IMG/VR virus record: IMGVR_UViG_3300032334_001923
Span: 1 to 64,000 of that record
DNA length: 64,000 bases
Source of the DNA: a virus
Strand: one strand, 5' to 3'
Below the pieces are notes generated by a model, which had not been told where the DNA came from, made no database searches, and saw nothing but the letters and a program-made list of their open reading frames with translations. Position numbers and translations under genes: made by a program. Numbering within the stretch: the stretch's first letter is position 1; each line of letters begins with the position of its first letter. Below, one piece after another: positions 1 through 64,000 of the stretch.

Positions 1-881
1 GAGTTAACGGGTCTTCTGGAACATCAGGAAGCTCGGGATCTAGTGGATCTTCAGGAAGCTCTGGATCTTCTGGAACAAGAGGATCTTCTGGAACCTCGGG
101 TAGCTCAGGATCTAGTGGATCTTCAGGAAGCTCTGGATCTGCAGGAACGTCTGGAGTTAACGGGTCTTCTGGAACATCTGGAACTTCAGGATCTAGTGGT
201 TTATCTGGTCTAGATGGAACAGCAGGATCTTCTGGAACTTCAGGCTCTTCAGGAACCTCAGGTAGCAGAGGATCTAGTGGATCTTCAGGAAGCTCAGGAT
301 CTTCTGGAAGCTCAGGATCTTCTGGAACATCAGGATCTGCTGGAACCTCAGGAGCTGGAGGATCAGCATATCCATCTTTTCAAGGCACAGTAGATGCTGG
401 AGATTATTATTCTATTGATTTCTTCACGCTCTTTAATGGATTGACTTGGGATACTTGGACGTTCCAAAACTTCTCTGCTGGATTTGTGATAGACTATGCT
501 ATTTCAGCAGGCAACTATTCAGGAGATCCTGGAAATAACTTCTGGAGAATATCTAAAAGAGCTGGTCAAATTCATGGGTATATTGATAATTTTGGTGGAT
601 ATGGAGGCGGAATTGCTCCCATTCCAACTCCTGCCAATTGGACGCCGTATGCTGACCAATACGCAGTCCAATCATATGACGTGAATTCAAGATCTCTCCC
701 ATCAGGACCTCCGCAGTACACTTGGTATGGGGATCAATTCACCGATATATTAAACGATTCTGTTAGACTTTTCTGTACTATCGATATAGCTGTAACTGGA
801 TATCCTACACTTATTATAGAAAATAGATCAACAGCTCAAATTTGGTATAATATTCAGGTTAATAGGTATATAAATCTATAA
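1..881 (+). CDS. Collagen-like tail fibre protein, 5' end outside the window
   Basis: The open frame enters from the left edge (first full codon at base 3) and ends with TAA at 879-881. About 39 Gly-X-Y triplets come first, nearly all GSS, GTS or similar, with rare GLD, GTA, GVN and GTR. A non-repetitive domain of about 170 residues rich in Tyr, Trp, Gly and Asn follows. Gly-X-Y repeats are known in phage fibres, where they form collagen-like trimeric stalks; the C-terminal domain is probably the tip or a trimerisation domain. An internal ATG at 441 exists but lies inside this domain, so it is not the true start. Two large appendage paralogues and a glycosyltransferase cassette lie downstream. 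The density of Ser and Thr makes it a plausible glycosylation acceptor, which is inference. Function as a fibre is likely; receptor and exact position are unknown. Confidence 0.75.
   Translation, partial: VNGSSGTSGSSGSSGSSGSSGSSGTRGSSGTSGSSGSSGSSGSSGSAGTSGVNGSSGTSGTSGSSGLSGLDGTAGSSGTSGSSGTSGSRGSSGSSGSSGSSGSSGSSGTSGSAGTSGAGGSAYPSFQGTVDAGDYYSIDFFTLFNGLTWDTWTFQNFSAGFVIDYAISAGNYSGDPGNNFWRISKRAGQIHGYIDNFGGYGGGIAPIPTPANWTPYADQYAVQSYDVNSRSLPSGPPQYTWYGDQFTDILNDSVRLFCTIDIAVTGYPTLIIENRSTAQIWYNIQVNRYINL
9..359 (+). repeat. Gly-Ser-Ser / Gly-Thr-Ser coding repeat
   Basis: About 39 consecutive 9-base units encode Gly-X-Y triplets. Longer DNA copies recur: GAGTTAACGGGTCTTCTGG occurs at the left edge and again near base 155, and GGATCTAGTGGATCTTCAGG recurs several times. 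This suggests expansion by recombination or slippage. The phase breaks at about base 350-359, where the non-repetitive domain starts. Confidence 0.9.
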
Positions 882-921
882 CACTAATTTTTAGGATACA
901 TAAACTATAAAATAGAAATAA

Positions 922-3054
922 ATGCCAACCCCTTTTTATTCCCAAACCGGACCCACATATAGAGACAGGATGTCGGTAAATCAGTCTCTCAAAGTTAAAG
1001 ACTCCATCTTTTCAGGGGAAGAGATTTTATTGATTGAGGATAACGTTACGACTATTAGAGCCTCTTTTTTTGGAAATCCCCAACAATTTCGTGCGGCATA
1101 TAAGAGAAGCAGAATTAATTGGTATCTAGCCCAGCTCTCTTATAAGGATGTCAGATCCCCAATTTGGTTTAGAGCAATCTCTGTTTTTAGGGGGAATAAT
1201 ACCGCAGCTGGTGATTTTACTACTTACTCTAAAAGACATGTTATATTAGAGAAACCCTTTGCACTTTTTGATTGGACATCTATCGGGGATGCCTTTGCAA
1301 ACTGGAAGTCAACTTTTGATAACGGAGCCGAGAGATTTAGCGAGGCCTCTCTGTATATTCAGCTTTACATTCCATGTAACGGACTCATAGAACCCCCACA
1401 TATTAAAGCACTGGTCAACACATCCTATCAGGATTTAGTTCCAACGTGGGAATCCGAGCCTTCATATCAGACGCATTACACCAGATGGTTTAAGATTGGA
1501 AATCTAACTGGCTGGCCTGGACTAGTGGGAGGATGGGCCAGTTGGATAGCTGATCTTAATAACAACGGCCAAAGCTTAGGAAACGTTATTCTTGACTGTG
1601 TGGGCTCATCAAAGCCATTCGGACTGGATAATAGTTATTACTCTGCACAAAACTGCTGGGAGGATCTCTGGACTGTTATGAGTGATAATTATTCTTCAGA
1701 TATTCAAAATACAGATTGGCAAGATATATTTTTCTATAACATCTATCTCGAGGAGAAGGGCAGGATCTTTAAAAAACCCATTTCACCTATCAGAGGATTC
1801 AAGTACGAGGCCAGACCGGTTCCTCAAAATGGACAGACTGGCTATGTGCCAGGATCTAGTAGATTTATGATCTTTGCATCTTTTAGACCTGCAATAGGAG
1901 GAAGTGACTTCTGTAAGTTTGAGAGAACTTGGACCTATGTATACGATGACACAGGTAGGCCCGTTATTAATACCGGACAAACTATTCCTTACGTCTTCCA
2001 AAAACTCACTTACCGAATGACAGAATCGGATGAGGTGCTTTGTCTTAAACAGAGTTTCCAGAGTTATCTCGGGGGTGAACCCAGATACGCCTGGGATTGG
2101 TTTTCAAGTGAGCAGTATAATACAGAGTATTACAATCCTAAAGACCCTTTTAATACCCAATTCTATTCTGCAGTCTATTCTACCTATGATAGATTTAATT
2201 ATGGAGGAGGTCTTCAGCTAACCCCATATTCAGCAGCTTGCTATGCAGTGAAGTTAGTCCCAGAGGAGCCTGCGGATTGGGGACCTGGTGGTGCTAATTG
2301 GCTGAATGTAATAGCAGACCTAAACACCAGGGCGGAAGAGAAATCCGGGCACGTCCCCCAATATCTACTTGATAACCCAGGAACTGTCGATCCCCGGGTT
2401 GGATTTATTTTAAGTGCCGAGTATTACGATATCCGGGATCTTGTTGACATCTTCAACGGTTATGGTTTAAACAATCAGTATTGCATAACTGTTGGTTATC
2501 AGTTTAGATTTGCTCTTTTTCCGGATAAGGCCACGTCATTGATCTATAATAGACCACAGGAGGCTTCAACTATATCCGGCGGACTAGGTGGAATTATGAC
2601 TTTCAAAGAGGAGAGATTCTCTGTGCCTTTTTGGGTATCCCCTTACACTCCAGCCGATCCTAAAGCACCTCTTGGAACTTCTACTATCCCTGGATTTGTT
2701 AATAGAGGTATGAACTCAGATGAGATAAGACTATATTCCCTTTTTTTGAACACAGGGCCATTCCCAATATTAATAAAGCATAAAAACCACATTATGTCTA
2801 AAATGAGACCAGGGAACGTTGAGATCAGATTCTGTACGTGGAAGAGCTATGATTACACATCAGCCCAGAATGCTAACGGGTGGTCAACTATAGATTATTA
2901 CGATGCCCAACCTAAGGCAGAATTCGGGAGATTTGCCAACAAGAAGCTGATCTTAAAAAAATACGGAAAGAACTTAACCTTTCACTTGGTGTATGAAGGT
3001 AGTTCACCTGATCATTTATTGCCACAGTACATCGAAGTGAACTACCCAGGATAA
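922..3054 (+). CDS. Large virion appendage protein, copy 1 of a tandem pair
   Basis: This 710-residue protein has no family I recognise. It is a paralogue of the next gene. Shared landmarks in order are KVKDS(I/V)FSGEEILL near residue 25, YIQLYIPCNGLIEPPHI near 150, EEKGRIFKKPISPIRGFKYE near 285, YGGGL.LTPYSAAC near 430, LFPDKATSL near 535 and KKLILKKYGKNLTFH near the C-terminus. It is rich in aromatic residues and has no signal peptide or membrane segment. Its place between a collagen-like fibre and an S74 fibre tip suggests a tail or baseplate appendage. The ATG follows an A-rich leader without a clear Shine-Dalgarno, as usual in Bacteroidota. Confidence 0.6.
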   Translation: MPTPFYSQTGPTYRDRMSVNQSLKVKDSIFSGEEILLIEDNVTTIRASFFGNPQQFRAAYKRSRINWYLAQLSYKDVRSPIWFRAISVFRGNNTAAGDFTTYSKRHVILEKPFALFDWTSIGDAFANWKSTFDNGAERFSEASLYIQLYIPCNGLIEPPHIKALVNTSYQDLVPTWESEPSYQTHYTRWFKIGNLTGWPGLVGGWASWIADLNNNGQSLGNVILDCVGSSKPFGLDNSYYSAQNCWEDLWTVMSDNYSSDIQNTDWQDIFFYNIYLEEKGRIFKKPISPIRGFKYEARPVPQNGQTGYVPGSSRFMIFASFRPAIGGSDFCKFERTWTYVYDDTGRPVINTGQTIPYVFQKLTYRMTESDEVLCLKQSFQSYLGGEPRYAWDWFSSEQYNTEYYNPKDPFNTQFYSAVYSTYDRFNYGGGLQLTPYSAACYAVKLVPEEPADWGPGGANWLNVIADLNTRAEEKSGHVPQYLLDNPGTVDPRVGFILSAEYYDIRDLVDIFNGYGLNNQYCITVGYQFRFALFPDKATSLIYNRPQEASTISGGLGGIMTFKEERFSVPFWVSPYTPADPKAPLGTSTIPGFVNRGMNSDEIRLYSLFLNTGPFPILIKHKNHIMSKMRPGNVEIRFCTWKSYDYTSAQNANGWSTIDYYDAQPKAEFGRFANKKLILKKYGKNLTFHLVYEGSSPDHLLPQYIEVNYPG

Positions 3055-3072
3055 CCTTAATAAAAATATACA

Positions 3073-5184
3073 ATGCCAGTCACATTTTCAAGTATAGGAG
3101 TCACATCCAGAGATTATAAATACATTAATAACTCTGTTAAGGTAAAGGATTCAGTTTTCTCAGGAGAGGAGATCCTTCTCTTCGAGGATAATGTTTTCAC
3201 TGGTAGAAGATTTTACCCTTCTGAGCAGGGGTTAAGCTCCCCCAACATCTGGATGACATTTATGAAGAGATCTAGAATTATGTGGTACTATAATACCTAT
3301 AATTCTAATGCCGAATCTCCCATATGGTTTAGAGCTGTTACTGTGATGCAGGGAAACGTTGTACTGGGATATGAAACTTTTAGTAAAAGACATGTTCTCC
3401 TAGAAAGGCCTCTCTCAAGTTTCAATTTTTCTGCCGTTCGTACGGCCTGTGTGGATTGGGTTCAAAACATATTCGACAATGGAGGAAGACGTGATAATAA
3501 CTTTTCGCTCTATATTCAGCTCTATATTCCGTGTAACGGTCTTATTGAACCTCCACATATTGCTTCACTGGTTAACACCTCTTATCAGGATCTCTCCCCA
3601 ACTTGGGAGGCTGTGGTTTCCTATTCTTCCCACTATACCAGATGGTACAATTGGGGTAACTTAACATCATTCAATGGTATATTTTACCATTGGCAACCTA
3701 GGATATCTAGCCTAGGTCCTGCTTCTTTCTTCGGTTCAATTTATAAATACATTGATAGTGATGTTGGTGGTGGGAATGGTCTATTATGGGGAAGGGATTA
3801 CTCTACATATTCACCATTTACACTTTGGATATCATGGTGGCAGTGGTTTAGTAATCTTTTTGAAGAGGTGGATCTTTGGGATTTTTTAGGTGCAAACTTA
3901 TATCTGGAGGAGAAAGGCAGAATTTTTAAAAAACCGATTTCCCCAATTAGAGGATTCAAGTACGAGTATCCAAATAGACGCACCCTTTATGGAGGAGGAC
4001 AGTATCCACAAATATTTGGCAGCGTTACTCTAGTTCATAACAACTGGAATATATTTTCATTGGATTGTCCGCAGCTTGGCAATCCTGCTCTTGGTACTAT
4101 TTGGAATTTCACGCAAGATTCTAAGCAGGGTAGATCTTATAATAATCTAAATTACGAGCCAGTTAGCAACTACCAAAAGCTCACTTATAGAATGACACAG
4201 TCTCCTGATGTCATCACGGTAAAACAGGCAACGACTTCATCGGGAGGCCCAAATTATGCTTGGGAGGTGATTGACAGTCGGGCTAATAAGAATTATCTCC
4301 CCCATGATCCCTTTAATTTAAACGCCAATTACCAAAACGGTTATAGCGCCGACAACCGCTATAGTTATGGAGGAGGTCTAAATCTAACACCATACTCTGC
4401 AGCTTGTTTTATTGTTCAATTATGTGGTGATATAGATATCAATCAGCTTAATACTCTCCTTAATGAATCAGCTGAGGCCTACTCGGGACACTTGCCTCAA
4501 ATAACAAACCTCTCTCCGAGTATTCTATATGGATTTGTGGTTAGTGCGGAGTACTATGATCTAAATAGTCTTCTGGATGTGTTAAACACTATAGTTCTGC
4601 CCAATCTAAACGGAGTAAGAATATGGCAGGGTTACTACTTTAAACTGGCTCTTTTTCCAGACAAAGCCACATCTTTGGTTTACACCCTACCTGCCGAGGT
4701 TTCTAAATCTTTATTGGGTGGAGACCCAGGTGTTAATAGTAGATCACATATTCTCGGAGCTCTCTTAACTTTCAAAGACGAGAGAATGACCGTCCCAATG
4801 TGGACTTATTCAAGATTAGCTTATCCATCTAAAGCTCCGATGCAGAATTTTTCTAATCTGAATTCAGCAGAGATCAGACTAGGTAATCTAGTTGGTGGTT
4901 ATATTGGGTTACCTATAAACGATAAAAGAGGTTTTTTTAACAAAATGAGACCGGGTAATGTTGAGATGCGATTCTGCACTTTTAAGCCCAATTGGTATAC
5001 ATCTTCAACAAATATGAATTCAGAATCTCCCTTTGATCAAAATCGTAATGAATTCGGAAGACTGGCAGATAAAAAACTCATTTTAAAAAGATATGGAAAA
5101 AATCTAACTTTCCATGTGGTTCTTGATAAAAGTCCCTCTGATGTACTTCTACCGCAAAGTGTTGAAGTCTACTATCCTGTATAG
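3073..5184 (+). CDS. Large virion appendage protein, copy 2 of a tandem pair
   Basis: This 703-residue protein is the tandem paralogue of the preceding gene and starts 18 bases after it. The two align over their whole length through the shared blocks listed there. They differ most in the middle (about residues 195-265 and 310-380) and around residues 480-520. Such a pattern, with a conserved frame and variable loops, is typical of structural proteins with different surface-binding parts. The pair could form a hetero-oligomer or act at successive positions of one appendage. No enzymatic motif is visible. Confidence 0.6.
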   Translation: MPVTFSSIGVTSRDYKYINNSVKVKDSVFSGEEILLFEDNVFTGRRFYPSEQGLSSPNIWMTFMKRSRIMWYYNTYNSNAESPIWFRAVTVMQGNVVLGYETFSKRHVLLERPLSSFNFSAVRTACVDWVQNIFDNGGRRDNNFSLYIQLYIPCNGLIEPPHIASLVNTSYQDLSPTWEAVVSYSSHYTRWYNWGNLTSFNGIFYHWQPRISSLGPASFFGSIYKYIDSDVGGGNGLLWGRDYSTYSPFTLWISWWQWFSNLFEEVDLWDFLGANLYLEEKGRIFKKPISPIRGFKYEYPNRRTLYGGGQYPQIFGSVTLVHNNWNIFSLDCPQLGNPALGTIWNFTQDSKQGRSYNNLNYEPVSNYQKLTYRMTQSPDVITVKQATTSSGGPNYAWEVIDSRANKNYLPHDPFNLNANYQNGYSADNRYSYGGGLNLTPYSAACFIVQLCGDIDINQLNTLLNESAEAYSGHLPQITNLSPSILYGFVVSAEYYDLNSLLDVLNTIVLPNLNGVRIWQGYYFKLALFPDKATSLVYTLPAEVSKSLLGGDPGVNSRSHILGALLTFKDERMTVPMWTYSRLAYPSKAPMQNFSNLNSAEIRLGNLVGGYIGLPINDKRGFFNKMRPGNVEMRFCTFKPNWYTSSTNMNSESPFDQNRNEFGRLADKKLILKRYGKNLTFHVVLDKSPSDVLLPQSVEVYYPV

Positions 5185-5193
5185 ATATATAGG
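5184..5193 (+). promoter_or_regulatory. Probable late promoter (GATATATAGG)
   Basis: The motif begins on the last base of the preceding stop codon. It matches the GATATATA element found before many structural genes in this window. It would start a short transcript ending at the terminator at 5277-5330. Confidence 0.5.
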
Positions 5194-5196
5194 ACA

Positions 5197-5330
5197 ATGC
5201 GCAACTCATCATACATTATATCTATGTGGCGCGGTAAATGAAGCTTCGACCTTCGAAATACAAAGTGGCTTCGATAAACGGGGTTTCGATCTGACTTTAC
5301 AACCAGTCTCCCCGTTATTTTTTTTTTTTG
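5197..5330 (+). ncRNA. Candidate short transcript (small RNA or micro-ORF pair)
   Basis: This intergenic stretch has its own late-type promoter at 5184 and a strong terminator at its end, so a transcript of roughly 130 bases is expected. It also holds two tiny ORFs joined by an ATGA overlap: 5197-5241 (MRNSSYIISMWRGK) and 5238-5294 (MKLRPSKYKVASINGVSI). The second runs into the 5' arm of the terminator. Neither peptide is recognisable. A small RNA, a leader peptide pair or chance are all possible. Confidence 0.35.
5277..5330 (+). terminator. Rho-independent terminator
   Basis: AACGGGG (5277-5283) pairs with CCCCGTT (5310-5316) across a 26-base loop. ATTT and a long T-run reaching 5329 follow. 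It separates the short unit from the S74 gene, whose own promoter starts immediately after. Confidence 0.75.
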
Positions 5331-5338
5331 ATATATAG
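5330..5338 (+). promoter_or_regulatory. Probable late promoter (GATATATAG)
   Basis: The motif directly follows the terminator T-run and lies 15 bases before the ATG at 5354 of the S74 tip gene. Placement right after a terminator supports a promoter role. Confidence 0.6.
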
Positions 5339-5353
5339 TTAAATTGATATAAA

Positions 5354-5941
5354 ATGCCAACAGACGGTAAAAAAGTAAGAAGACAGGCGGCAAGACACAC
5401 CGGAAGATACGTTGCATACGGAAGTGCAAATGCACTGGGACACTGGCCTGAACCCTCTGATTTCGGAGACAGAATTCTTTTTGTTAACGCAGAAGGTGTT
5501 ATGGGGGGAAATGATGACTACTGGCCGGTTGAGTACGCTAGACAACATCATGAGTGGAAACCGGTTACTGCCGCATATGCTTTTGTGGCTGAGTTTGCAA
5601 ACACTGTATCTGATGCTAAGTTAAAGACTAACATCGTTCCTATTCAGTCAGGCGATGGAGTCATAGATCTTTTAAATCCCGTACATTTCAACTGGAACAG
5701 TGTGTCTAAAAGAGATCAGGATATTCTAGAATCTGGATTTATAGCACAAGAGGTTGAGCAGATTCTTCCCTGTGCTGTTCATGAGATTAATAATCCTCAG
5801 ATTGGAACGAAGACAAAAATATTGGACTACCACAAGATAATACCTCATCTAGTTAAATACACAAAGGATCTCTCTGCAAAAGTTTCAGACCTAGAATCAA
5901 GACTTGCAGCTCTTGAATCCCAAATTTCTAATCCATCTTAA
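5354..5941 (+). CDS. Tail fibre tip with S74 self-cleaving chaperone domain
   Basis: The 195-residue protein ends in an intramolecular chaperone domain of the peptidase S74 type. The hallmark SDAKLK is at residues 86-91, giving the expected Ser86 and Lys91 dyad. A conserved body follows (LNPVHFNWN, GFIAQEVEQILP, LDYHKIIPHLVKYTK), and then a C-terminal heptad coiled coil. The family trimerises fibres and then cuts itself off just before the Ser. The part left in the virion would be only about 85 residues, unusually small, so this is either a short tip or a trans-acting chaperone module for a neighbouring fibre. It has its own promoter and sits after the appendage pair. Confidence 0.85.
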   Translation: MPTDGKKVRRQAARHTGRYVAYGSANALGHWPEPSDFGDRILFVNAEGVMGGNDDYWPVEYARQHHEWKPVTAAYAFVAEFANTVSDAKLKTNIVPIQSGDGVIDLLNPVHFNWNSVSKRDQDILESGFIAQEVEQILPCAVHEINNPQIGTKTKILDYHKIIPHLVKYTKDLSAKVSDLESRLAALESQISNPS

Positions 5942-5990
5942 ACCCCGAAATCTTTACGTTTTTTATCTCTATAAAAGATAAAAGCAAAAG

Positions 5991-6284
5991 ATGGAAAATC
6001 AAGCACCTTTACAGGAAAATCAAATTAAAATGTCAGACGAGCTTATCCTAGAGATCCAAGCTCTTAGAGACGAATTGACCCAAAATGTGGTTAGAATCGG
6101 AAGACTGAATGTTCAGCTTTCTTTTTATCGTAAGGATATGGAGATCATTAATAATGAGCTCAACTCTCTTTATCAGGCTGCAGAATCTATTTCTATTAAA
6201 GAAGACGACATCCAAAGAAAAGTTGTTGAACAGTACGGTGGTGGTAAATTAGATTTTGAAACTGGAATTTTTACTAAAGAGTAA
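5991..6284 (+). CDS. Small coiled-coil protein heading the glycosylation cassette
   Basis: This 97-residue protein is mostly a predicted coiled coil (heptad pattern about residues 12-75, for example ILEIQALRDELTQNVVRIG). Its tail contains GGGKLDFETGIF. An 8-base inverted repeat, TTTTATCT/AGATAAAA at 5961-5983, lies just before the start. The gene ends 6 bases before the GT4 glycosyltransferase. It could be a small fibre or whisker part, or a scaffold for the enzymes; nothing decides. Confidence 0.55.
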   Translation: MENQAPLQENQIKMSDELILEIQALRDELTQNVVRIGRLNVQLSFYRKDMEIINNELNSLYQAAESISIKEDDIQRKVVEQYGGGKLDFETGIFTKE

Positions 6285-6290
6285 TAATCG

Positions 6291-7274
6291 TTGGAGGAGA
6301 TAAAAAACATAGAACAAGATAGTAGTGGTGTGATTGTTTATATCACGCCACATCTTTCTACCGGAGGCCTTCCCCAATATCTCTTAAAGAAAATAGAGAG
6401 GTTCAGCAGATTTTCAACTATATACTGTGTCGAGTATTCGTACTATGGTGCTTCGTATGTCGTTCAGAGAGATAAGATATCTAGATTATTAGGTGATAGA
6501 TTTATATCATTAGGAGAAAAATCCGATTTGATTAAACATCTCAAAGAAATAAATCCGGATATCGTCCACTTCGAGGAGATAGTCGAAACATTTGTTGATG
6601 ATGAGATCCTATCTCAGATTTACAGAGATGATAGAAAATATTACATCTGTGAAACGTGTCATAGCTCAGATATATCCCCATCGATAAAAAGATTTTATCC
6701 CGATAAATTCATTATGGTTTCTCCGTGGATTAAGAATAAATTCGAAGTCCTTAATATTCCGTCTGAGATTCTTGAATATCCCATTGAGAAATTTACTTCA
6801 AGAAGGGACCTGGCTATTAGATCTCTGAGCTTGGACGTAAGAAAGAAACACGTAATCAACGTAGGTTTATTCACTTCGGGTAAAAATCAAAGCGAGCTTA
6901 TCGAATACGCTAGAGCACTAGCTAATCTGCCTATAGAGTTTCATTTTATCGGAAATCAAGCACCAAATTTTTCTGACTACTGGGGTCCTTTAATGAATAA
7001 TCTTCCTCCTAACTGCAGAATATGGGGCGAAAGACCTGATGTTGAATTATTCTATCAGATTGCTGATCTCTTTGTTTTCACCTCTAATTTCGAATTGAAT
7101 CCTTTGTGTGTTAAAGAGTCACTCTCATGGGGAAATAAGATACTATTAAAACCTCTTGAAACTTATATGTCTATCTATGACGATAATCCAAATGTTGGAT
7201 ATCTGACAGATGACAAGAACTTAAACGTGAGCATGATTCTTCAATCATTAGAACTTGTTAAAAAAATAGATTAA
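6291..7274 (+). CDS. GT4-type glycosyltransferase
   Basis: The 327-residue protein has the two-domain GT-B layout. The N-terminal part starts VIVYITPHLSTGGLPQYL, a GG-containing loop typical of GT4 enzymes. The C-terminal Rossmann part runs KKHVINVGLFTSGKNQSELIEYARAL, FHFIGNQ and DLFVFTSNFELNPLCVKESLSWG, including the E-x7-E-like nucleotide-sugar region. The start is TTG; no upstream ATG fits, and the next internal ATG would remove the acceptor domain. It follows the coiled-coil gene by 6 bases and is followed after 1 base by the heptosyltransferase, so the two enzymes are probably made together. It may extend or prime the glycan placed by its partner. Donor and acceptor are unknown. Confidence 0.8.
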   Translation: MEEIKNIEQDSSGVIVYITPHLSTGGLPQYLLKKIERFSRFSTIYCVEYSYYGASYVVQRDKISRLLGDRFISLGEKSDLIKHLKEINPDIVHFEEIVETFVDDEILSQIYRDDRKYYICETCHSSDISPSIKRFYPDKFIMVSPWIKNKFEVLNIPSEILEYPIEKFTSRRDLAIRSLSLDVRKKHVINVGLFTSGKNQSELIEYARALANLPIEFHFIGNQAPNFSDYWGPLMNNLPPNCRIWGERPDVELFYQIADLFVFTSNFELNPLCVKESLSWGNKILLKPLETYMSIYDDNPNVGYLTDDKNLNVSMILQSLELVKKID

Positions 7275-7275
7275 G

Positions 7276-8472
7276 ATGTTTGAAATAAACCCTAAGGGAT
7301 TCTCAGTTTACTCAGACCTTTTAAATGGTTCATTAGAGAAGAAAAGCTCTATGCCATCCTTTGTATACTCTTTTAATGGCTGCACCAGAGTTGATGTCAC
7401 TGCATCAGGTTTTAAAAACCTCTCTTTTGTTGCCAATTTTTTTGAAGAGAATAACCATATCTACTCTTGCACACTAGGATCTGGAATGTTTGGAAACATT
7501 TTAAAAGCATGGGTTTCTGATTGGAGAATAGAGATGAAAGACTCGGATGGTAAAATAATTGACACGCATTCTTTCCTAGAAGATTTAAAAAAATCTAAAA
7601 TTCTAATCAGATTTGATAGTAGTTCATTAGGAGACACCATAGCATGGATGGGGTGTGTTAAACCCTTTATGGAGAAATATTCTCCTGGGTTTGTTTACGT
7701 CTCAACTTTCTACAACGATCTTTTTAAATCAGAATATCCTGAAATTGAATTTATAGAACCCAACACAAACTACAGAGATGCAAAGATCATCATTGGATTA
7801 GGTTGGTACACAGAGTCCGATAGAAATGTGCATAAGAGAGATCCAAGAACTATACCTCTTCAATCCGTTGCAGAGGATATACTGGGTCTTTCTTTAGATA
7901 AAGAGCAAAGACCTAGAATTTCTAAAACCTTTAATCCTCCTCCTGTGGAAGGAAGATATGTATGTATTGCAACAGAGTCAACCGCTGGAGCCAAGTATTG
8001 GCATCATCCCGGAGGTTGGCAAAAACTCGTCGATCTCCTAAACACACTAGGTTATTCTGTTGTCGTTATACAAAAACAGTCAACCACTCTTAAAAACGTT
8101 ATAGACAGAACTGGAGATCTGCCTCTAAACGAGAGGATTAGCGATCTTCTTGGTTGCGATTTCTTTATAGGGATAGGCTCTGGACTTTCATGGCTTGCTT
8201 GGGGTTTGGATATTCCTGTTGTTATGATATCTGGATTTAGTCAACCATTTTGTGAATTCTCAGATAAAACTCTTAGAATAATCAACACCAAAGTTTGCCA
8301 CGGATGCTTCAATAATCCGGATCATAAATTTGACAAAGGAGATTGGTGGTGGTGCCCAGAACATAAAAACACATCTAGACACTTCGAATGCACCAAATCT
8401 ATTACTCCTCAGGAGGTTTTAAGACAAATCTTAAATTCAAATATAGCTGAATGGAAACATTCTGCTTCTTAA
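7276..8472 (+). CDS. Autotransporter-type protein O-heptosyltransferase (TibC/AAH family)
   Basis: The 398-residue protein matches the bacterial autotransporter heptosyltransferase family, which moves heptose from ADP-heptose to Ser residues of proteins. The N-terminal part has WRIEMKDSDGKIIDTHSFLEDLK followed by LIRFDSSSLGDTIAWMG. The GT9-like core has IPLQSVAEDILGL, ESTAGAKYWHHPGGWQKLVD and GSGLSWLAWGLDIPVVMISGFSQP. The C-terminal metal finger is complete: Cys341, Cys344, Cys360 and Cys372 in the context CHGC, GDWWWCP and ECTKS. In this family the finger binds iron and is required for activity. Known members sit beside autotransporter adhesins in proteobacteria; here the neighbours are phage fibre genes. 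A phage-encoded heptose kinase lies at 34574-35626. The family call is strong; the acceptor, probably a Ser-rich fibre, is inferred. Confidence 0.88.
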   Translation: MFEINPKGFSVYSDLLNGSLEKKSSMPSFVYSFNGCTRVDVTASGFKNLSFVANFFEENNHIYSCTLGSGMFGNILKAWVSDWRIEMKDSDGKIIDTHSFLEDLKKSKILIRFDSSSLGDTIAWMGCVKPFMEKYSPGFVYVSTFYNDLFKSEYPEIEFIEPNTNYRDAKIIIGLGWYTESDRNVHKRDPRTIPLQSVAEDILGLSLDKEQRPRISKTFNPPPVEGRYVCIATESTAGAKYWHHPGGWQKLVDLLNTLGYSVVVIQKQSTTLKNVIDRTGDLPLNERISDLLGCDFFIGIGSGLSWLAWGLDIPVVMISGFSQPFCEFSDKTLRIINTKVCHGCFNNPDHKFDKGDWWWCPEHKNTSRHFECTKSITPQEVLRQILNSNIAEWKHSAS

Positions 8473-8495
8473 AGAGAATGGCTTTCTCTAGGGAT

Positions 8496-8505
8496 GATAT
8501 ATAAG
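8496..8505 (+). promoter_or_regulatory. Probable late promoter (GATATATAAG)
   Basis: It lies in the 51-base gap between the heptosyltransferase and the next large structural gene, 18 bases before its ATG. It matches the repeated late motif. Confidence 0.6.
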
Positions 8506-8523
8506 AGAAAGTACTAGAGGAAG

Positions 8524-11013
8524 ATGAGTTTTTATCCAGAAGATAAATTTCCAAAAGAAGGACAACCCGTTTATAACGGAAACGGAGAACAATATGATCT
8601 CACTGATCAACGATTTTCCTATCAGGATGGTTTAGAAAACACCAAAAAATACAAGGAATCCTCTGTAAATAATCTGTTTTCTACACCAGGGGCTGCTATG
8701 GCCAGAGGTCAGCAGATAGGATGTGGGGGATATCACGAGGTTATAATAGACGGTGCCACTTACTATAAACCCTGTGAATCTGCTAGCTATTACGATCTCA
8801 GAATGGAGCAGCTTGATAGTGCTCTCAATTTCACATATATCGGAAGCCACCGTGTTCTTACCTGGGATAAGCCTTTTGAAAATGTTACAACATTTAATGG
8901 GTGGATTATAGATGCGGCAAATAGCAATAGTAGTGGTCCTATAATAAATGCTGACGACATAGCTATAGATTTCAGATACAGCATAGACGGAAAAACATGG
9001 TCTTTATGGGTAAACGTTGGAACAGCTCTTGGTGGATTAACTAATGAGTTTTCCCAACTTTTCCCAATTTCTCTAGATCCTGAAAATAAATTCTATCCCG
9101 AGTTTAGATTTACCTCAGTTTTAAGAAACGCGGATGGAACGATTATAGTTACCCCGGATGAACCGATAGATCCTAGCGTGGTTATAGTGAGTTTTGAACT
9201 CGACTTAGATTATGCTCCAGTTCCAGAGACCCTGATAACTAGACCTGCTCCAGTTTGCTCAAATGAGATTTCAAATAGGCCTGTAGTTATAAGTGATTGT
9301 AAATTCACATTCAATCCTTATAATGTAAATAAGGCTTTAAATATGTATAAGGATTTAAGTCTAATGATCAACAAAGTATTTGGACTGGACGCTAATTATT
9401 ACTCAATCCAACCCCAGGCAAGAGGAAAGGATGTGGTGCTAAAAGAATACACTTTATTTAACGTTGTTTCTGAGAAGTGTATGAAGATCATGGTTCCTCA
9501 GAATCAATTTCCCGATAATAAGATCAACTTTGATCCGTTCGGTCTACAGTTTGAAGAGCCTTTTGAAATACAGATTGATAAGAGATATTTTGAAAGTATT
9601 TTCGGTAAGGGATCTCAGCCTAGGAAGAGAGACATAATTTATTTTCCTCTAACAAACAGAATTTATGAGATAAACTCAACTTATTTGTTTAGAGATTTTA
9701 TGCAATCCCCAGTTTACTTTAAGATAGAGCTCAGAAAATACAGTCCGAAGAGTAACACTTACTTCCAGGATCCTGCATATAAGGAAGAGCTTGACGGAAT
9801 AACCCTAACAACTTCTGAACTATTTGGAGAGGAGGTTAAATCTGAAGAAATAAAATCTTCTAAGCCACAACAATACGCAACTACTATTACTCAGATGTCT
9901 CAGGATCCGATCAGATCCTATGTTTATAACGAGCTTCCTATTATAGAATATGATCTTAATAACAACTGGACTATAGTATTAAATCACTACTACGATCTTT
10001 CTGAAGCTTTTGCAGATGTTTCAGAATTTGAATCGGATCCTAATAGATATAAAAATGCTGTTAGATATAAGTATCTTCCAAAGCTCCTTGCAAACCAAGA
10101 ACTTGCATTTACATGCTGGTTTAGTCTTAGAAATTTTTACGACAACTCCAAACTTTCTAAAAGAGGATATCCTATATTAAATATGACATTGGAATCATAT
10201 GATGAGGACTATCTAAACTTTAGCACATATCCGAAAAGACATAGACTTGAGAAATGGATTTCTTATGCTTCAAACCCGGAGGGATACGTAGCAATTAAAG
10301 GTGATTCGATTCACTCAGGCGGATATGAGGTTTTAGATGTGATTGATGAATATAGATTTTCTGTTAAAAACAATTCAACAACTTTCTCCGAAGGATCAAT
10401 TTCTTGGAGAATGCAGAAAGCACAGAATAGAAATCTTATAAGTGGACTTTATATAAATGAGTTTGAAGAATTTGAAGGATTCAGGGTGGATCTAATCCAC
10501 TCCGGAGTTATTGACGATCTAACCAATCCTTTCTTAGGTCAGGGTAGTATAGTTATAAGATTGAACGATAGAATCATAAACTCTCCACTTCAATTCGAAC
10601 CTGAATATGGTGAATGGTATGGAGTTGTGGTAAATGTTTCTAACGTATACAAACAGATCTCTACAAATATATGGGCTTTAACATACGATCCTGTAGACCC
10701 TGATCAGCAAAGTAGCAAACTACAAAAAGTTCATGAAGATGCTAGATTCTATAACGACATCATAGTTTTTGCTGCTCCTCCTGATGTCGAAAAGAACACA
10801 GATAGTGCTTTCTATGGAACCGATAACAATTCTTATAAAATATTCACTGGTCCTATTTACCTCAGCAATGTAAGACTGTTTAAGAATATGATAGATATAG
10901 ATACCCAATCAACAGTTCTAAATCAGAATATTGTTAGAGATGCTCAATTAGCACACATTATTGATAACGCAAAACCATTACTAAATATTCCTAAGTTCGC
11001 TAGAAATAGATAA
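8524..11013 (+). CDS. Large structural protein upstream of the terminase genes
   Basis: The 829-residue protein is not recognised with certainty. It is rich in Asn, Asp, Tyr and Phe, without membrane segments. The first third holds beta-rich stretches such as DFRYSIDGKTWSLWVNVG. The last third (about residues 540-810) resembles a LamG/concanavalin-like fold, ending GPIYLSNVRLFKNMID, which would suit carbohydrate binding. It ends 3 bases before the small terminase gene, the place where T4 has neck and tail-completion genes. A neck, baseplate or fibre-attachment part is likely; a specific T4 counterpart cannot be named. Confidence 0.55.
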   Translation: MSFYPEDKFPKEGQPVYNGNGEQYDLTDQRFSYQDGLENTKKYKESSVNNLFSTPGAAMARGQQIGCGGYHEVIIDGATYYKPCESASYYDLRMEQLDSALNFTYIGSHRVLTWDKPFENVTTFNGWIIDAANSNSSGPIINADDIAIDFRYSIDGKTWSLWVNVGTALGGLTNEFSQLFPISLDPENKFYPEFRFTSVLRNADGTIIVTPDEPIDPSVVIVSFELDLDYAPVPETLITRPAPVCSNEISNRPVVISDCKFTFNPYNVNKALNMYKDLSLMINKVFGLDANYYSIQPQARGKDVVLKEYTLFNVVSEKCMKIMVPQNQFPDNKINFDPFGLQFEEPFEIQIDKRYFESIFGKGSQPRKRDIIYFPLTNRIYEINSTYLFRDFMQSPVYFKIELRKYSPKSNTYFQDPAYKEELDGITLTTSELFGEEVKSEEIKSSKPQQYATTITQMSQDPIRSYVYNELPIIEYDLNNNWTIVLNHYYDLSEAFADVSEFESDPNRYKNAVRYKYLPKLLANQELAFTCWFSLRNFYDNSKLSKRGYPILNMTLESYDEDYLNFSTYPKRHRLEKWISYASNPEGYVAIKGDSIHSGGYEVLDVIDEYRFSVKNNSTTFSEGSISWRMQKAQNRNLISGLYINEFEEFEGFRVDLIHSGVIDDLTNPFLGQGSIVIRLNDRIINSPLQFEPEYGEWYGVVVNVSNVYKQISTNIWALTYDPVDPDQQSSKLQKVHEDARFYNDIIVFAAPPDVEKNTDSAFYGTDNNSYKIFTGPIYLSNVRLFKNMIDIDTQSTVLNQNIVRDAQLAHIIDNAKPLLNIPKFARNR

Positions 11014-11016
11014 TAC

Positions 11017-11802
11017 ATGCCTAGAAGAAAACCAAAACCTGAGAAGGTAATAGAAGAAAAAATTAGAGAGAACCTCGATGCCATTATCATGGAGGAGTCT
11101 TTGGATACTATTGTTCCCAACACTGAGGAACTGCCAAGGATGAAGACGACGGATCTCATGAATTTTAAGGATGAAAAAATTTCAGCTTTATCTGAAGCAC
11201 AAGCACTCCTTGATTCGATAGCTAAATTTTATGTCGATCCTAATGTGTACGGATCTGCAGATCACGTTGAACTTAAAAAGAGGATGGATGCAACAAATCT
11301 ATCTGCTATGATGTTTCAACTTAAATCCGCTCAGCATGCAATAACTAAACTGCTAGAAGAGATAGATTTAGGAAACATGCATCCTAGGATTTTTGAAGTC
11401 CTTGCTCAACTCCAATCCCAAATTATGCAAATGCCTAAAGATTATCAGGCTTACATTGAAAAGATGGAGCAAAACTACAAGAAGGCAAAATTGGAGATAG
11501 AGGATAAAAAATCCTCAGGAGGAGTAATAATGGACACTACAGATTCATCCGACGGATCTTATCAGCCTGCTTTTGTACAACAAGGAAGCGGAATAAAAAC
11601 AAGAGGAACTAAGGGACTTATGGAGGGACTCAGAGATATTCTGGGCACTGAAATAGTTGATATTAAGCCAGTAGAAGTCGATCCGAATGCTATCGTTAAC
11701 GCTAGAGAGAAAAAGATTATAGATAGCCAAATGGGTATTTCTGGTGAGGGAGACGAGGACATGGAAGGGATCTACACCATTGAAGACGATATATTAGATT
11801 AA
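11017..11802 (+). CDS. Small terminase subunit (gp16-like)
   Basis: The 261-residue protein immediately precedes the large terminase with a 1-base gap. Its central helical part (about residues 85-165) resembles T4 gp16, including HPRIFEVLAQLQSQIMQM, which parallels the SPR..EV...L..QM stretch of gp16. N- and C-terminal tails are charged and flexible. Small terminases form rings that regulate packaging and stimulate the motor ATPase. It is longer than T4 gp16 because of extra N- and C-terminal segments. Context makes the call fairly safe. Confidence 0.75.
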   Translation: MPRRKPKPEKVIEEKIRENLDAIIMEESLDTIVPNTEELPRMKTTDLMNFKDEKISALSEAQALLDSIAKFYVDPNVYGSADHVELKKRMDATNLSAMMFQLKSAQHAITKLLEEIDLGNMHPRIFEVLAQLQSQIMQMPKDYQAYIEKMEQNYKKAKLEIEDKKSSGGVIMDTTDSSDGSYQPAFVQQGSGIKTRGTKGLMEGLRDILGTEIVDIKPVEVDPNAIVNAREKKIIDSQMGISGEGDEDMEGIYTIEDDILD

Positions 11803-11803
11803 T

Positions 11804-13651
11804 ATGCAGGATGAATTATTAAAAGTTTCAGAAACGCAAGAATCTGAAAGTAGTTACTGGTCCACGGATAGAATCAACGAACTTCTAAGGAAGGTTGACG
11901 AGGAAGGACTCGATTATAAAAGTGTTGACAATCCATTCCACGACAACGATCCCGAATTCAAGAGAGCAAACGTTCTTTGGGAATACACACCTGAGGAGAT
12001 CCTGGAGATGAAGAAATGTGCAGAGGACGTAACGTATTTTTCTAAATATTGTCAGGTAATGACCGACGAAGGTCTCAATTACATCAGACTAAGAGATTAC
12101 CAGGAATCTGTTTTAAGAGAATATCAAGCACACAGATTCAATGTTTTTCTTGCACCTAGACAAGTTGGTAAGTCTATTACATCTTCTATAATTTTAGTTT
12201 GGTATCTTCTTTTTAATCACGACAAGAACGCAATGATCTTGGCAAACGTCGGGGACACAGCAGAGGAGCTAATGGATAAAATTAAATCCATCATAAAAGG
12301 TCTTCCTTTTTTCTTAAAGCCTGGAATGTTAGTAAACAACGTGATGTCCATGAGGTTTGACAATAACTGCAGAATTCTAGCTAAGACCACAACTAAAACA
12401 TCCGGTATCGGTTTTACCATCCACTTCTTATACATGGATGAGTTTGCACATATTAATCCAAACTTTATTGAGGCTTTCTTTAGATCAACCTATCCGACGG
12501 TTTCTTCCTCTAAGGTTTCACGCATCATAGTCACCTCGACCCCAAATGGAATGAATAAATTCTACGAGATTTATCAAGGTGCCTTAAAAGGTGAAAATAC
12601 ATTCAATCCTATAAGGGTTGATTGGTGGCAGGTTCCTGGCAGAGACGAGGCATGGAAACAGAAGGAGATAGGAAACCTTGGGAGCGAGGAGCTATTCAAC
12701 CAAGAATATGGAAATCAATTTTTAAGCTCATCGTCGCTTCTTTTAGGCTCTAAAGAGCTCAAGAAGATAAAAGTTAACGAGTCCGAGTACACCTGGCGTG
12801 AAATAGACGCATTGCACAACGAGGACATAAACTATGAGAATCTCTTGTGGCATCCTAAATTCAACCTAGACAACACAGATGTCCCGGGAAAAAAATTCAT
12901 TTTTTCTATTGATATAAGTGGAGGTGTCAAGGGTGATTTTACTGTCATAAACATCTTTAAAGTTACACCCCTACCCAAAGCAATTATAGAAAGAATCGAA
13001 GAATTCGAGGACGAGTCTGACTTTTTTGGGCTTGTTCAGGTTGGTGTTTTTAGAGATAACGAGATAAAACTAGAGGAACTTACAAAGCTCACTAAGATCC
13101 TAGTAAAGAATGTTATAGGTGTAGACCGCTCTAAACTGGTTATAGAAATGAATTTCAAGGGAGAACTTCTTTATGATAAACTATCTTCAGATGATGAGTT
13201 TTATGACGAGGTATTTGTTTTCACAAAACACACAGAAAGTGCTAGGTCACTGAAACCCGGTATAAAATACAACGAGAAAAACAAGATGAAATACTGCGAG
13301 CTTCTTAGAAGCCTGATAAGAGCAGACAGAATTTTGGTAAATGATAAAAAATGGACCATTCCCGAGCTATTCACATTCGGCCTAAATAACAGTGGGACCT
13401 ATTCGAGCCAGACTGGACACGATGACGTTGCCATGACTTTGGTCAATCTACCCTCCTTATTTGACGGCTATGATTTTAACCAAATAGTGGGTGAAGTTTT
13501 TGATGAATTGGATAATTCTTATAAGGATTTAATCGTTAGAAAGCTCGAAGGTCCAGTAAACCGCTCCGCAAGTGAGGATCCTTTTAGTTTAAGAAACAAC
13601 AACTACACAAAAGAGTCTAAAGGATATCAAGATTTTAGCAAATTGATGTAA
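11804..13651 (+). CDS. Large terminase subunit (gp17-like packaging ATPase/nuclease)
   Basis: The 615-residue protein has both terminase domains. The ATPase has Walker A PRQVGKS (residues 118-124, Lys123), Walker B FLYMDE (208-213, Asp212 and catalytic Glu213) and the coupling motif TSTPNGMNKF. The C-terminal RNase H-like nuclease begins FSIDISGGVKGDF with Asp370, and includes VIEMNFKG and GHDDVAMTLV near the end, which supply further acidic metal ligands. It pumps DNA into proheads through the portal and cuts concatemers. It follows the small terminase and precedes the tail sheath, the same order as T4 genes 16-17-18. Confidence 0.95.
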   Translation: MQDELLKVSETQESESSYWSTDRINELLRKVDEEGLDYKSVDNPFHDNDPEFKRANVLWEYTPEEILEMKKCAEDVTYFSKYCQVMTDEGLNYIRLRDYQESVLREYQAHRFNVFLAPRQVGKSITSSIILVWYLLFNHDKNAMILANVGDTAEELMDKIKSIIKGLPFFLKPGMLVNNVMSMRFDNNCRILAKTTTKTSGIGFTIHFLYMDEFAHINPNFIEAFFRSTYPTVSSSKVSRIIVTSTPNGMNKFYEIYQGALKGENTFNPIRVDWWQVPGRDEAWKQKEIGNLGSEELFNQEYGNQFLSSSSLLLGSKELKKIKVNESEYTWREIDALHNEDINYENLLWHPKFNLDNTDVPGKKFIFSIDISGGVKGDFTVINIFKVTPLPKAIIERIEEFEDESDFFGLVQVGVFRDNEIKLEELTKLTKILVKNVIGVDRSKLVIEMNFKGELLYDKLSSDDEFYDEVFVFTKHTESARSLKPGIKYNEKNKMKYCELLRSLIRADRILVNDKKWTIPELFTFGLNNSGTYSSQTGHDDVAMTLVNLPSLFDGYDFNQIVGEVFDELDNSYKDLIVRKLEGPVNRSASEDPFSLRNNNYTKESKGYQDFSKLM

Positions 13652-13690
13652 TTAGGGAAGGTCCTGACCCAATATTTGGCTTTCTGTTTT

Positions 13691-13700
13691 GATATATACT
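13691..13700 (+). promoter_or_regulatory. Probable late promoter (GATATATACT)
   Basis: It sits in the 77-base gap between the large terminase and tail sheath genes, 28 bases before the sheath ATG. A small GGTC/GACC hairpin (near 13660) precedes it. Confidence 0.65.
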
Positions 13701-13728
13701 GTAGAAGCAAAAAATATCTAGAAAACTA

Positions 13729-16700
13729 ATGGCAAATAAGGTAAAAATAGATTACTCCCAATTTAAGGCATCTGGTGTTTATACATTGGAATTTGACGCC
13801 TCACAAAACGTAATCCTAACCTCCCAAACGATTAGATTAGTGGTGGGCTTCTCTAATAAAGGCCCCTTTAATACCCCGGTTTATATCCCGGACGCAACCA
13901 CAATGATTTCCGTTTTTGGAGACATCGATAAAACCCTGGAAAATCAAGGATCTTTCTTTCATAGATCGATCCTAACGTGTTTAAACACTGGCCCAGTTTT
14001 TGGTTTAAATCTTTTAAAATTAAACGACGACTTAGCTAGTGCTACCCCCGACGAGGCTCCTTATAGATCATTCTCTATAGACACAGAGGAGTATAACGGT
14101 GTTGTGACTGAGGTTCTTTACTCTTCTTATTATAATAAAGAGAGATTCTGGTTTGCTGATCCGAATTACTTCTTAGCAACTTTAAGCATTCCTGATCAGG
14201 GTAAACTTTTCAACCTTACAAATCTTGGAAAATCTCCAGTAAGTATAATAATCAGAAAGTCAACAGACTCTACTAAGCCACTTAAAGGATTTGATATTTT
14301 TGCTATTGATTGGTATGGTGCTAATAACGTTCCTTCTTTCATGCACCCTTATGACTACATTTCTGATTATTTCGTTGATGTGATTGCGGTGTCTGGAAAC
14401 TGGACAAATTATCAAGCTCTTTCGGTTGATCCTAAATGGTTTTCTTATTTCACTCCTAATGGTTTTATTAAAAGTCGAATTGACAGCTTCTTAAATCAGC
14501 AAGACGTAAATATAGTAGTTTCAGTAACAGGATGTCTTATTCCTGATTTTGTTGACCTTAACGGGGTGAATCAGTACATACAAACATTAATCAACAACCA
14601 GACGCCTTCAACCGGCCTATTCTGTGCTGTTGATGCTGTTGCTTTTGATGACATTTGTAACAATCCTTCTAGAATAGATCTAGTTGGTAATCATCTTATC
14701 GATGAATTCTCTGGAGACAGAGATCTAGCAAATCCTTATATAGATTTCTTAAGCTACGATCAAGCATTAGATACAGATTATCTATACACACAAAATGTAG
14801 TTGGTGTAACAGGATCTACTGGATTTGTGAGTGCAACAGGAGCTACCATTTATACGACAGGTATGAAAGTCGGTACTCTGTTTACTCTAGGAAGCGGAAC
14901 TACTGCAGGTGTTGTTTATCAATCATTCGCTCCTTATAACTCTTCATTATATGATGGAGGACTTCACTACCTTCAAACTCAAGGGACCGGAGGAACTGCT
15001 GGTTACTTCTTAAATGCTGCTCAGAAAGACGAATTAAAATCTTTCTTAACGGTTAATTCTTCGGATGATCAAAAATTCATCTTAGGAGTTGTTAGCGGCA
15101 TATCAGGACAAACCGGAGGAATTGTTAATCAATTCTCTCCTGCTGATCTAGTTAAATTAAAAGTTACTGGAACTAAAGAAGTAAATGGAGAATTAAGAAT
15201 CTTCTGGACTCACCCTCTAGATACTGCTTCTTTCAGATCGCAAAATATAACAGTAGCACCTGTTTACACTATCACATCTTATAACACAGGAGCATCAGGA
15301 AGTAATAAGCCATTCTACACTAATGCTTACCAATTTGGAAATTCCGATTATGTCGATATCGTAAGTGCTGCTAATCCAAACGGTGCAACAGGACCTAACT
15401 CTCTTACCGGGATTTCTAATGTCCTTGTAGGATATAATGCTTCTCCGGTATTCCAGAATGCTAAATATGAGGACATCGCGGACGGTGACGAGATTTGGGT
15501 TAACTCAACAGGAACATCTCTTCAATACTTAACCGTAGAAGCTGGTGTTGATAAAGATCAATTCAACTATGTGAATTTGAGAGCCCACACTAATCCGGCT
15601 CTTTCAAATACCACTATCACCAACATTCTAGGCTTTGGTCTTTCGTACGCTTCAAACAATATAGGAAACTCTGTATCTTCTCAAAAGATAGACGTTGTTT
15701 CTCAAAACGGTACAATTAACGAGTATGTTGACTGTACTAGAATAGACACTACAACATTTAGAGTTACTTCAGACGCTAATGGTACAGTTCCTTTCTCTGT
15801 AGGTGATTTGGTTGTTTCTACTGATCTTGACATATGCGAGCCTTCAACAGGAAATAGACAAAGCAGATTAGGAAAAATCACAAAGGTTTCTAAAACAACA
15901 ACTGCTAATGTTTATGAAGTTGTTTCTGCAAGACCAGTACTTTATTATTCTGGAACAAGCGGAATGAGAGTTCAGAAATTCTATTCAATAGCTCAGTTCA
16001 CAACATCTTTTGATTTTACATATCTTAAAGGATTTACAATGACCGAGGCACACAGACCAAATGGTACGGATGCTAGAATAGAAGAAATCCTAAACGTTAT
16101 GTACGATACTAACATCGCTAAGACATTAGCTTCTAAAGATGTTATTTCTTACAGATACATCATTGATACGTTTAACGGTATCATTGGACCTGAATCTAAA
16201 TATCAGTACAGTAGACTTGCTCAGCTTAGACAGCAAGCTTTAGCTATTATCAATGCGCCTTCAATGGCTCAATTTAAAGCTAGCACTGATCCTAGATTCA
16301 CTAATGAACCTACTGCTTCTAATCCATATCCAAGTTTAAACACTGCTTACATAGCAAGCGGAGGTAACCTATCTCTAAACCCAACTTATACATTCGGCCT
16401 TCCAACCGAAGGTGACGGAGCTAAGTTTGCAGCATTCTATGCACCTTACATCACTCTAAGAGAGAATAATAAGAACATAAACGTTCCACCTGCAGCTTTT
16501 GTTTCTAATAATTTTGTTAGAAAATTTGCTAACGGAGAACCTTATGCTATAGTAGCTGGACAGAAAAGAGGAATCTTAAGTGGCGGTAACATAGTAGGTG
16601 TTGAATATGACTTTACTGATGACGATAGAGCAAATCTTGAGCCATTCGGTATCAACCCTATCATTAAGAGAAGAGGAGTAGGAGTGGTGATCTTCGGTAA

Positions 16701-17070
16701 CCAAACAGCTTATCAGCAAGTCAACTCTGCTTTTAATTTGGTTCACGTAAGAGATCTTCTAATTAGCATAGAAAGTGACGTACAAACAATCCTTTCTAAC
16801 TACCTATTCGATTTCAACGACGATTCTATCAGACTTGAAATTAAGACCTTGGTTGATAACTACTTGGATGGTGTTAGAGCAGGAGGCGGGATTTACGCTT
16901 ATCAAACAATCATGGATGCTTCTAACAATACTCCAGCTATCATCGATATGAATATGGGTATTATAGACGTAATCATAGAACCAGCAAGAGGAATTCAGAA
17001 GTTTATCAACAGAATCACAGTTACGAGAACTGGTGGTATCTCTGCAGGAGGATTCATACAATTCGTTTAA
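13729..17070 (+). CDS. Contractile tail sheath protein (gp18-like)
   Basis: The 1113-residue protein is a sheath subunit. The conserved C-terminal region is clear: KRRGVGVVIFGNQTAYQ, VHVRDLLISIESDVQTILSNYLF, GGGIYAYQTIMDASNNTP and VIIEPARGIQKFINRITVTRTGG. The N-terminal part begins like gp18 with a short segment that likely donates strands to neighbouring subunits (SGVYTLEFDASQNV). The protein is much longer than T4 gp18 (about 660 residues); extra material lies roughly between residues 330 and 780 and includes Gly/Thr-rich repeats (VGVTGSTGFVSATGATIYTTG). These are probably surface-exposed domains. The codon choice in this insertion looks like the rest. Confidence 0.93.
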   Translation: MANKVKIDYSQFKASGVYTLEFDASQNVILTSQTIRLVVGFSNKGPFNTPVYIPDATTMISVFGDIDKTLENQGSFFHRSILTCLNTGPVFGLNLLKLNDDLASATPDEAPYRSFSIDTEEYNGVVTEVLYSSYYNKERFWFADPNYFLATLSIPDQGKLFNLTNLGKSPVSIIIRKSTDSTKPLKGFDIFAIDWYGANNVPSFMHPYDYISDYFVDVIAVSGNWTNYQALSVDPKWFSYFTPNGFIKSRIDSFLNQQDVNIVVSVTGCLIPDFVDLNGVNQYIQTLINNQTPSTGLFCAVDAVAFDDICNNPSRIDLVGNHLIDEFSGDRDLANPYIDFLSYDQALDTDYLYTQNVVGVTGSTGFVSATGATIYTTGMKVGTLFTLGSGTTAGVVYQSFAPYNSSLYDGGLHYLQTQGTGGTAGYFLNAAQKDELKSFLTVNSSDDQKFILGVVSGISGQTGGIVNQFSPADLVKLKVTGTKEVNGELRIFWTHPLDTASFRSQNITVAPVYTITSYNTGASGSNKPFYTNAYQFGNSDYVDIVSAANPNGATGPNSLTGISNVLVGYNASPVFQNAKYEDIADGDEIWVNSTGTSLQYLTVEAGVDKDQFNYVNLRAHTNPALSNTTITNILGFGLSYASNNIGNSVSSQKIDVVSQNGTINEYVDCTRIDTTTFRVTSDANGTVPFSVGDLVVSTDLDICEPSTGNRQSRLGKITKVSKTTTANVYEVVSARPVLYYSGTSGMRVQKFYSIAQFTTSFDFTYLKGFTMTEAHRPNGTDARIEEILNVMYDTNIAKTLASKDVISYRYIIDTFNGIIGPESKYQYSRLAQLRQQALAIINAPSMAQFKASTDPRFTNEPTASNPYPSLNTAYIASGGNLSLNPTYTFGLPTEGDGAKFAAFYAPYITLRENNKNINVPPAAFVSNNFVRKFANGEPYAIVAGQKRGILSGGNIVGVEYDFTDDDRANLEPFGINPIIKRRGVGVVIFGNQTAYQQVNSAFNLVHVRDLLISIESDVQTILSNYLFDFNDDSIRLEIKTLVDNYLDGVRAGGGIYAYQTIMDASNNTPAIIDMNMGIIDVIIEPARGIQKFINRITVTRTGGISAGGFIQFV

Positions 17071-17114
17071 TAGAATTTGAGCCTTTTGAGGATTTAAGAT
17101 AAATATAAAAGAAT

Positions 17115-17669
17115 ATGGCAGGACTATCACATTATCAAAATTCAATCTCTGCGATAAACAAATTTGAACCTGTTTATCTCAACCAGTTTGAAGTTACAAT
17201 CCTCCCACCAGCTGCAGTAGCTGGAGGCGAGATTCTACTTCAGCATGTTACAAAAGTTAGTGGACTTTCTTTAAATAAAACACCTAGTGTGGTTTCGCAA
17301 AAGTACAAATTTGCTAAGAGAAACTACGCAGGAGCTAAACCCGATAACACCTTTATGGATGTTAGTTTAAGCTTTAGCGTAAACTTGAATGATGATAATT
17401 CAATGTACGTATTTAAGACTTTAAGACAATGGTCTGATCTTATTTACAATCCTTTAACGGGTGCAATGGGTCTTAAGAATGACTATACAGGAACCATAGT
17501 AATCAATATGTTCAACAAAGCTGGGGACGTATATAGAAGAGTGACTTGCAGAGACGCATTCCCAACTAAACCTTTGAGCCCCATGGCATTAAACTATACC
17601 TCAACCGATATTTACAAGGTTAATGATATGGTTTGGGCGGTGGATTACTGGGAGGACCTATTCTTATAA
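17115..17669 (+). CDS. Tail tube protein (gp19-like), copy 1
   Basis: The 184-residue protein is of the T4 gp19 tube type. It has FEPVYLNQFEV (about residues 17-27), RQWSDLIYNPLTGAMG (104-119) and a C-terminal VDYWEDLFL. Tube subunits stack as hexamers inside the sheath and share their fold with hub proteins. It follows the sheath by 44 bases, as gene 19 follows gene 18 in T4, and a paralogue follows 15 bases later. A TAAATATAAA element lies in the leader just before the start. Confidence 0.9.
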   Translation: MAGLSHYQNSISAINKFEPVYLNQFEVTILPPAAVAGGEILLQHVTKVSGLSLNKTPSVVSQKYKFAKRNYAGAKPDNTFMDVSLSFSVNLNDDNSMYVFKTLRQWSDLIYNPLTGAMGLKNDYTGTIVINMFNKAGDVYRRVTCRDAFPTKPLSPMALNYTSTDIYKVNDMVWAVDYWEDLFL

Positions 17670-17684
17670 AAATATTATAGATAA

Positions 17685-18260
17685 ATGGCAGGTTTACCAC
17701 ATTTTACTAATTCTAGAGCGGCGATAAACAATTTTGAACCGGTTTATTTAAACCAATTTGAGGTTTTAATAAACCCTCCTGCTGGCATCGTGGATGCAGC
17801 AACAACCTTTAAAGGTGAGGGAATTCTAACGCAACAAGTTAAATCAATTACAGGATTGGCGGTTGATATCTTACCGGCAGCCCCTATTGAGCAAAACTAC
17901 AAGTTTGCTACCAGAAGATATGCAGGAGGAGAGCCTTCACAAAGTGATATGACTCTTTCTATAGAATTTGAGGTGAATCTAAATGACGTTAATTCCATGA
18001 CCGTTTATAAAATACTTAGACAATGGTCAGATCTAATCTATAATCCTCTTACCGGTGCAATGGGTATAAAGAACGACTATGTTGGTTCTATGGTAATCTC
18101 GGTATTTAATAAAAGAGGAGACGTTTTCAGAAGAATAAGAATACCTTCTTGTTTCATTAGCGAAGCTATCAATAATGCTGATCTTGATTACGAAAATGCC
18201 AGCATCTACACAATAACCACTTCTTGGATATGCGATTACTGGGAAGATATCTTCCTATAA
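17685..18260 (+). CDS. Tail tube protein (gp19-like), copy 2
   Basis: The 191-residue paralogue of copy 1 keeps FEPVYLNQFEV, RQWSDLIYNPLTGAMG and a final CDYWEDIFL. It has a 7-residue insertion near residues 35-45. One copy may build the shaft and the other a terminal or hub-proximal ring, as in phages with a tube initiator similar to the tube protein. A strong terminator follows 22 bases after its stop. Confidence 0.88.
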   Translation: MAGLPHFTNSRAAINNFEPVYLNQFEVLINPPAGIVDAATTFKGEGILTQQVKSITGLAVDILPAAPIEQNYKFATRRYAGGEPSQSDMTLSIEFEVNLNDVNSMTVYKILRQWSDLIYNPLTGAMGIKNDYVGSMVISVFNKRGDVFRRIRIPSCFISEAINNADLDYENASIYTITTSWICDYWEDIFL

Positions 18261-18281
18261 TCAGATTAAAATAGTATTTTT

Positions 18282-18305
18282 GAGGCCATTTTGGCCTCTT
18301 TTTTT
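18282..18305 (+). terminator. Rho-independent terminator after the tail tube genes
   Basis: GAGGCCA (18282-18288) pairs perfectly with TGGCCTC (18292-18298) across a 3-base loop, followed by seven T. It closes the sheath-tube unit. Confidence 0.9.
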
Positions 18306-18313
18306 GTTTTCTG

Positions 18314-18323
18314 TTATATAATG
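18314..18323 (+). promoter_or_regulatory. Possible late promoter (TTATATAATG)
   Basis: This variant of the late motif lies right after the terminator and 20 bases before the next ATG. The G at position 1 is replaced by T, so the match is weaker than at other sites. Confidence 0.4.
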
Positions 18324-18343
18324 AATAAGTAAACATTTTTAAC

Positions 18344-19429
18344 ATGAATGACAGAGTAAACGTTTCTCCAGAAGAAATACTAAGACAAAAAGAATTAGAC
18401 GGTGGCCTAGTTTATGACGATCCACAAGATCTAATCCAACCAAATCCGATCCAGCAGGAAATCCCACCGGCGGCAAAACCTGTTGAAAGAATACCTGACC
18501 CAGTAATGCCTAGAATCCCACAACAAAATCAACAAGAAGAAGAAGTCCCAACATCTCTTGGCAAGGCTCAATCTTTTGGTTCACCATTAGCGGGTGACAA
18601 TGGATGGAAAAATCTTCCGGTCTCTGTTCTTCCTTCACAGGGTATGTTCTATCCGGAGGGAACAAAAATGGCTATTCGTGCTGCTGAAGTTAAGGAGATT
18701 AGACACTTCTCTACCATCGACGAAGACGATAGATTGGATATAGAAGAAAAGCTCAGCTACGTGCTCGATAGGTGCCTAAGAATTGATTTTCCAGGAGAGG
18801 GTGTAGTTTCTTACAAAGATTTAAAACAGGAAGACCGATTCTTCCTTATTATGGCCATTCGGGATCTAACCTTCGTAAAGGGAGAGAATTCCATAATGCT
18901 AAAACCTAAAAAAACCTGCAAAGAAACCCCAGAGTGTCCTTTTACGAATGGGATAGAGCTTAGAACTGGAGCTTTATCTTCATATTCATTGGAAGACAAA
19001 ATACTTCAATATTACAATAGTAGCACAAGATCTTTTGTTTTTACTATAAAAAAGACCGGGAAATCTATCGAGATGTTTATTCCTAGCATAGGAGTAAGTC
19101 AACAGATAACCTCTTATATAGCTGAAGCAGCAAGGAAGAGCATCAGTATAGACGATGGCTTTCTACAGATATCCCCGTTTCTCTTTGATGACTGGAGATC
19201 TCTAACTTTTGATTCTTTTTTTGCAAAAATGAGAGAGTGTGACTATTGGGCAAAAGAGGAATATAGCATTTATTTTGAACTTTCGGAAAGAATAAAGGTT
19301 GGAACAAAAATGAACGTTAAACAAAAATGCCCAATTTGCGGTGATGAGGAGGTCACCGCTGATATCACATTTCCCTCGGGGATACGATCTCTTTTCCTTA
19401 TTTCAGATATCTTTGGAGAACTTCTTTGA
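18344..19429 (+). CDS. Baseplate hub assembly protein (gp26-like)
   Basis: The 361-residue protein starts with a Pro/Gln-rich tail of about 85 residues. A domain of the T4 baseplate hub assembly type follows: LPSQGMFYPEGTKMAIRAAEVKEIRH at about 93-118. A C-terminal CPIC near residue 330 probably belongs to a zinc site together with Cys residues such as those in the KKTCKETPECPF segment. The family acts in hub or wedge assembly and is needed for tail initiation in T4. Its 3' end overlaps the gp51-like frame, in line with the close pairing of these functions. Confidence 0.75.
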   Translation: MNDRVNVSPEEILRQKELDGGLVYDDPQDLIQPNPIQQEIPPAAKPVERIPDPVMPRIPQQNQQEEEVPTSLGKAQSFGSPLAGDNGWKNLPVSVLPSQGMFYPEGTKMAIRAAEVKEIRHFSTIDEDDRLDIEEKLSYVLDRCLRIDFPGEGVVSYKDLKQEDRFFLIMAIRDLTFVKGENSIMLKPKKTCKETPECPFTNGIELRTGALSSYSLEDKILQYYNSSTRSFVFTIKKTGKSIEMFIPSIGVSQQITSYIAEAARKSISIDDGFLQISPFLFDDWRSLTFDSFFAKMRECDYWAKEEYSIYFELSERIKVGTKMNVKQKCPICGDEEVTADITFPSGIRSLFLISDIFGELL

Positions 19430-19610
19430 TATTAAATTTAGACTTTGGGACGAGCATAAACTAAACCCTGAATGGATAGAAAACATCCCCTTCTACGAAT
19501 ATCAGATATGGATAGATAAGATTAACGAAGGTATAGAAAGGAAGAATCAGGAAGCTTTAGAAGAAGATGGTAAAAAACAGGTGTTTAGTTTCACTAAACC
19601 TTCGTCCTAA
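19341..19610 (+). CDS. Small hub assembly protein (gp51-like), start uncertain
   Basis: The frame encodes up to 89 residues in the +1 frame relative to the preceding gene. The meaningful part is FFDIKFRLWDEHKLNPEWIENIPFYEYQIWI, whose LW..HKL.P.WI..IPFYEY pattern fits the small gp51-type baseplate hub chaperone. The ATG at 19341 gives an 89-base overlap and a basic non-family leader. A TTG at 19413 gives 65 residues and a 17-base overlap and fits the domain better. Translation by coupling or by frameshift from the preceding gene are both possible. Confidence 0.6.
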   Translation: MMRRSPLISHFPRGYDLFSLFQISLENFFDIKFRLWDEHKLNPEWIENIPFYEYQIWIDKINEGIERKNQEALEEDGKKQVFSFTKPSS

Positions 19611-19611
19611 A

Positions 19612-19621
19612 AATATATACT
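19612..19621 (+). promoter_or_regulatory. Possible late promoter (AATATATACT)
   Basis: It follows the gp51-like stop directly and is 10 bases before the next ATG. It has A instead of G at the first position, and the short spacing makes it a weaker candidate. Confidence 0.4.
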
Positions 19622-19631
19622 ATGAATTAAA

Positions 19632-21266
19632 ATGGCAGATAATACAAAACAGCTGATAGATCTTAGCCGAAGCATAGATAAGCTCTCGGTAGAGATAAAA
19701 AAGAACACGGAGGCAACTCTCGGTCTTGAAGAAGCTCAGTCTGATTTGTTAGATAAGGGTTCAGCTTCACCTCTTAGCTCTGGCGATGGTCTGAAAGACC
19801 TTAAAGCTCTCACAGATGAGATTAAAAAAATGAATCTGGGTGATATTGCCAAATCTATAAAGGATCTAAATCCAAAAAACATTTCTGATCTCTTAAAAGG
19901 ACCAATTTCCTCAATAGTGGAAGCTACGAAAACAAAAGGTGCTTCTGGTGTCGTTGAGAAAATAGCTGGCGGGGTTGGAAATAAGGGTAAAGGATTCAAC
20001 GTTGGTAAAATACTGGGTGCATTCCAAGAGGGAGGAATAGCAGATGAGAGCGGAAAATATCTTGTTGGTGAAAATGGACCAGAAATTGTTAAACTCCCCA
20101 AAGGGGCAGGAGTTATACCTATCAATATTAAGGATTTAATAGAGGGCCTGACAAAAGTACCGGAATTATCTGATATTGTAAAAGAAAGCAAAGGTACGGT
20201 CAACTTTTTTGGTAATGAATCAAACCCTAGCGTAATAGACAGTAAGGGAAAATTAATAAATCTTAGCACACTTTCGGATAAGTACCAGGATAAAGCAGGG
20301 GAGACTAAGAATAAATCAAAATTGGACGCTATTGATAAAATATTAGAAAATATAGATGCTTTATCAGGAGCTGGAAGCCAGGGGATAGGAAATGAAATTT
20401 CAAGAATTAATCAGGAGGAAGCTTTACTCAACGGTAAATCTAATCTTAGTGGTGAAGATTTAAGAGGTGTGAATAGAATCTGGAATGATATATTACAGAA
20501 TATACGTAAAGATGGTGAATACTATAATCCTTTATCTATAGCTAAGGCTAAACTATTAGCGACTCAAACCTTTGTTAAAGAAAATAAGAAGGGAGAAGAA
20601 GGATCGGTAAAAACTGAAGGGATTTCAGAAGACATAGTAAAGGAAAGCGAAGCAGAATTAAAAAAACAAACTGAGGATCTAAAGAAAGCTCAGGGAGTTA
20701 TAAGTCCTAAAATAACAGGGGAAGAAAAGGGTGAAAGAAAGGAAGCTGGGGCAGAGACAAAAAAATCAAAATTCAAAGAAAAGATAAAAGATGCTTTCCA
20801 AGGAATAAAAGAGAAGGGAGAGAAGCTTATCAAATCAGGAAAAGAAAAATTAAAAGAAGGAGGTGAGACCCTAAAATCAGAAACCGGGGAGCTTTTAGGA
20901 TCTCCTGCTGAAAGAGGATCTTCTAACTTTAAAACATCTATAACTCCTCTTGGAACTGTCAAACCTAAACCTACTGAAACCAGTGCGACAGAAAAAACTT
21001 CTAAAGAGTCTTCAAAAAAATCAAAAGAAGATCTCGGTGATATCTCTGCACCTGCAAAGGAGACTTCGACTAAAACTGGAAAGGAACAAAAACCTGAACC
21101 CTCTAAATCTGGTACCGGTGAGACCTCCCAGATTTCACCTACTGAGCTATCAAAGGATCTCTCTGAAATTAAAGTTATATTAACGAGAATAGCAGCATCT
21201 CTAGACGGTCCTTTGGAGTTTTCCCAAATAGAAAGCCCGTTTAGACCGAACTCCAGAAAAGTTTAA
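19632..21266 (+). CDS. Tape-measure-like or hub-associated structural protein
   Basis: The 544-residue protein is strongly charged and mostly low-complexity. It carries GGIADESGKYLVGENGPEIV followed by KLPKGAGVIP near residues 135-162; the GE.GPE(I/L)V.LP.GA.VIP pattern is common in tape measure proteins. The N-terminal 60 residues form a coiled coil, and residues 320-500 are Lys/Glu/Ser/Thr-rich and disordered. A final ordered segment (about 505-544) has LSEIKVILTRIAASLDG. It lies after the hub assembly genes, where T4 places hub and ruler genes. It is short and lacks long hydrophobic helices, so it may be a ruler relative rather than the full tape measure. Confidence 0.5.
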   Translation: MADNTKQLIDLSRSIDKLSVEIKKNTEATLGLEEAQSDLLDKGSASPLSSGDGLKDLKALTDEIKKMNLGDIAKSIKDLNPKNISDLLKGPISSIVEATKTKGASGVVEKIAGGVGNKGKGFNVGKILGAFQEGGIADESGKYLVGENGPEIVKLPKGAGVIPINIKDLIEGLTKVPELSDIVKESKGTVNFFGNESNPSVIDSKGKLINLSTLSDKYQDKAGETKNKSKLDAIDKILENIDALSGAGSQGIGNEISRINQEEALLNGKSNLSGEDLRGVNRIWNDILQNIRKDGEYYNPLSIAKAKLLATQTFVKENKKGEEGSVKTEGISEDIVKESEAELKKQTEDLKKAQGVISPKITGEEKGERKEAGAETKKSKFKEKIKDAFQGIKEKGEKLIKSGKEKLKEGGETLKSETGELLGSPAERGSSNFKTSITPLGTVKPKPTETSATEKTSKESSKKSKEDLGDISAPAKETSTKTGKEQKPEPSKSGTGETSQISPTELSKDLSEIKVILTRIAASLDGPLEFSQIESPFRPNSRKV

Positions 21267-21317
21267 GAAATAAAAAAAATATTTCTCTGAAATTTTTTTT
21301 ATTTCGATATTTTATCT

Positions 21318-21326
21318 TATATTTGC
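21318..21326 (+). promoter_or_regulatory. Bacteroidota-type promoter (TATATTTGC) before dCMP deaminase
   Basis: The -7 element TAnnTTTG is perfect, and a T-run at 21293-21300 lies 17 bases upstream as the -33 element. An AT-rich inverted repeat AGAAATA/TATTTCT (21267-21287) before it may end the preceding transcript. The same arrangement precedes three other DNA-metabolism genes. Confidence 0.7.
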
Positions 21327-21342
21327 TTCGTAAAATATATTT

Positions 21343-21954
21343 ATGTCCTATAATGCACATCACGGTCGTACCTTATTCGAAAGCTTTTCTGATATAACCA
21401 CACCTGAATTTATTTCCATTCCCAATTGGAAAATCACAAAAATACAAGAGGGAGGTGCTATGGGTATTTGGGATAAATCAGAGGTTCTTTTTTCTGACGC
21501 TCTCTCAATACACGGGGATGCTAAGTCATTAAAAATGGATTTGATATATTTGGAAATGTCAGACGTATGGGGAAAGAATTCTCATTGTAAAAGAATGCAG
21601 GTTGGCTGTTTAATGGTAAAGAATAAATCTATCATATCGGACGGATATAACGGATCTCCCTCTGGGTTTCCTAATGTTTGCGAGGATCGTGATATGATAA
21701 CTCTTCCTTATGTTCTCCACGCAGAGGCAAATGCAATAACAAAACTAGCTAAAAGTACACAAAGTTCAGATGGATCTACTCTATATGTAACTCTATCACC
21801 ATGCTTTGAATGTTCTAAGCTCATAATACAATCTGGAATAAAAAGAGTAGTATTCTCCCAGGTTTATAGAAATCCCGGATCCATTCCATTTTTAGTTGAA
21901 GCAGGAGTTGAGGTTGTTAGAATATCTAATGTGAAAAATATATTCGTAAATTAA
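21343..21954 (+). CDS. Deoxycytidylate (dCMP) deaminase
   Basis: The 203-residue protein has the cytidine/dCMP deaminase zinc site: HAE at 126-128 (His126 ligand, Glu128 proton shuttle) and PCFEC at 153-157 (Cys154, Cys157). The GYNGSPSGFPNVCED segment (101-115) is typical of phage dCMP deaminases. The enzyme converts dCMP to dUMP for dTMP synthesis. The first 65 residues are an extension not seen in T4 Cd; an internal ATG at residue 40 could give a shorter form. Its host-type promoter suggests early expression. Confidence 0.9.
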   Translation: MSYNAHHGRTLFESFSDITTPEFISIPNWKITKIQEGGAMGIWDKSEVLFSDALSIHGDAKSLKMDLIYLEMSDVWGKNSHCKRMQVGCLMVKNKSIISDGYNGSPSGFPNVCEDRDMITLPYVLHAEANAITKLAKSTQSSDGSTLYVTLSPCFECSKLIIQSGIKRVVFSQVYRNPGSIPFLVEAGVEVVRISNVKNIFVN

Positions 21955-21971
21955 ATAATTAAATTAAATAT

Positions 21972-22580
21972 ATGCAATCGAAGGAAAAAAATATTCAAAA
22001 ATTAGCTGAGGATTTTATTGTAAATAAAAGTGATAAGTCTTTTAAAGACCTGTTTGAGAGATTAAAACCAGGAGTGTCTAATCATTGTTTTTTAATTTTA
22101 AAGGACATTGAACTTGCTGAAGACGCTTTTCTTAACACGATGTCCAAGATTTGGACCAAAATAGATCAATATGATTTAGAAAGAGGTAATTTTTCTACGT
22201 GGTGTTATAATATAGCTAGAAACGAATCTCTTTTGCTTATGAAGTCAAGAAAGAGATATTTAAGCCATCAGGATAGCGATTTGGAATTTCTTTCCTCCAA
22301 AAATACTATTGGAAGCTTGGGTGGTTTTTATGTTATTGAAGAGGATCCTAGATACGCATTTTATTCAGAGGAAAATAAAACAGACGAAGTTTACGAATCT
22401 GTTTTGGACGAGATTAGAGCTCTTCCCGAACTTTATAGAGATATAATGATAGATCGAGAAATAAACGGAATGAAATACAAGGATATTGCGGAGAAATACG
22501 ATATTAAAAAGAGATCTATTGCCACAAGGATAAGAAGAGCTAGATGTAGAATCAGGAAGGAGATGGACAAGAAACAATAA
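21972..22580 (+). CDS. ECF-like RNA polymerase sigma factor
   Basis: The 202-residue protein has sigma region 2 (about residues 20-95, with DIELAEDAFLNTMSKIW and FSTWCYNIARNESLLLM) and region 4 (about 145-200, LPELYRDIMIDREING followed by MKYKDIAEKYDIKKRSIATR). Regions 1 and 3 are absent, as in ECF factors. It would direct host RNA polymerase to a subset of phage promoters. It is probably co-transcribed with dCMP deaminase from the host-type promoter, so it may serve a middle class. It is separate from the gp55-like factor at 29816. Which promoter each recognises cannot be read from sequence. Confidence 0.85.
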   Translation: MQSKEKNIQKLAEDFIVNKSDKSFKDLFERLKPGVSNHCFLILKDIELAEDAFLNTMSKIWTKIDQYDLERGNFSTWCYNIARNESLLLMKSRKRYLSHQDSDLEFLSSKNTIGSLGGFYVIEEDPRYAFYSEENKTDEVYESVLDEIRALPELYRDIMIDREINGMKYKDIAEKYDIKKRSIATRIRRARCRIRKEMDKKQ

Positions 22581-22613
22581 AACTGGTTGGTACTATAAAA
22601 TAATAAACCCAAG

Positions 22614-23030
22614 ATGTTAAGACTTTTTAAAGTTATAAAGGAACTAAAAGTGTACCGGGATTACTTAAGAATCATTAAGAAGGAATCTCAGGAATCACCT
22701 CTTTGGTCTAGAAGAAGACTTAGAGTAGATTTTCTTGGCCGGATTTACACTGTTATCAATCTTCCACCTGAGGTTATATTTTCAAATGATCTTCCTAAGG
22801 AAGCTAGGCCCTCATTCGTAATGAATGACGTCAAGCCAATTAACGAATACCTCAAATCCCTTAATCTTGAGGAAGTATTAACTGTCTATGCAGAACCGGT
22901 AAAAGATACAAGGGAGGAATCATATCTGGTTGTTTATCAATATGTTTTTAGATATCTAACATGGCTTTGGCTTCTCAGATTTTTATTAGAGTTGTCTGCT
23001 ATTATTTTCTGCATCGTAAAATTTTTATAA
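22614..23030 (+). CDS. Small protein with C-terminal membrane anchor
   Basis: The 138-residue protein is unrecognised. Its first 60 residues are basic (RSRRRLRVDF-like stretch near residue 35). The last 30 residues are a hydrophobic helix (LTWLWLLRFLLELSAIIFCI) that should anchor it in the inner membrane with the bulk in the cytoplasm. It lies between the sigma factor and the exonuclease. It could interact with host membrane complexes; no lysis motif is seen. Confidence 0.5.
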   Translation: MLRLFKVIKELKVYRDYLRIIKKESQESPLWSRRRLRVDFLGRIYTVINLPPEVIFSNDLPKEARPSFVMNDVKPINEYLKSLNLEEVLTVYAEPVKDTREESYLVVYQYVFRYLTWLWLLRFLLELSAIIFCIVKFL

Positions 23031-23033
23031 TTA

Positions 23034-23840
23034 ATGGACGTTAGACTCTTAAGTGCAAAGTCTGAGATAGAGAGAAAGCTAGAGATTTTTAATGATCGCA
23101 AGTTCACCTTTGAGGAGGGACCTCATATTTATAAATATGACGGAAAAAAATTTGACTCTGTAACAACATTCCTAAAAAAATTTAAAGTTCCCTTCGACAG
23201 GGAATATTGGTCTAAAAAAAAGGCAGAGGAACGTGGTGTCGATCAAGCTGTTATCTTGGAAGAATGGAACACAAAGTCTGTTAAGTCAATGGATGTTGGA
23301 ACCTCGGTACATAAGTACATAGAGGATTTCTGGAGCCAAAGAAATCCGGAAATTCCAGAGGATGTTGACGTAAGGGAAAGAGTTGAGAAATTCATAGATT
23401 TTTATAACAAAAAACTCCACGTATTCCATCCATTAAAATCGGAGCTTAGAGTTTTTTCTAAGAGATGGAGATTGTCTGGTACTATAGACCAGCCTCTTCT
23501 ATTTTGGGATGATAAGTTAGATAAGCCATTTTTGGTTATAGGTGACTGGAAAACCAATGGTGAATTCAAAGATGATCTACATCCTAAAGGGAAATATAAA
23601 AAGCTTCTAAGACCTTTCTCCCATCTTTGGGAGAATCATCACAACGAATATTCTATCCAAATAAGTCTTTATCGTCTAATTCTCGAAGAAGAGGCTAACA
23701 TAGAAACCCAAAGTGGATTCCTCTGTCATATCGGTCCAGACGGTCCTCCTAAACTATACCCTGCAAAAGATCTCAGAGAACCACTAAAGGCTTATCTGGA
23801 GGATAATAGAGTTGAATTTGATATTTTTGATATCTCATAG
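23034..23840 (+). CDS. PD-(D/E)XK (RecB-like) exonuclease
   Basis: The 268-residue protein carries the motifs of RecB-like nucleases: GTSVH (89-93), Glu137, GTID (149-152), GDWK (170-173, with Asp171 and Lys173) and a C-terminal Q-x3-Y (QISLY near residue 210). The fold cuts or resects DNA with two metal ions. It starts 3 bases after the membrane protein gene. It may act in recombination or host DNA breakdown. No helicase or Cas4-type Fe-S cysteine cluster is evident. Confidence 0.85.
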   Translation: MDVRLLSAKSEIERKLEIFNDRKFTFEEGPHIYKYDGKKFDSVTTFLKKFKVPFDREYWSKKKAEERGVDQAVILEEWNTKSVKSMDVGTSVHKYIEDFWSQRNPEIPEDVDVRERVEKFIDFYNKKLHVFHPLKSELRVFSKRWRLSGTIDQPLLFWDDKLDKPFLVIGDWKTNGEFKDDLHPKGKYKKLLRPFSHLWENHHNEYSIQISLYRLILEEEANIETQSGFLCHIGPDGPPKLYPAKDLREPLKAYLEDNRVEFDIFDIS

Positions 23841-23885
23841 AAACAATTTTGAAGAAATAAACTAAAAATATAAAAAGTATAAAAC

Positions 23886-24422
23886 ATGTCTAAGGAAAAA
23901 ACTACAATGGAAGCTCCAGGAGCATCAGAATCAACGGAATTTGCTACACTAGAGGATGTAAACATCCCAGGTCTTGATATTCCTCAATCTTCGATTGATG
24001 AGGGCAAGATCAAACTTTTAGAGGACGCTATTAAATCTAAAAAAGAGGAGATTAAAAATAAGCTCTATGCGGTCAGTATGACGGACGAGAGTTTTAAAAA
24101 GTTTGGGGATTTCATTGAAAACGAAGCTGAATGGACTGGGACTGAATCTCTAGGAATAAAAGAGGTTCACAAACAAATTCAAAAAATCAAGAAAGAAGGT
24201 GGAGTTAAAAACTCTGTTATTTTCTTGGGAGCTTTGCCTCTAGAAGCTAGCCACTACTTTATCTCTAAATCAAAAGGTAAAGGACTTAAACAGGCTGAAG
24301 AATTCCTATCGATCTATAAGCCTTTAGATCAGGCTATTAGCGATGCTAAAAAGGATGCAATGGAGATTAAGGATCTTGATAAACAATTGGCTGCAGCTAT
24401 GCAGGGAATTGAACTAGCATAA
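23886..24422 (+). CDS. Uncharacterised protein
   Basis: The 178-residue protein is not recognised. It has an acidic Ser/Thr-rich N-terminus, a helical Lys/Glu-rich region (residues 40-60), a compact part containing FLGALPLEASHYFIS (about 120-135) and a helical C-terminus. A terminator follows, so it ends the unit that begins with dCMP deaminase. Confidence 0.5.
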   Translation: MSKEKTTMEAPGASESTEFATLEDVNIPGLDIPQSSIDEGKIKLLEDAIKSKKEEIKNKLYAVSMTDESFKKFGDFIENEAEWTGTESLGIKEVHKQIQKIKKEGGVKNSVIFLGALPLEASHYFISKSKGKGLKQAEEFLSIYKPLDQAISDAKKDAMEIKDLDKQLAAAMQGIELA

Positions 24423-24443
24423 TCCATACCTATAAAAACACCT

Positions 24444-24475
24444 AAAAGCTGGATATAAATTGTCCGGCTTTTTTG
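24444..24475 (+). terminator. Rho-independent terminator
   Basis: AAGCTGGA (24446-24453) pairs with TCCGGCTT (24463-24470) with one G-T pair, followed by a run of T. It closes the deaminase-sigma-exonuclease unit. Confidence 0.8.
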
Positions 24476-24490
24476 TTGCTCTAAAATATA

Positions 24491-24499
24491 GATATATAG
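24491..24499 (+). promoter_or_regulatory. Probable late promoter (GATATATAG)
   Basis: It lies between the terminator and the ATG at 24517, with 17 bases to the start. It argues for the start at 24517 over an in-frame codon at 24460 that would lie inside the terminator. Confidence 0.6.
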
Positions 24500-24516
24500 T
24501 TAAAATACATAAAATC

Positions 24517-24828
24517 ATGAAAATACTAGAAAAAATCAAGGCTAATTCAGGGATTATAACCCTTGCACTTTGTGCTATTTTATTTCTAAGACAATGCGGT
24601 ATTAGCAGGGATCAATCTAAGATCACTAAATCTATTAAGTCAATCGAGAGTAGATTGGATTCTATTCCAAACTCGGCAGACCTAGACCGAATGATTAAGA
24701 TAGAGGGACTTAAATCATCTAAAAGAGTTCTGTATGATTGGAATTCTGTCGTGAGAACTGCGGTTAGACCTGATGACAGAATGAATGAATATGATAACGA
24801 GATAGATAAACTAGAAAAAAAGAAGTAA
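24517..24828 (+). CDS. Small single-pass membrane protein
   Basis: The 103-residue product has one transmembrane helix (GIITLALCAILFLRQCG, about residues 13-29). A soluble helical, charged part with an alternating Ile/Ser/Lys pattern (ITKSIKSIESRLDSI) suggests a short coiled coil. A Cys next to the helix is not a classic lipobox. It precedes a multi-pass membrane protein by 19 bases. A spanin, holin partner or scaffold role is possible but not shown. Confidence 0.5.
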   Translation: MKILEKIKANSGIITLALCAILFLRQCGISRDQSKITKSIKSIESRLDSIPNSADLDRMIKIEGLKSSKRVLYDWNSVVRTAVRPDDRMNEYDNEIDKLEKKK

Positions 24829-24847
24829 TTCATTAGAACTGAAATAT

Positions 24848-25669
24848 ATGGAAAAGAAAAATAAACTCGTACACTGGTTCATAATATCGACCTTTGTGAG
24901 CTTATATTTGATAGTTTCGATTATCTCGACTATCCACGTTATACAATTCTTCCAGCTTTCAAATCCTTCGTGGCTTGCTATATCGCTGGCTTTAGCTTTT
25001 GAGGTTGGTGCAGCTGCATCACTTTCTTCTATTATAGTGATGGAAAAGATGAATAAGTTCTTAGTTTGGACCCTCTTCATTCTTCTTACTGCAATGCAGG
25101 CTATGGGTAACACTTATTACGCATATACCCACCTTAACGATTTCCAGGGATGGGTTGAACTGTTTGGACTGGTTGACGAGGACTTGCTATATCAGAAAAG
25201 AATTCTTTCTATAATCAGTGGTGCTATATTACCCTTAGTTTCTTTGGGTTTTATTAAATCCCTAGTTGACTACGTTAAGCCTTCGAATGAAACTATAAAC
25301 GATATAGCAGAAAAACAAGATGAAACACCAGACATCCAGAAGATAGATCTCGGAACATCAGAAACTGAGGATGTTAAAATCTCTGATGATAACCAGCAAA
25401 CCCAAGAAGAGATTTTAGAGGTAAATTCTAATTCATCTGAGTTATCTCAGGAAGAAGACGATTCTACCATTAATGGTGAATCTACAGAAAAAGAGGAGAT
25501 TAAAGAGGAGACAAACGAAGGTCCTATCGATGATACGATATTGGAAATAGGATATAAAGTTGGTCCTCCTGATAACGAAATCCAGCCAGCTAATAGCAAC
25601 AGACCAGATTACATAACGGACGATCCTGTATTAAGACACAAGATGAAATTAAAAAGGGATACTCCTTAA
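24848..25669 (+). CDS. Multi-pass membrane protein with acidic cytoplasmic tail
   Basis: The 273-residue protein has four predicted transmembrane helices in its first 140 residues (about 9-35, 38-62, 70-92, 118-140). An acidic Ser/Glu/Thr-rich tail of about 130 residues follows. No enzyme motif is visible. The pair with the preceding membrane protein and the late promoter suggest expression late in infection. Holin function is conceivable, but the long acidic tail is atypical. Confidence 0.5.
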   Translation: MEKKNKLVHWFIISTFVSLYLIVSIISTIHVIQFFQLSNPSWLAISLALAFEVGAAASLSSIIVMEKMNKFLVWTLFILLTAMQAMGNTYYAYTHLNDFQGWVELFGLVDEDLLYQKRILSIISGAILPLVSLGFIKSLVDYVKPSNETINDIAEKQDETPDIQKIDLGTSETEDVKISDDNQQTQEEILEVNSNSSELSQEEDDSTINGESTEKEEIKEETNEGPIDDTILEIGYKVGPPDNEIQPANSNRPDYITDDPVLRHKMKLKRDTP

Positions 25670-25686
25670 AAATAAGATTTAATAAA

Positions 25687-26355
25687 TTGGCAGATCAAGA
25701 TCCAGCACAGATACCTAACTTCGACGGAGGAACCTCAGTAGGAACGGGTAATGATTTTACAGGAGGAGATTCCACATATCCTTTTGCCCCCATAGGACAG
25801 ACTGGTGGGGAATTTCTTACCAACTACACAAACGTTGCCAAGACAAAAGCTGACTTTCCGAGGATAAATGCAACATTTAGAGATTTCAACGAGCCAGCCA
25901 AGGTAAGATTTATAGATCAAAGCTTAAAAGTAACACAGCAGGCAGATACCCTGGATTTCTTAAATCTCGTAGAATTCTTCCATCCGCTGCAAAGTTTTTC
26001 TGAATATGAAAAACAAACCTTTGTTATAGCTCCAACAACTTCTGTGAATTTTGACTCTTCCTCTTTTTCCACCACCAATGGCGAGGTCTCTATGATTATA
26101 GCTAGAGCATACTACCTACCAGAGTCCACTCAGAGAAATCTATTCTGGGATTACAAAGGGGCGGAGAGAAATCTTATGGGTCAGTTCATGGTTTTAACTG
26201 GAGCTGTTAAAGAGGGATACCCTTGGAATGGATGGGATTTAGATCCTTTCTCTACCTACGGTCACACTGGGCCTGCTAATATAGCAGAGGGAGGTCTCAC
26301 TTTCACCAATCCAACAGATATGAACGTGAAACTAACAATAATAGTAGCAAGTTAA
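25687..26355 (+). CDS. Small virion-type protein, copy 1 of a paralogous pair
   Basis: The 222-residue protein begins at TTG. Its C-terminal half aligns with the next gene: W(D/E)Y.G....MG..MVL(T/S)GA, then a Gly-rich turn and F.NP.DM..KL.I.VA at the very end. The N-terminal 60 residues are Gly/Thr-rich (FDGGTSVGTGNDFTGGD). The beta-rich composition suits a head decoration, whisker or fibre part. Function is not recognised. Confidence 0.5.
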   Translation: MADQDPAQIPNFDGGTSVGTGNDFTGGDSTYPFAPIGQTGGEFLTNYTNVAKTKADFPRINATFRDFNEPAKVRFIDQSLKVTQQADTLDFLNLVEFFHPLQSFSEYEKQTFVIAPTTSVNFDSSSFSTTNGEVSMIIARAYYLPESTQRNLFWDYKGAERNLMGQFMVLTGAVKEGYPWNGWDLDPFSTYGHTGPANIAEGGLTFTNPTDMNVKLTIIVAS

Positions 26356-26357
26356 TA

Positions 26358-26843
26358 ATGGCAACACAACCAATCATATGTCCAGTACCGGAAGTTCCTG
26401 GATTTGAGTTTTTCAGGGGTAATTTAGTTTTAGATGACGGGACCCAATCATTTCCACCAATCTACATGATGCTTAAAGACATGGTGGAGGACGTAAACGC
26501 TTTTTCAAAAAGCAAGGTGACTGTAAAATCGGGTAATTGCTTCCTTTTAAGTCAGACTGACATCGGTGATAACCTAGGTTATGTGTCTTTTATAGCCGTT
26601 AAAGCAACGTACCCTTCTAGCACTTTAGAATCTAAGAAGTATATGACCTGGGAGTATGAGGGTATCACCTACAATATGGGAACCTTAATGGTTCTTTCAG
26701 GGGCCAGAATTTCTGCTGTAAATTCAACTTACGAGGGATGGCTTTTATCAAAACCTGGCACTTATTCACAGGGAGGAGGAATAGTATTTTGCAATCCTCA
26801 CACTGATATGGACATAAAACTTGAAATATTAGTGGCCAGATGA
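26358..26843 (+). CDS. Small virion-type protein, copy 2 of a paralogous pair
   Basis: The 161-residue protein starts 2 bases after its paralogue and shares the WEYEGITYNMGTLMVLSGA and NPHTDMDIKLEILVAR regions. It lacks the Gly-rich N-terminal extension. Two late-type promoters follow. Confidence 0.5.
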   Translation: MATQPIICPVPEVPGFEFFRGNLVLDDGTQSFPPIYMMLKDMVEDVNAFSKSKVTVKSGNCFLLSQTDIGDNLGYVSFIAVKATYPSSTLESKKYMTWEYEGITYNMGTLMVLSGARISAVNSTYEGWLLSKPGTYSQGGGIVFCNPHTDMDIKLEILVAR

Positions 26844-26863
26844 TAAAAACCCATAGCATTTTA

Positions 26864-26873
26864 AATATATACT
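26864..26873 (+). promoter_or_regulatory. Possible late promoter (AATATATACT)
   Basis: The first of two late-type motifs in the 75 bases before the large head protein gene. It has A instead of G in the first position. Confidence 0.35.
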
Positions 26874-26895
26874 AGAAAGTTTCCGTCCTTACGAG

Positions 26896-26905
26896 GATAT
26901 ATAAT
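26896..26905 (+). promoter_or_regulatory. Probable late promoter (GATATATAAT)
   Basis: The second motif, a full match, lies 13 bases before the ATG at 26919. Confidence 0.55.
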
Positions 26906-26918
26906 CAGATTAAAAAAA

Positions 26919-29552
26919 ATGAAAACCATGGAATTCATAAACCAAGTTAAAAAACTAAAAGAGCAAACTAAGTCTCCAGCGGTTAGACAGCTTTGCGAAA
27001 GCTATCTTAGTGGTAGCAGTAAGGTTTCAAAAGAAACCATTGCAGAGGCATTAAACGAACACGAGTCACAGAACGAACCTTTTTCTAAGACCCAGAACTA
27101 TAGAGAAGCAATTAAAGCTGAGGAGCTACAAACAGCTAAGAAATTAGCTGATTCACTAATGGAATCTTGGGGAGGACTCGGAGGCTCAAAAGCTTCAACC
27201 AACTCAGGATCTTATCAGGCAAAAGACGAAAAGAAAGAAAACGGATCTCTGATGGAGAGTCTATCGAATCTTTCGGTGAATGATGAAAGCCTTAACTCTT
27301 TCATGGACGCTCAACAACTTAAAAACTTGGGAGTTATGGAGTCTATCGCAAAGATAAAAGGTTCATCTATCTATGAATATCCAGCGGTTAAAGTTATCTG
27401 TGAAAAATATTCTAATTTAATACAAGTAAAAAGAATCCCAGAATTTGCTTTAGCCCACAACTTTATTGCTGAAGCTTCTTCTTTCAATTGGGATAACACT
27501 GTTAAATCTCTTGTAGAATCTCTTCACAAGAAGATACAAGAAAATAGCAGAGAGATTGAAGTTTCTAAAGTTTTAGAATCTATTAAATCTAGCGGAAGCC
27601 ATTCTTTCTATTCAGAATTAAGTGATACATTAAACACTTGGCTAGTTTCAGAAAGCAAATCATCAGGCGTTCTTGCTAAGAGCATCTCTAAATATTCTTT
27701 CAATCCGGTTGTTAGAAATCTAATTAACTTTTTAAATGTCAACGAAGCTAGCGACACAAGAAAACTTGAAATCCCTTTTAAATCTCAGGGAGAGTCTAGC
27801 GTATCTAGAATCTTCTCTCCTGTTTTAGTTGAAGAAGGTAGAACTGTTATTGCTATCGGTAAAGATCTTTTCGAAGCTACTGGTGAGGAGTTTTCGAGAA
27901 TGAGCAAAACTGAAGTTAACGGAGTTTCTCAAGATTTCTTAGCGTTAGTATCTGCTGTTAATTCAAAAGGTGTTAAAGTTAACGAGAATGGAATATTCGT
28001 TCAACTTGGTAAAAAATCTGTTAGACTTATCGAAGAAGGAAATGATATTTCTGTTTATCTGGATAAATCTAAGCTTACGTTCAGAACACTAGGAGAACTT
28101 GCTAAGATGTTAAATCTTGAAGGTGGAGCTTATTTCGGAATGAACGAAAGTCAAGCGATAGGAAATGTTATCACTCTATATAAAGGATACAACGATGTTG
28201 TTGAACTCGATTTTGCTAAATCTATAGTTTCTAACATTTATGAAGGTGCTAGTGTTAACCTTATTAAATGGGGAGGAAAGATCTACCTTCAAAGAATAAA
28301 TGAAGGAATGAGAGAGAATTCAATCTTCAAGGTTAACGGATCTCAAGCTGTTAAAATGGTTAAGGACTTCTTAAGATATGACATATCTGAAGGTCTTACT
28401 GATTTCTTAGACGGTGAGAACAAGGTTAAATCTATTATGATCAACGACAGAACAAAAGTTCTTGAGAATATTACTAGAGTAGAATCTGAGATTTCTAAAG
28501 TAGAGGGCCTAATGGAAAACAACCCTCTATATGCAGAATCAAAGCAAATGAAAGCTGCTCACTCTATTTTAAACAATGAACTTACAGTTCTAAAAGAAAA
28601 ATGGAATCAAATAAATCTAGAACTAGAAAGAATCGAAATCAATACATCTGCTTTGGATTCAGATCTTTTAGAAGATGAAAAATTCAATATAGGATCTTAC
28701 ATAAAAGTTAAAGAATCTGGAGAAACTGGAAAAATAATTTCTATGGACGGATCTTCAGGAAGATATACAGTACTTCTTGACAATGGAAGGGCATCAGAAT
28801 TTCTAGTAAATGAGATTCAAGACATAGAAGAGGCTTTATCCCAAGCAGCTGAAAGAAATGAGGAGTCTTCAGATGAGGATGGTGAAGAGGAAGTAAAAGA
28901 AGCTAACAACTTCAACAAGTCTCAACTTTCAGAAGAGGAGCAAAAGAAAATCTTAAAGACTCTTGCTGATAATCACTCATTTTCTAAAGCACCAAAAGGG
29001 GTTCATGATAAAATAGAAATGGAAATGGATTCAGTTCATGGCTACAATGTATCGATGAACGAGGGATCTAAAAAAGAAGGGGCATTATCTAAAGCACCAG
29101 GAGATAGCAAAATAGGATCGGGAAAGGACGGTAATAAAAATAATTTAGCTAAAGCTCCAGGAAACGATAAAATGCAAAAATCTAAAGTTGAAGGTGAAGA
29201 TTTGTTAGATAACAAAGCACCAGAGACTAAGAAGAAAACTGAATTCGACAGTCAAGATGCAGAAGGAAAAAAATACGATATTGGATATAATTTAAGAGAA
29301 GGTGAAAAAAACACCTTAGCTGACGCTCCAGAAAGTGGAAAACAAGCTCCTGAAACAAAAAGAACAACTGACACAAATTTAGTTGAAGCCCCTGAAAAAG
29401 GAACTAACGCTAAAGAAACTAGTGCTACTGCTACAATCGCCAAAAAACAAAACTTGGCTCAAGCACCTGGTAAAGAAGGAGATATTGGTTACGAAGCAAA
29501 CAAAAAAATCGGATATAATCTTTCTGAGTCTGACGAAGTAAAAAAAAAGTAA
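26919..29552 (+). CDS. Large head-associated protein with capsid-targeting-like leader and Ala-Pro repeats
   Basis: The 877-residue protein begins MKTMEFINQ, close to the T4 capsid-targeting leader MKTYQEFIAE. Sites of the prohead protease type recur, for example VNEAS, INEGM and MNEGS. A KOW/SH3-like segment near residues 590-625 has GSYIKVKESGETGKIIS. The C-terminal 200 residues are disordered with repeats around KAP, DAP or EAP: SKAPKG, SKAPGD, AKAPGN, ADAPES, VEAPEK, AQAPGK. The zero frame stops at 29552 in an A-run. The downstream -1 frame continues the same repeat type for 53 codons to 29710, so a longer form probably exists. It is probably a packaged or core head protein; no enzymatic motif is recognised. 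Confidence 0.65.
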   Translation: MKTMEFINQVKKLKEQTKSPAVRQLCESYLSGSSKVSKETIAEALNEHESQNEPFSKTQNYREAIKAEELQTAKKLADSLMESWGGLGGSKASTNSGSYQAKDEKKENGSLMESLSNLSVNDESLNSFMDAQQLKNLGVMESIAKIKGSSIYEYPAVKVICEKYSNLIQVKRIPEFALAHNFIAEASSFNWDNTVKSLVESLHKKIQENSREIEVSKVLESIKSSGSHSFYSELSDTLNTWLVSESKSSGVLAKSISKYSFNPVVRNLINFLNVNEASDTRKLEIPFKSQGESSVSRIFSPVLVEEGRTVIAIGKDLFEATGEEFSRMSKTEVNGVSQDFLALVSAVNSKGVKVNENGIFVQLGKKSVRLIEEGNDISVYLDKSKLTFRTLGELAKMLNLEGGAYFGMNESQAIGNVITLYKGYNDVVELDFAKSIVSNIYEGASVNLIKWGGKIYLQRINEGMRENSIFKVNGSQAVKMVKDFLRYDISEGLTDFLDGENKVKSIMINDRTKVLENITRVESEISKVEGLMENNPLYAESKQMKAAHSILNNELTVLKEKWNQINLELERIEINTSALDSDLLEDEKFNIGSYIKVKESGETGKIISMDGSSGRYTVLLDNGRASEFLVNEIQDIEEALSQAAERNEESSDEDGEEEVKEANNFNKSQLSEEEQKKILKTLADNHSFSKAPKGVHDKIEMEMDSVHGYNVSMNEGSKKEGALSKAPGDSKIGSGKDGNKNNLAKAPGNDKMQKSKVEGEDLLDNKAPETKKKTEFDSQDAEGKKYDIGYNLREGEKNTLADAPESGKQAPETKRTTDTNLVEAPEKGTNAKETSATATIAKKQNLAQAPGKEGDIGYEANKKIGYNLSESDEVKKK

Positions 29553-29710
29553 GTAAAAACTTTTACTTTGCCCCGCAAGCTGAAAATCAGAATGCACAGG
29601 GTAAAAAATTCGTAGATCCTTTAGAGGGAAGACTTAGTAAAGCCCCAACAGGAGATGGTAAAAAAAGTGCAAACTTAGACTCCGAGGAGCCGGAAGAAGA
29701 CAAAGAATAA
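29543..29710 (+). other. -1 frameshift site (A AAA AAG) and C-terminal extension
   Basis: The zero frame reads GTA AAA AAA AAG TAA and contains A AAA AAG at 29543-29549, the slippery heptamer known from dnaX. A -1 shift there makes GTA at 29549 the next codon and opens 53 codons ending at TAA 29708-29710. The extension contains NFYFAPQAE and RLSKAPTGDGKK, which continue the Ala-Pro repeats of the main frame. A short AT-only stem (AAGTAAA/TTTACTT, 29551-29568) follows at once. Alternatives are transcriptional slippage or a one-base error in the nine-A run. Confidence 0.7.
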
Positions 29711-29727
29711 AAATAAACTTCTAATAG

Positions 29728-29757
29728 AGAGAATGCGATAGCATTCTCTTTTTTTTT
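29728..29757 (+). terminator. Rho-independent terminator
   Basis: AGAGAATGC (29728-29736) pairs perfectly with GCATTCTCT (29741-29749) across GATA, followed by a T-run. It lies 17 bases after the stop of the frameshifted frame, which supports that stop as the real gene end. Confidence 0.9.
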
Positions 29758-29815
29758 GAAATATTTCACGTTATTCTGACTAAAATAAAGATCATCCAAA
29801 CTAATAAACTATTCA

Positions 29816-30175
29816 ATGGCAAAAGATTATGTAAAAAACAGCGACCTAATGGCGGCTGTAATAGAATCCAAAAAACAAGGAAAATTAACACCGGATACTA
29901 TAGCTATGTTTACCCTTATGATTCAGGGTATCTCAAAGAAAATGGCTTATAAAGATCCGGAGGATAAGGAGGATTGCATGGCTTTTGCAATGGAAGATCT
30001 CTGTAAATACTGGGACAGATTTAATCCCGAAAAATCAAACAATCCCTTTGCTTATTTCACCCAGATTGCAAAGAATGGATTTGCTAAAGGCTGGAAGAAA
30101 TTACATCCACCTAAGAGTCCTAAAACTATACCGTTCAGTTACATCACGGGTGATGATAATTCATATAACGTTTAG
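29816..30175 (+). CDS. Late transcription sigma factor (gp55-like)
   Basis: The 119-residue protein aligns with T4 gp55: NSDLMAAVIESKK (8-20), DTIAMFTLMIQGISKKM (27-43) and FNPEKSNNPFAYFTQIAKNGF (69-89) parallel the corresponding parts of gp55. gp55 is a very small sigma relative that binds RNA polymerase and recognises the late -10 element TATAAATA. The C-terminal part of gp55 that contacts the sliding clamp is not obvious here. The likely target is the GATATATA element repeated in this window. It follows a terminator and is close to gp4 and portal genes. Confidence 0.85.
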   Translation: MAKDYVKNSDLMAAVIESKKQGKLTPDTIAMFTLMIQGISKKMAYKDPEDKEDCMAFAMEDLCKYWDRFNPEKSNNPFAYFTQIAKNGFAKGWKKLHPPKSPKTIPFSYITGDDNSYNV

Positions 30176-30182
30176 AAACTAG

Positions 30183-30668
30183 ATGACAGATATAAAAAAA
30201 GTAAAACCTAATGGTGATTATAAGTCCGGGAAATTCGAGCCCTCTAATCCTGATAAGTATATTGGTGATATTCACAATATAATATACAGATCCTCTTGGG
30301 AATATAGATTCTGTGTCTATTGTGATAATAACGAATCCATATTGAAGTGGAGCTCTGAACCAATGGCTATCAAGTACTTTAATCCTCTAGATAAGAAAGA
30401 ACACGATTATAATGTTGATTTCTATATAAAGGTTGTTAAAGAAGACGGAAGTGAGCAAGAATGGATATTGGAAATAAAGCCAGAAAAACAAACCAAGAAG
30501 CCATTATACGAGGGAAACATGACACTTTCTAAGCTTAAATCTTATAACAGAAATATGCAGATTTGGATAACAAACCAGGCTAAGTTTAAATCTGCTAAGG
30601 AGTGGGCTGAAAAGAGAGGATTTAGATTTGGTGTCGTGGATGAGAATTTTTTATTTAAAAGCAAATAA
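30183..30668 (+). CDS. Head completion nuclease (gp4-like)
   Basis: The 161-residue protein matches T4 gp4, a TnsA-like nuclease fold protein of head completion: IIYRSSWEYRFCVYCD (about 33-48), WSSEPMAIKYFNP, HDYNVDFYIKV, EWILEIKPEKQTKKP and AKEWAEKRGFRF at the end. The Glu near residue 38, Asp near 78 and E-x-K near 98-100 fit the PD-(D/E)XK-type active site. It starts 7 bases after the late sigma gene and its stop overlaps the next start. Confidence 0.88.
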   Translation: MTDIKKVKPNGDYKSGKFEPSNPDKYIGDIHNIIYRSSWEYRFCVYCDNNESILKWSSEPMAIKYFNPLDKKEHDYNVDFYIKVVKEDGSEQEWILEIKPEKQTKKPLYEGNMTLSKLKSYNRNMQIWITNQAKFKSAKEWAEKRGFRFGVVDENFLFKSK

Positions 30669-31273
30669 TGAAATACTCAGAATCAGCTTTAAAATATAAA
30701 AAGGAGTTCAAAAGTGTCTCGGATCTAGTTTCGGGAACAGATGAGACGTTTAAGAAAAAATACTTCAGAGGAGGAAAATCTGAAAAGGTATTCTCCTCCC
30801 CCTTTATACCAGGTCAAATATATTCGTTCTATTATAACACAGATTCTGAATTAAGCGAAAAAAGACCTTTCATAAACAGAAATCCTATAGTTTTATGTAC
30901 TGACACGTTCCGTAAGAAGGAATACGGAACAGTTCTTAAAGGAATAGATCTGGTAACAGTCCCTCCTCCTTATAAGATTCAGATTCTTTCTAAAATTTAC
31001 GACAGCTTTTCTAATACTATAGAGAGAAACGAGGAGGCTTCTAAAAACGGAGGAGCTATATCACCCATTCAATTGAAAGATAGTCTTTTAGAGAGAGCAT
31101 TAAATGGAACCGGATATAAAAAATCGGTTTTTGGATTCAAAGCTTCGTTTATGCAGGAGATAAAAATTCTGGACCTGGAGGATTGGTATAAGATCCCGTA
31201 TTTGAGGTACTCAGAGATAGAGGGCTTGGATCTCCAGGGGATATATAGCGAGTATGAATCGAAATTAATTTAA
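30668..31273 (+). CDS. Conserved-looking virion assembly protein of unknown function
   Basis: The 201-residue protein is not recognised with certainty. It has GQIYSFYYNTDSELS (about 48-62), RNPIVLCTDTF, GTVLKGIDLVTVPPPYKIQIL (about 97-117) and a C-terminal WYKIPYLRYSEIEGLDLQGI. Its position between head completion nuclease and portal genes corresponds to the head and baseplate completion region of T4. It shares one base with the gp4-like gene. Confidence 0.5.
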   Translation: MKYSESALKYKKEFKSVSDLVSGTDETFKKKYFRGGKSEKVFSSPFIPGQIYSFYYNTDSELSEKRPFINRNPIVLCTDTFRKKEYGTVLKGIDLVTVPPPYKIQILSKIYDSFSNTIERNEEASKNGGAISPIQLKDSLLERALNGTGYKKSVFGFKASFMQEIKILDLEDWYKIPYLRYSEIEGLDLQGIYSEYESKLI

Positions 31274-31306
31274 AAAAAGGACTAAAATAATTCAAAGAGA
31301 AGTTAA

Positions 31307-32920
31307 ATGGCTGGTTTTGTAAATAATAATAACCCCTCAGAATCTCCGGTAATACAGAGAATAAGAGAATCCGTAAAGAGGCTTAGTACCTTTGGGATGA
31401 AGTATGATGACATGGTCATCAGAAACTCCCAGGCGGTTGGGGTTACCGAGGCTGCTTTCCTAAACAAAAATAAGTCAAATGTAGAAGATGAAAGCATGCT
31501 TTGGACATTGGCCAAACAGGATATAACCACAAAGCAATTTGTCTCTTATTTTGATAAAGATTATAAGGGAAAAAGAGATTATCTTAGAAAATTTTCTCTC
31601 AATCCTGAGATAGAGTGGGTGCTTGATACAATCTGTGACGAGTCCGTTTCGTATGACCCAGCAAACTTTTTTGCATACCCTGACTTTCTAGACCTTACTG
31701 ATATAAACGAAAAGATAAAGGACGAGCTTTACGAGACTTATAAGAAAATATACGATTTCTGGGGATTCAATGATGATATCTCTGCATGGCAGTATTTTAG
31801 ACAGTTTCTTGTTGATGGGTTTTTATGCTTTGAGATAATCTATGATAATTCGGGAAAAGAAATAGTCGGATTTAAGGAGCTTGATCCTATAACAATAGTT
31901 CCTAGTGTTGAAAAACAAATAGATGGATCTTTCTTAAATACTTGGACTCAATTTCCACAAGATCCCAGAAAGAGAAGGATACTCTATGATCCTCAGGTGA
32001 TCTATATTTCTTACGCTAAAGGTAATTCAATCTCGAGAATAAGCTACATTGAGAGACTTATTAGACCTTACAATATTCTTAGAATTATAGAATATACCAG
32101 GGTTATATGGTCTGTTATGAATGCTTCTTTTAGACTTAAGATGACAGTTCCTATAGGAACTAAATCACAACAGAAAGGGCTTCAAACTCTGGGCGAGCTT
32201 ATGAGTATCTACAAGGAGGATGTTCAGTTAAATGATGATACCGGAGAACTTCTTATTGACGGAAGACCTAAAATACAGTTCTATAAGAATTATCTGATGC
32301 CTTCTGGCGTTAACGGAACTCCTACTATCGAGCCTTTAAATACCGAAGGACCTAACCTTAATGACAATCAGCCACTAAGTTATTTCTTTGATAAGTTTGT
32401 ACTTGAATCTAAAATACCTGCATCTAGATTTCATCAGCCAGACGGAGGAAACACTTCTGCTTATGCTAATGCTGCTGAGGGTTTAGATAAGGAAGAGATT
32501 AGGTTTTCTAAATTTATTTCCAGACTTAGATCTATATTCCAGGAAATCATGACCAAACCTCTTTGGGTTCAGATGGTTAAAAAACATCCCGAATTAGAAA
32601 AAGACTTTATGTTCAAGAGTCAGTTAGGTCTTGATTATTTTTCTGACAATCCCTTTAAAATAAATCAGGAGATTGACATAATAAATAAAAAGAAAGAGGC
32701 TGTTTCTTCGATGGCGGGATTAATGGGAGACGGAGAAAAAACATATTTCTCTGTTCCTTTCTTAATTGAAACATTCCTTGGATTATCTAAACAGGATATC
32801 AAGGCGAATAAAGAGGCTATAGAGAGAAGAGAAAAAAAGAAAGAAAAAGAGAGTAAAGAAGGCGAGGGAGGAGAAGAAGGTGGCGAAGAAGGAGAAGGAG
32901 GAGAAGCAGTAACATTATAA
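31307..32920 (+). CDS. Portal vertex protein (gp20-like), copy 1
   Basis: The 537-residue protein belongs to the T4 gp20 portal family: WQYFRQFLVDGFLCFEIIYD, GFKELDPITIVPSVEK, VIYISYAKGNSISRISYIER and VIWSVMNASFRLKMTVPIGT. Portals form dodecamers at one capsid vertex, bind the terminase and later the tail neck. The C-terminus is a Glu/Gly/Lys-rich tail (about 505-537). Its tandem paralogue starts 10 bases downstream. One of the two may not form the channel. Confidence 0.88.
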   Translation: MAGFVNNNNPSESPVIQRIRESVKRLSTFGMKYDDMVIRNSQAVGVTEAAFLNKNKSNVEDESMLWTLAKQDITTKQFVSYFDKDYKGKRDYLRKFSLNPEIEWVLDTICDESVSYDPANFFAYPDFLDLTDINEKIKDELYETYKKIYDFWGFNDDISAWQYFRQFLVDGFLCFEIIYDNSGKEIVGFKELDPITIVPSVEKQIDGSFLNTWTQFPQDPRKRRILYDPQVIYISYAKGNSISRISYIERLIRPYNILRIIEYTRVIWSVMNASFRLKMTVPIGTKSQQKGLQTLGELMSIYKEDVQLNDDTGELLIDGRPKIQFYKNYLMPSGVNGTPTIEPLNTEGPNLNDNQPLSYFFDKFVLESKIPASRFHQPDGGNTSAYANAAEGLDKEEIRFSKFISRLRSIFQEIMTKPLWVQMVKKHPELEKDFMFKSQLGLDYFSDNPFKINQEIDIINKKKEAVSSMAGLMGDGEKTYFSVPFLIETFLGLSKQDIKANKEAIERREKKKEKESKEGEGGEEGGEEGEGGEAVTL

Positions 32921-32930
32921 AAAAATTGAG

Positions 32931-34556
32931 ATGGCAGGATTTTTAGACGCATTTAAACCAAATCAGTCCGCACTAGGAAACATAATTCGAAACCTTGGAA
33001 AAATATCCAAGTTTGGAATGGAGTATGATGATATGGTTGTGAGGAACTCTCAAGCTATTGGTAAAACAGAGTCAGCTTTCTTTAATCAGCAAGGAACCGG
33101 ATTCACGGAAAATGACGCTTTTTACTGGACCCTATCATATCAAGACACTAGAGTTAGAAAATACATAGCTTACTTTGATAAAGATTATATCGAAAAAAGA
33201 AATTTTCTTAGAAAATTTTCTCTTAACGGTGAGATAGAGTTTATCATAGATACTATTACCGACGAATCTATTTCTTATGATGATAGAAATTTTTTCGCCA
33301 GACCTTCTTTTATAAATCTTCAGGATCTCAAAGAAAGAACTAAAGATAAAATAGAGGAGAATTTCAATAGACTCTATAATGTGTTTGGCTTCCAGAATTC
33401 TATATCAGCATGGCAGCTATTCAAGCAATTCTTAGTTGATGGATTTTTAGCATTTGAAATAATCTATGACAATAAAGGCAAGGAAATAATCGGTTTTAAA
33501 GAACTGGATGCAACCTCACTTCAGCCTGCTGTTGAGAAAGTTGGTGAAAATGAATATAAACAGTTTTGGATTCAATATCCAAAAAATCCTCAAATGACTA
33601 GAAAGCTTACCAATGAGCAAGTCATTTATATCTCATATGCTAAGGGTAATTCTGTATCAAGAGTAAGCTATCTGGAGAGATTGGTTAGATCTTATAACAT
33701 TTTAAGAATAATGGAAAACTCAAGAGTTATCTGGAATGTTATGAATGCCTCCTATAGGTTAAAGTTTATAATCCCGACGGGAACCCAATCCCCACAGAAA
33801 GCAATGCAGACTTTGGGCCAGCTTATGTCTCATTATAAAGAGGAAATATCTCTTAATGACACATCGGGGGAATTAACGGTAAACGGTAAGCCTAAGGTTC
33901 AATTTTATAAGAATTATTTATTTCCTGAACAAAATGGACAATCCCCTCAGGTTGAGTCTTTAAATCCAAGTGGTCCGGATTTTAACGTAATGGAGAACGT
34001 TTTATACTTCTTCAATAAACTTAAAATGGACTCTAAAATACCTTATGCTCGATTTGCATCAAGAGGAGCTACTCCTATAAATTATCAGATAAGTATAGAT
34101 GCTCTGGAAAGAGATGAAATTAGATTTGAGAAATTTTTAAGAAGGCTTAGATCTGTTTTCCAGGAGATATTGGTTAAACCTCTATACATTCAGATGTGTT
34201 TAGATTACCCTGAACTTGCTAAAGATAGAAGCTTTAAAGTTAATCTTGGTCTTCAATTCTACAAGGATAGTCAATTCGAAGAAATCGTTGAACTTTCAAA
34301 TTACAAAAAAAGAACTGAGTTTATAGCAGGACTTTTAGAATTAAAAATGAAAGTTGGCGAAGAGGAAAAAACATACTTCGATAATGATTTCTTGATTCAA
34401 AGGTTCTTAGGATTAACCCCTGATCAGTTTAAGCTGAATGAGGAGTATAAAAAAAGAGAAGAGAAAGAAGCAGAAAAAGCATCTAAGGAAGAAGGTGGAG
34501 GAGAAGGTGAAGAGGGAGGCGAAGGTGAAGGAGGCGCAGAGGCAGTAACTTTATAA
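32931..34556 (+). CDS. Portal vertex protein (gp20-like), copy 2
   Basis: The 541-residue paralogue aligns with copy 1 end to end: WQLFKQFLVDGFLAFEIIYD, GFKELDATSLQPAVEK, VIYISYAKGNSVSRVSYLER, VIWNVMNASYRLKFIIPTGT and a Gly/Glu-rich tail ending EAVTL, the same last five residues as copy 1. Both keep all portal landmarks, so neither looks decayed. Differences cluster near residues 345-395, where copy 1 reads RFHQPDGGNTSAYANAAEG and copy 2 reads RFASRGATPINYQ. Confidence 0.88.
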   Translation: MAGFLDAFKPNQSALGNIIRNLGKISKFGMEYDDMVVRNSQAIGKTESAFFNQQGTGFTENDAFYWTLSYQDTRVRKYIAYFDKDYIEKRNFLRKFSLNGEIEFIIDTITDESISYDDRNFFARPSFINLQDLKERTKDKIEENFNRLYNVFGFQNSISAWQLFKQFLVDGFLAFEIIYDNKGKEIIGFKELDATSLQPAVEKVGENEYKQFWIQYPKNPQMTRKLTNEQVIYISYAKGNSVSRVSYLERLVRSYNILRIMENSRVIWNVMNASYRLKFIIPTGTQSPQKAMQTLGQLMSHYKEEISLNDTSGELTVNGKPKVQFYKNYLFPEQNGQSPQVESLNPSGPDFNVMENVLYFFNKLKMDSKIPYARFASRGATPINYQISIDALERDEIRFEKFLRRLRSVFQEILVKPLYIQMCLDYPELAKDRSFKVNLGLQFYKDSQFEEIVELSNYKKRTEFIAGLLELKMKVGEEEKTYFDNDFLIQRFLGLTPDQFKLNEEYKKREEKEAEKASKEEGGGEGEEGGEGEGGAEAVTL

Positions 34557-34573
34557 CTCTAAATTAAAAAAGT

Positions 34574-35626
34574 TTGGATCCCTTTATTTTTTACAAAGAA
34601 TTTAAAAAAACAAGATCACGTAAAATAGAATCTCTATCTGATCTTAATATACTCGTAGTAGGAGACGTTATGCTAGATCATTATATCTACGGATCAGCAA
34701 CAAGAATTTCTCCAGAAGCACCAGTTCCCGTAGTTTTAAAAAAAGAAGAAAAGTTTTTTCTGGGTGGAGCGGGTAATGTTTTTTCCAATATAATATCACT
34801 GGGAGGCAAATCTGAGATCCTAACTGTTCTTGGGAATGATGAAGGGTCTCAAAAGATCTTATCTATACTAAAAGACCTAACTTGTAAAAACCAGTCTCTT
34901 ATTTTCTATTCTGACGACAGGAAAACAACAGTAAAGTCAAGAGTAATGTCAGGAGGACACCAGATGTTAAGAATAGATGATGAAACGACTAACCCCATAG
35001 ATGTCCAATTGGAGGATTTGATATTAACTGAATTCTCTTTATGTTGCGGAAATTACTCGGGAGTGATACTTCAGGATTATAATAAGGGTGTTCTAACCCC
35101 TAGAGTTATAGAAGGAATAATAGAAAAATGTAAGGAGAAAAAAATTCCAGTTATAGTAGATCCTAAAAAGAATAACATACAATCTTACAGAGGATCCACC
35201 ATTTTTAAACCTAATTTTTCGGAGTTTTGCAATATAGTTGGAAAAGAAATAGACCCTAACGATCAAAGCTCTATTTCTAAATATTCCTCACTTCTAAGAA
35301 AAGAAATGGATGTAGAAAATCTGGTTATAACAATGTCAGATCTTGGTATTTATTTTTCCAGCTCATTTTGCGATTCTTTTAGTCCAGCATACGAAGTTAA
35401 GGTATCAGATGTGTCCGGAGCAGGAGACACTGTTTTGGCTATGCTGTCCCTTTGTTATCTAGCAGGGACAGATCCTAAAAATATGCTATCCCTATGTAAT
35501 CTTGCGGGGTCCATAGCATGTAGTAAAGTCGGTGCAGTATCTGTCAAGTTATCAGAAATAGAAAATCACCCCGAGATGAAAAAGAAGATAAGTGAAGAAA
35601 GAATTTTTATTTTTGATAATAATTAA
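34574..35626 (+). CDS. D-glycero-beta-D-manno-heptose-7-phosphate kinase (HldA/RfaE-domain-I type)
   Basis: The 350-residue PfkB-family kinase has the heptose kinase signatures ILVVGDVMLDHYIYG (about 25-39), RISPEAPVPVV, LGGAGNVFSNI (63-73) and SGAGDT (281-286, catalytic Asp285). The enzyme phosphorylates heptose 7-phosphate at C1 on the way to ADP-heptose. The adenylyltransferase domain of HldE is absent, so that step would need a host or other phage enzyme. The start is TTG; the next in-frame ATG lies inside the GDVMLD motif. It follows the portals and precedes a host-type promoter. It is the probable donor-supply partner of the heptosyltransferase at 7276, more than 26 kb away. PfkB specificity assignments carry some risk. 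Confidence 0.82.
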   Translation: MDPFIFYKEFKKTRSRKIESLSDLNILVVGDVMLDHYIYGSATRISPEAPVPVVLKKEEKFFLGGAGNVFSNIISLGGKSEILTVLGNDEGSQKILSILKDLTCKNQSLIFYSDDRKTTVKSRVMSGGHQMLRIDDETTNPIDVQLEDLILTEFSLCCGNYSGVILQDYNKGVLTPRVIEGIIEKCKEKKIPVIVDPKKNNIQSYRGSTIFKPNFSEFCNIVGKEIDPNDQSSISKYSSLLRKEMDVENLVITMSDLGIYFSSSFCDSFSPAYEVKVSDVSGAGDTVLAMLSLCYLAGTDPKNMLSLCNLAGSIACSKVGAVSVKLSEIENHPEMKKKISEERIFIFDNN

Positions 35627-35651
35627 TTTTTTTTCATCCGAGATTATTTCT

Positions 35652-35660
35652 TACATTTGC
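35652..35660 (+). promoter_or_regulatory. Bacteroidota-type promoter (TACATTTGC) before DNA ligase
   Basis: A perfect TAnnTTTG element has an eight-T run (35627-35634) exactly 17 bases upstream and a start codon 18 bases downstream. Confidence 0.72.
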
Positions 35661-35677
35661 TTTAAATAAAAAAACAA

Positions 35678-37009
35678 ATGATTCAGGAAATAAGAGTATT
35701 AAGAAAAATCGAATCCCTTACAGGCGAAGGATCTCAAAAATCAAAGCAGAATTTAATTAATGAGTCTTTAACCCCAGAGATGGAGTATATCTTAGATGTC
35801 TGTTTTAATCCCTTTGTCACAACTAAACTCCATAAAATATCCTTTCGGGAAACCCCAAAGGAAGGTAATCCTAATCTCTTCAATGATTTTAAAACATTGA
35901 TAGAGGATCTTAAAAAAGCTCCAGCAGCAAACGATCTTTTAAGAGAAAGAGCTCAGACAATTATATCCTATCGTTTATCTGAGGATGATCAAGAGGATAC
36001 AGATCTTAGAAAAAATCTAATGAAGGTTTTGACCAAAAGAATGAATATAGGCATCGGTGCTAAACTTATAAACAAAGCAGTTGGAAAAGAGCTTATCCCT
36101 GATCCATCACTTATGTTGGCAACTGATGATCACCAAACAATAGAGGCTTGGAATAAGATTTACTGTGAAGAAAAATATGACGGGGTCAGAGTAATTGCCC
36201 TTTATAAAAACGGAGAGTTTTCATATTTTACTAGAGCCTTTAATGAGCTTGATTCTTCATGTTTTCCTAAGATTACTTTTGATCTAAAAACATGTATGAT
36301 AAACTCAGGACTAAAGGGTGACTGGTTTTTTGATGGTGAATTAACAGATCTTAATAGAAAATCTGTTAGTGGAAAGGTTACTCAAATACTTAAAGGAACT
36401 GTTGATGAGAAAATAGAGACTGGCATGCTATTTAATGTATTCGACTTTGAAGAAGCAGTAACTTTAGAAAAAGGAAGTGGAGTAATAGAATATAGAACAC
36501 GCAGAAGCACATTAGAAAATGTACTTAAACATCTTGATGAAAATTCCCCTGTTAAATTGGCTCAGATGTGGGAATTGGAAGATTCCACTGCAGTTAGTCT
36601 TGTTTACAAGGAAATAGTAAAAATAGGAGGCGAGGGCGTTATATGTAAAAATGACTCAGTTTATGAATGCAAAAGATCTAAGTCTTGGGTTAAATTCAAA
36701 GAAGTTAACGAGTGCGATCTTGAAGTAACTGGTTGGTATCCAGGAGAGGGCAAAAGAGAAGGAATGATAGGAGGATTTATGATGACAGACTCTTCTAAAA
36801 CTATGACGGTTAGGGTTGGTGCAGGATTCAGCGATTTGGATCTACAGACCCTTAGCAAAGATCCAGATTCTCATATAGGTAAAATTGCTGCTGTTCAATA
36901 CAACGTGACTATCACGGATAAGCACGGGAATAGATCTTTATTTTTACCTCGCTTTGTAGATATAAGAAATGATAAAACTCAAGCAGACGATCTTTCCTCT
37001 CTTTTTTAG
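35678..37009 (+). CDS. ATP-dependent DNA ligase (gp30-like)
   Basis: The 443-residue protein has the nucleotidyltransferase motif EKYDGVR (165-171) with the adenylated Lys166. Further motifs are FDGEL (motif III, about 219-223), GGEGVICKN (motif IV region, about 318-326) and SWVKFK (motif V, about 337-342). An OB-fold region with GWYPGEGKREGMIGGF follows. It seals nicks in phage replication and repair. The 130-residue N-terminal helical domain resembles that of T4 ligase. It heads a replication block driven by the host-type promoter. Confidence 0.93.
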   Translation: MIQEIRVLRKIESLTGEGSQKSKQNLINESLTPEMEYILDVCFNPFVTTKLHKISFRETPKEGNPNLFNDFKTLIEDLKKAPAANDLLRERAQTIISYRLSEDDQEDTDLRKNLMKVLTKRMNIGIGAKLINKAVGKELIPDPSLMLATDDHQTIEAWNKIYCEEKYDGVRVIALYKNGEFSYFTRAFNELDSSCFPKITFDLKTCMINSGLKGDWFFDGELTDLNRKSVSGKVTQILKGTVDEKIETGMLFNVFDFEEAVTLEKGSGVIEYRTRRSTLENVLKHLDENSPVKLAQMWELEDSTAVSLVYKEIVKIGGEGVICKNDSVYECKRSKSWVKFKEVNECDLEVTGWYPGEGKREGMIGGFMMTDSSKTMTVRVGAGFSDLDLQTLSKDPDSHIGKIAAVQYNVTITDKHGNRSLFLPRFVDIRNDKTQADDLSSLF

Positions 37010-37042
37010 AAACAACCAATAAAATAATCTCTAGAAATTAAT

Positions 37043-37987
37043 ATGATACAAGAACTTTTAACCGAAAAACTCAGACCTAAAGAGCTGAGACATATGATAC
37101 TCCCGTCGAGGATATCTAATCTTTTTAGTCAAGGATTAGGACACAATGTTCTTCTAAGCGGACCTCCAGGATGCGGAAAAACAACCCTTGCTAAAATCCT
37201 TGCTGCACCCTTCCCTAGTATATTTATAAACGTTTCTGACGAAAGCTCTGTTGAAACAATCAGGGTTAAGATTAACGATTTCTGTTCCACCATATCTGTT
37301 TTGGATAATAAATCGTCTAAGAAAATAGTTATTTTAGACGAGTTTGACGGGGCTTCGGATCAATTCTATAAAGCACTAAGAGGTACGATAGAAAAGTTCG
37401 CAGGCAACACTAGATTCATTGCTACGTGCAATTATATCAACAAGGTTCCTGATGCAATCCAGAGCAGATTTGAGTTAGTTGATTTTAATCCAGTTAGCTC
37501 GGAAGAGGAAGATTTACTAAAGGACGAATGGAACAGGAGGATAAAACTAATATTAGGAAAACTCAGTATTCAAATAGATGATGATTCCCTTAATGAATTC
37601 CAGAAATCCTACTACCCAGATTTTAGATCAGCTTTAAATAAAGTTCAAAGCTGGATGCTTGAAGGGGTTAAGGAAGTCGATAGCAACAAGATTAAAGAAT
37701 TAGGCTGGTCGTACGAGAACTTATATAATTTGATTATCACATCTAAAGACCCTGTTAAAAACTACGAAGAGATCGTCGGTGAATATCAAGGTAAGGTTGA
37801 TGAGGTTATGTCAGCTTTAGGTGATGAGTTTATAAAATGGATCATTAAAAACAAGCCAGCACTTAAAAAGATAATTCCTGGAGTTATTGTTTTAGTGGCA
37901 GATCACCAATCACAGAGAACACAAGTAATAGATCCTATGGTCTCCCTACTTTCTCTAATATTTCAGATACAAAAACTTGTTGACTAA
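37043..37987 (+). CDS. Sliding clamp loader large subunit (gp44-like)
   Basis: The 314-residue AAA+ protein has Walker A GPPGCGKTT (40-48, Lys46), Walker B KKIVILDEFDGAS (about 93-105), sensor 1 RFIATCNYINKVP and the arginine finger motif SRFE. It loads the sliding clamp onto primed DNA and is the counterpart of T4 gp44. It follows the ligase by 33 bases. In T4 gp45-dependent late transcription links replication to gp55; a clamp gene is not visible in this window. Confidence 0.92.
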   Translation: MIQELLTEKLRPKELRHMILPSRISNLFSQGLGHNVLLSGPPGCGKTTLAKILAAPFPSIFINVSDESSVETIRVKINDFCSTISVLDNKSSKKIVILDEFDGASDQFYKALRGTIEKFAGNTRFIATCNYINKVPDAIQSRFELVDFNPVSSEEEDLLKDEWNRRIKLILGKLSIQIDDDSLNEFQKSYYPDFRSALNKVQSWMLEGVKEVDSNKIKELGWSYENLYNLIITSKDPVKNYEEIVGEYQGKVDEVMSALGDEFIKWIIKNKPALKKIIPGVIVLVADHQSQRTQVIDPMVSLLSLIFQIQKLVD

Positions 37988-37989
37988 GA

Positions 37990-38535
37990 ATGAGCAAATA
38001 TAAAAGAATAATAGTAGCAGGAAAGGGTGGATCAGGAAAAGATTATTTAGTTAAATTACTAAAGGATCGGGGATTTATTTATTCGGTTTCCCACACTTCC
38101 CGGCCGCCCAGAGAGGGCGAGATCGATGGATCTGATTATTATTTCGTTTCTTATGAAGAAGCAAATGAGATGTCTCTAAACGGTAAGTTTTATGAGTGTG
38201 TTATTTTTAACGATTGGTTTTATGGGACTTCTTTAGACGAGTTCTACAGAGCTAATCTTTTTATTATGACACCTTCGGGAATAGGGAAATTAAAACCCGA
38301 AGACAGGGAGCAGTCGCTTGTTGTTTATATAGATATAGATAGGGAAACAAGAAGATCTAGATTGAGCAATAGAAGAGACGCAGATAATGCTGAAAGAAGA
38401 ATAAAAGCAGATGATATAGATTTTTCAGATTTCTGTGATTATGATATAAGAATAGAAGATCCTAACTTCAGTATAGATGAGGTTTTGGAAAAAATAAAAA
38501 ACATCTCACCCAAGATTATCTATAATGAAATATAA
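37990..38535 (+). CDS. Guanylate kinase-like nucleotide kinase
   Basis: The 181-residue protein has P-loop AGKGGSGKD (10-18, Lys17) and the guanylate kinase motif SHTSRPPREGEIDGSDYYFVS (about 35-55), which binds the GMP base and phosphate. A later FYGTS and an Arg-rich lid (ETRRSRLSNRRDADNAERR) fit a nucleoside monophosphate kinase. It probably phosphorylates (d)GMP from degraded host DNA. It starts 2 bases after the clamp loader and overlaps the next gene by 11 bases. Confidence 0.85.
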   Translation: MSKYKRIIVAGKGGSGKDYLVKLLKDRGFIYSVSHTSRPPREGEIDGSDYYFVSYEEANEMSLNGKFYECVIFNDWFYGTSLDEFYRANLFIMTPSGIGKLKPEDREQSLVVYIDIDRETRRSRLSNRRDADNAERRIKADDIDFSDFCDYDIRIEDPNFSIDEVLEKIKNISPKIIYNEI

Positions 38536-39700
38536 AATTACCATAAAAGATAAAAAATTTATGATAAACGTGTGCATAGATGGAAACTATATTTTCCATA
38601 AAACTTTTGGAATATTTGCAGGCTACGGAACGGTTGATCCCGGGAAAGTCTTAAAAGACAAAGGAGATCAAGCAATGTTCATAAGAAAGATCTCAACGGA
38701 TCTATGTTCTGCTTTAAAGATGCTTCCTTCCGGTGGAAGATTGGTTTTCACCTCCGATAGCAGAAGTTGGAGAAAGGATGTGGAGATCGAAAATGGAGGA
38801 TATAAATCAGGAAGAGTCAAGGATGAAAATGTGGATTGGTCTATATTCTTTGAACTCTTACAATCATTTGGAAAACATCTTGAAAAAATGGGATTTATTT
38901 TTTCTAAAGTTGATGGTGCTGAAGGCGACGATCTTTTGCTTTTTTGGTCTAGAAAATTCAATCAAAGCGGAGAGAGTTGCATAATCATCTCTGGCGACAG
39001 AGATCTTCATCAATTAGCGAGAATAGACAACGGAGTATGGACCGCAGTTTGGAGCAGCAATTCAAAGAAGAACGTTTTAACTGTTCCTGAGAATTGGTCA
39101 GCTGATTGGTTAAATGAAAATAAGGATATTAGCGTGTTTAATATGGGATTTACCATATCCCCGGAAAAAGAAAAGTTAAAAGAGTTTATAAAAAAAGTAG
39201 AGGTCAATAATATAAACAGCAAACCTTTTTTGTTTAACAAGATACTTGTAGGAGATAAGGGAGATTCAGTTCCAAGCGTTTGGGAATATGAAAGTGGCGG
39301 AAAGATCGTTAGATTCACCGACAAGAAGGCAGAAACTGTATATGAGTATTTTATGGAATCCCGATGGAAGGATGTGAATACTGAAGACCTTTTAAAGGAT
39401 GAAGAGTTCCTATCTTGGATAAGTGCGCTAATCATGAAGACCTCTAAAGATGTGGATAGCACAGAAAACAGAATAAAAGCTAAAGATAATTTTCTTAGAA
39501 ATTTTAAATTAATGTGGCTTGATCCTGAGGTGATCCCAAGTTTTGTTTCTGATAATTGTTATTTAGAAACCGAAAGAGGAATTAAATTGGAAAAAAAAGC
39601 TATAACACTGGATAGAATAAAAATATTGGATGGTACTGAGTGGGTAGCAACAGGATATCAACCTAAAGAATTTGATCCTTTTAAAAATCTTTTAGACTAG
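38525..39700 (+). CDS. 5'-3' exonuclease / RNase H (FEN-like)
   Basis: The 391-residue protein resembles the FEN/T4 RNase H family: NVCIDGNYIFHKTFG near the start, FTSDSRSWRKD (about 75-85), VDGAEGDDLLLFWSRKF (about 129-145), IIISGDRDLHQLA (about 152-164) and ILVGDKGDSVPSVW (about 239-252). The acidic residues form the two-metal site. It removes RNA primers and 5' flaps. The first ATG overlaps the kinase gene; an ATG at 38561 right before NVCIDGNY is an equally good start. It is longer than T4 RNase H. Confidence 0.87.
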   Translation: MKYKITIKDKKFMINVCIDGNYIFHKTFGIFAGYGTVDPGKVLKDKGDQAMFIRKISTDLCSALKMLPSGGRLVFTSDSRSWRKDVEIENGGYKSGRVKDENVDWSIFFELLQSFGKHLEKMGFIFSKVDGAEGDDLLLFWSRKFNQSGESCIIISGDRDLHQLARIDNGVWTAVWSSNSKKNVLTVPENWSADWLNENKDISVFNMGFTISPEKEKLKEFIKKVEVNNINSKPFLFNKILVGDKGDSVPSVWEYESGGKIVRFTDKKAETVYEYFMESRWKDVNTEDLLKDEEFLSWISALIMKTSKDVDSTENRIKAKDNFLRNFKLMWLDPEVIPSFVSDNCYLETERGIKLEKKAITLDRIKILDGTEWVATGYQPKEFDPFKNLLD

Positions 39701-39701
39701 A

Positions 39702-40121
39702 ATGCAACTTTTCGATATAGTAAAATCAATATTTTCAAAAAAACCAAAAGATTGGGATGCTGTTGGTGCAATAGATAAATCTAGGAATTTCTTTATGATT
39801 AACAGAATCATGAGTATACAATTCCCAATACAAGCTAATCAATTTAACAGATTAAAGGTTATTCCTGCCCCTGTAGTTGACTGGTGGCACGATACCCTTT
39901 CAATAAAGTTTACCAAATCGCCCACGTGGATTTACACTAAGACCAAGAAAAAAGAATCAGAAAAATCAGAATGTATTAAAATTTCTGAGGGTGTAGAGGA
40001 TTTTATTAGAGATAGATATAGGGTATCCAAGAGAGATCTAGAAGACCTTAAAAAATTCTATCCTTCAAAATATGCCTCTTGGGTCAAGGATGTATCGGAA
40101 CAATTAGGACTTCAAAAGTAG
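39702..40121 (+). CDS. Possible clamp loader small subunit (gp62-like)
   Basis: The 139-residue protein follows the nuclease by 1 base and lies close to the gp44-like gene. It has an N-terminal DWDAVGAIDKSRNFFMINR, IQFPIQANQFNRL (about 40-52), PAPVVDWWHDTL and WIYTKTKKK. A helical region ends ASWVKDVSEQLG. Its size, helical nature and place suggest a gp62-type subunit, but resemblance to T4 gp62 itself is faint. Confidence 0.4.
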   Translation: MQLFDIVKSIFSKKPKDWDAVGAIDKSRNFFMINRIMSIQFPIQANQFNRLKVIPAPVVDWWHDTLSIKFTKSPTWIYTKTKKKESEKSECIKISEGVEDFIRDRYRVSKRDLEDLKKFYPSKYASWVKDVSEQLGLQK

Positions 40122-40135
40122 GAATATATAGAACA

Positions 40136-40693
40136 ATGGAAAAGAAAAATCACAAACTAATAGATAAGGTTATTTCCGGCCTTGACTGGGACTCCATATT
40201 AGAAGTAAATAAATGCTTTAAAATAGGAGTTGGAGAAGGGACTAATGCAATCCCGGGGTTAAAAAGGAAGATCTTTAGCGATGATCTAACCAAATCAGAT
40301 CTAAAGGCTGAGCTTAAAGCTCTTTTAAAGCATGTTTTAGACAATAATTTACCTGAACTATACTATGGTCCTTGGATGATCTATTGGATGGATGCAGAGT
40401 GGGTCTTTGAGGCTCAAGATCAGGATGGCGAAGATGATGACGATCAGGACGGTATGGAAATAAACATCACTTTAGAGATAGATTCTAACCTTGAGGTTAT
40501 CTACTCACCTCAAAGAATATTAGTGTTAGATCCCGTTGAAAAGGAGGGAATTAGAGCTGAAAAAACTGGATCTGAAGTGGATCAGCTTGAGGCTATGTTA
40601 AAAAAAGCCTTAGAATCTGAAAAATATGAGCTGGCTTCTAAAATAAAAGATCTCATAGGACTACAAAAAGGGGACTCCTCTGAAGATAAATAG
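40136..40693 (+). CDS. Protein with C-terminal UVR-like motif
   Basis: The 185-residue protein starts at the ATG at 40136; an upstream in-frame codon at 40079 lies inside the preceding gene. A late-type GGAATATATAG lies 5 bases before the start. The middle holds an acidic run (DQDGEDDDDQDGM). The C-terminus LEAMLKKALESEKYELASKI followed by KDLIG matches the UVR motif, a helical hairpin used by UvrB/UvrC and by Clp adaptors for protein contacts. No catalytic part is visible. Confidence 0.55.
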   Translation: MEKKNHKLIDKVISGLDWDSILEVNKCFKIGVGEGTNAIPGLKRKIFSDDLTKSDLKAELKALLKHVLDNNLPELYYGPWMIYWMDAEWVFEAQDQDGEDDDDQDGMEINITLEIDSNLEVIYSPQRILVLDPVEKEGIRAEKTGSEVDQLEAMLKKALESEKYELASKIKDLIGLQKGDSSEDK

Positions 40694-40697
40694 TCTA

Positions 40698-41180
40698 ATG
40701 AAATACATTAAAACCCTAAACGAGTACTTTGACACCGGTGTTTTCGGTGATACCTACGGATACGGCGGAGCTAGTGGTGTTCTTAAAATAAACTATAAGC
40801 CATTCTCCGATCTATCAGTTTCTGTAGGCCAAGACCCAGACGTGGATACAACTGTCAAAGGGTCTGAATACCAGTTAGGTGACGTTGTTATAGCGGAAGC
40901 CCTAAATTCTAAAAAGAAAGTTATAGGCGTAATTGTTAGAGCTTTCAGAAATCCAGATAACAAGCAATACAGATACTTCATACAAGTTTACAATAAAGGA
41001 AAGCAAACCGAAAGAGTCATAGAGGTTAAATCTGATTCCATAAAATTCACCGACGGAGGAGATCATGGAAACATGGAAACCAAATCTCAAGTTAAATTCA
41101 ACGAGGTACCTCAGAAAGGATTCAATTCACCTACGGTTTACAACTCCAGCGATTTAGGTCTAGAAACGGTAGGCGGATAA
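40698..41180 (+). CDS. Small protein with head-leader-like N-terminus
   Basis: The 160-residue protein starts MKYIKTLNEYFDTGVFGDTY, where LNE follows a short basic leader as in the presumed head proteins. The rest is beta-rich (GDVVIAEALNSKKKVIGVIV, YRYFIQVYNKG). It has no recognised family. It may be a packaged protein, or simply a small soluble factor of the replication block. Confidence 0.45.
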   Translation: MKYIKTLNEYFDTGVFGDTYGYGGASGVLKINYKPFSDLSVSVGQDPDVDTTVKGSEYQLGDVVIAEALNSKKKVIGVIVRAFRNPDNKQYRYFIQVYNKGKQTERVIEVKSDSIKFTDGGDHGNMETKSQVKFNEVPQKGFNSPTVYNSSDLGLETVGG

Positions 41181-41234
41181 TCATCCGGAACCAATCCCCT
41201 TTTCGATAGTAGAATATTGAAAGGATAAGTATAG

Positions 41235-42137
41235 ATGCTATTTGGCCAAAATCCACCCGAGATAACATATTTAGGAAAACCAAAAGAATTTGGTGATGAG
41301 AAGGTTGTTTTAAACTCCTATCTTGATCTTATTTCCGCCATTAGAAAATTTTTAGAGTTCAATCTATCTCTTGATATAAAGATAGTTTGTCTTGATGTTT
41401 CTGATTTTTCTTTTTCTCCCGATTTCTTCAACACGCCTATAGAAGAGGAGTCCCCGTTAGTATCAAATGAAATAGATGCAATAAACACGTTAATATCTAA
41501 GAATAATATAAGGATATGTGTTTTTATAGGTAAGGATTATTTTTTGGGCAGTCAGTTGGAAGTTGTTGTAGATTCGACAGTAAGCTTACTAAACAGATTA
41601 TCGGGTATACTTGATGTTATAGGTGTAAACTACCCATCCATAATGATCAGAATAGGTTCTGCCTACGGAAACAGAAAGTTAACTATGGATGAATTTTGCA
41701 ATAGACTTTCTTTATTGGATGATAATACTGTTTCAAAGCTGTGTGTCATGAATGACGATAAGCCAAGCCTATTCTCAATAACAGATCTTTTATCTGGTGT
41801 TTATTATAAATCAGGAATACCTATATGTTTTAGAATACTTCCGCATCAATTTAATGATGGTGGATTAACCATAAGGGAAGCGCTCTTTTTATCGGGCTCA
41901 ACCTGGGATAAAGGATGCAAACCTATCTTTTTCCATTCGGAGTCTTCCGATCTTGATTCGGACGGTATACCGAACACACCTCACACAACGGAATACCTAA
42001 CTAGAAGAATCCCAACATTTGGTTTAGATCTAGACGTTGTCATAGAATCCACAGCAAAGGAGGATTCTTGTCTAAAATACAGAATGGATTATAAATCCCT
42101 ACCTCCGATAGTTATAAATAAAATAAACCGAAAATAA
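41235..42137 (+). CDS. UvdE-like TIM-barrel protein, active site altered
   Basis: The 300-residue protein resembles UV damage endonucleases. LCVMNDDKPSLFSITDLLSG (169-188) corresponds to the LENDD region, GIPICFRILPHQF (194-206) to the region after it, and HTTEYLTRRIP plus VVIESTAKED (268-277) to the C-terminal metal-binding part. Several expected metal ligands are changed: the Glu of LENDD is Met172, and the usual Asp before the His pair is replaced. His204, His250 and Glu271 remain. It may have lost or changed catalysis, or be a divergent xylose isomerase-like barrel. Confidence 0.55.
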   Translation: MLFGQNPPEITYLGKPKEFGDEKVVLNSYLDLISAIRKFLEFNLSLDIKIVCLDVSDFSFSPDFFNTPIEEESPLVSNEIDAINTLISKNNIRICVFIGKDYFLGSQLEVVVDSTVSLLNRLSGILDVIGVNYPSIMIRIGSAYGNRKLTMDEFCNRLSLLDDNTVSKLCVMNDDKPSLFSITDLLSGVYYKSGIPICFRILPHQFNDGGLTIREALFLSGSTWDKGCKPIFFHSESSDLDSDGIPNTPHTTEYLTRRIPTFGLDLDVVIESTAKEDSCLKYRMDYKSLPPIVINKINRK

Positions 42138-42161
42138 TTTTTTTATTTCGGGAATACTGTT

Positions 42162-42170
42162 TACTTTTGT
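42162..42170 (+). promoter_or_regulatory. Bacteroidota-type promoter (TACTTTTGT) before exonuclease
   Basis: The TAnnTTTG element has a seven-T run at 42138-42144 exactly 17 bases upstream, and the start codon is 14 bases downstream. Confidence 0.7.
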
Positions 42171-42183
42171 AAAAAATAGAAAA

Positions 42184-42885
42184 ATGTTTTTAAAAGAAAA
42201 TATCGATAAGTTTTTATACTTTGACGTTGAAACCGCAGCTTCATATAGGAATCTAGACGAGCTCAAAAATAATAACGAGAGGCTGTATAATCTGTGGAAG
42301 AAAAGAGAGCTTTATTATATTGGGGCATACGAGGAAATGAAAAATGCAACACCAGAGGAGATCTACGAAGCTAAAGCTGGATTAGAACCCGAATTCTCTA
42401 GGGTTGTTTGTGTTTCTTTTGGTTCTTTTACAGATTCGGGAGAAAGAAAGTTTATATCTTTCTACGGGGAGGATGAGGCTGATATACTTAATAAATCGGC
42501 TAAAGTCTTAAACAACGCAGCAGCTAAAAACTGGAAATTATGCGGACATAACATAAAAGGATTTGATGTTCCCTGTCTTGGTAAGAGAATGATCTATAAT
42601 AAAATAAATCCCCCTTCCAATATTAGAATATGGGATAAAAAACCATGGGAGGTTCCTTTTATGGACACTTCTGAGATATTTGCATTTGGAAGCTGGGTAC
42701 AACAGAAATACTTAAGTTTAGATCTTTTAGCTTGTTCAATGGGGATAGAATCTCCAAAAGGAACCATGGATGGATCCAAAGTAAATGATTCATATTGGAA
42801 TAAGAAAGACTATGAATCTATTAAGATCTATTGCGAGCTTGATGTTGACACTGTTATGAGTGTAATGGAATCTCTCTGCTTATAA
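42184..42885 (+). CDS. DEDDy 3'-5' exonuclease (DNA polymerase proofreading type)
   Basis: The 233-residue protein is a stand-alone exonuclease domain like those of family B polymerases: YFDVETAA (13-20, Asp and Glu), GHNIKGFDVPCLGKRM (about 121-136, Asp) and YCELDVDTVM near the end (Tyr and Asp of the DEDDy signature: Y-x3-D). It would trim 3' ends in replication, repair or host DNA breakdown. It stands alone after its own host-type promoter and before a late promoter. Confidence 0.88.
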   Translation: MFLKENIDKFLYFDVETAASYRNLDELKNNNERLYNLWKKRELYYIGAYEEMKNATPEEIYEAKAGLEPEFSRVVCVSFGSFTDSGERKFISFYGEDEADILNKSAKVLNNAAAKNWKLCGHNIKGFDVPCLGKRMIYNKINPPSNIRIWDKKPWEVPFMDTSEIFAFGSWVQQKYLSLDLLACSMGIESPKGTMDGSKVNDSYWNKKDYESIKIYCELDVDTVMSVMESLCL

Positions 42886-42927
42886 TAAATTATATTCATA
42901 ACGGTTAAACCCTAAAGGGCTTTTTTT

Positions 42928-42937
42928 GATATATACA
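42928..42937 (+). promoter_or_regulatory. Probable late promoter (GATATATACA), after a weak terminator
   Basis: The motif directly follows a T-run (42921-42927) and a small CCC-TAAA-GGG hairpin that may be a weak terminator. It lies 16 bases before the GTG start at 42954 and opens the head gene cluster. Confidence 0.55.
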
Positions 42938-42953
42938 AGAAAAGCCTTTTTTA

Positions 42954-43751
42954 GTGGATAAAGTTTTAGATTATTCTAGTTACCTGAACATCTCGGAAAG
43001 AGAGGAATCCCCATTTTATAATGATTCTTTATGTCCCAAATTATGGGTAAAGAATAATCAAGAAGACGGAAACCCCGCTTGGACTTTAGACGGGAGAGCA
43101 TCTAGAAAAATAGAAAAGATTGCAAAAGAATTCTTTTCGCATTTTTCGAGCTTGCTAAAGCAAAAAGACATCTCAGATATTCAAATAACAGGGGATCTTG
43201 CTAATTTCAGTCATACCCCCAATTCTAATCTGGATGTACACGTTCTCGTGGATCTAGATGGTATGGACGATCTGGATGCTCAGGATCTTAAAAACGAGAT
43301 AGCTTTTTTAAAATCAAACTGGGATCTAAAAAATTCCAAAAAGATAAGAGGAAGAGACGTTGATTTCTACATTCAAAATGCGAAAGATCCTCATGATTCA
43401 TCAGGTCTTTATTCTGTTCTAAACGGTGAGTGGATTAAAGCTCCTTCTCTAGAATCTCCTTCTTTTGATGAAAGAGACGTGGCTAAAAAGTATGATGCTA
43501 TTGCTCACGAGATAGACTCTCTAGAAACCCAAATAGAAGTAACCAACTCACCGGATAGAGTTAAATTCCTTAGAGATAGAGCCACTGAACTTAAAATAAA
43601 AATCCAACAAATGAGAAAGGATGCAATAACAAAGAGTGGGCAACCCTCAGTTGGCTCAAGTATATTCAAGATGCTTAGAAAAGAAGGATATATAGAAAAA
43701 TTGATAGATGTTCTATCTAATTCCTACGATAAAATTTATAAAGAAGACTAA
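42954..43751 (+). CDS. Nucleotidyltransferase-fold protein
   Basis: The 265-residue protein starts at GTG. ITGDLANFSHTPNSNLDVHVLVD (about 73-95) has the layout of a nucleotidyltransferase active site, with G(D/S) followed by SDLD-like NLDVHV. IRGRDVDFYIQ supplies a third acidic position. The family appears in tailed phages with unknown substrate. In place of the canonical GS the sequence has GD, and the usual first Asp is Asn (SNLDV), so catalysis is uncertain. It begins the head cluster and sits 2 bases before the next gene. Confidence 0.55.
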   Translation: MDKVLDYSSYLNISEREESPFYNDSLCPKLWVKNNQEDGNPAWTLDGRASRKIEKIAKEFFSHFSSLLKQKDISDIQITGDLANFSHTPNSNLDVHVLVDLDGMDDLDAQDLKNEIAFLKSNWDLKNSKKIRGRDVDFYIQNAKDPHDSSGLYSVLNGEWIKAPSLESPSFDERDVAKKYDAIAHEIDSLETQIEVTNSPDRVKFLRDRATELKIKIQQMRKDAITKSGQPSVGSSIFKMLRKEGYIEKLIDVLSNSYDKIYKED

Positions 43752-43753
43752 AC

Positions 43754-46360
43754 ATGCTAGTAATTTATCCTGCCAATGGCGATTATAAGAAGGGTGGAGA
43801 TTTCCCCATTGTTGCGGTACCTACCGACATGGAGGGGGCAAATCAGATGGAACTTAATGATTTCCAGTGGTGGTCATATTCTGAAGATTTCCAGAAATGG
43901 CTCAAAGAAAACCCGAGAGAATGGACAGCAGAATCTCTAGTTCAAGAGCCTGATGCCGAGGGATGGTTACAGATGCTAAAAGAGAGTCATAACCAAAGAT
44001 TATTAAGTAGCATTTCGGAGGATAAAAAAGTTTCAAGTTTTGGAGAATTCACTGCCATTAACGAAGAGAATGAAAAGGTTGCTTCAAAGGAAGAAGGAAA
44101 GGACGGTGTTAAATTGCACTATGCTTATAACAAGCTACTTACCTCAAATAAGCTAGAGTCAGAATTTAAAGTTAGTGCTGTTAATGAGGAGAAGGGAGTT
44201 TTTCTTTGTTTGGAAGATCCTCAAAGTGGACAAAACATAGAAGAGACCCTTTATGCCTTAAAGATGAGTCCGATCTCAGTTGGCTCTACATCTAAAGTAA
44301 AGATATTCAATGTGGAAGAAACTCTTCCGGGTGGAAAACTTGCAGAGGATGCAAATCCGGATAGCCTAGGAGAATGGGTTATTGATAACGGTAAAAAAGT
44401 GGTTCAGTATGGTATAGCAGGGGCTGCTTTATATGGTGGTCTAAAAGTAGCTGGTGTAGTTGGGGGAGCAATAGGACTTAGAGCTGTAGGTAGAAGCCTT
44501 ACAGGTGGAGCTAGCAAAAAAGCTTTAGGTGAGATACTTAAAAGACTTGGAGGTGAAGCAGCAGCAGAAACGGGAGCAGTCACCCAAACTTCAAGAGGAG
44601 TATTTTCAAGAATAGCATCAGGAACCACCAGTGGTTTTAAAACGTTTTTTGGAACACCCGTTTCCGCAGTTGTTGCAACAGGGGCTGGTCTAAAATCAGC
44701 AGTTCAGGCGGCAAAAGCAGGAACTGGGGTTCTTGCAGGATTTAGCTCTGGAATGAAAACTTCTTTACAGGCAGCATCGCAAGCCGGTAAATTCAATCCT
44801 TGGGTACTTCTAGTTCAAGCAGTTATGGCAGGGCAAAAACTTTGGAACTGGTTTAGTAGCAATCAAGCTCCTAGATATGCACAGGTTGAGGATTTTGCAT
44901 TTGGTAACTTTAAACCTTCTGAGATCAAAATAGGCGTTCCTATCACTATTTGTTGGACGCAAGAAGCAGGAGGGGTATGGGGAGCTTTAAGTTGGATTGG
45001 TTTGGGTAACGATACAAGAACAACAATGGAGATCGTGAAGATCGCAGATGTCGGAGGGAATTCAATTTTCATCTTACTACAGGTTAACTCTAAGAACATG
45101 AGCAAACAGCTTCAAGAGCACGATTTAACCCTAGTATCTTTTGCTGACACAGAAAACTTCGAAAGAGGATATCTTGATAATGATGACTTAGAATTGAAGA
45201 TCAAGACAATAGACGGTCTTTCAAATTTAACTTCTGTTTATAATTTCATGGGCGCTTGCGCATGGAATGAGATAGTTACTACATGGCAGGGATCTTCGAG
45301 CCAGTACATAGAATCCGATGATGCTGCTCCCGATAAATACTCTTTTTATTTTAGTGACTCTGAAGATAATATAATTAACGTGCTAGGGACTAAGGTTACT
45401 AGCGAGGATTTGTCCAAGTTTAACGATAAAGACATGGCTGATCTTTTTCAAATAGATAAGGTTAAAGGTGATATAGGTCCTAAAGACGTGGATAAGAGAG
45501 AGTCAGAGGTAGAGGTTGAAAAAGCCACAGAATCTTTATGGAACTCTCCTGAGAATAAAAAGCTTCTCGAGGGCCAAGTTATAACATCCTTTTCAGACTT
45601 TAATAAGATTACAAGCGGAGGTATATTTGAGGTTGAAGCTGTTAAAGACCCAGGAGAGGGTGAGGAAGCAGCAGATACTAAGAAGGATCAAAAATACATA
45701 GGATTAACCCCTGAAGAAAAAACAGATCCTGCTAAAGTTGCTGTTTATCTTGTAACTGCTAAAGAGTATGCAAACCCTGAGCTTAGAGGAAAATACTCAA
45801 CTGGGAAGTTCACCAACTTCATGATTTCTAAAAAAGATTACGATGCAAAAGACGGGGAACAAATCGATGTTGAACCAAACACAACTGAGCCTATAGACGA
45901 CGCTAAAGCAGGAGTTTATAAGTTCAAAAAGGAAGAAGAAGCCCCAGTAAAAACCCAACCGATTGTTAAAGACGAGGAGGGTGAGAAGGATCAGGAAGAA
46001 GGCACAGAAGGACCTAAGAAAGACGACTATTACATCACGGTGGATCCTAATGATGTTGAGATTAAGAATAAAAAATCTTCATCTGTAATAAGGGATAAAT
46101 CAGTAGAGGGAGGCGTTAATATCTTTGATGAATTCCTTACCGATAATGACAAAGAAATCCTTAAAATTGAAAACTGGAAGACAGTAACTTTTGTTAAAGA
46201 ATTCTACGATAACAGAGGTGACATTATAGAAGTTAAGATAATGAACAGATATGCTCCATGGGGAGATAGAAAGAGAAGATACAAAGCCACAGACGGAGAG
46301 CAGTTTGAATTGGCTAAAAAATTCGCTTCTGAAGTGAAAGATAGGATAAAATACGAGTAA
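43754..46360 (+). CDS. Large head-associated protein with hydrophobic Gly/Ala-rich segment
   Basis: The 868-residue protein is unrecognised. Residues 1-90 look like a folded N-terminal domain. An internal SSFGEFTAINEENE (94-107) and a second ITSFSDFNKI (about 610-619) resemble the leaders of the neighbouring head proteins. Residues about 210-375 are Gly/Ala-rich and moderately hydrophobic (AGVVGGAIGLRAVG, AVVATGAGLKSAVQAAKAG), which fits membrane interaction during DNA delivery. The last 250 residues are acidic with Lys/Glu repeats. It may be a pilot or internal protein; this is inference from composition and place. Confidence 0.5.
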   Translation: MLVIYPANGDYKKGGDFPIVAVPTDMEGANQMELNDFQWWSYSEDFQKWLKENPREWTAESLVQEPDAEGWLQMLKESHNQRLLSSISEDKKVSSFGEFTAINEENEKVASKEEGKDGVKLHYAYNKLLTSNKLESEFKVSAVNEEKGVFLCLEDPQSGQNIEETLYALKMSPISVGSTSKVKIFNVEETLPGGKLAEDANPDSLGEWVIDNGKKVVQYGIAGAALYGGLKVAGVVGGAIGLRAVGRSLTGGASKKALGEILKRLGGEAAAETGAVTQTSRGVFSRIASGTTSGFKTFFGTPVSAVVATGAGLKSAVQAAKAGTGVLAGFSSGMKTSLQAASQAGKFNPWVLLVQAVMAGQKLWNWFSSNQAPRYAQVEDFAFGNFKPSEIKIGVPITICWTQEAGGVWGALSWIGLGNDTRTTMEIVKIADVGGNSIFILLQVNSKNMSKQLQEHDLTLVSFADTENFERGYLDNDDLELKIKTIDGLSNLTSVYNFMGACAWNEIVTTWQGSSSQYIESDDAAPDKYSFYFSDSEDNIINVLGTKVTSEDLSKFNDKDMADLFQIDKVKGDIGPKDVDKRESEVEVEKATESLWNSPENKKLLEGQVITSFSDFNKITSGGIFEVEAVKDPGEGEEAADTKKDQKYIGLTPEEKTDPAKVAVYLVTAKEYANPELRGKYSTGKFTNFMISKKDYDAKDGEQIDVEPNTTEPIDDAKAGVYKFKKEEEAPVKTQPIVKDEEGEKDQEEGTEGPKKDDYYITVDPNDVEIKNKKSSSVIRDKSVEGGVNIFDEFLTDNDKEILKIENWKTVTFVKEFYDNRGDIIEVKIMNRYAPWGDRKRRYKATDGEQFELAKKFASEVKDRIKYE

Positions 46361-46386
46361 AATCCAAAAAAATGAAAAAATCTTTC

Positions 46387-46396
46387 GATATATAAG
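46387..46396 (+). promoter_or_regulatory. Probable late promoter (GATATATAAG)
   Basis: The motif lies 25 bases before the protease-scaffold ATG at 46422, in a 61-base gap. Confidence 0.62.
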
Positions 46397-46421
46397 AAAT
46401 AGATAAAAGTCGTAAAAAAAA

Positions 46422-48422
46422 ATGACAAGAACTCAGACAAATACACTAAACGAACAAATGGTCTTCATCCTGGAAAAACAGGATTATGTCCTTGAGTCTA
46501 AAAAGGGCGAGGGCAATGACTATGTTCTGGAGGGTATAGCAGCGGTATTCGGTCAGGAGAACAACAATCATAGAATCTATGAGGAAAACGAATATCTCCC
46601 GCACCTAGATTACCTTAAGGAGAAGATAGCTCAAAAGAGACTTCTAGGAGAGCTAGATCACCCAGAAAAATTCGATGTTTCTCTTAAGAACATCTCTCAC
46701 ATTATCACATCTCTTGATTACGACAAGTCTTCAAGAACCCTTAAGATTAAGGTTAAGCTTTTAGATACTCCAGCAGGAGATATAGCTAGAAAGCTAGTTG
46801 ATGCGGGAGTTCCTCTTTCGATATCATCTAGAGCAGCAGGATCTGTTGGAAACGATAAGAAGGTTCAGATCAAGAAGATCTTTACTTATGATCTAGTAGC
46901 AGATCCGGGATTTCAGGATGCTCAGCTTAAAAGAGTTTACGAAAGCGCAGGCTACTCTGAAGAGCAATTCGACACCTATAAAAAACAAAGCATAGTAAAT
47001 AGTCTTGAGTGTTTAAACGAATCTTTAGGTATAAAAAATGAATCTACCTTGAAGATATATAAAGTTGAAAACACAGAGGAGTTTAACAGCATTATAAAAC
47101 AAACAGATAAAAATAAGAAAATCCTTATGGAGAATAACGAATTTGTTACTGCAGAAGAACTAAATCAATATTCAGTTTTCCTGAAGAAGGAAATGGATTC
47201 GATGAGATCTACGATAGCAGACATAAAACAACAAAAAACCGCTCTTACAGAGTCTAACGAAGGTGAAGGTTCTACGGAAGAGTTTGAAGCTAGAATCGCT
47301 AAGCTTGAGAAGTATTCAGGATATCTAGCAGAGAATCTAGAAAACGCTATCAAATACGGAGATTATCTAGCAGAAAATCTTGACAAGAGCATCAACTACA
47401 GTAAATACTTAGCTGAGAATCTTGATAAGAATATTTCTTATTCTAAATATATTGCTGAGAACGTAGACAAGTCTATTTCTTACACTGAATATGTTGCTGA
47501 AAGCGTGGATCAGAATATCGAGTATTCTAAATACATCGCAGAAAAACTTGATCAAAATATTCAATATTCAGAGTACCTAGCAGAAAACGTTGATAAAGGA
47601 ATTCAATATTCAGAGTACCTAGCAGAAAACGTTGATAAAAACATTGCTTATTCTGAGTACATCGGAGAAAATCTTGAAAAAGGAATAGCTTATACTGAAT
47701 ACGTTGCTGAAAAACTTAACAATGGAATTGATTACACAGAATACGTTGCTGAGAATCTGAACAAATCTATCGAATATACCGATTACCTAGCAGAAAATCT
47801 AAATAAAGGAATTGATTACACAGAATACGTTGCTGAGAAACTTAACAAAGGTATCGCTTATTCAGAGTATATCGCAGAATCTCTTGCTAGTGGAAAATTA
47901 GCTAAACAAGAGACTTCTTCATTAAGAGAAAGTGCAGAATTTAGCGCTATTTCAGATCTTAACGAATCAGGATTTGCAGGAAACTATGCAGATCTTACAT
48001 CAAAAATCGACTCACTAATAGAATCAGTTAAAACCCAAAAAACTGAGAGTAATATAAACGAGGCAGCTAAGAGATTAGCTCCAGCCGAAACACAAAAGGC
48101 AGAAGTTCTTAACGAATCAGAGAACACTAACAAATCAGGACTTAAATTCATTGATGAAATGCCTGAAGAATACGCTCCGGTTTGGGAGTCTCTAAACGAA
48201 GCACACAAGCAATCAATCATTGCTCAGTCTAACTTCTACAGATTAGAAACCCCTTATCAGATCAAAAACTTCTGGTCAACACGCCAACTTGGAGCTAAAC
48301 CGGTTGGAGTTCAAAAATTAGAAGAGAACGAAAACATCTCAGAAAGCGCTAAAGCTCAAGCTTACTCTAACGAGTATATGCAGCACATCGCTTCTGCACT
48401 GGAAAAGAAATTCCAAAAATAA
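46422..48422 (+). CDS. Prohead protease-scaffold fusion (gp21/gp22-like)
   Basis: The 666-residue protein begins with a T4 gp21-type prohead protease: VLEGIAAVFGQENNNHRIY (36-54), LLGELDHPEKF (74-84, probable catalytic His80) and LVDAGVPLSISSRAAGSV (125-142, catalytic Ser in SISSR). Residues about 300-490 are some 13-14 repeats of 14 residues, YLAENLDKSINYSK-like, expected to form a long coiled coil as in scaffold cores. The C-terminal 170 residues carry several LNES, INEA and LNEA sites for self-processing. In T4, protease and scaffold are separate genes; here they are in one frame. It directly precedes the major capsid protein. Confidence 0.88.
   Translation: MTRTQTNTLNEQMVFILEKQDYVLESKKGEGNDYVLEGIAAVFGQENNNHRIYEENEYLPHLDYLKEKIAQKRLLGELDHPEKFDVSLKNISHIITSLDYDKSSRTLKIKVKLLDTPAGDIARKLVDAGVPLSISSRAAGSVGNDKKVQIKKIFTYDLVADPGFQDAQLKRVYESAGYSEEQFDTYKKQSIVNSLECLNESLGIKNESTLKIYKVENTEEFNSIIKQTDKNKKILMENNEFVTAEELNQYSVFLKKEMDSMRSTIADIKQQKTALTESNEGEGSTEEFEARIAKLEKYSGYLAENLENAIKYGDYLAENLDKSINYSKYLAENLDKNISYSKYIAENVDKSISYTEYVAESVDQNIEYSKYIAEKLDQNIQYSEYLAENVDKGIQYSEYLAENVDKNIAYSEYIGENLEKGIAYTEYVAEKLNNGIDYTEYVAENLNKSIEYTDYLAENLNKGIDYTEYVAEKLNKGIAYSEYIAESLASGKLAKQETSSLRESAEFSAISDLNESGFAGNYADLTSKIDSLIESVKTQKTESNINEAAKRLAPAETQKAEVLNESENTNKSGLKFIDEMPEEYAPVWESLNEAHKQSIIAQSNFYRLETPYQIKNFWSTRQLGAKPVGVQKLEENENISESAKAQAYSNEYMQHIASALEKKFQK
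47310..47890 (+). repeat. 42-base tandem coding repeat (14-residue coiled-coil unit)
   Basis: About 13 full 42-base units plus a partial one encode (Y)(L/I/V)AE(N/K)(L/V)(D/N)(K/Q)xIxY(S/T)x. Two neighbouring units are identical over 39 bases (47559-47597 and 47601-47639), and another long match recurs 84 bases apart (around 47725 and 47809). This points to recent unit gain by unequal exchange. Confidence 0.92.
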
Positions 48423-48451
48423 CTAAAAACTAAAAAAAATAACGAAAAATC

Positions 48452-50173
48452 ATGAAATTGATTAACGAACAAGAAATCTATAGTACCTGGGCGCCTCTAA
48501 TTGAGAGCAAAGCTGGTATTACAGATGAAAGCAAAAAAGGATGGTTGACTAAATATTGTCACTACCATTCATTAAACGAATCTGCTGGTGCTTATAACAC
48601 TCTAGGTGTTGTAAACGGTATGGGTGCTGTTCAAGCTCCTCTATTCCCTGGTGCTAGCTATCCTGGTGTTGCAACTATCGGAACTGGCGCAAACGCTAAC
48701 TTCTATAACGCTGCTTACCAAGGATCAGGCGATAAATTCCCTTCACTTCTTCCTTTAGCTATTCAAGTAGCTGCGAAGACTGTTGGTTTTGATATCGTTC
48801 CTGTTATCCCTATGTCAGGTCCTACTGGTATCCTTTCTTACCTTGACTATGTTTACGCTGGTGGTAAAATTGCTGGTGCTACTTCAGGTACTTCAGGTGC
48901 TGACTTAGCTGATGCTCCTTCAATGATTAAGTTTGGTGCTTACGGAGCAACCGGTACTACTGGTCTTACAGCTGGTGTACTTGCAGTTGGAACAACTTAC
49001 TACATTGGGACTGCTTCTGCTACTGTAAAGATCACAAGTAAATTTGTTGGACTTTCAAGAATCGATGGTAATCCAATCTTCCAAATCACTGATATTGCTA
49101 ACGGGTATAACGTTGCTGATATCGTAGTTGCTGGTGCTTTTGTTTCTACAGCCACTACACCTATTTCAGCTACCGCTGCAGCTACGGTCAATACTCCTGC
49201 TGCATTGGTAAAAGCTCTTGAAGATCACATCCAAGGTTTCTCTGGTGCTGGTTTCAACAACGACCAAAACTGGCAAGGACCATACGTTGATGGTACTAAA
49301 ACTTACAACCCAATGTTAAGAGGTGTTGCTGAGTCTAGCTACTACAACTCAATGGGTCTTTCTACTTTCACTAAGTTCGTAGAAGCTGAGACTTTCCAAG
49401 TTGCTGCTTCAGTTACAACTGAGCAAATTCAAGACCTTAACAAGCAATTCGGTATCGACGTTATCTCAATGATCGAGAACGCACTTGTTAACGAGGTTTC
49501 ACAAGCTATCAACAAGCACATCTTAGCAAGAGCATTCGCTCTAGGTTGGTCTAACCACGTAACATTCAACAACGTAGAAGGTCAAAACCTAAATCTTAAC
49601 CTTTCAACTAACTCTGCATCTAACACTTCAGCTTATGTTGGTAAAGATGATGTTGGTGTTTCAATGGCTGTACCTGGACAAATTTCTACTCAAACTTTTG
49701 AGAACCAATCAACTCTACAAAGAAGATTATTCTCTAGAATCTTGGCTGCTGCTAACGTAGTTGCTAATAGAGGTAGAAGAGGTCCTGCTAACTTCCTTAT
49801 TACTAATGCTAATATCGCAAGTGCGCTTCAAGACATCTCTCAATTCACTTTCGCTCCGTTCTCTAACACTTTAACTCAAAACAACGGTACACTTTATCCT
49901 GTAGGTTCTCTTGCTGGTATGACAGTATACGTTGACCAAAACATGAGCTACAACGATACAAGAATCTGCGTTGGTAGAAAAGGTGGTGATGACGAACCAG
50001 GACTTAAGTTTATGCCTTACATGATGGCTGAATCAATTCAGACTATCTCTGAAGGTACAATGTCACCAAAAATCGCGGTTAAATCTAGATACGCTCTAGT
50101 AGAAGCTGGTTTCTTACCTGAAACTATGTACTTAACATTCTATGTTAACGTGCCTGCTAGCGGTATCGTTTAA
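48452..50173 (+). CDS. Major capsid protein (gp23-like)
   Basis: The 573-residue protein follows the protease-scaffold gene as gene 23 does in T4. It begins with a short acidic/basic region (STWAPLIESKAGITDESKKG). A likely protease site LNE at 41-43, followed by SAG, would remove 43 residues on maturation, as gp23 loses its N-terminus. Typical parts are LLPLAIQVAAKTVGFDIVPV, MSGPTGI, EAETFQVAASVTTEQIQDL and GRRGPANFLITNANIASAL. Codon choice is strongly biased toward GCT, GGT and ACT, as expected for a very highly expressed gene. A strong terminator follows. Confidence 0.92.
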   Translation: MKLINEQEIYSTWAPLIESKAGITDESKKGWLTKYCHYHSLNESAGAYNTLGVVNGMGAVQAPLFPGASYPGVATIGTGANANFYNAAYQGSGDKFPSLLPLAIQVAAKTVGFDIVPVIPMSGPTGILSYLDYVYAGGKIAGATSGTSGADLADAPSMIKFGAYGATGTTGLTAGVLAVGTTYYIGTASATVKITSKFVGLSRIDGNPIFQITDIANGYNVADIVVAGAFVSTATTPISATAAATVNTPAALVKALEDHIQGFSGAGFNNDQNWQGPYVDGTKTYNPMLRGVAESSYYNSMGLSTFTKFVEAETFQVAASVTTEQIQDLNKQFGIDVISMIENALVNEVSQAINKHILARAFALGWSNHVTFNNVEGQNLNLNLSTNSASNTSAYVGKDDVGVSMAVPGQISTQTFENQSTLQRRLFSRILAAANVVANRGRRGPANFLITNANIASALQDISQFTFAPFSNTLTQNNGTLYPVGSLAGMTVYVDQNMSYNDTRICVGRKGGDDEPGLKFMPYMMAESIQTISEGTMSPKIAVKSRYALVEAGFLPETMYLTFYVNVPASGIV

Positions 50174-50194
50174 TCCTAACGATTAACAATATCC

Positions 50195-50227
50195 AAAAAA
50201 CCCTAGGTTTACCTAGGGTTTTTTTTG
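50195..50227 (+). terminator. Rho-independent terminator after the capsid gene
   Basis: ACCCTAGGT pairs with ACCTAGGGT (about 50200-50219) as a nearly perfect stem with a 2-base loop, flanked by six A and eight T. Confidence 0.92.
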
Positions 50228-50258
50228 TGTCTATGCTAAAGATAAAAATCACAGGATG

Positions 50259-50268
50259 GATATATACA
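50259..50268 (+). promoter_or_regulatory. Probable late promoter (GATATATACA)
   Basis: It lies between the capsid terminator and the ATG at 50290, 21 bases before the start. Confidence 0.62.
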
Positions 50269-50289
50269 GAGTAAAATAGAATAGTATTT

Positions 50290-51438
50290 ATGAAAAATTT
50301 ACCCTCTTTTAATGAATTTAAAAAATTCGAGGATTTTCTTGAAACGTCTGATGCAGAACTAATCAGGGAGTTTGAAGAGCTAGAAAAGTCAGAGCCTTTT
50401 CACACCCTAAACGAGGGTGGATTTTTGGACCATATAAAGAATAAGCTTTCTAAGTTTTTCTTGGGCTCTCTTTCCAGAGTTGGTATGCTAGATCAGGCAA
50501 GAAAGGCTTTAGTTGATCTTGAGATAGATGCAATAGAAAAGAAGAGCGAATTCGAGGAGAGCATGGAAAAATTGGATTCCCAGATAGATGCTTTATCTAA
50601 GATAGAAGATAAAGACAGAATAGAAGCTCTTAGAAAGGATAGAGAATCTAAGATAAAAGAACAAGAAGCTTATATAAAATCTCAAAGACTTAAGATTAAA
50701 AAAGCCCACGATTTTGTGGAAAAAGTAATAGACGGCAACACCAGAAGGAGAGAGTATTATGAAGCGGGAAGAGCAGATGATGAAATCGGATTAGCTGAGC
50801 TTAACTATCTTTTGGCAAAGAAAAAATTTGACACCTCGGAGATAGCAAAATATGAGGAAGCTATTAAAAAAGCCAAAGCTAATGCAGAGGCTAAAGCTGA
50901 AAAACTGGAGAACAGATCTGAAGAAAATTCTAAGGACGATGCAGAAAAAATATCAGTTGACACCAAGTTAGATCCAGAAAAAGAGAAGAGGAAACTAACA
51001 ACGAGAAGAGGTAAAGATATCATTTCTAGAAAAAATGAACTAGAGAAAGATATAGTGGATCTTAAATCTGCCTTAGAGAGAAAACTTAAAGGTCTTGAAT
51101 TAAAATCTAAAAAAGGAAAGGAATTTACCACTAAAGAGATAACTAAGATTAGAATAGAACTTTTAGAGATAAGCTCTGCTTTAGACGCTAAAATAAATCT
51201 TCTTAAAGCTTTGAGAGATCTTGGTAAAACTGAAGAAGAGATCAGTAAGAAAATCAAAAAAGAATCTGAGATTACTAAATTAAGTGCTCAAGTTAATAAA
51301 AGCATAGTGGACGGACAAGATGCTAACACAGGAACTAAGAAATTAGTCGCCGATATTTTTTCAACTATATCTAAAGACGGAAGAGGAAAGATCTCATCGG
51401 AGAAGATAAAAAATGCTATTAATAAAATAAATAAGTAA
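50290..51438 (+). CDS. Coiled-coil internal head protein with cleavable leader
   Basis: The 382-residue protein starts MKNLPSFNEFKKFEDFLE, like the capsid-targeting leader of T4 internal proteins. A prohead-protease-type site LNE at 40-42 followed by GGF precedes an amphipathic FLDHIKNKLSKFFLG segment. The rest is Lys/Glu-rich and almost entirely helical. The next gene has the same design (leader, INE-AS, LFDKIKNWFSGNFGG), so the two appear related. Packaging in the head is inferred. Confidence 0.6.
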   Translation: MKNLPSFNEFKKFEDFLETSDAELIREFEELEKSEPFHTLNEGGFLDHIKNKLSKFFLGSLSRVGMLDQARKALVDLEIDAIEKKSEFEESMEKLDSQIDALSKIEDKDRIEALRKDRESKIKEQEAYIKSQRLKIKKAHDFVEKVIDGNTRRREYYEAGRADDEIGLAELNYLLAKKKFDTSEIAKYEEAIKKAKANAEAKAEKLENRSEENSKDDAEKISVDTKLDPEKEKRKLTTRRGKDIISRKNELEKDIVDLKSALERKLKGLELKSKKGKEFTTKEITKIRIELLEISSALDAKINLLKALRDLGKTEEEISKKIKKESEITKLSAQVNKSIVDGQDANTGTKKLVADIFSTISKDGRGKISSEKIKNAINKINK

Positions 51439-51440
51439 TC

Positions 51441-52349
51441 ATGAGTTTGATGAGATTTAAAGAATGGGATGCTATAAACGAAGCTAGTCTTTTTGATAAG
51501 ATCAAGAACTGGTTTAGTGGAAATTTTGGCGGATCCGTAGAGAAAATAGATAGTCTATTAAATGAGTACAGAAGAGCTGAACTCAGATTTGTTGACGAGT
51601 GGGAAGAGATAAGAAAAGAAATAGACAAACTTGAACTTCAGAGATCCCAGGTTAAAAACGACCCTGCAGAGATCAAAAAGATCGATAGATTAATTACAAG
51701 AAACCAACAGGTTATTACTTCATCTTCTAAGGTTCATGAAAAGAAAACCGACGAGATATTTTCAAAAGTAAAAGAAGTAGTTAAAGCCAACAGCAGAATC
51801 GAAAGCTACTGGGAGACTAATAAGATAAGAGTTGATGCTGAGATTGCAGAAGAAATGTACAGAAGAGCTAAAAGATTAACAGATCAGAGTATAGCAGATG
51901 AGCTTTATCGAGATTACAAAGCTGCAGTTTTAAAATCAAGAGAGAAGGACCAGGCATTTAAGGACGAATACGGAAACCTAATCGGTTCAGTTATACCAGA
52001 AAGTCCTAAAGAGTATAAAAATGACTATGATGTTAAATCAAAAGGAGCAACAGAAGCAACTTTTGAATTGCTTTCAAGAATGAGCCTATTGGATTTTGAT
52101 CAGGAAGTTAAGACCCTAGCTAAAGAAGATGCTAAAAGACTAGTATCATATCTCACCAAAGAAAGAAATGATAGATATGTTGCTTTAGATATGGAAAGAG
52201 ACGCCTTGAATTCTCAGATAGAGAAAAGTCCAGACGATCACGAGACCAGAGAATTTGCAGCTAAAAAGATAAAAGAACTTAGAGAAAAATACATGAGCGA
52301 AATTAGAGATCTTAGATCTAAAATAACAGTAGCTAAAAGATATGCTTAA
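51441..52349 (+). CDS. Coiled-coil internal head protein with cleavable leader, relative of the preceding gene
   Basis: The 302-residue protein starts MSLMRFKEWDAINE followed by ASLFDKIKNWFSGNFGG. The site after Glu14 matches the presumed protease specificity. Long helices with charged residues follow. It starts 2 bases after the previous stop and overlaps the next gene by 8 bases. Confidence 0.58.
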   Translation: MSLMRFKEWDAINEASLFDKIKNWFSGNFGGSVEKIDSLLNEYRRAELRFVDEWEEIRKEIDKLELQRSQVKNDPAEIKKIDRLITRNQQVITSSSKVHEKKTDEIFSKVKEVVKANSRIESYWETNKIRVDAEIAEEMYRRAKRLTDQSIADELYRDYKAAVLKSREKDQAFKDEYGNLIGSVIPESPKEYKNDYDVKSKGATEATFELLSRMSLLDFDQEVKTLAKEDAKRLVSYLTKERNDRYVALDMERDALNSQIEKSPDDHETREFAAKKIKELREKYMSEIRDLRSKITVAKRYA

Positions 52350-52602
52350 GTTTAAAGATTTTATCTCGGAAGCGGACAGTCAGAAAACAAAGGTCGATGA
52401 GATAAAACTGGAGCTGTCTAAAAATTTTGACGCCATAAAAGAAGCAAAAAAATTAAAGAAAGCAGGAGATGTTAATTCTGAAATAACCAGCATAAATAAA
52501 CAGGCTGAGTTATATTCGGCAATCTCAAATAATCTAAAGGAATTAGCCACAGAAATGAAAGCCAATCCCGGAGGAAAAGAAGCTAAAACAACTATATACT
52601 AA
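52342..52602 (+). CDS. Small helical head protein with T4-like capsid-targeting leader
   Basis: The 86-residue protein begins MLKFKDFISEAD, which matches the T4 IPIII leader MKTYQEFIAEA in length, hydrophobic pattern and the Glu-Ala cleavage point after residue 10. The rest is a charged helix pair. It overlaps the preceding gene by 8 bases. Confidence 0.6.
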   Translation: MLKFKDFISEADSQKTKVDEIKLELSKNFDAIKEAKKLKKAGDVNSEITSINKQAELYSAISNNLKELATEMKANPGGKEAKTTIY

Positions 52603-52613
52603 AAAACATAGAA

Positions 52614-55100
52614 ATGATGAATAAGAACCCTTATATCTACAACCCGGTTGCTAGAATGATGCTAGAAAGCCTAAGCGATCAGCTTTTCGAAAACGAAAAG
52701 GTAGATTCACTTTTAGGAAAAGCATGCGATAATGCTCTAAATTGCTTTAAGATCCTAACTTTTGATTTAGCACCAAAGAGAGATAGGAATCCAGATGTTC
52801 TCAGAGTTAAAGTCTCTGATATAGCAAATTCTAAAGACACCAAAGAGCTAACTGCAAAGCTTTTAGATTATGCAGATGACAATGAAGTTTCTAATCCTCT
52901 CTTTGCCGAGGTTAAATCCCTCTATATTTCAAGTCTTAAAAAATTCTCCGAGGCATTAATAAGAGCTGCTGAGATAAGTAAAGAGAATAATCAGTTTATC
53001 ATTAAAAAGTTTAAATCAGATTCGGCTAAGCTTCAGGGCAGTGTTGATATCATTGCTAAACAAGCAGAAGAGGAACTCGAAAAAAAGGAGCAGGAAGAGG
53101 CTAGATTAAGCGAATCTTTAGGACCGATCAACGAAAATCTTTTTAGTGGATATAAAGGAAGAGTAGCAGATCTAAGAAAACTTCTTGCAAATCTAATAAG
53201 CTCTGCAGAAGGAAAGGATCAAAAGAACGGTTACGGAAGAGATTGGAAAAGAACATTCATCGAGCTTGATCAGCAAAGAAAAACTCTAGACACTCATAGA
53301 GGTGAGATAGGGGAAAAGAATAAAAAGAATCTTGAGGAACTAGAAAAGAAGGTTGAAAAATTCCAGGATGAATTTAATAACTCCCTTATTACTTCCTCAA
53401 ACAGAGCTCTACAAAATTTAGAGAATGACGAGGAGGTTTATACTTCTTATACTGATGTTACTGAATTGATAAATCAAGCATTGGATTATTTAACTAGAGC
53501 TAAGACACAATATGCTATAGCTATAAAAGAAATAAGCAATAGAAAGATAGTTAAAGATGAGGATATCAGTAAGATGCTATTCCCTATCAAAAAAGGAGAC
53601 AAAGACGTCAACCCTAGATTTAAGGGAAGTAAACTTATATTCAATATCCAAACAGCTTTATGTAATTCTTTACCTGCTGCAAAAAAAGCTATTACCGCTA
53701 ACGGTGGTCCTGCTGGAAACTTTGGATCTGCAACTAAATCAGTAATTGCAACTTTACAGAAAATCGCTGGTAATAAAAACGTTAACGGAGAAATCGACAA
53801 AACCCTTTTATCTAACATCTTAGATTCGGATTGGGTTTCTATGGAAGATAAGAAAGCAATTCAAAAATCTATAGAAAAAATAAAGGAAAAATCTAAGGTT
53901 AATGAATCTGTAGATTCTTATGAAATCCTCCAACTAAACGAGGAAAAAATTGTTATCAACCAATCTGAATTTGAAAAGGAATTAAAAACTCAATATAAAG
54001 AGATAACAGGTAAACCCAATTTTACTAAGCTTTCTAAAGGTGGAGAATCTGGAGGTGAAAAATCTTCTAGCGTTTCTGCTCTTGCTAAAAAGTTAAGAAG
54101 TGAATATAGCATAAAGATTGAATCTGATGATTTTGTAAAAGCAGACGGCACACTTAAATATTCATACTCTCCTGAGTTTATAGCTTCTTGGAATAAAGCT
54201 ATAGATTTAGCAAAGCCTTCTAAAGATTTCTCCTACTTCTTTACAAGAGACGGGATTTATAACATAAACATTCCTAGCTCTTCATTAAAAACTCCTTGCA
54301 ACTGGATCAAATGGGCAAACATTAGACAGATAAAAACACTAGGAAATGAAGATGCGACATCCTTTGTTGAAAACTATTTAAAGGGATGGTCAACTTTTGG
54401 ATTAATCAGACCACAATGGAGATATGAAGGAATCAGAGAACTCTTAAGAAAAAATTCAGAGCAGGGAGATGACGATTTAGCAGGTGCATACGAAATGATG
54501 GAATCTTGCATAAAGAACGGACCAGTACCTTTCGTCGATTATGACAATCTAAAGAACGAAATCGCAGATGCTTTTAGAATAGTGCTTCAGACTAAAGAAA
54601 AATCTCCAGTCCTTGGAGCTAGCGATTTTATTTCTTTGAATAACTTCTTAGTGATGATTGCCAACTGTATAAGTTTCGACGGAAGTAAATTTATCAGCTG
54701 TATAAAGTGGATCCATGATAATATCCTAGGTGAATCAACAGCTAATAGAATAACCAAAGATTCTATTGGATTTTTGGGTACTACTGTAAATGCTAAAGAT
54801 CCTTTCTTAGGGTATCAAAGCAGCAGAATTATAGTTTCAAAAACAGAAGAACTAGAGGAAGTAAGAAACAAACCAGTATCGAAAGATCCTTCCAGATCAC
54901 TATCTGGATTCCAGCCTCTAATTAAGATGGGTGAAAAAGAGGGTAAGGGAATTAGAGGATCTCTTGGAAAAAATATCTTCTACATTTCTGCTGACATTTA
55001 TCCAAGTATATCAGCACACGTAAAAAGAATGAACGCTACAAGTTTTGACGATATTCCTCAAACTGCACCTTTCAAATGTGTAAATGCAGATTCTAAATAA
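52614..55100 (+). CDS. Large head-cluster protein
   Basis: The 828-residue protein is unrecognised. Its first 440 residues are helical and charged, with possible protease sites (GPINENLF near residue 178, KVNESV near 433). A segment near residues 365-400 (NFGSATKSVIATLQKIAGN and the INGEIDKT-like stretch after it) has the look of a peptidoglycan-binding repeat. The C-terminal 300 residues are folded and Trp/Tyr-rich (WIKWANIRQIKTLG, LIRPQWRYEGIREL). It ends the capsid unit before a strong terminator. A role in the head or as an ejected protein is inferred from position. Confidence 0.5.
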   Translation: MMNKNPYIYNPVARMMLESLSDQLFENEKVDSLLGKACDNALNCFKILTFDLAPKRDRNPDVLRVKVSDIANSKDTKELTAKLLDYADDNEVSNPLFAEVKSLYISSLKKFSEALIRAAEISKENNQFIIKKFKSDSAKLQGSVDIIAKQAEEELEKKEQEEARLSESLGPINENLFSGYKGRVADLRKLLANLISSAEGKDQKNGYGRDWKRTFIELDQQRKTLDTHRGEIGEKNKKNLEELEKKVEKFQDEFNNSLITSSNRALQNLENDEEVYTSYTDVTELINQALDYLTRAKTQYAIAIKEISNRKIVKDEDISKMLFPIKKGDKDVNPRFKGSKLIFNIQTALCNSLPAAKKAITANGGPAGNFGSATKSVIATLQKIAGNKNVNGEIDKTLLSNILDSDWVSMEDKKAIQKSIEKIKEKSKVNESVDSYEILQLNEEKIVINQSEFEKELKTQYKEITGKPNFTKLSKGGESGGEKSSSVSALAKKLRSEYSIKIESDDFVKADGTLKYSYSPEFIASWNKAIDLAKPSKDFSYFFTRDGIYNINIPSSSLKTPCNWIKWANIRQIKTLGNEDATSFVENYLKGWSTFGLIRPQWRYEGIRELLRKNSEQGDDDLAGAYEMMESCIKNGPVPFVDYDNLKNEIADAFRIVLQTKEKSPVLGASDFISLNNFLVMIANCISFDGSKFISCIKWIHDNILGESTANRITKDSIGFLGTTVNAKDPFLGYQSSRIIVSKTEELEEVRNKPVSKDPSRSLSGFQPLIKMGEKEGKGIRGSLGKNIFYISADIYPSISAHVKRMNATSFDDIPQTAPFKCVNADSK

Positions 55101-55118
55101 TCGTTAAAAATTTACATA

Positions 55119-55150
55119 AAAGGAGAAATCTAACAGGTTTCTCCTTTTTT
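55119..55150 (+). terminator. Rho-independent terminator whose T-run overlaps a promoter
   Basis: AAAGGAGAAA (55119-55128) pairs with TTTCTCCTTT (55138-55147) across a 9-base loop, followed by further T. The same T-run is 16 bases upstream of the TAnnTTTG element of the next promoter. Confidence 0.85.
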
Positions 55151-55166
55151 ATTGCCTGAAATCTTT

Positions 55167-55175
55167 TACTTTTGG
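55167..55175 (+). promoter_or_regulatory. Bacteroidota-type promoter (TACTTTTGG) before nucleotide kinase
   Basis: The TAnnTTTG element lies 16 bases after a T-run (55145-55150) and 24 bases before the ATG at 55200. It fixes the start of the next gene, since an in-frame TTG at 55152 would lie upstream of the promoter. Confidence 0.68.
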
Positions 55176-55199
55176 AGTAGTATAAAACTAAAAGACATC

Positions 55200-55751
55200 A
55201 TGATTTACGTTTTTGAAGGCCCAAGGAATTCGGGCAAAACATTTCTTTCTGACATTATCTCAAGCTCAATGGGAATTCCTAGATTTCAATTTGATTTTAG
55301 CGGATCTTTTAAGATGTTAAATCTCGACAGTAAAAGCAGGGAGGCACATTCTTTTGCCATGGGCAAAGAACTTATGATTATGCAGCTAGCAAAAGACCTA
55401 GACAAATCTATGCCTAGCTTTATACATGATAGGGGAATATTAAGTGTTTTGACCTGGGGAATACTTGAAAACAGAATAAGCAAATCCCAAGCTATAAGTC
55501 AATTAGAATATGTCTCTAAGTCAGGTTTACTTGAAAGAATACGAATCATTTATATAGACGGAAAAAATCCTCAGAAAAGAGTTATGAAAAAAGATGATTG
55601 GGATTTTGCAGAAAAGTCGTCTAGGGAGGAGGATATCTACAAATTCCTTATATCTCAATTATCTCAAAAAAATATATCTGTTTTCAAGAACTCTTTTGAT
55701 GCTAAATCAGTAGAAGATATCAAAACACTTTTCTCTAAAAATTTACTATAA
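55200..55751 (+). CDS. P-loop nucleotide kinase (deoxynucleotide/thymidylate kinase-like)
   Basis: The 183-residue protein starts MIYVFEGPRNSGKTFLSDII, with P-loop GPRNSGKT (7-14). Later SFIHDRGILSVLTWGI has the DR-like motif of dNMP and deoxynucleoside kinases, and VMKKDDWDFAEKSSREEDIY may form the lid. It probably phosphorylates a deoxynucleotide. Specificity cannot be read. The stop overlaps the ATG of the asparagine synthetase by one base, so the two are translated together. Confidence 0.7.
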   Translation: MIYVFEGPRNSGKTFLSDIISSSMGIPRFQFDFSGSFKMLNLDSKSREAHSFAMGKELMIMQLAKDLDKSMPSFIHDRGILSVLTWGILENRISKSQAISQLEYVSKSGLLERIRIIYIDGKNPQKRVMKKDDWDFAEKSSREEDIYKFLISQLSQKNISVFKNSFDAKSVEDIKTLFSKNLL

Positions 55752-57160
55752 TGTGCGGAATACTATTAACTACCAGAGCTGAGGGATCACCTCATATCCT
55801 TGAAACTATTAATCACAGGGGCATAGAAATGTCTAGTGTGGATTTAGACGGGGTAACATTATGCCACCACCGTCTCCCGATTCAAACTCTGGATGGTGAC
55901 GAGTGGGCTCAACCAATAGAGATTTCTAGTGGGGTTTATTTGATGTTTAACGGGGAGATTTTTAATTACGATCAGGAGAAGTATTCTTCTGACACCGAAT
56001 ATCTTTGCAATCTATTTTCTAATTACCAAGGGGGCAGCTTGGAATTCTTTGCAGCCATGTATACCCCACACATTCAAACGTGGGATGGTTTTTGGGCAGT
56101 TGTAATTTACGACTCCAAAACTGGTAATGTTATAGCTTTTACCGACCCTCTGGGTAAGAAGTGTCTCTATAAAAACGAGCTGGGTGAGATCTGCTCTGAA
56201 ATAAAGGGTCTTATATCGGGTGAGAGTGAGATAGATGCCTCGTATATAAGTTCCATTAGAAAATGGGGATATAACACGGATAACCGAACCCCATATGTTA
56301 ACATCCAAAGACTTTTACCAAACAACATATATTCTTACAACATCGGATCCCCGTTATTCAACAACGTCTTTCCTAAATACTACCGCACATGGGAATCCCC
56401 CATTAGAGAGCTAATAGGAGCCGATTACGAGACGCATATGAATTGGCTATGGGATAAACTGTTTGAGAGCGTAAAACGTCGCTTAGTGTCCAAGAACTAT
56501 CCTATTTCGCTTTTAATATCGGGGGGTTTGGATTCTTCCATCATAGCGGGTATATTGAAGCAAATGGAATCTGATGTTACCTGGTTTAGTATTGAAAACG
56601 GAGAGGCCGAGTATGTTAAACTTTTAGGACAGCACCTGGGTGTACCTGTAAATTTCCTAGACTACAATATGGACCCTGATAAGGTGGCCCAAATTTATGC
56701 AGACTGGAACGAGAGTCCAGTAGATCTCGGATCTGTTATTCCCCAATATCATCTTTTTGAAGCGGTTAAGAAATATTCAGGATATCGAATAGTTCTTAGC
56801 GGAGACGGATCTGATGAGCTTTTCGGAGGATATTCTAGAATTCATGAGTATGACTCCCAGCAATCTGATGTCTTTGATGAGCTCACTTTCTACCATCTTC
56901 CTAGATTGGATAAGATGTCAATGGCTCACACTCTGGAGCTTAGAAATCCTTTTTTAAATTTAGATATCGTTAGATTTGCCTTACATCTTCCCCTAGAATG
57001 GAGAACTGACAAGAAAATCCTTAAGGACACTTTTGCCCCTTTGCTACCTGGAGAGATCGTAAATCGCAAAAAAGAGGCCCTTAAAAATCCAGAAATCAAG
57101 GAAGATAAGCTAAAATACAGACAGAAGGCGGTGGATCTTTTTTTGGATGCTATTAGATAA
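55751..57160 (+). CDS. Glutamine-hydrolysing asparagine synthetase-like amidotransferase
   Basis: The 469-residue protein begins MCGILL; Cys2 is the nucleophile of the class II glutamine amidotransferase domain, and NHRGIEM, LCHHRLPIQ and MFNGEIFNYD complete it. The synthetase domain has the PP-loop SGGLDSS (257-263) and LSGDGSDELFGGY (about 351-363). The family makes Asn from Asp with ATP and Gln; relatives amidate other carboxyl groups in surface sugars or lasso peptides. It is shorter than E. coli AsnB. Its operon partner is a nucleotide kinase. It may relieve Asn demand or amidate a different target. Confidence 0.85.
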   Translation: MCGILLTTRAEGSPHILETINHRGIEMSSVDLDGVTLCHHRLPIQTLDGDEWAQPIEISSGVYLMFNGEIFNYDQEKYSSDTEYLCNLFSNYQGGSLEFFAAMYTPHIQTWDGFWAVVIYDSKTGNVIAFTDPLGKKCLYKNELGEICSEIKGLISGESEIDASYISSIRKWGYNTDNRTPYVNIQRLLPNNIYSYNIGSPLFNNVFPKYYRTWESPIRELIGADYETHMNWLWDKLFESVKRRLVSKNYPISLLISGGLDSSIIAGILKQMESDVTWFSIENGEAEYVKLLGQHLGVPVNFLDYNMDPDKVAQIYADWNESPVDLGSVIPQYHLFEAVKKYSGYRIVLSGDGSDELFGGYSRIHEYDSQQSDVFDELTFYHLPRLDKMSMAHTLELRNPFLNLDIVRFALHLPLEWRTDKKILKDTFAPLLPGEIVNRKKEALKNPEIKEDKLKYRQKAVDLFLDAIR

Positions 57161-57178
57161 ATTTTGTTATTTCTCTTA

Positions 57179-57187
57179 GATATATAG
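57179..57187 (+). promoter_or_regulatory. Probable late promoter (GATATATAG)
   Basis: It lies in the 45-base gap after the asparagine synthetase, 18 bases before the next ATG. Confidence 0.6.
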
Positions 57188-57205
57188 AGAAAATAGTTTT
57201 AACTA

Positions 57206-57844
57206 ATGTCCAGAATAAAAAGTTTTGAAGATTTTTCTCTAAATGAAGATTTCAGTTTACAGGGTTTGCTTTCATCTGTTCTTCCAGCTCTAGGCGGTGG
57301 ATTTATGAAAGAGGTTAAGCAAAAAATAGCTGCTAGCCTTTTAGAAAGACTCGGAATCGACGAAGGATCTGAGCTTTCAGTTCTTGTCCAAGAATTCGTA
57401 GATTCTATTCCAGTTTCAGATATACCAGGGATCGCAACAGGTGAAAATATAAACGCCAAATACTTTGCCCCTAAATTTGCTCAATTTTTACAGGAGTATG
57501 TTCAAAGAAGAGGCTTGGATAACATTGCCGCTAAATTTGGTGTTAATCCTAATGGGTGGATATACGGAATACTAAGAGAAACCCTCCAAACACAGCTGGG
57601 GAAAGAGAAGCTAACAAACTTCTTCCTTAGCGCATTCGGAGCTGGACCTAACATAGGACACGAAGCACTTAAAAATTTAAGTCCAGAGGAGAAGGATAAA
57701 TTTTCAGATGCTTTAAATAAGAGAATTTCCCAAGGCTATCAAATAGGAGGGACATCAACAAACACTGCACAAACAGCAGACAAAAAAGACGGAGGCGGAT
57801 TTTTTAGCAGTCTTTTAAAGGGCGCAGAGGAGGCACAATCTTAA
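57206..57844 (+). CDS. Presumed head protein with leader
   Basis: The 212-residue protein starts MSRIKSFEDFSLNEDFSLQG, the leader pattern of the presumed packaged proteins, with SLNE at 12-15. The middle is a folded helical domain (KQKIAASLLERLGI, YFAPKFAQFLQEYV). The tail is Gly/Lys-rich. It has a late promoter and is followed after 20 bases by a related-context small gene. Confidence 0.5.
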   Translation: MSRIKSFEDFSLNEDFSLQGLLSSVLPALGGGFMKEVKQKIAASLLERLGIDEGSELSVLVQEFVDSIPVSDIPGIATGENINAKYFAPKFAQFLQEYVQRRGLDNIAAKFGVNPNGWIYGILRETLQTQLGKEKLTNFFLSAFGAGPNIGHEALKNLSPEEKDKFSDALNKRISQGYQIGGTSTNTAQTADKKDGGGFFSSLLKGAEEAQS

Positions 57845-57864
57845 TAACATAAAATATCCAACAT

Positions 57865-58203
57865 ATGAATTTACAAAATATAGCACAAAGAGAAGTTTTA
57901 GATTTTGGACAATTTCTAAAAAAAGTCCATGATTATAACTATAAACCACTTGCACCTTCTACTCAATCTGAGGGAGGTCTTGAAAAATCTGGTCTTTCCA
58001 AAATAAAAAGAGAACCTGCTTATGATCACGTAGGATATGCAGATTCTGTATTTGCTGGACAATCTAAGATCGACGTTCCTGGGGTTAGAATTAATACTGG
58101 GGGTCAGGGTGAAATGGTAGATGCAGCTGGATATGGAACAGCTACATTATTTAACACCAGTGAGTCTCTTCAGGTCTCAATTAAAAGACTTTCTGATTTC
58201 TAA
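57865..58203 (+). CDS. Small uncharacterised late protein
   Basis: The 112-residue protein is unrecognised. Its N-terminus VLDFGQFLKKVHDYNY again shows an aromatic leader-like pattern. The rest is Gly/Ser-rich (VPGVRINTGGQGEMVDAAGYG). It ends 18 bases before a two-way terminator. Confidence 0.45.
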   Translation: MNLQNIAQREVLDFGQFLKKVHDYNYKPLAPSTQSEGGLEKSGLSKIKREPAYDHVGYADSVFAGQSKIDVPGVRINTGGQGEMVDAAGYGTATLFNTSESLQVSIKRLSDF

Positions 58204-58221
58204 TCTAACCTAGATATAAAG

Positions 58222-58251
58222 AAAAAGGTCCAATTTATTGGACCTTTTTTT
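58222..58251. terminator. Bidirectional terminator
   Basis: AAGGTCCAA (58225-58233) pairs with TTGGACCTT (58239-58247), with A-runs on the left and T-runs on the right. It serves the + strand gene ending at 58203 and the - strand gene ending at 58250, which converge here. Confidence 0.85.
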
Positions 58252-58981
58252 ATTGCTCATCTTTGGAGATCACCCCTATAAATTTTTCCTTTGCAATTTT
58301 GTATATTTCCGAATCCTCCTCGAAGTTTTCGTATATCTCGATTACATAGAGAGAAGGTAAAATCCCATTATCTAAATTAAAATCGTTTAATATCTCGTGA
58401 TAGATGTATTCGTAATTTAAGGAGAAGAATGGATTTTTAATATGGATCTTTTTTAGAATGTATATCTCTTTGTCACCATCCTCCGTTTTCATAGTTACCT
58501 GAGATTTAAAGTAGTAGTTTATGAGCTTGTCGGTAACCATGTTTCTGATGATCACTATCCCCGATTTATTTTCCTCTCCTTGCTCAAACTTGGATTGAAT
58601 TCTAAAGATCTTGATCTTAGATTCCTCTCCCTTAAGTATCTCCAGGCATATCTCAGAATACCCATATAAAGTTTCAAGAGATTTTTCTACTATTTCTTCT
58701 ATTGAAGAAGACTCTTCTTTAGTCAGCTCCTTTTTCAGTAGCTTTTCTGTAAAATCAAGATCCTCCTTTTTCAAGAATTTCTTTATCGAATCTATTTTAC
58801 CGCTTTCTTTATATTCATTTAGGGTCTTAACGATCCTTGATACCTCCCTTATTACAGAATAGCAATTTTCCTCGTTTAGATCTTTACTTACGGATTTTAG
58901 ATAATCTAATAAAACATATTCCTTGTGCTCTGGGTCCAAAGGTTCTTTTAAAAACCAAATAGGACTTAATTTCTTCTTCAT
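58250..58981 (-). CDS. Only - strand gene: uncharacterised protein
   Basis: The 243-residue product starts at MKKKLSPIWFLKEPLD; an upstream in-frame codon at 59086 would overlap the divergent gene and its promoter. It is a charged, largely helical protein with a beta-containing C-terminal half (EIYILKKIHIKNPFFSLNYEY, ILPSLYVIEIYENF). No family is recognised. A single gene on the opposite strand, between a shared terminator and a divergent promoter region, looks like an independently regulated or recently inserted cargo gene. An inverted repeat overlies its leader. Confidence 0.6.
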   Translation of the reverse strand: MKKKLSPIWFLKEPLDPEHKEYVLLDYLKSVSKDLNEENCYSVIREVSRIVKTLNEYKESGKIDSIKKFLKKEDLDFTEKLLKKELTKEESSSIEEIVEKSLETLYGYSEICLEILKGEESKIKIFRIQSKFEQGEENKSGIVIIRNMVTDKLINYYFKSQVTMKTEDGDKEIYILKKIHIKNPFFSLNYEYIYHEILNDFNLDNGILPSLYVIEIYENFEEDSEIYKIAKEKFIGVISKDEQ

Positions 58982-58982
58982 C

Positions 58983-59016
58983 CGGTGATTTTTTGTATAT
59001 TCTATATATTTCACCG
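58983..59016. promoter_or_regulatory. Inverted repeat CGGTGA-N22-TCACCG in a divergent region
   Basis: The two arms at 58983-58988 and 59011-59016 bracket an AT-rich centre with TATATA. It lies just upstream of the - strand start codon at 58981, in its leader. It could be an operator for a dimeric repressor or a hairpin affecting translation. Confidence 0.45.
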
Positions 59017-59034
59017 TATAAAAATAAAGGATGG

Positions 59035-59044
59035 GATATATACA
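59035..59044 (+). promoter_or_regulatory. Probable late promoter (GATATATACA)
   Basis: It lies 15 bases before the ATG at 59060 and drives the + strand genes to the right. Confidence 0.6.
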
Positions 59045-59059
59045 ATAAAAGACCAAATA

Positions 59060-59497
59060 ATGGGCAGGGTTTACGATTATAATCAATTTTCATTCTCTAA
59101 AACAGGGGCAAATAGAGGGGACTACTCATTTGGCCATGAGTTAAAGTATATAGATATCGACATTCACAACAGGCCGGAGGAATATGAGAATATAACCGAT
59201 TCCAAGGCATTTATTAACTACTCTGTTAGCTTGGAGGTTAGGAAAATCGGAATAGAATCTATTTTTTTTAATGTTGATTCCGTTGAGCTTGAGTTTTCTG
59301 TTGATGATTATCCAAATCCAGGAAAGGATTTTGATATTGATCTAATACCAGGAAAAACGATAGACATTGGCCAGATTATAGACGAAGTCGAATCTTGTTC
59401 AATACCAACATATCCTACAGGTTTATCGGTAAACATGAACGGATCAACGGACCCTAAGAAATTTAACGTAACCGTCAAATTCGGTACATCATCATAA
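59060..59497 (+). CDS. Uncharacterised small late protein
   Basis: The 145-residue product starts MGRVYDYNQFSFSKTGANRG. An upstream in-frame codon at 58985 would precede the promoter, so 59060 is preferred. The protein is beta-rich and acidic (VELEFSVDDYPNPGKDFDID, LIPGKTIDIGQIIDEVESC) and could be a small virion domain. No family is recognised. Confidence 0.5.
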   Translation: MGRVYDYNQFSFSKTGANRGDYSFGHELKYIDIDIHNRPEEYENITDSKAFINYSVSLEVRKIGIESIFFNVDSVELEFSVDDYPNPGKDFDIDLIPGKTIDIGQIIDEVESCSIPTYPTGLSVNMNGSTDPKKFNVTVKFGTSS

Positions 59498-59514
59498 TAA
59501 AAGCCGAAAGAAAC

Positions 59515-60459
59515 ATGACAGTTAAGAGTTTTTCAGAATTCATCGTACTTAAAGAATCCCAAACTTATAATATCCCAGGAATAAAGGATATTAGAGGCGG
59601 GGGACTTGAGATAGATGTACACGATGTATCCGATGAAGGATCAGAGCCAGAACATGATAGAATTATTATAACTAAAAAGAACGGAACATCGGTTTGTATT
59701 TCTTACATCAACGACGAAGGAAAGGAAATGGAATCCCTCTGGATTCCACTGAGTGGACTGGATGCGGTAAAAGATGCTGCTGGAAAAATTTCCAAGCTGA
59801 TTCTAGATCCATATAAAAAATGGATAGCTTCAAGCGATAACTTTTCCAAAGTTGATGACTTTATAGAAAACTTTACTGAATATCTAGAGGGTGGAAGAAA
59901 TTCAGATTTCTCTACTCTTGAGAATTCAGCAAAAGACGATGTTGAAATAATTATAGATGTTCTAGGAATACCTAACGGGATCAGAGAGTTTAAAAAAGGA
60001 AATGGTGAATATTGCTGGGAAGCTATTCTTGATAATGGATCATTAGTTGAAATAGTCAAAAGATCGAAAGACGATTTAATGGGATCTTTCAGCTTTTATA
60101 AAAATGAGAGTGATCACATGCCTTCTCTCTGTATTAAAAATTCAGGGACAAATAAAACATCTCTTTTTACTCTTCCTGATAATTTAAAAATAGAAGAAGA
60201 GGTGGGAGTTTCAGATCTTAAAAAATCAGATCCCTATTACTCTTACCTTCTTAAAAAATCATTAGGACTTGAATCTAAACCTGATGAGGACAAGTTAATA
60301 GAATATTTTAGAGATCTAGTTAGCAAAGGTTACCACAAGCCGGATGAATCTTTGGACCCCGAGAAAAACTCAGAAAAACAAGAGAGATCCAAGAAGATAG
60401 TAAAAATTCTTCGAACATTCCTTCCAGCTACAGAGGTTGAAAATCTCTGCATAGCATAA
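59515..60459 (+). CDS. Presumed head protein with leader
   Basis: The 314-residue protein begins MTVKSFSEFIVLKESQTYN, where SFSEFI and the following KES resemble a capsid-targeting leader and cleavage point. The body is acidic with mixed structure. No known domain is recognised. It follows the previous gene by 17 bases. Confidence 0.5.
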   Translation: MTVKSFSEFIVLKESQTYNIPGIKDIRGGGLEIDVHDVSDEGSEPEHDRIIITKKNGTSVCISYINDEGKEMESLWIPLSGLDAVKDAAGKISKLILDPYKKWIASSDNFSKVDDFIENFTEYLEGGRNSDFSTLENSAKDDVEIIIDVLGIPNGIREFKKGNGEYCWEAILDNGSLVEIVKRSKDDLMGSFSFYKNESDHMPSLCIKNSGTNKTSLFTLPDNLKIEEEVGVSDLKKSDPYYSYLLKKSLGLESKPDEDKLIEYFRDLVSKGYHKPDESLDPEKNSEKQERSKKIVKILRTFLPATEVENLCIA

Positions 60460-60500
60460 CATCAACGAAACATTTCATCTTTCCTCTCCTAGAATTTAGA

Positions 60501-60764
60501 ATGGAGTTAAAGGAGGATTTCCACTTAGATTACGGTCAGACCACAGTTCTTAAAAATTTTAAGGATCCTAAGATAGTGGAGTTTTCTAGATATCAGGATA
60601 AAGAGATTCTGACAAAATCCTACAACTCAATAAAGAAAACAAGCTCGGAAACGCCAAGTATTATTTTAAATGCTCCGTTTAATTTCACGGGCATACATTT
60701 AAAAAATATCGAATATGAACTTGAGATAAAAGGAACAAAAGAGACGAAAAAGAGTAAAAAATAA
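60501..60764 (+). CDS. Small uncharacterised protein
   Basis: The 87-residue protein is basic at the C-terminus (KGTKETKKSKK) and has SIILNAPFNFTGIHLKNIE in its second half. It lies 4 bases before the next gene. Function is unknown. Confidence 0.45.
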   Translation: MELKEDFHLDYGQTTVLKNFKDPKIVEFSRYQDKEILTKSYNSIKKTSSETPSIILNAPFNFTGIHLKNIEYELEIKGTKETKKSKK

Positions 60765-60768
60765 TAAA

Positions 60769-61443
60769 ATGGGGAGTTTTTTAAGGTCCCTATTTGGGAC
60801 AAATAAAAATAGAAAAAAAATGGACAATTCCGAACAATTAGTACAAGAGACCATCGAAAGATATTCTGGTCTGGATTTTCAATGGGTTAAGGGAGATAGA
60901 TTATCTTCGGTTGAAAAATACAAGAGCGTATATTCTAATGGAGAATTTGTTTTTATAGAGTTTCAAAGCGGGGAAAAAATAAATGCGGATTTAGTAAATG
61001 AATACATGGTAACTTTCCCAGCTTCAAACATAGATTTTACATCAAATCAGGCACCAAATCCTGATCCAAAGCCCAAACAAGTTCCAGCTCCTAAGCAATC
61101 TTCAGTAACGTCTATAGTTTATGAAAATGATGACTCTAAGCAGCATCAAGTAGACTCTCCGATATATAAGCTACTTAAAAAGCAAAAGAAAAACATGGTA
61201 GAGGTTTCAATTAAGATAAAATTGAATCTTCCGCCTAAAGATCTTTATACTGTTTTATTAGGTTCTTTCGATGAGGCAGAAAAAGAGATAATAGATTTCG
61301 TACTTGATGGGGTTGACATAGAAAACATTAAAACTGCTCTAGCTGAGTCTATTAAAAGAAGCTACTATTCACAGAATAAGATAGATTCGGAAAAGACCCC
61401 AGGTAAAAAATCTCAGGATAAATTAACAACAGAAAAAGAATAA
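60769..61443 (+). CDS. Uncharacterised protein with Pro-rich linker
   Basis: The 224-residue protein has an N-terminal part (to about residue 85), a Pro/Gln/Lys linker (PNPDPKPKQVPAPKQ) and a helical C-terminal domain with YKLLKKQKKNMVEVSIKIKL and FDEAEKEIIDFVLDGVDIE. A second ATG at residue 17 (MDNSEQLVQETIERY) is an alternative start that would remove a basic hydrophobic leader. No family is recognised. Confidence 0.5.
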   Translation: MGSFLRSLFGTNKNRKKMDNSEQLVQETIERYSGLDFQWVKGDRLSSVEKYKSVYSNGEFVFIEFQSGEKINADLVNEYMVTFPASNIDFTSNQAPNPDPKPKQVPAPKQSSVTSIVYENDDSKQHQVDSPIYKLLKKQKKNMVEVSIKIKLNLPPKDLYTVLLGSFDEAEKEIIDFVLDGVDIENIKTALAESIKRSYYSQNKIDSEKTPGKKSQDKLTTEKE

Positions 61444-61444
61444 A

Positions 61445-62035
61445 ATGAATTCGAAAATAGAAGAAAAAGTAATCTCGTCAACCCCATGGTTTGATGTGAT
61501 AGAAAGAGAAGGAAATTTTGGTGTTAAAACCACTGCTGAATCCGTTATAATACTGCCTTTTATTTCTGACGATCAGGGATTACCTCTAATGATAGGAGTA
61601 CTAAAAGAAAGGAATCATTTCAGAGAAGGTGGTTATTCATTAAGTCTTGTCTCTGGTAAATGTGAAGACGAGGATCCAAATTTTTTAGAGACTGCTAAAA
61701 GAGAGTTGAAAGAAGAGTCCGGATTTAATGTTGACGATAACGATAAATGGTTTTTTCTAGGAACAGTAACAGCTTCTAAATTCGTAGATTCTGAGCATCC
61801 TTGTTTTGCTGTCGATGTAACTGGTTTATCTAAAGGAGAGGCAAAAACAGACGGATCTGAAAATGAAAAGCTCTCAACATTTTCTTTCATTCCAGCAAAC
61901 GATGTCGTTAAAACTAAGGACGTTTTTATCCCTGCACTTTTCTTAAAACTTTTCAAATACGTTGTTGGAATGGATCTATATAAGAGAGATGATTCAGTTT
62001 TCGGTAACCCTAAAGGATTCACAGCAGAAATTTAA
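61445..62035 (+). CDS. Nudix hydrolase (ADP-sugar/nucleotide diphosphatase type)
   Basis: The 196-residue protein has a Nudix box ending TAKRELKEESGFN, with Glu87, Glu90, Glu91 and Gly93 as the metal-binding core. The first half of the box (VSGKCEDEDPNFLE) has an extra residue or two compared with the consensus. Such enzymes hydrolyse nucleoside diphosphates linked to another moiety, for example ADP-ribose, NADH or ADP-sugars. It starts 1 base after the previous stop. Substrate cannot be read; an ADP-sugar is worth testing given the heptose genes. Confidence 0.8.
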   Translation: MNSKIEEKVISSTPWFDVIEREGNFGVKTTAESVIILPFISDDQGLPLMIGVLKERNHFREGGYSLSLVSGKCEDEDPNFLETAKRELKEESGFNVDDNDKWFFLGTVTASKFVDSEHPCFAVDVTGLSKGEAKTDGSENEKLSTFSFIPANDVVKTKDVFIPALFLKLFKYVVGMDLYKRDDSVFGNPKGFTAEI

Positions 62036-62041
62036 AAAAAC

Positions 62042-62332
62042 ATGGCAAACACTAGTAACCGCAAAGAACAAAGAAAGCTTATTAAGCAATTGGGTCTTAA
62101 TAAATCCAATGGTGGGATTAATGATTTTTCTCTAAATATAGAGATAGGAAAGGAAAAGCACCGTAGACACGTACAGGAAATGAAAAACAGAGAGATAATG
62201 GAAAAGGTCTATACTAATCCTAGCTCAGTAGAATCACAGGATCTTTTTTTTTACAGGGGTCAAGATGGACCTGAATATTCCAATCTTCAGGATCTTTTAG
62301 TTAATAGAAAATGGGACGAAACAGAGGATTAA
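62042..62332 (+). CDS. Small basic uncharacterised protein
   Basis: The 96-residue protein starts MANTSNRKEQRKLIKQLGL, a basic helix, and has a second basic stretch (KEKHRRHVQEMKNREIMEK). Nucleic acid or polymerase binding would suit the composition but is not shown. The Nudix gene ends 6 bases upstream. Confidence 0.45.
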   Translation: MANTSNRKEQRKLIKQLGLNKSNGGINDFSLNIEIGKEKHRRHVQEMKNREIMEKVYTNPSSVESQDLFFYRGQDGPEYSNLQDLLVNRKWDETED

Positions 62333-62339
62333 TAAGTAA

Positions 62340-62669
62340 ATGACTAAAAAAATCAGCATAAACCTATACGTATCAAAATATTCACCCAAGGAGGCTCGAA
62401 AAAGATCCTGCTTGGACTGTGATTTTTATATAGTAGACATCTCCAAAATAATAAGGGATTTAGGATACGAAACCAGCGAACTGACCAGTGAATCTGAATT
62501 TATCCTAAATTACACCATTCGCAAGAAAATTATTCAGGGAATATATAGTACGAAGTGTGATAGCATACTCGTTTGCTATAAAAGCGTAACCCCTGAATTC
62601 TTAGAAAATCTAGAGAATTTTCTAGAGGAGCTTACAGATTCAATCGAGTACACTATCCACAGTTTGTAA
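62340..62669 (+). CDS. Small uncharacterised protein with Cys pair
   Basis: The 109-residue protein has SCLDCDF (about 23-29) and two more Cys (near 79 and 85). A zinc site or disulfides are conceivable. No family is recognised. It lies 7 bases after the previous gene. Confidence 0.45.
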   Translation: MTKKISINLYVSKYSPKEARKRSCLDCDFYIVDISKIIRDLGYETSELTSESEFILNYTIRKKIIQGIYSTKCDSILVCYKSVTPEFLENLENFLEELTDSIEYTIHSL

Positions 62670-62687
62670 AAAAATTGGATAGTTTTA

Positions 62688-64000
62688 ATGCCCAACGGAA
62701 ATCAAGGTTATAACAGATCCTCCTTCGGTCTAATTGACGAGGCTTTATATAATAGTAACGCCAACGCCATTGTATCGAGGTATAGTAACTTGGGAACCAA
62801 TAATCCCAACAAAGGACCTACTGCACGTTCACTCTTTTATGAGGCGGGAAAAAGATATCCAGGTAAATATGGACAATTTTTGCTATATTCTCTGGGAAAC
62901 TTTTCTAATGATTTTATAAATGCCTATTATAGATCGGAATCATCTGAATATAATAGCAGCATCTCTTCAGTTGAGTCAAAAAATCCAACTGCTGGATTTC
63001 TAGTTAGACAAACAGGACAGAATGAACAAATACTTCTTCAAAACAGAGGAATTCTTAGTGGAGTAGTTTCTGCTAATGCCTATAACGGAGCTATCGTTGG
63101 CGGGCTTGCCGCACCGTATTATTGGAAGGATTTTCTTTATTGCAAATACTATGGTGCAATTCCTAACAATTACATGATTACCTTAAGAAGGTTTCCTCAC
63201 CCTATTCTGGATAACTTCAGTATTCCTGATGCCGTTAAAAACGGATCTGCATTTTCGGAAGAAGGATCTGGAAGACCGGTAGCCCAAGCAGTTACTTGGT
63301 TTGGAGGAAACACTGGAAACAGTCTTAACTCATTAATTCAATTCTCAACGGGTATATCTTGGAAAGATGCCAGCCAGGATATAACTAAAACCCAAGAGGC
63401 CTTTTCTAAAGGACTCTGGTTTGATGGGCCTGCCAATTTAGTTGGAAAAGTAACGGACGCACTAGGGACTAAAGGGCTCACCGATGTGGCTAAATCTTTT
63501 ATTGATGGAGCTATAGCTGCTTCAGATCCATCTCAAACAATTACCAATGCAATCAGAGTAAAAGGTCTTAGAGATAGAGCTAAAGAGCAAGGCGGACTTA
63601 TGAGTGAATACATCTGGGTTCCTGTTGACGTTGTTAAGGGAGGACAAGTTAGAGATGTCGGATTACCTTTTACTTGGGGTGAGTTTAAAGTTACATTTGA
63701 GTATGATCTTACTTCAGTTGGAGAGGTAAACTCTAAAGCTGCCTTATTGGATATAATGGGGAATCTTTTATCAATTGGTACTAACTACGGTAACTTCTTA
63801 ACACCAGATATAAGATACAATAGTAATTTCCCAGTGGTTGGATTTCCTGGTGGGAATAAAGGTCTTGAACTCTATTACAAAGATCCGATATCCTGGTTTG
63901 TTAAATACGGAAAGGAGATAGCATCAATAGCTAATCCTGGAGGATCCAACGAGAACGGCGAGGGCGGTGAAGAGACCGGGCCTAGCAAATTAGAAGAGAT
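62688..64000 (+). CDS. Large structural protein, 3' end outside the window
   Basis: An open frame starts at ATG 62688 (MPNGNQGYNRSSFGLIDEAL) and stays open for 437 codons to the right edge. It is rich in Asn, Gly, Tyr and Ser. It has a Gly/Ala stretch (GVVSANAYNGAIVGGLAAPY), KYYGAIPNNYMITLRRFPHP near residue 160 and SEYIWVPVDVVKGGQVRDVG near 306. The last visible part is Gly/Glu-rich (SNENGEGGEETGPS). The composition suits a large virion protein, perhaps of the neck or baseplate. No specific family is recognised. Confidence 0.6.
   Translation, partial: MPNGNQGYNRSSFGLIDEALYNSNANAIVSRYSNLGTNNPNKGPTARSLFYEAGKRYPGKYGQFLLYSLGNFSNDFINAYYRSESSEYNSSISSVESKNPTAGFLVRQTGQNEQILLQNRGILSGVVSANAYNGAIVGGLAAPYYWKDFLYCKYYGAIPNNYMITLRRFPHPILDNFSIPDAVKNGSAFSEEGSGRPVAQAVTWFGGNTGNSLNSLIQFSTGISWKDASQDITKTQEAFSKGLWFDGPANLVGKVTDALGTKGLTDVAKSFIDGAIAASDPSQTITNAIRVKGLRDRAKEQGGLMSEYIWVPVDVVKGGQVRDVGLPFTWGEFKVTFEYDLTSVGEVNSKAALLDIMGNLLSIGTNYGNFLTPDIRYNSNFPVVGFPGGNKGLELYYKDPISWFVKYGKEIASIANPGGSNENGEGGEETGPSKLEE

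What the first reader, a model, noticed from the sequence alone, without database searches (positions are those of the whole stretch)
1..8472. Phage-encoded protein heptosylation system next to a Ser-rich collagen-like fibre
Seen: 7276-8472 encodes a TibC/AAH-type O-heptosyltransferase with all four finger cysteines (341, 344, 360, 372). It is coupled to a GT4 glycosyltransferase (6291-7274) and follows fibre genes, one with about 39 Gly-Ser/Thr-Ser triplets. Known: this family heptosylates Ser residues of autotransporter adhesins. Inference: the phage glycosylates its own fibre or another virion protein with heptose, possibly extended by the second enzyme, which could alter receptor choice, stability or immune and protease evasion. 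I know of no described example in a phage.
Basis: partly seen in the sequence, partly recalled or inferred. Interest (0 to 1): 0.88.

Follow-up and report, generated by a model that had tools for sequence, protein, structure and literature searches.

The report
Phage sugar-coats its collagen-like fibre
This phage carries an enzyme related to bacterial ones that attach heptose sugars to serines, and the genomic evidence from many phages and some bacteria says its target is a serine-rich, proline-free collagen-like fibre, a pairing for which I found no published description.

Summary
7276-8472 is a TibC/Aah-family O-heptosyltransferase by curated HMM (273.9 bits, cut-off 200), by fold (TibC TM 0.83-0.86; LPS heptosyltransferases about 0.4-0.6) and by conserved catalytic, donor and four finger-Cys residues. 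It abuts a GT4 enzyme and lies in the tail/neck module of a 127-kb myovirus record. The Gly-Ser/Thr-Ser fibre is much longer than reported: its other part lies at the far contig end (197 triplets, Ser 81% at position Y, almost no Pro).

New evidence points to this fibre as substrate. Phages selected only for Gly-(S/T)-Ser repeats carry the enzyme in 22/46 records, Pro-type collagen phages in 0/33. In Methylomonadaceae, phage-like enzymes sit beside a secreted Gly-x-Ser protein in 7/8 loci, while classical TibC-like ones (0/5) sit mostly beside AIDA-type repeats. Those classical target repeats were not found above cut-off in any BAHT-bearing phage or genome tested. The phage also encodes a heptose-7-phosphate kinase.

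Best reading: a phage and bacterial subfamily that O-glycosylates (probably heptosylates) collagen-like fibres. No biochemistry exists. Donor sugar, occupancy and physical role are inferred. The thumb needed for the TibC dodecamer appears lost, so I file it as a new variant.

The parts
3..881 (+). 3' part of the Gly-Ser/Thr-Ser collagen-like fibre gene (5' end off the contig). The probable other part is C1:125272-127287 at the far end of the same record, outside the window; the two ends do not join directly in frame, so sequence is missing between them
5354..5941 (+). Peptidase_S74 (intramolecular chaperone) tail-fibre end domain; context
   Evidence: Pfam PF13884 3.4e-13, PHROG tail fibre
5991..6284 (+). 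97-aa protein upstream of the cassette; also present in relatives that lack the heptosyltransferase at this place, so probably structural and not part of the glycosylation pair
6291..7274 (+). GT4 glycosyltransferase, putative extender or second protein glycosyltransferase; E-x7-E motif (ELNPLCVKE)
   Evidence: Pfam; alignment; fold BshA/MshA/PglA-like, SdgB at rank 40; near the heptosyltransferase in 10/11, 38/46 and 17/20 phage loci, 0/19 bacterial chromosomal loci
7276..8472 (+). TibC/Aah-type protein O-heptosyltransferase
7633..7635 (+). codon of catalytic-base Asp120 (TibC Asp110)
   Evidence: 62 of 63 non-redundant phage and all 13 bacterial relatives carry Asp
8296..8391 (+). iron-finger module, Cys341-Cys344-Cys360-Cys372
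   Evidence: 59-60 of 63 phage and all 13 bacterial relatives keep each Cys
8524..11013 (+). T4-type neck / head closure protein directly downstream; anchors the cassette in the structural module
   Evidence: PF11649, phrog_679
34574..35626 (+). [quoted passage not shown] possible supply of heptose donor
   Evidence: TIGR02198 6.4e-93, 311 bits (curated cut-off 345); also in relative G001

Best explanation
The phage encodes a cytoplasmic protein O-glycosyltransferase of a subfamily separate from classical autotransporter heptosyltransferases. Late in infection it transfers heptose from ADP-heptose to serines of the Gly-(Ser/Thr)-Ser tract of the phage's own collagen-like fibre before virion assembly; the neighbouring GT4 enzyme probably adds a second sugar or modifies the same tract. 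The phage's heptose-7-phosphate kinase helps supply donor from a host pathway. The likely physical role is to make a proline-free collagen-like stalk stiff, soluble and protease-resistant, and possibly to tune adsorption. Shown here: enzyme family, fold and active-site residues; donor-pathway gene; gene order; statistical coupling to G-x-S repeat proteins in phages and bacteria. Inferred: substrate, sugar identity, timing, GT4 role and physical consequence.
For: Family, fold and active site. Published TibC modifies Ser, not Thr, of repeat proteins with ADP-heptose (PMC4358343). Forward association: most heptosyltransferase-bearing phage loci with enough flank carry a G-x-S fibre. Reverse association: phages chosen by a (GGN WSN WSN)10 DNA pattern have the enzyme in 16/29 and, in a replication set, 6/17 records; Pro-type collagen phages 0/17 and 0/16; pooled Fisher p 4e-7, GC below 0.46 only 15/38 v 0/16, p 0.002. 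Prediction met: two relatives (L094, L156) with a GSS fibre but no enzyme at the usual place have one about 150 kb away. Bacterial control: in Methylomonadaceae 7/8 phage-like enzymes neighbour a secreted G-x-S protein, 0/5 classical ones do; 3 of those 5 adjoin O_hepto_targRPT repeats. Classical target repeats not found above cut-off in 12 phage records and 5 bacterial genomes, E. coli control positive. Donor: HldA in this phage; L018 has heptosyltransferase-HldC-HldA and L019 heptosyltransferase-HldC in a row.
Against: No biochemical or mass-spectrometric data. Arg287 (TibC Arg286, the adenine contact) is kept here but lost in about half of phage relatives and 7/9 bacterial G-x-S-linked ones, so ADP specificity may not be general. 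The TibC dodecamer thumb appears missing. About half of G-x-S phage records lack a detectable heptosyltransferase; many are fragments, but not all are small (G654 104 kb, G041 148 kb). Only the kinase plus a truncated GmhA are encoded here, so the host must supply the rest. Phage records are not independent, and collagen-like fibres and the enzyme both tend to lie in tail modules. In one record (G061) the enzyme's nearest collagen-like gene is Pro-type.
Confidence: 0.66

Rival explanations
1. Same target (the G-x-S fibre) but another sugar: the enzyme is a protein O-glycosyltransferase that uses a hexose nucleotide instead of ADP-heptose.
For: Arg287, the adenine-contacting residue, varies widely in relatives. 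Most G-x-S phages carry no heptose-pathway gene. The host is unknown.
Against: The window protein keeps Asp120, Thr236, Lys240, Arg287 and Trp306 and passes the TIGR04414 equivalog cut-off. HldA and HldC occur in heptosyltransferase-bearing phages, in L018/L019 directly next to the gene.
Confidence: 0.2
2. The enzyme heptosylates another virion protein (sheath, neck, 703/710-aa paralogs) or a host protein, and its linkage to G-x-S fibres reflects shared residence in tail modules.
For: The cassette directly precedes neck, terminase and sheath genes in several lineages. Fibre genes are common in tail modules.
Against: Pro-type collagen fibres show no association (0/33). Chromosomal, non-phage loci pair the enzyme with a small secreted G-x-S protein and no tail genes. 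In L094 and L156 the enzyme lies far from the neck/fibre region.
Confidence: 0.12
3. Host-surface modification: the glycosyltransferases and heptose gene alter host LPS/O-chain to exclude other phages, as proposed for glycosyltransferases and rfaE in fibre regions of pelagimyophages (PMC7029224).
For: General precedent. WaaC/WaaF are distant structural relatives.
Against: Fold and finger motif are TibC-type, not WaaC/F. The G-x-S association is unexplained by this reading.
Confidence: 0.06
4. Non-functional passenger gene.
For: The GmhA gene of the same phage is truncated to 87 aa, showing decay of part of the pathway.
Against: Active-site and finger residues are conserved across 63 non-redundant divergent phage relatives, and the gene is intact and syntenic in close relatives.
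Confidence: 0.03

Closest known systems
TibC / AAH bacterial autotransporter heptosyltransferases (BAHT, TIGR04414)
   Same: Fold, catalytic Asp, donor-site residues, four-Cys finger; HMM score above the equivalog cut-off
   Different: Separate clade; no partner autotransporter or O_hepto_targRPT repeats; thumb apparently lost here; partner is a collagen-like G-x-S protein; phage-borne and linked to GT4
BclA-type glycosylated bacterial collagen-like proteins
   Same: Gly-X-Y repeat proteins whose glycosylation is thought to stabilise the triple helix (PMC8968730)
   Different: G-x-S tracts here have Ser at Y and almost no Pro; different enzymes; virion fibre here
Mimivirus collagen hydroxylation and glycosylation
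   Same: A virus glycosylating its own collagen-like proteins (PMC8968730, PMC9546862)
   Different: Glycosylation via hydroxylysine in a eukaryotic virus; here presumably direct Ser O-heptosylation in a tailed phage
Mycobacteriophage virion glycosylation (Freeman 2023, as cited in PMC12619734)
   Same: Phage virion proteins carrying glycans
   Different: Glycans on capsid and tail-tube C-termini; no TibC-type enzyme or collagen-like target described there

Membership tests
BAHT (TibC/AAH, TIGR04414) | Family HMM above curated equivalog cut-off | tested here: met
   273.9 bits against 200
BAHT (TibC/AAH, TIGR04414) | TibC fold: N-terminal beta-barrel plus GT-B core with finger | tested here: met
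   TM 0.83/0.86 over 393 alignment columns
BAHT (TibC/AAH, TIGR04414) | Catalytic and donor residues D110, T226, K230, R286, W305 | tested here: met
   D120, T236, K240, R287, W306 in the window protein; the Arg is not general among phage relatives
BAHT (TibC/AAH, TIGR04414) | Four finger cysteines | tested here: met
   C341, C344, C360, C372; iron binding not testable
BAHT (TibC/AAH, TIGR04414) | Beta-hairpin thumb with F265/V266 for dodecamer assembly | tested here: not met
   Gaps of 4 and 5 residues at that place in the TibC alignment; no hairpin between residues 265 and 275 in the model
BAHT (TibC/AAH, TIGR04414) | Partner autotransporter with strand-loop-strand repeats (TIGR04415) | tested here: not met
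   No match in this phage; no match above cut-off in 16 other records or genomes, one sub-cut-off hit
BAHT (TibC/AAH, TIGR04414) | Heptose transfer to Ser | not testable with these tools
   needs biochemistry
Collagen-like protein (PF01391) | Long Gly-X-Y repeat | tested here: met
   62.9 bits; 197 triplets in the two parts
Collagen-like protein (PF01391) | Pro-rich X/Y as in known phage and bacterial collagens | tested here: not met
   X Ser 57%/Thr 32%, Y Ser 81%, Pro about 1%; Pro-type phage fibres X Pro 53%, Y Thr 44%
Collagen-like protein (PF01391) | Triple helix | not testable with these tools
   needs circular dichroism
HldA / HldE kinase domain (TIGR02198) | HMM above curated cut-off | tested here: not met
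   311 bits against 345, E 6e-93, full length; next families score 62 bits or less apart from HldE itself (228 bits)

The most novel reading that the evidence does not exclude
A phage and bacterial protein-glycosylation system in which a heptosyltransferase subfamily, extended in phages by GT4 and other sugar or methyl enzymes, hyperglycosylates proline-free Gly-x-Ser collagen-like tracts, with the sugar replacing proline or hydroxyproline as triple-helix stabiliser. Bacterial copies are nested inside phage diversity in the tree, suggesting that some bacteria acquired the pair from phages.
Probability: 0.4. Interest if true: 0.9.

Novelty: new variant of a known kind. Interest (0 to 1): 0.8.

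Why it matters
It would extend protein O-heptosylation from a few autotransporter adhesins to a class of virion fibres found across diverse, mostly uncultured phages, and give a substrate rule (G-x-S) testable in one co-expression experiment. It would also explain how proline-free collagen-like phage fibres might be stabilised, explain why glycosyltransferases so often sit beside phage fibre genes, and offer a bacterial route to densely glycosylated collagen-like polymers.

Tried and rejected
LPS heptosyltransferase (WaaC/WaaF) identity rejected on fold and HMM. Classical autotransporter substrate in the phage rejected: no TIGR04415 repeats. The 97-aa protein as part of the glycosylation pair rejected: present without the heptosyltransferase in many relatives. 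A GmhB or HldC gene in this phage: not found (motif scan; TIGR02199). GmhA is only an 87-aa remnant. Enrichment of HldA/HldC in G-x-S phages over Pro-type phages: too few cases to call. Wide survey of Gammaproteobacteria: only 2 of 369 genomes, both already known, so uninformative. Host assignment: none reached. Literature search for a described phage TibC-type system: none found; virion-glycosylation paper not held. The 703/710-aa paralogs have no family match and were not folded.

Full report
What is there. The window is the first 64 kb of a 127,287-base virus record of a myovirus: terminase, tail sheath, tail tube, major head protein and two adjacent portal genes are recognisable. ORF 7276-8472 scores 273.9 bits against the curated TibC/Aah model (cut-off 200), has TibC as best PDB sequence match, and its AlphaFold model (pLDDT 84.5) has TibC chains as its top 21 structural matches, well ahead of LPS heptosyltransferases. 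Residues equivalent to the TibC catalytic base and donor contacts (Asp120, Thr236, Lys240, Arg287, Trp306) and the four finger cysteines are present (roles from PMC4358343). The TibC thumb is not: the alignment lacks nine residues there and the model shows no hairpin between residues 265 and 275. One base upstream lies a GT4 enzyme with an E-x7-E motif and a BshA/MshA/PglA-like fold.

The fibre. ORF 3-881 is only part of a Gly-(Ser/Thr)-Ser protein. The last ORF of the record, 125272-127287, runs off the other end with 156 more triplets. The two ends do not join directly in frame, so repeat sequence is probably missing between them; that they are one gene is inference. Together 197 triplets: X is Ser 57%/Thr 32%, Y is Ser 81%, Pro about 1%. 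Several related contigs also break inside such genes.

Recurrence. A scan of IMG/VR gave 20 relatives from clearly different gene neighbourhoods. In the window's own lineage (80 loci found with the neck protein) the order small protein-GT4-heptosyltransferase-neck is common. A GT4 homologue lies within 8 kb of the heptosyltransferase in 10/11, 38/46 and 17/20 loci of three phage sets but in 0/19 bacterial chromosomal loci. Other phage cassettes add GT2, FkbM and other methyltransferases, a 2OG-Fe(II) oxygenase and weak GT25 matches.

Donor. The phage encodes an HldA-type heptose-7-phosphate kinase (TIGR02198, 6e-93, but below that model's curated cut-off) at 34574-35626 and an 87-aa truncated GmhA at C1:114482-114745. 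The kinase recurs in relative G001. In the distant lineage L018 the order is heptosyltransferase, HldC, HldA; in L019 heptosyltransferase, HldC. HldA- and HldC-like genes also occur in G044, G050 and G061. Most G-x-S phages have neither, so host ADP-heptose would be needed.

Substrate tests. Test 1, reverse association: phages were picked by a DNA pattern for ten Gly-(S/T)-(S/T) triplets or by a Gly-Pro-x pattern, sorted by translated composition before searching (the five short added controls were sorted in parallel with the search), then searched for the enzyme: 16/29 against 0/17, replication 6/17 against 0/16; pooled p 4e-7; with GC below 0.46 only, 15/38 against 0/16, p 0.002. One record with both repeat types (L177/G061) was left out of the counts; it has the enzyme. 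L352 came from the Pro pattern but was sorted into the G-x-S class before the search. Test 2, within the window's lineage: enzyme-positive records with a G-x-S block 23/32, enzyme-negative 3/15, p 0.001; two of the positives (L094, L156) were suspected from their fibre and then found to carry the enzyme about 150 kb away. Test 3, bacterial chromosomes: in Methylomonadaceae the phage-like enzymes (303-327 bits) adjoin a secreted G-x-S protein in 7/8 loci, the classical ones (654-663 bits) in 0/5, p 0.005; three of the latter adjoin O_hepto_targRPT proteins. Similar pairs occur in an Arenicellales, a Polaromonas and another gammaproteobacterial MAG. Test 4: the classical target repeat is absent above cut-off from 12 phage records and from five bacterial genomes that carry the enzyme, while the E. 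coli control is positive.

Evolution. In a tree of 76 non-redundant sequences the classical TibC-like proteins separate on a long branch (support 0.955), and G-x-S-linked bacterial enzymes are nested among phage enzymes in two places. Some deep nodes are weak, and the rooting rests on the classical group.

Interpretation. The most economical reading is a protein O-glycosyltransferase for Ser of G-x-S tracts, probably using ADP-heptose. Known TibC modifies Ser but not Thr (PMC4358343), which fits the Ser bias at Y. Bacterial collagen-like proteins usually have Pro at X and Thr at Y; tracts with neither may need sugar for stability, in analogy to BclA. That last step is a hypothesis.

Limits. 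No activity, sugar or occupancy has been shown. Arg287 is not general among relatives. About half of G-x-S phage records lack the enzyme, many but not all being fragments. Records are related to one another, so p values are guides. The host is unknown. A database entry already names one phage protein Aah/TibC, so the enzyme in phages is not unseen; the substrate pairing is what I found no paper on.

Noticed in passing
window 31307-32920 and 32931-34556: Two adjacent genes both match the portal-protein family phrog_213 (5e-56 and 1e-64): a tandem portal duplication, with the heptose kinase directly downstream.
   Followed up: no
C1:114482-114745 (L024:13482-13745), outside the window: GmhA (sedoheptulose-7-phosphate isomerase) truncated to its first 87 residues, apparently a remnant.
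   Followed up: partly
window 922-3054 and 3073-5184: Tandem 710/703-aa paralogs between the fibre and the cassette, with no Pfam or PHROG match.
   Followed up: no
window 41235-42137 and 55751-57160: UvsE-like UV endonuclease and an asparagine-synthase-like amidotransferase.
   Followed up: no
L048 (PP395634.1) 2-3052: In cultured Microcystis phage Mel-JY01, annotated minus-strand ORFs 1-651 and 739-2298 lie over a long plus-strand G-S/T-S repeat ORF that runs off the record start; likely misannotation of a fibre gene.
   Followed up: partly
L012:6478-7068, L008:1666-4353, L019:7719-9911, L017:2679-5465: Heptosyltransferase cassettes of other phages include a 2OG-Fe(II) oxygenase, weak GT25 matches (the family of collagen galactosyltransferases) and FkbM or other methyltransferases.
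   Followed up: no
L441 (G061:86000-105900): A heptosyltransferase whose nearest collagen-like gene is Pro-type; the same record also matches the Gly-Ser/Thr pattern.
   Followed up: no
G652:80414-95308: A G-x-S phage with at least two near-complete and two partial heptosyltransferase matches.
   Followed up: no

Follow-up and report, generated by a model that had tools for sequence, protein, structure and literature searches.

A repeated GATATATA element as the probable late promoter of a phage with a gp55-like sigma factor

The window, that is, the whole 64,000-nucleotide stretch of viral DNA analysed here, belongs to a record of 127,287 bp. Two phage sigma factors and two clamp-loader subunits are encoded on its + strand:

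21972–22580, + strand: second phage sigma factor with regions 2 and 4, 202 aa (Sigma70_r2 E 5e-10 and Sigma70_r4_2 E 9e-11, over cut-off; phrog_1740)
29816–30175, + strand: gp55-like late sigma factor, 119 aa (phrog_234 E 1.3e-16; phmmer to 7d7c_F E 1e-4)
37043–37987, + strand: sliding-clamp loader subunit, gp44-like (phrog_168 E 1e-58)
39702–40121, + strand: second clamp-loader subunit, gp62-like, weak (phrog_225 E 5e-4)

The word GATATATA and its variant AATATATA are distributed among the genes as follows, the fractions being orthologues that keep the word:

5184–5191, + strand: GATATATA lying partly over the 3073–5184 stop codon, function doubtful, with no called gene within 160 nt
5330–5337, + strand: probable late promoter, 24 nt before the ATG of tail-fibre-like gene 5354, after a T-run
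8496–8503, + strand: predicted late promoter before 8524 (head-closure-like protein unit), start codon 28 nt after the G; 8/8
13691–13698, + strand: predicted late promoter before tail sheath gene 13729 (phrog_34521 E 3e-120); 8/8
19612–19619, + strand: AATATATA variant before tape-measure-like gene 19632; AATATATA, never GATATATA, in 6/6
24491–24498, + strand: predicted late promoter before 24517, after hairpin terminator 24444–24472; 27/28
26896–26903, + strand: predicted late promoter before 26919, with a second word, AATATATA, at 26864; 49/49
31240–31247, + strand: predicted late promoter in the 3′ end of a gp2-like gene, 67 nt before portal gene 31307; upstream of 78/80
42928–42935, + strand: predicted late promoter before 42954; 24/24 and 4/4
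43687–43694, + strand: predicted late promoter in the 3′ end of 42954, 67 nt before 43754; 5/5 and 5/5
46387–46394, + strand: predicted late promoter before head maturation protease gene 46422 (phrog_207 E 8e-40); 8/8
47054–47061, + strand: conserved internal GATATATA at codon 211 of 46422, upstream of the major capsid protein gene
50259–50266, + strand: predicted late promoter before 50290, after 13-bp hairpin terminator 50195–50224; 8/8
57179–57186, + strand: predicted late promoter before 57206; 8/8
59035–59042, + strand: predicted late promoter before 59060; 8/8
61161–61168, + strand: conserved internal GATATATA inside gene 60769

Exact GATATATA is present at all eleven main coordinates that the sequence-only reading had claimed for the motif; 31240, 43687, 47054 and 61161, all inside genes and all conserved in relatives, had been missed by it. 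The gap to the start codon, described as usually 13–30 bases, is 15–30 (motif end to start) at ten of the eleven listed sites, but 162 bases, up to the next called gene, at 5184. A position after a terminator, said to be frequent, was found at a minority of sites: clear hairpins precede 24491 and 50259, and one precedes 18314. As for the weaker forms, 19612 and 26864 are AATATATA, but 18314 is a different word, (G)TTATATAAT, which is kept in 8/8 relatives.

In the window, GATATATA occurs 15 times on the + strand and 0 times on the − strand, with a shuffle mean of 4.2 for both strands, and in the whole record the strand counts are 22 and 0. It is the top-ranking intergenic 8-mer of the record. 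A motif search against shuffled intergenic DNA had been proposed as a check, and the result lies far above the shuffles: + strand non-coding DNA (7,781 bp) holds 18 copies, whereas 1000 dinucleotide shuffles averaged 0.47 and never exceeded 4. In a de novo 8-mer search 17 of the 102 genes have the word upstream, where gene bodies would predict 0.24, and the motif survey of this genome gave 14 GATATATA, 3 GATAAATA and 1 TATAAATA. Several whole relative records are also one-sided, with strand counts of 24/0, 22/0, 1/30 and 1/25, and in the coding DNA of 26 chosen relative loci the antisense word was found once, whereas 30.7 ± 5.4 were expected from synonymous shuffles. The repeated GATATATA element is confirmed as real, and selection acts against it at other places, most of all on the opposite strand.

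A megablast of the phage collection found no close DNA relatives. In related records, GATATATA is kept at the same place at 13 of 13 testable window sites; unit heads keep it in 8/8 orthologues at six genes and in 49/49, 24/24, 27/28, 78/80 and 5/5 at others, counts which represent relatives with shared ancestry and not independent events. At most genes inside transcription units the word is absent and its conservation is 0. The copies inside genes are preserved letter for letter: at 31240, G ATA TAT A stands in 40 of 41 distinct tails versus about 3.1 expected from codon usage, and AAG ATA TAT A at 47054 and CCG ATA TAT A at 61161 are each found in 9/9 sequences (own plus 8 relatives).

The gp55-like gene, already noted from the letters of the DNA, is borne out by profile homology, by a direct match to the solved T4 gp55, by Pfam (Sigma70_r2 over cut-off) and by fold, the best Foldseek match being 7d7c_F (TM 0.72, rmsd 1.5). 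The T4 pocket residues N13, L54, R57, F86, H95, Y97 and T99 align to N, I, K, F, F, Y and T, so that four are identical, two conservative and one (H95 to F) different; N8, F78, Y80 and T82 are among the predicted pocket residues of the gp55-like protein. In T4 gp55, −9 is located in a shallow pocket and −12 and −8 in deep pockets. A single gp55 residue setting the −9 letter was sought, with no clean candidate; the positions of T4 F58 and V107 split the T lineages from the others, and those lineages share ancestry. The helix-loop-helix after region 2, which T4 gp55 requires for full activity but by which the homology is not defined, was not found in the gp55-like protein, whose chain stops shortly past the last T4 position to be aligned, near 120, and it is absent from the structure model. 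The protein has a conserved C-terminal YN[VI] tail, and the polymerase tail of relatives is NALF; since the tails differ, a clamp-binding tail common to gp55 and DNA polymerase was rejected.

As to the architecture, the element is a single one of 8 bp: the information content is flat from −50 to −1 (own sites plus 64 non-redundant relatives), and no −35 element is seen. Downstream, the DNA is AT-rich, with an A frequency of 0.44–0.72 at +8 to +20 after the G of GATATATA, and the base 12 positions after this G is a purine in 20/20 own sites. The targets, which include tail sheath, head protease, portal, baseplate, tail fibre and endolysin, agree with the earlier view that they are mostly structural or late-type, virion and lysis genes following the word. 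A T4-like late promoter read by the gp55-like protein, as had been proposed, is supported by the single element without −35, the targets, the conservation and the gp55 homologue. Very probably, then, the late promoters of this phage have GATATATA as their one core element, and the gp55-like sigma factor reads it on the host core polymerase. The element, its conservation and avoidance, the lack of a −35 and the gp55 homology are computed results, while we infer gp55 as the reader, the start point and, from gene function, the late timing.

In the proposed mechanism, the gp55-like protein (29816–30175) would bind the host RNA polymerase core and read GATATATA, which by analogy with T4 would span about −13 to −6. 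Sigma region 2, the only sigma region of the gp55-like protein, would open the double helix and bind bases flipped out of the non-template strand, and no −35 would be needed because the protein has no region 4. On the same analogy, RNA would start about 12–13 bases past the G of GATATATA, usually 10–25 bases before the start codon. The respelling would consist of T to G at −13 and A to T at −9, with A at −12 and −8 fixed. The copies of GATATATA inside genes are probably internal late promoters.

The T4 late promoter is TATAAATA, extending from −13 to −6, and works with gp55, gp33 and gp45 (PMC2988020, PMC7892883, PMC1524935). Like T4, the present phage has one 8-bp TATA-like element without −35, AT-richness just downstream, late genes behind it, a gp55 region-2 homologue and clamp-loader genes. 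Unlike T4, it has G at −13 and T at −9, its gp55 is of 119 rather than 185 aa and lacks the helix-loop-helix, and the predicted start is possibly one base nearer (invariant purine at +12). Nor were gp33 and the clamp detected here: the gp33 search with phrog_254 matched T4 only (gp33 is a fast-diverging protein, and the record is not complete), and the clamp search with phrog_223 matched no related phage record, so it was without power. The undetected gp33 and clamp, the gp55 without the T4 helix-loop-helix, the want of one gp55 residue to account for the changed −9, the presence of a second phage sigma that could in principle be the reader, and the 5184 copy without a gene behind it are observations against the main reading.

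The late promoter is NATAAATA in cyanophages S-PM2 and Syn9 (PMC2984593) and CTAAATA from −12 in Aeh1 (PMC1524935), whose deviation from the T4 consensus indicates that the exact consensus is no strict requirement (PMC2988020). In phages that carry gp55 homologues, these words are known natural departures from that of T4, differing at −13 and −12 and keeping A at −9, whereas here A at −12 is kept and −9 is changed. Since the exact TATAAATA/NATAAATA consensus is departed from, GATATATA is filed as a variant working like the T4 late promoter: it is a known kind of switch, respelled, with T4 TATAAATA changed at −13 and −9.

A gp55 homologue is present in all ten surveyed phages. Applied to T4, the same method gives TATAAATA; applied to the cultured relative MaF61, it gives GATAAATA, and MaF61 has genes on both strands and GATAAATA before genes on both. 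Flavobacterium phage MaF61, Tenacibaculum phage PTm1, Prevotella phage Lak-B3 and LR756500, LR756502 and LR756504 all combine gp55 homologues with enriched NATANATA before genes. Their −9 base differs: it is A in T4, MaF61 (GATAAATA) and Lak (WATAAATA), C in PTm1 (NATACATA), and T here and in the LR records of huge phages (mostly AATATATA). MA9V-1 gave only a weak TATACATA/AATACATA signal (6 and 4) and for this weakness was given no weight; the papers on MA9V-1 and MA9V-2 contain nothing on promoters. In the open-access literature, no earlier report of NATANATA-type words in MaF61, PTm1, Lak-B3 or the LR phages was found, and no paper joining late promoter, gp55 and Bacteroidetes.

Besides GATATATA, two further promoter classes can be recognized. 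Class E, CG-N11-TAnnTTTG, is host-like and also heads the operon of the second sigma; class M, GAAA-N18-CTARAA, has two boxes and heads the gp55-like gene itself:

21305–21325, + strand: putative class E promoter before the dCMP deaminase/sigma-2 unit; 17/21 distinct orthologue upstreams
35639–35659, + strand: putative class E promoter before DNA ligase gene 35678; 30/42 distinct orthologue upstreams
42149–42169, + strand: putative class E promoter before 3′-5′ exonuclease gene 42184; 13/28 distinct orthologue upstreams
23840–23867, + strand: putative class M promoter before 23886; 10/27 distinct upstreams
29758–29785, + strand: putative class M promoter GAAA-N18-CTAAAA before the gp55-like gene, after hairpin terminator 29726–29751; 22/42 distinct upstreams, shuffles 0.1
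37009–37036, + strand: putative class M promoter before clamp-loader gene 37043; 12/40 distinct upstreams
60467–60494, + strand: class M-type site before 60501, a pattern match only

E. coli-type sigma-70 promoters were also considered, and their counts were not clearly above shuffles. Judged from sequence, classes E and M suggest a cascade of host sigma, phage sigma 2 and gp55. It is tentatively speculated that in these jumbo phages of Bacteroidota the host sigma reads class E (T-tract) to give the two-domain sigma, which reads class M to give a minimal, ~120-aa gp55, which in turn reads NATANATA, with −9 switched (A/T/C) and the −12/−8 pockets unchanged.

The second sigma (21972–22580) might instead read GATATATA itself, gp55 doing something else. 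It occurs in this record, in seven close relatives and in LR, Lak and MaF61 records; every close relative checked has it. However, a sigma with regions 2 and 4 normally reads two boxes, and GATATATA has no second box whereas GAAA-N18-CTARAA has two; moreover, T4 and PTm1 have NATANATA late words and gp55, and no match to the second sigma family was found in either, so this assignment is improbable. It is very unlikely that GATATATA is just a housekeeping promoter of the Bacteroidota host or an AT-rich leader. In favour of this, the genome is AT-rich and A-rich leaders precede its start codons, but the count is one-stranded, far above AT-matched shuffles and far above other words of the same letters (18 GATATATA versus 9 for the next, non-coding + strand), and hardly any GATATATA site has the Bacteroidota sigma-A box TAnnTTTG, which precedes a different gene set. 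An action in RNA or in replication/packaging, as translation enhancer or strand-polarity signal, would suit a word near start codons on one strand only, but it is just as hard to credit, as the distance to the start codon ranges from 12 to 72 nt, copies lie inside genes far from starts, and in MaF61 the equivalent word, GATAAATA, stands before genes on either strand.

Reading by the gp55-like protein thus being preferred, the analysis adds to the sequence-only reading the changed −9 base, the reduced gp55, the four in-gene sites, the second sigma and the two promoter classes. Dozens of related phages have GATATATA in identical form at the starts of the same genes, and nearly everywhere else it is avoided. 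As a late-promoter word it is precise and testable for widespread large phages that are related to those of Bacteroidota and have an uncharted gene timing, and it allows late genes to be called in metagenomes. If the reading is true, the gp55-like protein would prefer T at −9 among GATATATA, GATAAATA and GATACATA. A gp55 smaller than that of T4 would put to the test what the late machinery of T4 can do without, and, since comparable phages differ by one base at −9, they form a natural series on how the letter preference of a sigma factor changes.

The 8-bp word GATATATA, proposed as the late promoter and named below by the position of its first base, is carried at each of the eleven main coordinates that the sequence-only reading had listed for the motif. 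The window holds 15 copies on the + strand and 0 on the - strand, while whole-window shuffles, with both strands pooled, gave a mean of 4.2 and never reached 15. The 127,287-bp virus record, which is itself partial and of which the window is the first half, contains 22 copies, on the + strand only. The excess over shuffled intergenic DNA, which had been named as the check, is borne out (18 intergenic copies; mean 0.47 and maximum 4 in 1000 shuffles), and no intergenic 8-mer is commoner; among permutations of its letters the runner-up has 9 copies. When no word was preselected and gene starts were assigned with simple rules, GATATATA was again the top upstream 8-mer (17 of 102 genes, 0.24 expected).

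The same word is scarce elsewhere. Own coding DNA has 4 sense and 0 antisense copies, where synonymous shuffles predict 8.3 and 4.7, and 26 relative loci have 1 antisense copy against 30.7 ± 5.4 expected. Antisense depletion extends to some of the AT-rich control words, most strongly to ATATATAG (4 vs 28.7), which has the ATATATA core in common with GATATATA. Selection against misplaced promoters would fit the depletion of GATATATA, with part of it owed to a general avoidance of AT runs of this kind.

Conservation was followed in 80 IMG/VR relatives retrieved via the portal protein (portal identity about 66-87%); the counts are not independent, because the relatives share ancestry, and the flanking bases differ widely. 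Upstream of orthologous genes, the word is kept at 26896 (49/49), 42928 (24/24), 24491 (27/28) and 31240 (78/80), and most other genes of the same stretch have it in few or no orthologues. Genes 40136 and 40698 are intermediate, with GATATATA in some relatives and AATATATA or nothing in the phage itself. For the rest of the window, all of eight relatives have it at each of 8496, 13691, 46387, 50259, 57179 and 59035. Together with the in-gene copies below, 13 of 13 testable window copies are conserved; 5330 and 5184 lie outside this set because gene 5354 is without an orthologue in the fetched stretches, and site 5184 has no gene closely downstream. At 18314-18323, after a hairpin terminator and before gene 18344, stands (G)TTATATAAT, akin to the late word, not identical to it, and conserved in 8/8 relatives.

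Four copies (31240, 43687, 47054 and 61161) lie inside genes. At 31240 the reading G|ATA|TAT|A is found in 40 of 41 distinct gene tails, where synonymous codons predict about 3; 47054 and 61161 are retained in 9/9 sequences, with the G always the third base of its codon, and 43687 in 5/5. The adjacent genes 31307-32920 and 32931-34556, both strong matches to the portal family phrog_213 (E 5e-56 and 1e-64), are by sequence tandem portal-like paralogues. Gene 46422-48422 encodes a 666-aa protein with an N-terminal head-protease domain. The conserved GATATATA inside this gene lies at codon 211, close to where that domain ends, and the remainder (scaffold?) may be transcribed separately from it.

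Alignment of the own sites with 64 non-redundant relatives revealed no second element within 50 bases upstream of the word, and AT-rich DNA downstream. A purine stands 12 bases past its G in 20/20 own sites and 87% of relatives; since the T4 late word covers -13 to -6 (PMC1524935), this purine adjoins the expected start. The G precedes the start codon by 23-38 bases at most sites. At 40123-40136, AATATATA lies 13 bases upstream of the ATG, and the relatives have GATATATA 12-13 bases upstream, which predicts transcription starting at the ATG itself and leaderless late mRNAs.

The gp55-like gene said to be present was recovered at 29816-30175 (119 aa) by profile (late sigma family phrog_234, E 1e-16), by sequence (solved T4 gp55, 7d7c_F, E 1e-4), by Pfam (Sigma70_r2) and by fold: the predicted structure (mean pLDDT 84.9) has 7d7c_F as its best Foldseek match (TM 0.72, rmsd 1.5 over 97 columns, Foldseek E 1.3e-3). 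T4 gp55 receives the flipped-out adenines -12, -9 and -8 in pockets formed by N13, L54, R57, F86, H95, Y97 and T99 (PMC7892883); at the aligned positions the 119-aa protein has N, I, K, F, F, Y and T. It is without the helix-loop-helix of T4 gp55, the loss of which weakens the T4 protein. GATATATA is absent upstream of the gp55-like gene in 70/70 relatives, as expected if its product acts ahead of the late genes. A gp33 match (phrog_254) was found in T4 only, in a search where gp33 diverges fast and the own record is partial, and the clamp (phrog_223) matched in no related record, a search that lacks power there. The homologue of Flavobacterium phage MaF61 (245 aa, 4739-5476 of its sequence) has a roughly 120-aa insert between the two conserved parts of region 2.

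A gp55 homologue is also present in T4, MaF61, Tenacibaculum phage PTm1, Prevotella phage Lak-B3, LR756500, LR756502 and LR756504, where upstream words were counted by the same procedure: TATAAATA in T4 (12 vs 0.3), GATAAATA in MaF61 (13 vs 0.2), AATAAATA (17) and TATAAATA (10) in Lak-B3, AATATATA (13) and GATATATA (9) in LR756500, AATATATA in LR756502 (26 vs 0.2) and LR756504 (11), and TATACATA (11) and AATACATA (8) in PTm1, where sites lie upstream of the genes for tail sheath, portal and prohead protease. So positions -13 and -9 vary by lineage, and the other six letters are constant. The -9 base occupies a shallow pocket in T4 gp55; published T4-word variants in the open-access literature differ at -13 and -12.

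Two further site classes precede other genes. Class E, CG-N11-TAnnTTTG behind a T-tract, occurs 3 times in the window, on the + strand only, 35-39 bases upstream of DNA-metabolism genes:

Class E sites, with distinct orthologue upstreams carrying the pattern
21305-21325, + strand, dCMP deaminase gene, 17/21
35639-35659, + strand, DNA ligase gene, 30/42
42149-42169, + strand, 3'-5' exonuclease gene, 13/28

TAnnTTTG is a known Bacteroidota box, and we infer the host of this phage from its relatives. The CG at a fixed distance is 97/91% conserved in 35 non-redundant relatives, and class E seems to go beyond an ordinary host promoter.

Class M, GAAA-N18-[CG]TARAA at fixed spacing, has 4 occurrences, on the + strand only, 34-58 bases upstream of genes:

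Class M sites, with distinct upstreams carrying the pattern
29758-29785, + strand, gp55-like gene, 22/42
23840-23867, + strand, gene 23886, 10/27
37009-37036, + strand, clamp loader gene, 12/40
60467-60494, + strand, two-box promoter-like pattern

The pattern also lies upstream of the portal gene (19/46 distinct upstreams), and shuffles of the gp55-like, portal, clamp loader and 23886 upstreams give about 0.1. Behind the dCMP deaminase gene, 21972-22580 encodes another phage sigma factor, which has both region 2 and region 4. It is conserved in every close relative that was checked, and its family has no match in T4 or PTm1. This sigma is a candidate reader of the GAAA-N18-CTARAA class. Sigmas that have region 4 fit two-box promoters, and those lacking it fit one-box promoters; on this pairing the second sigma would read the two-box class and the gp55-like protein the one-box word, which would imply a cascade.
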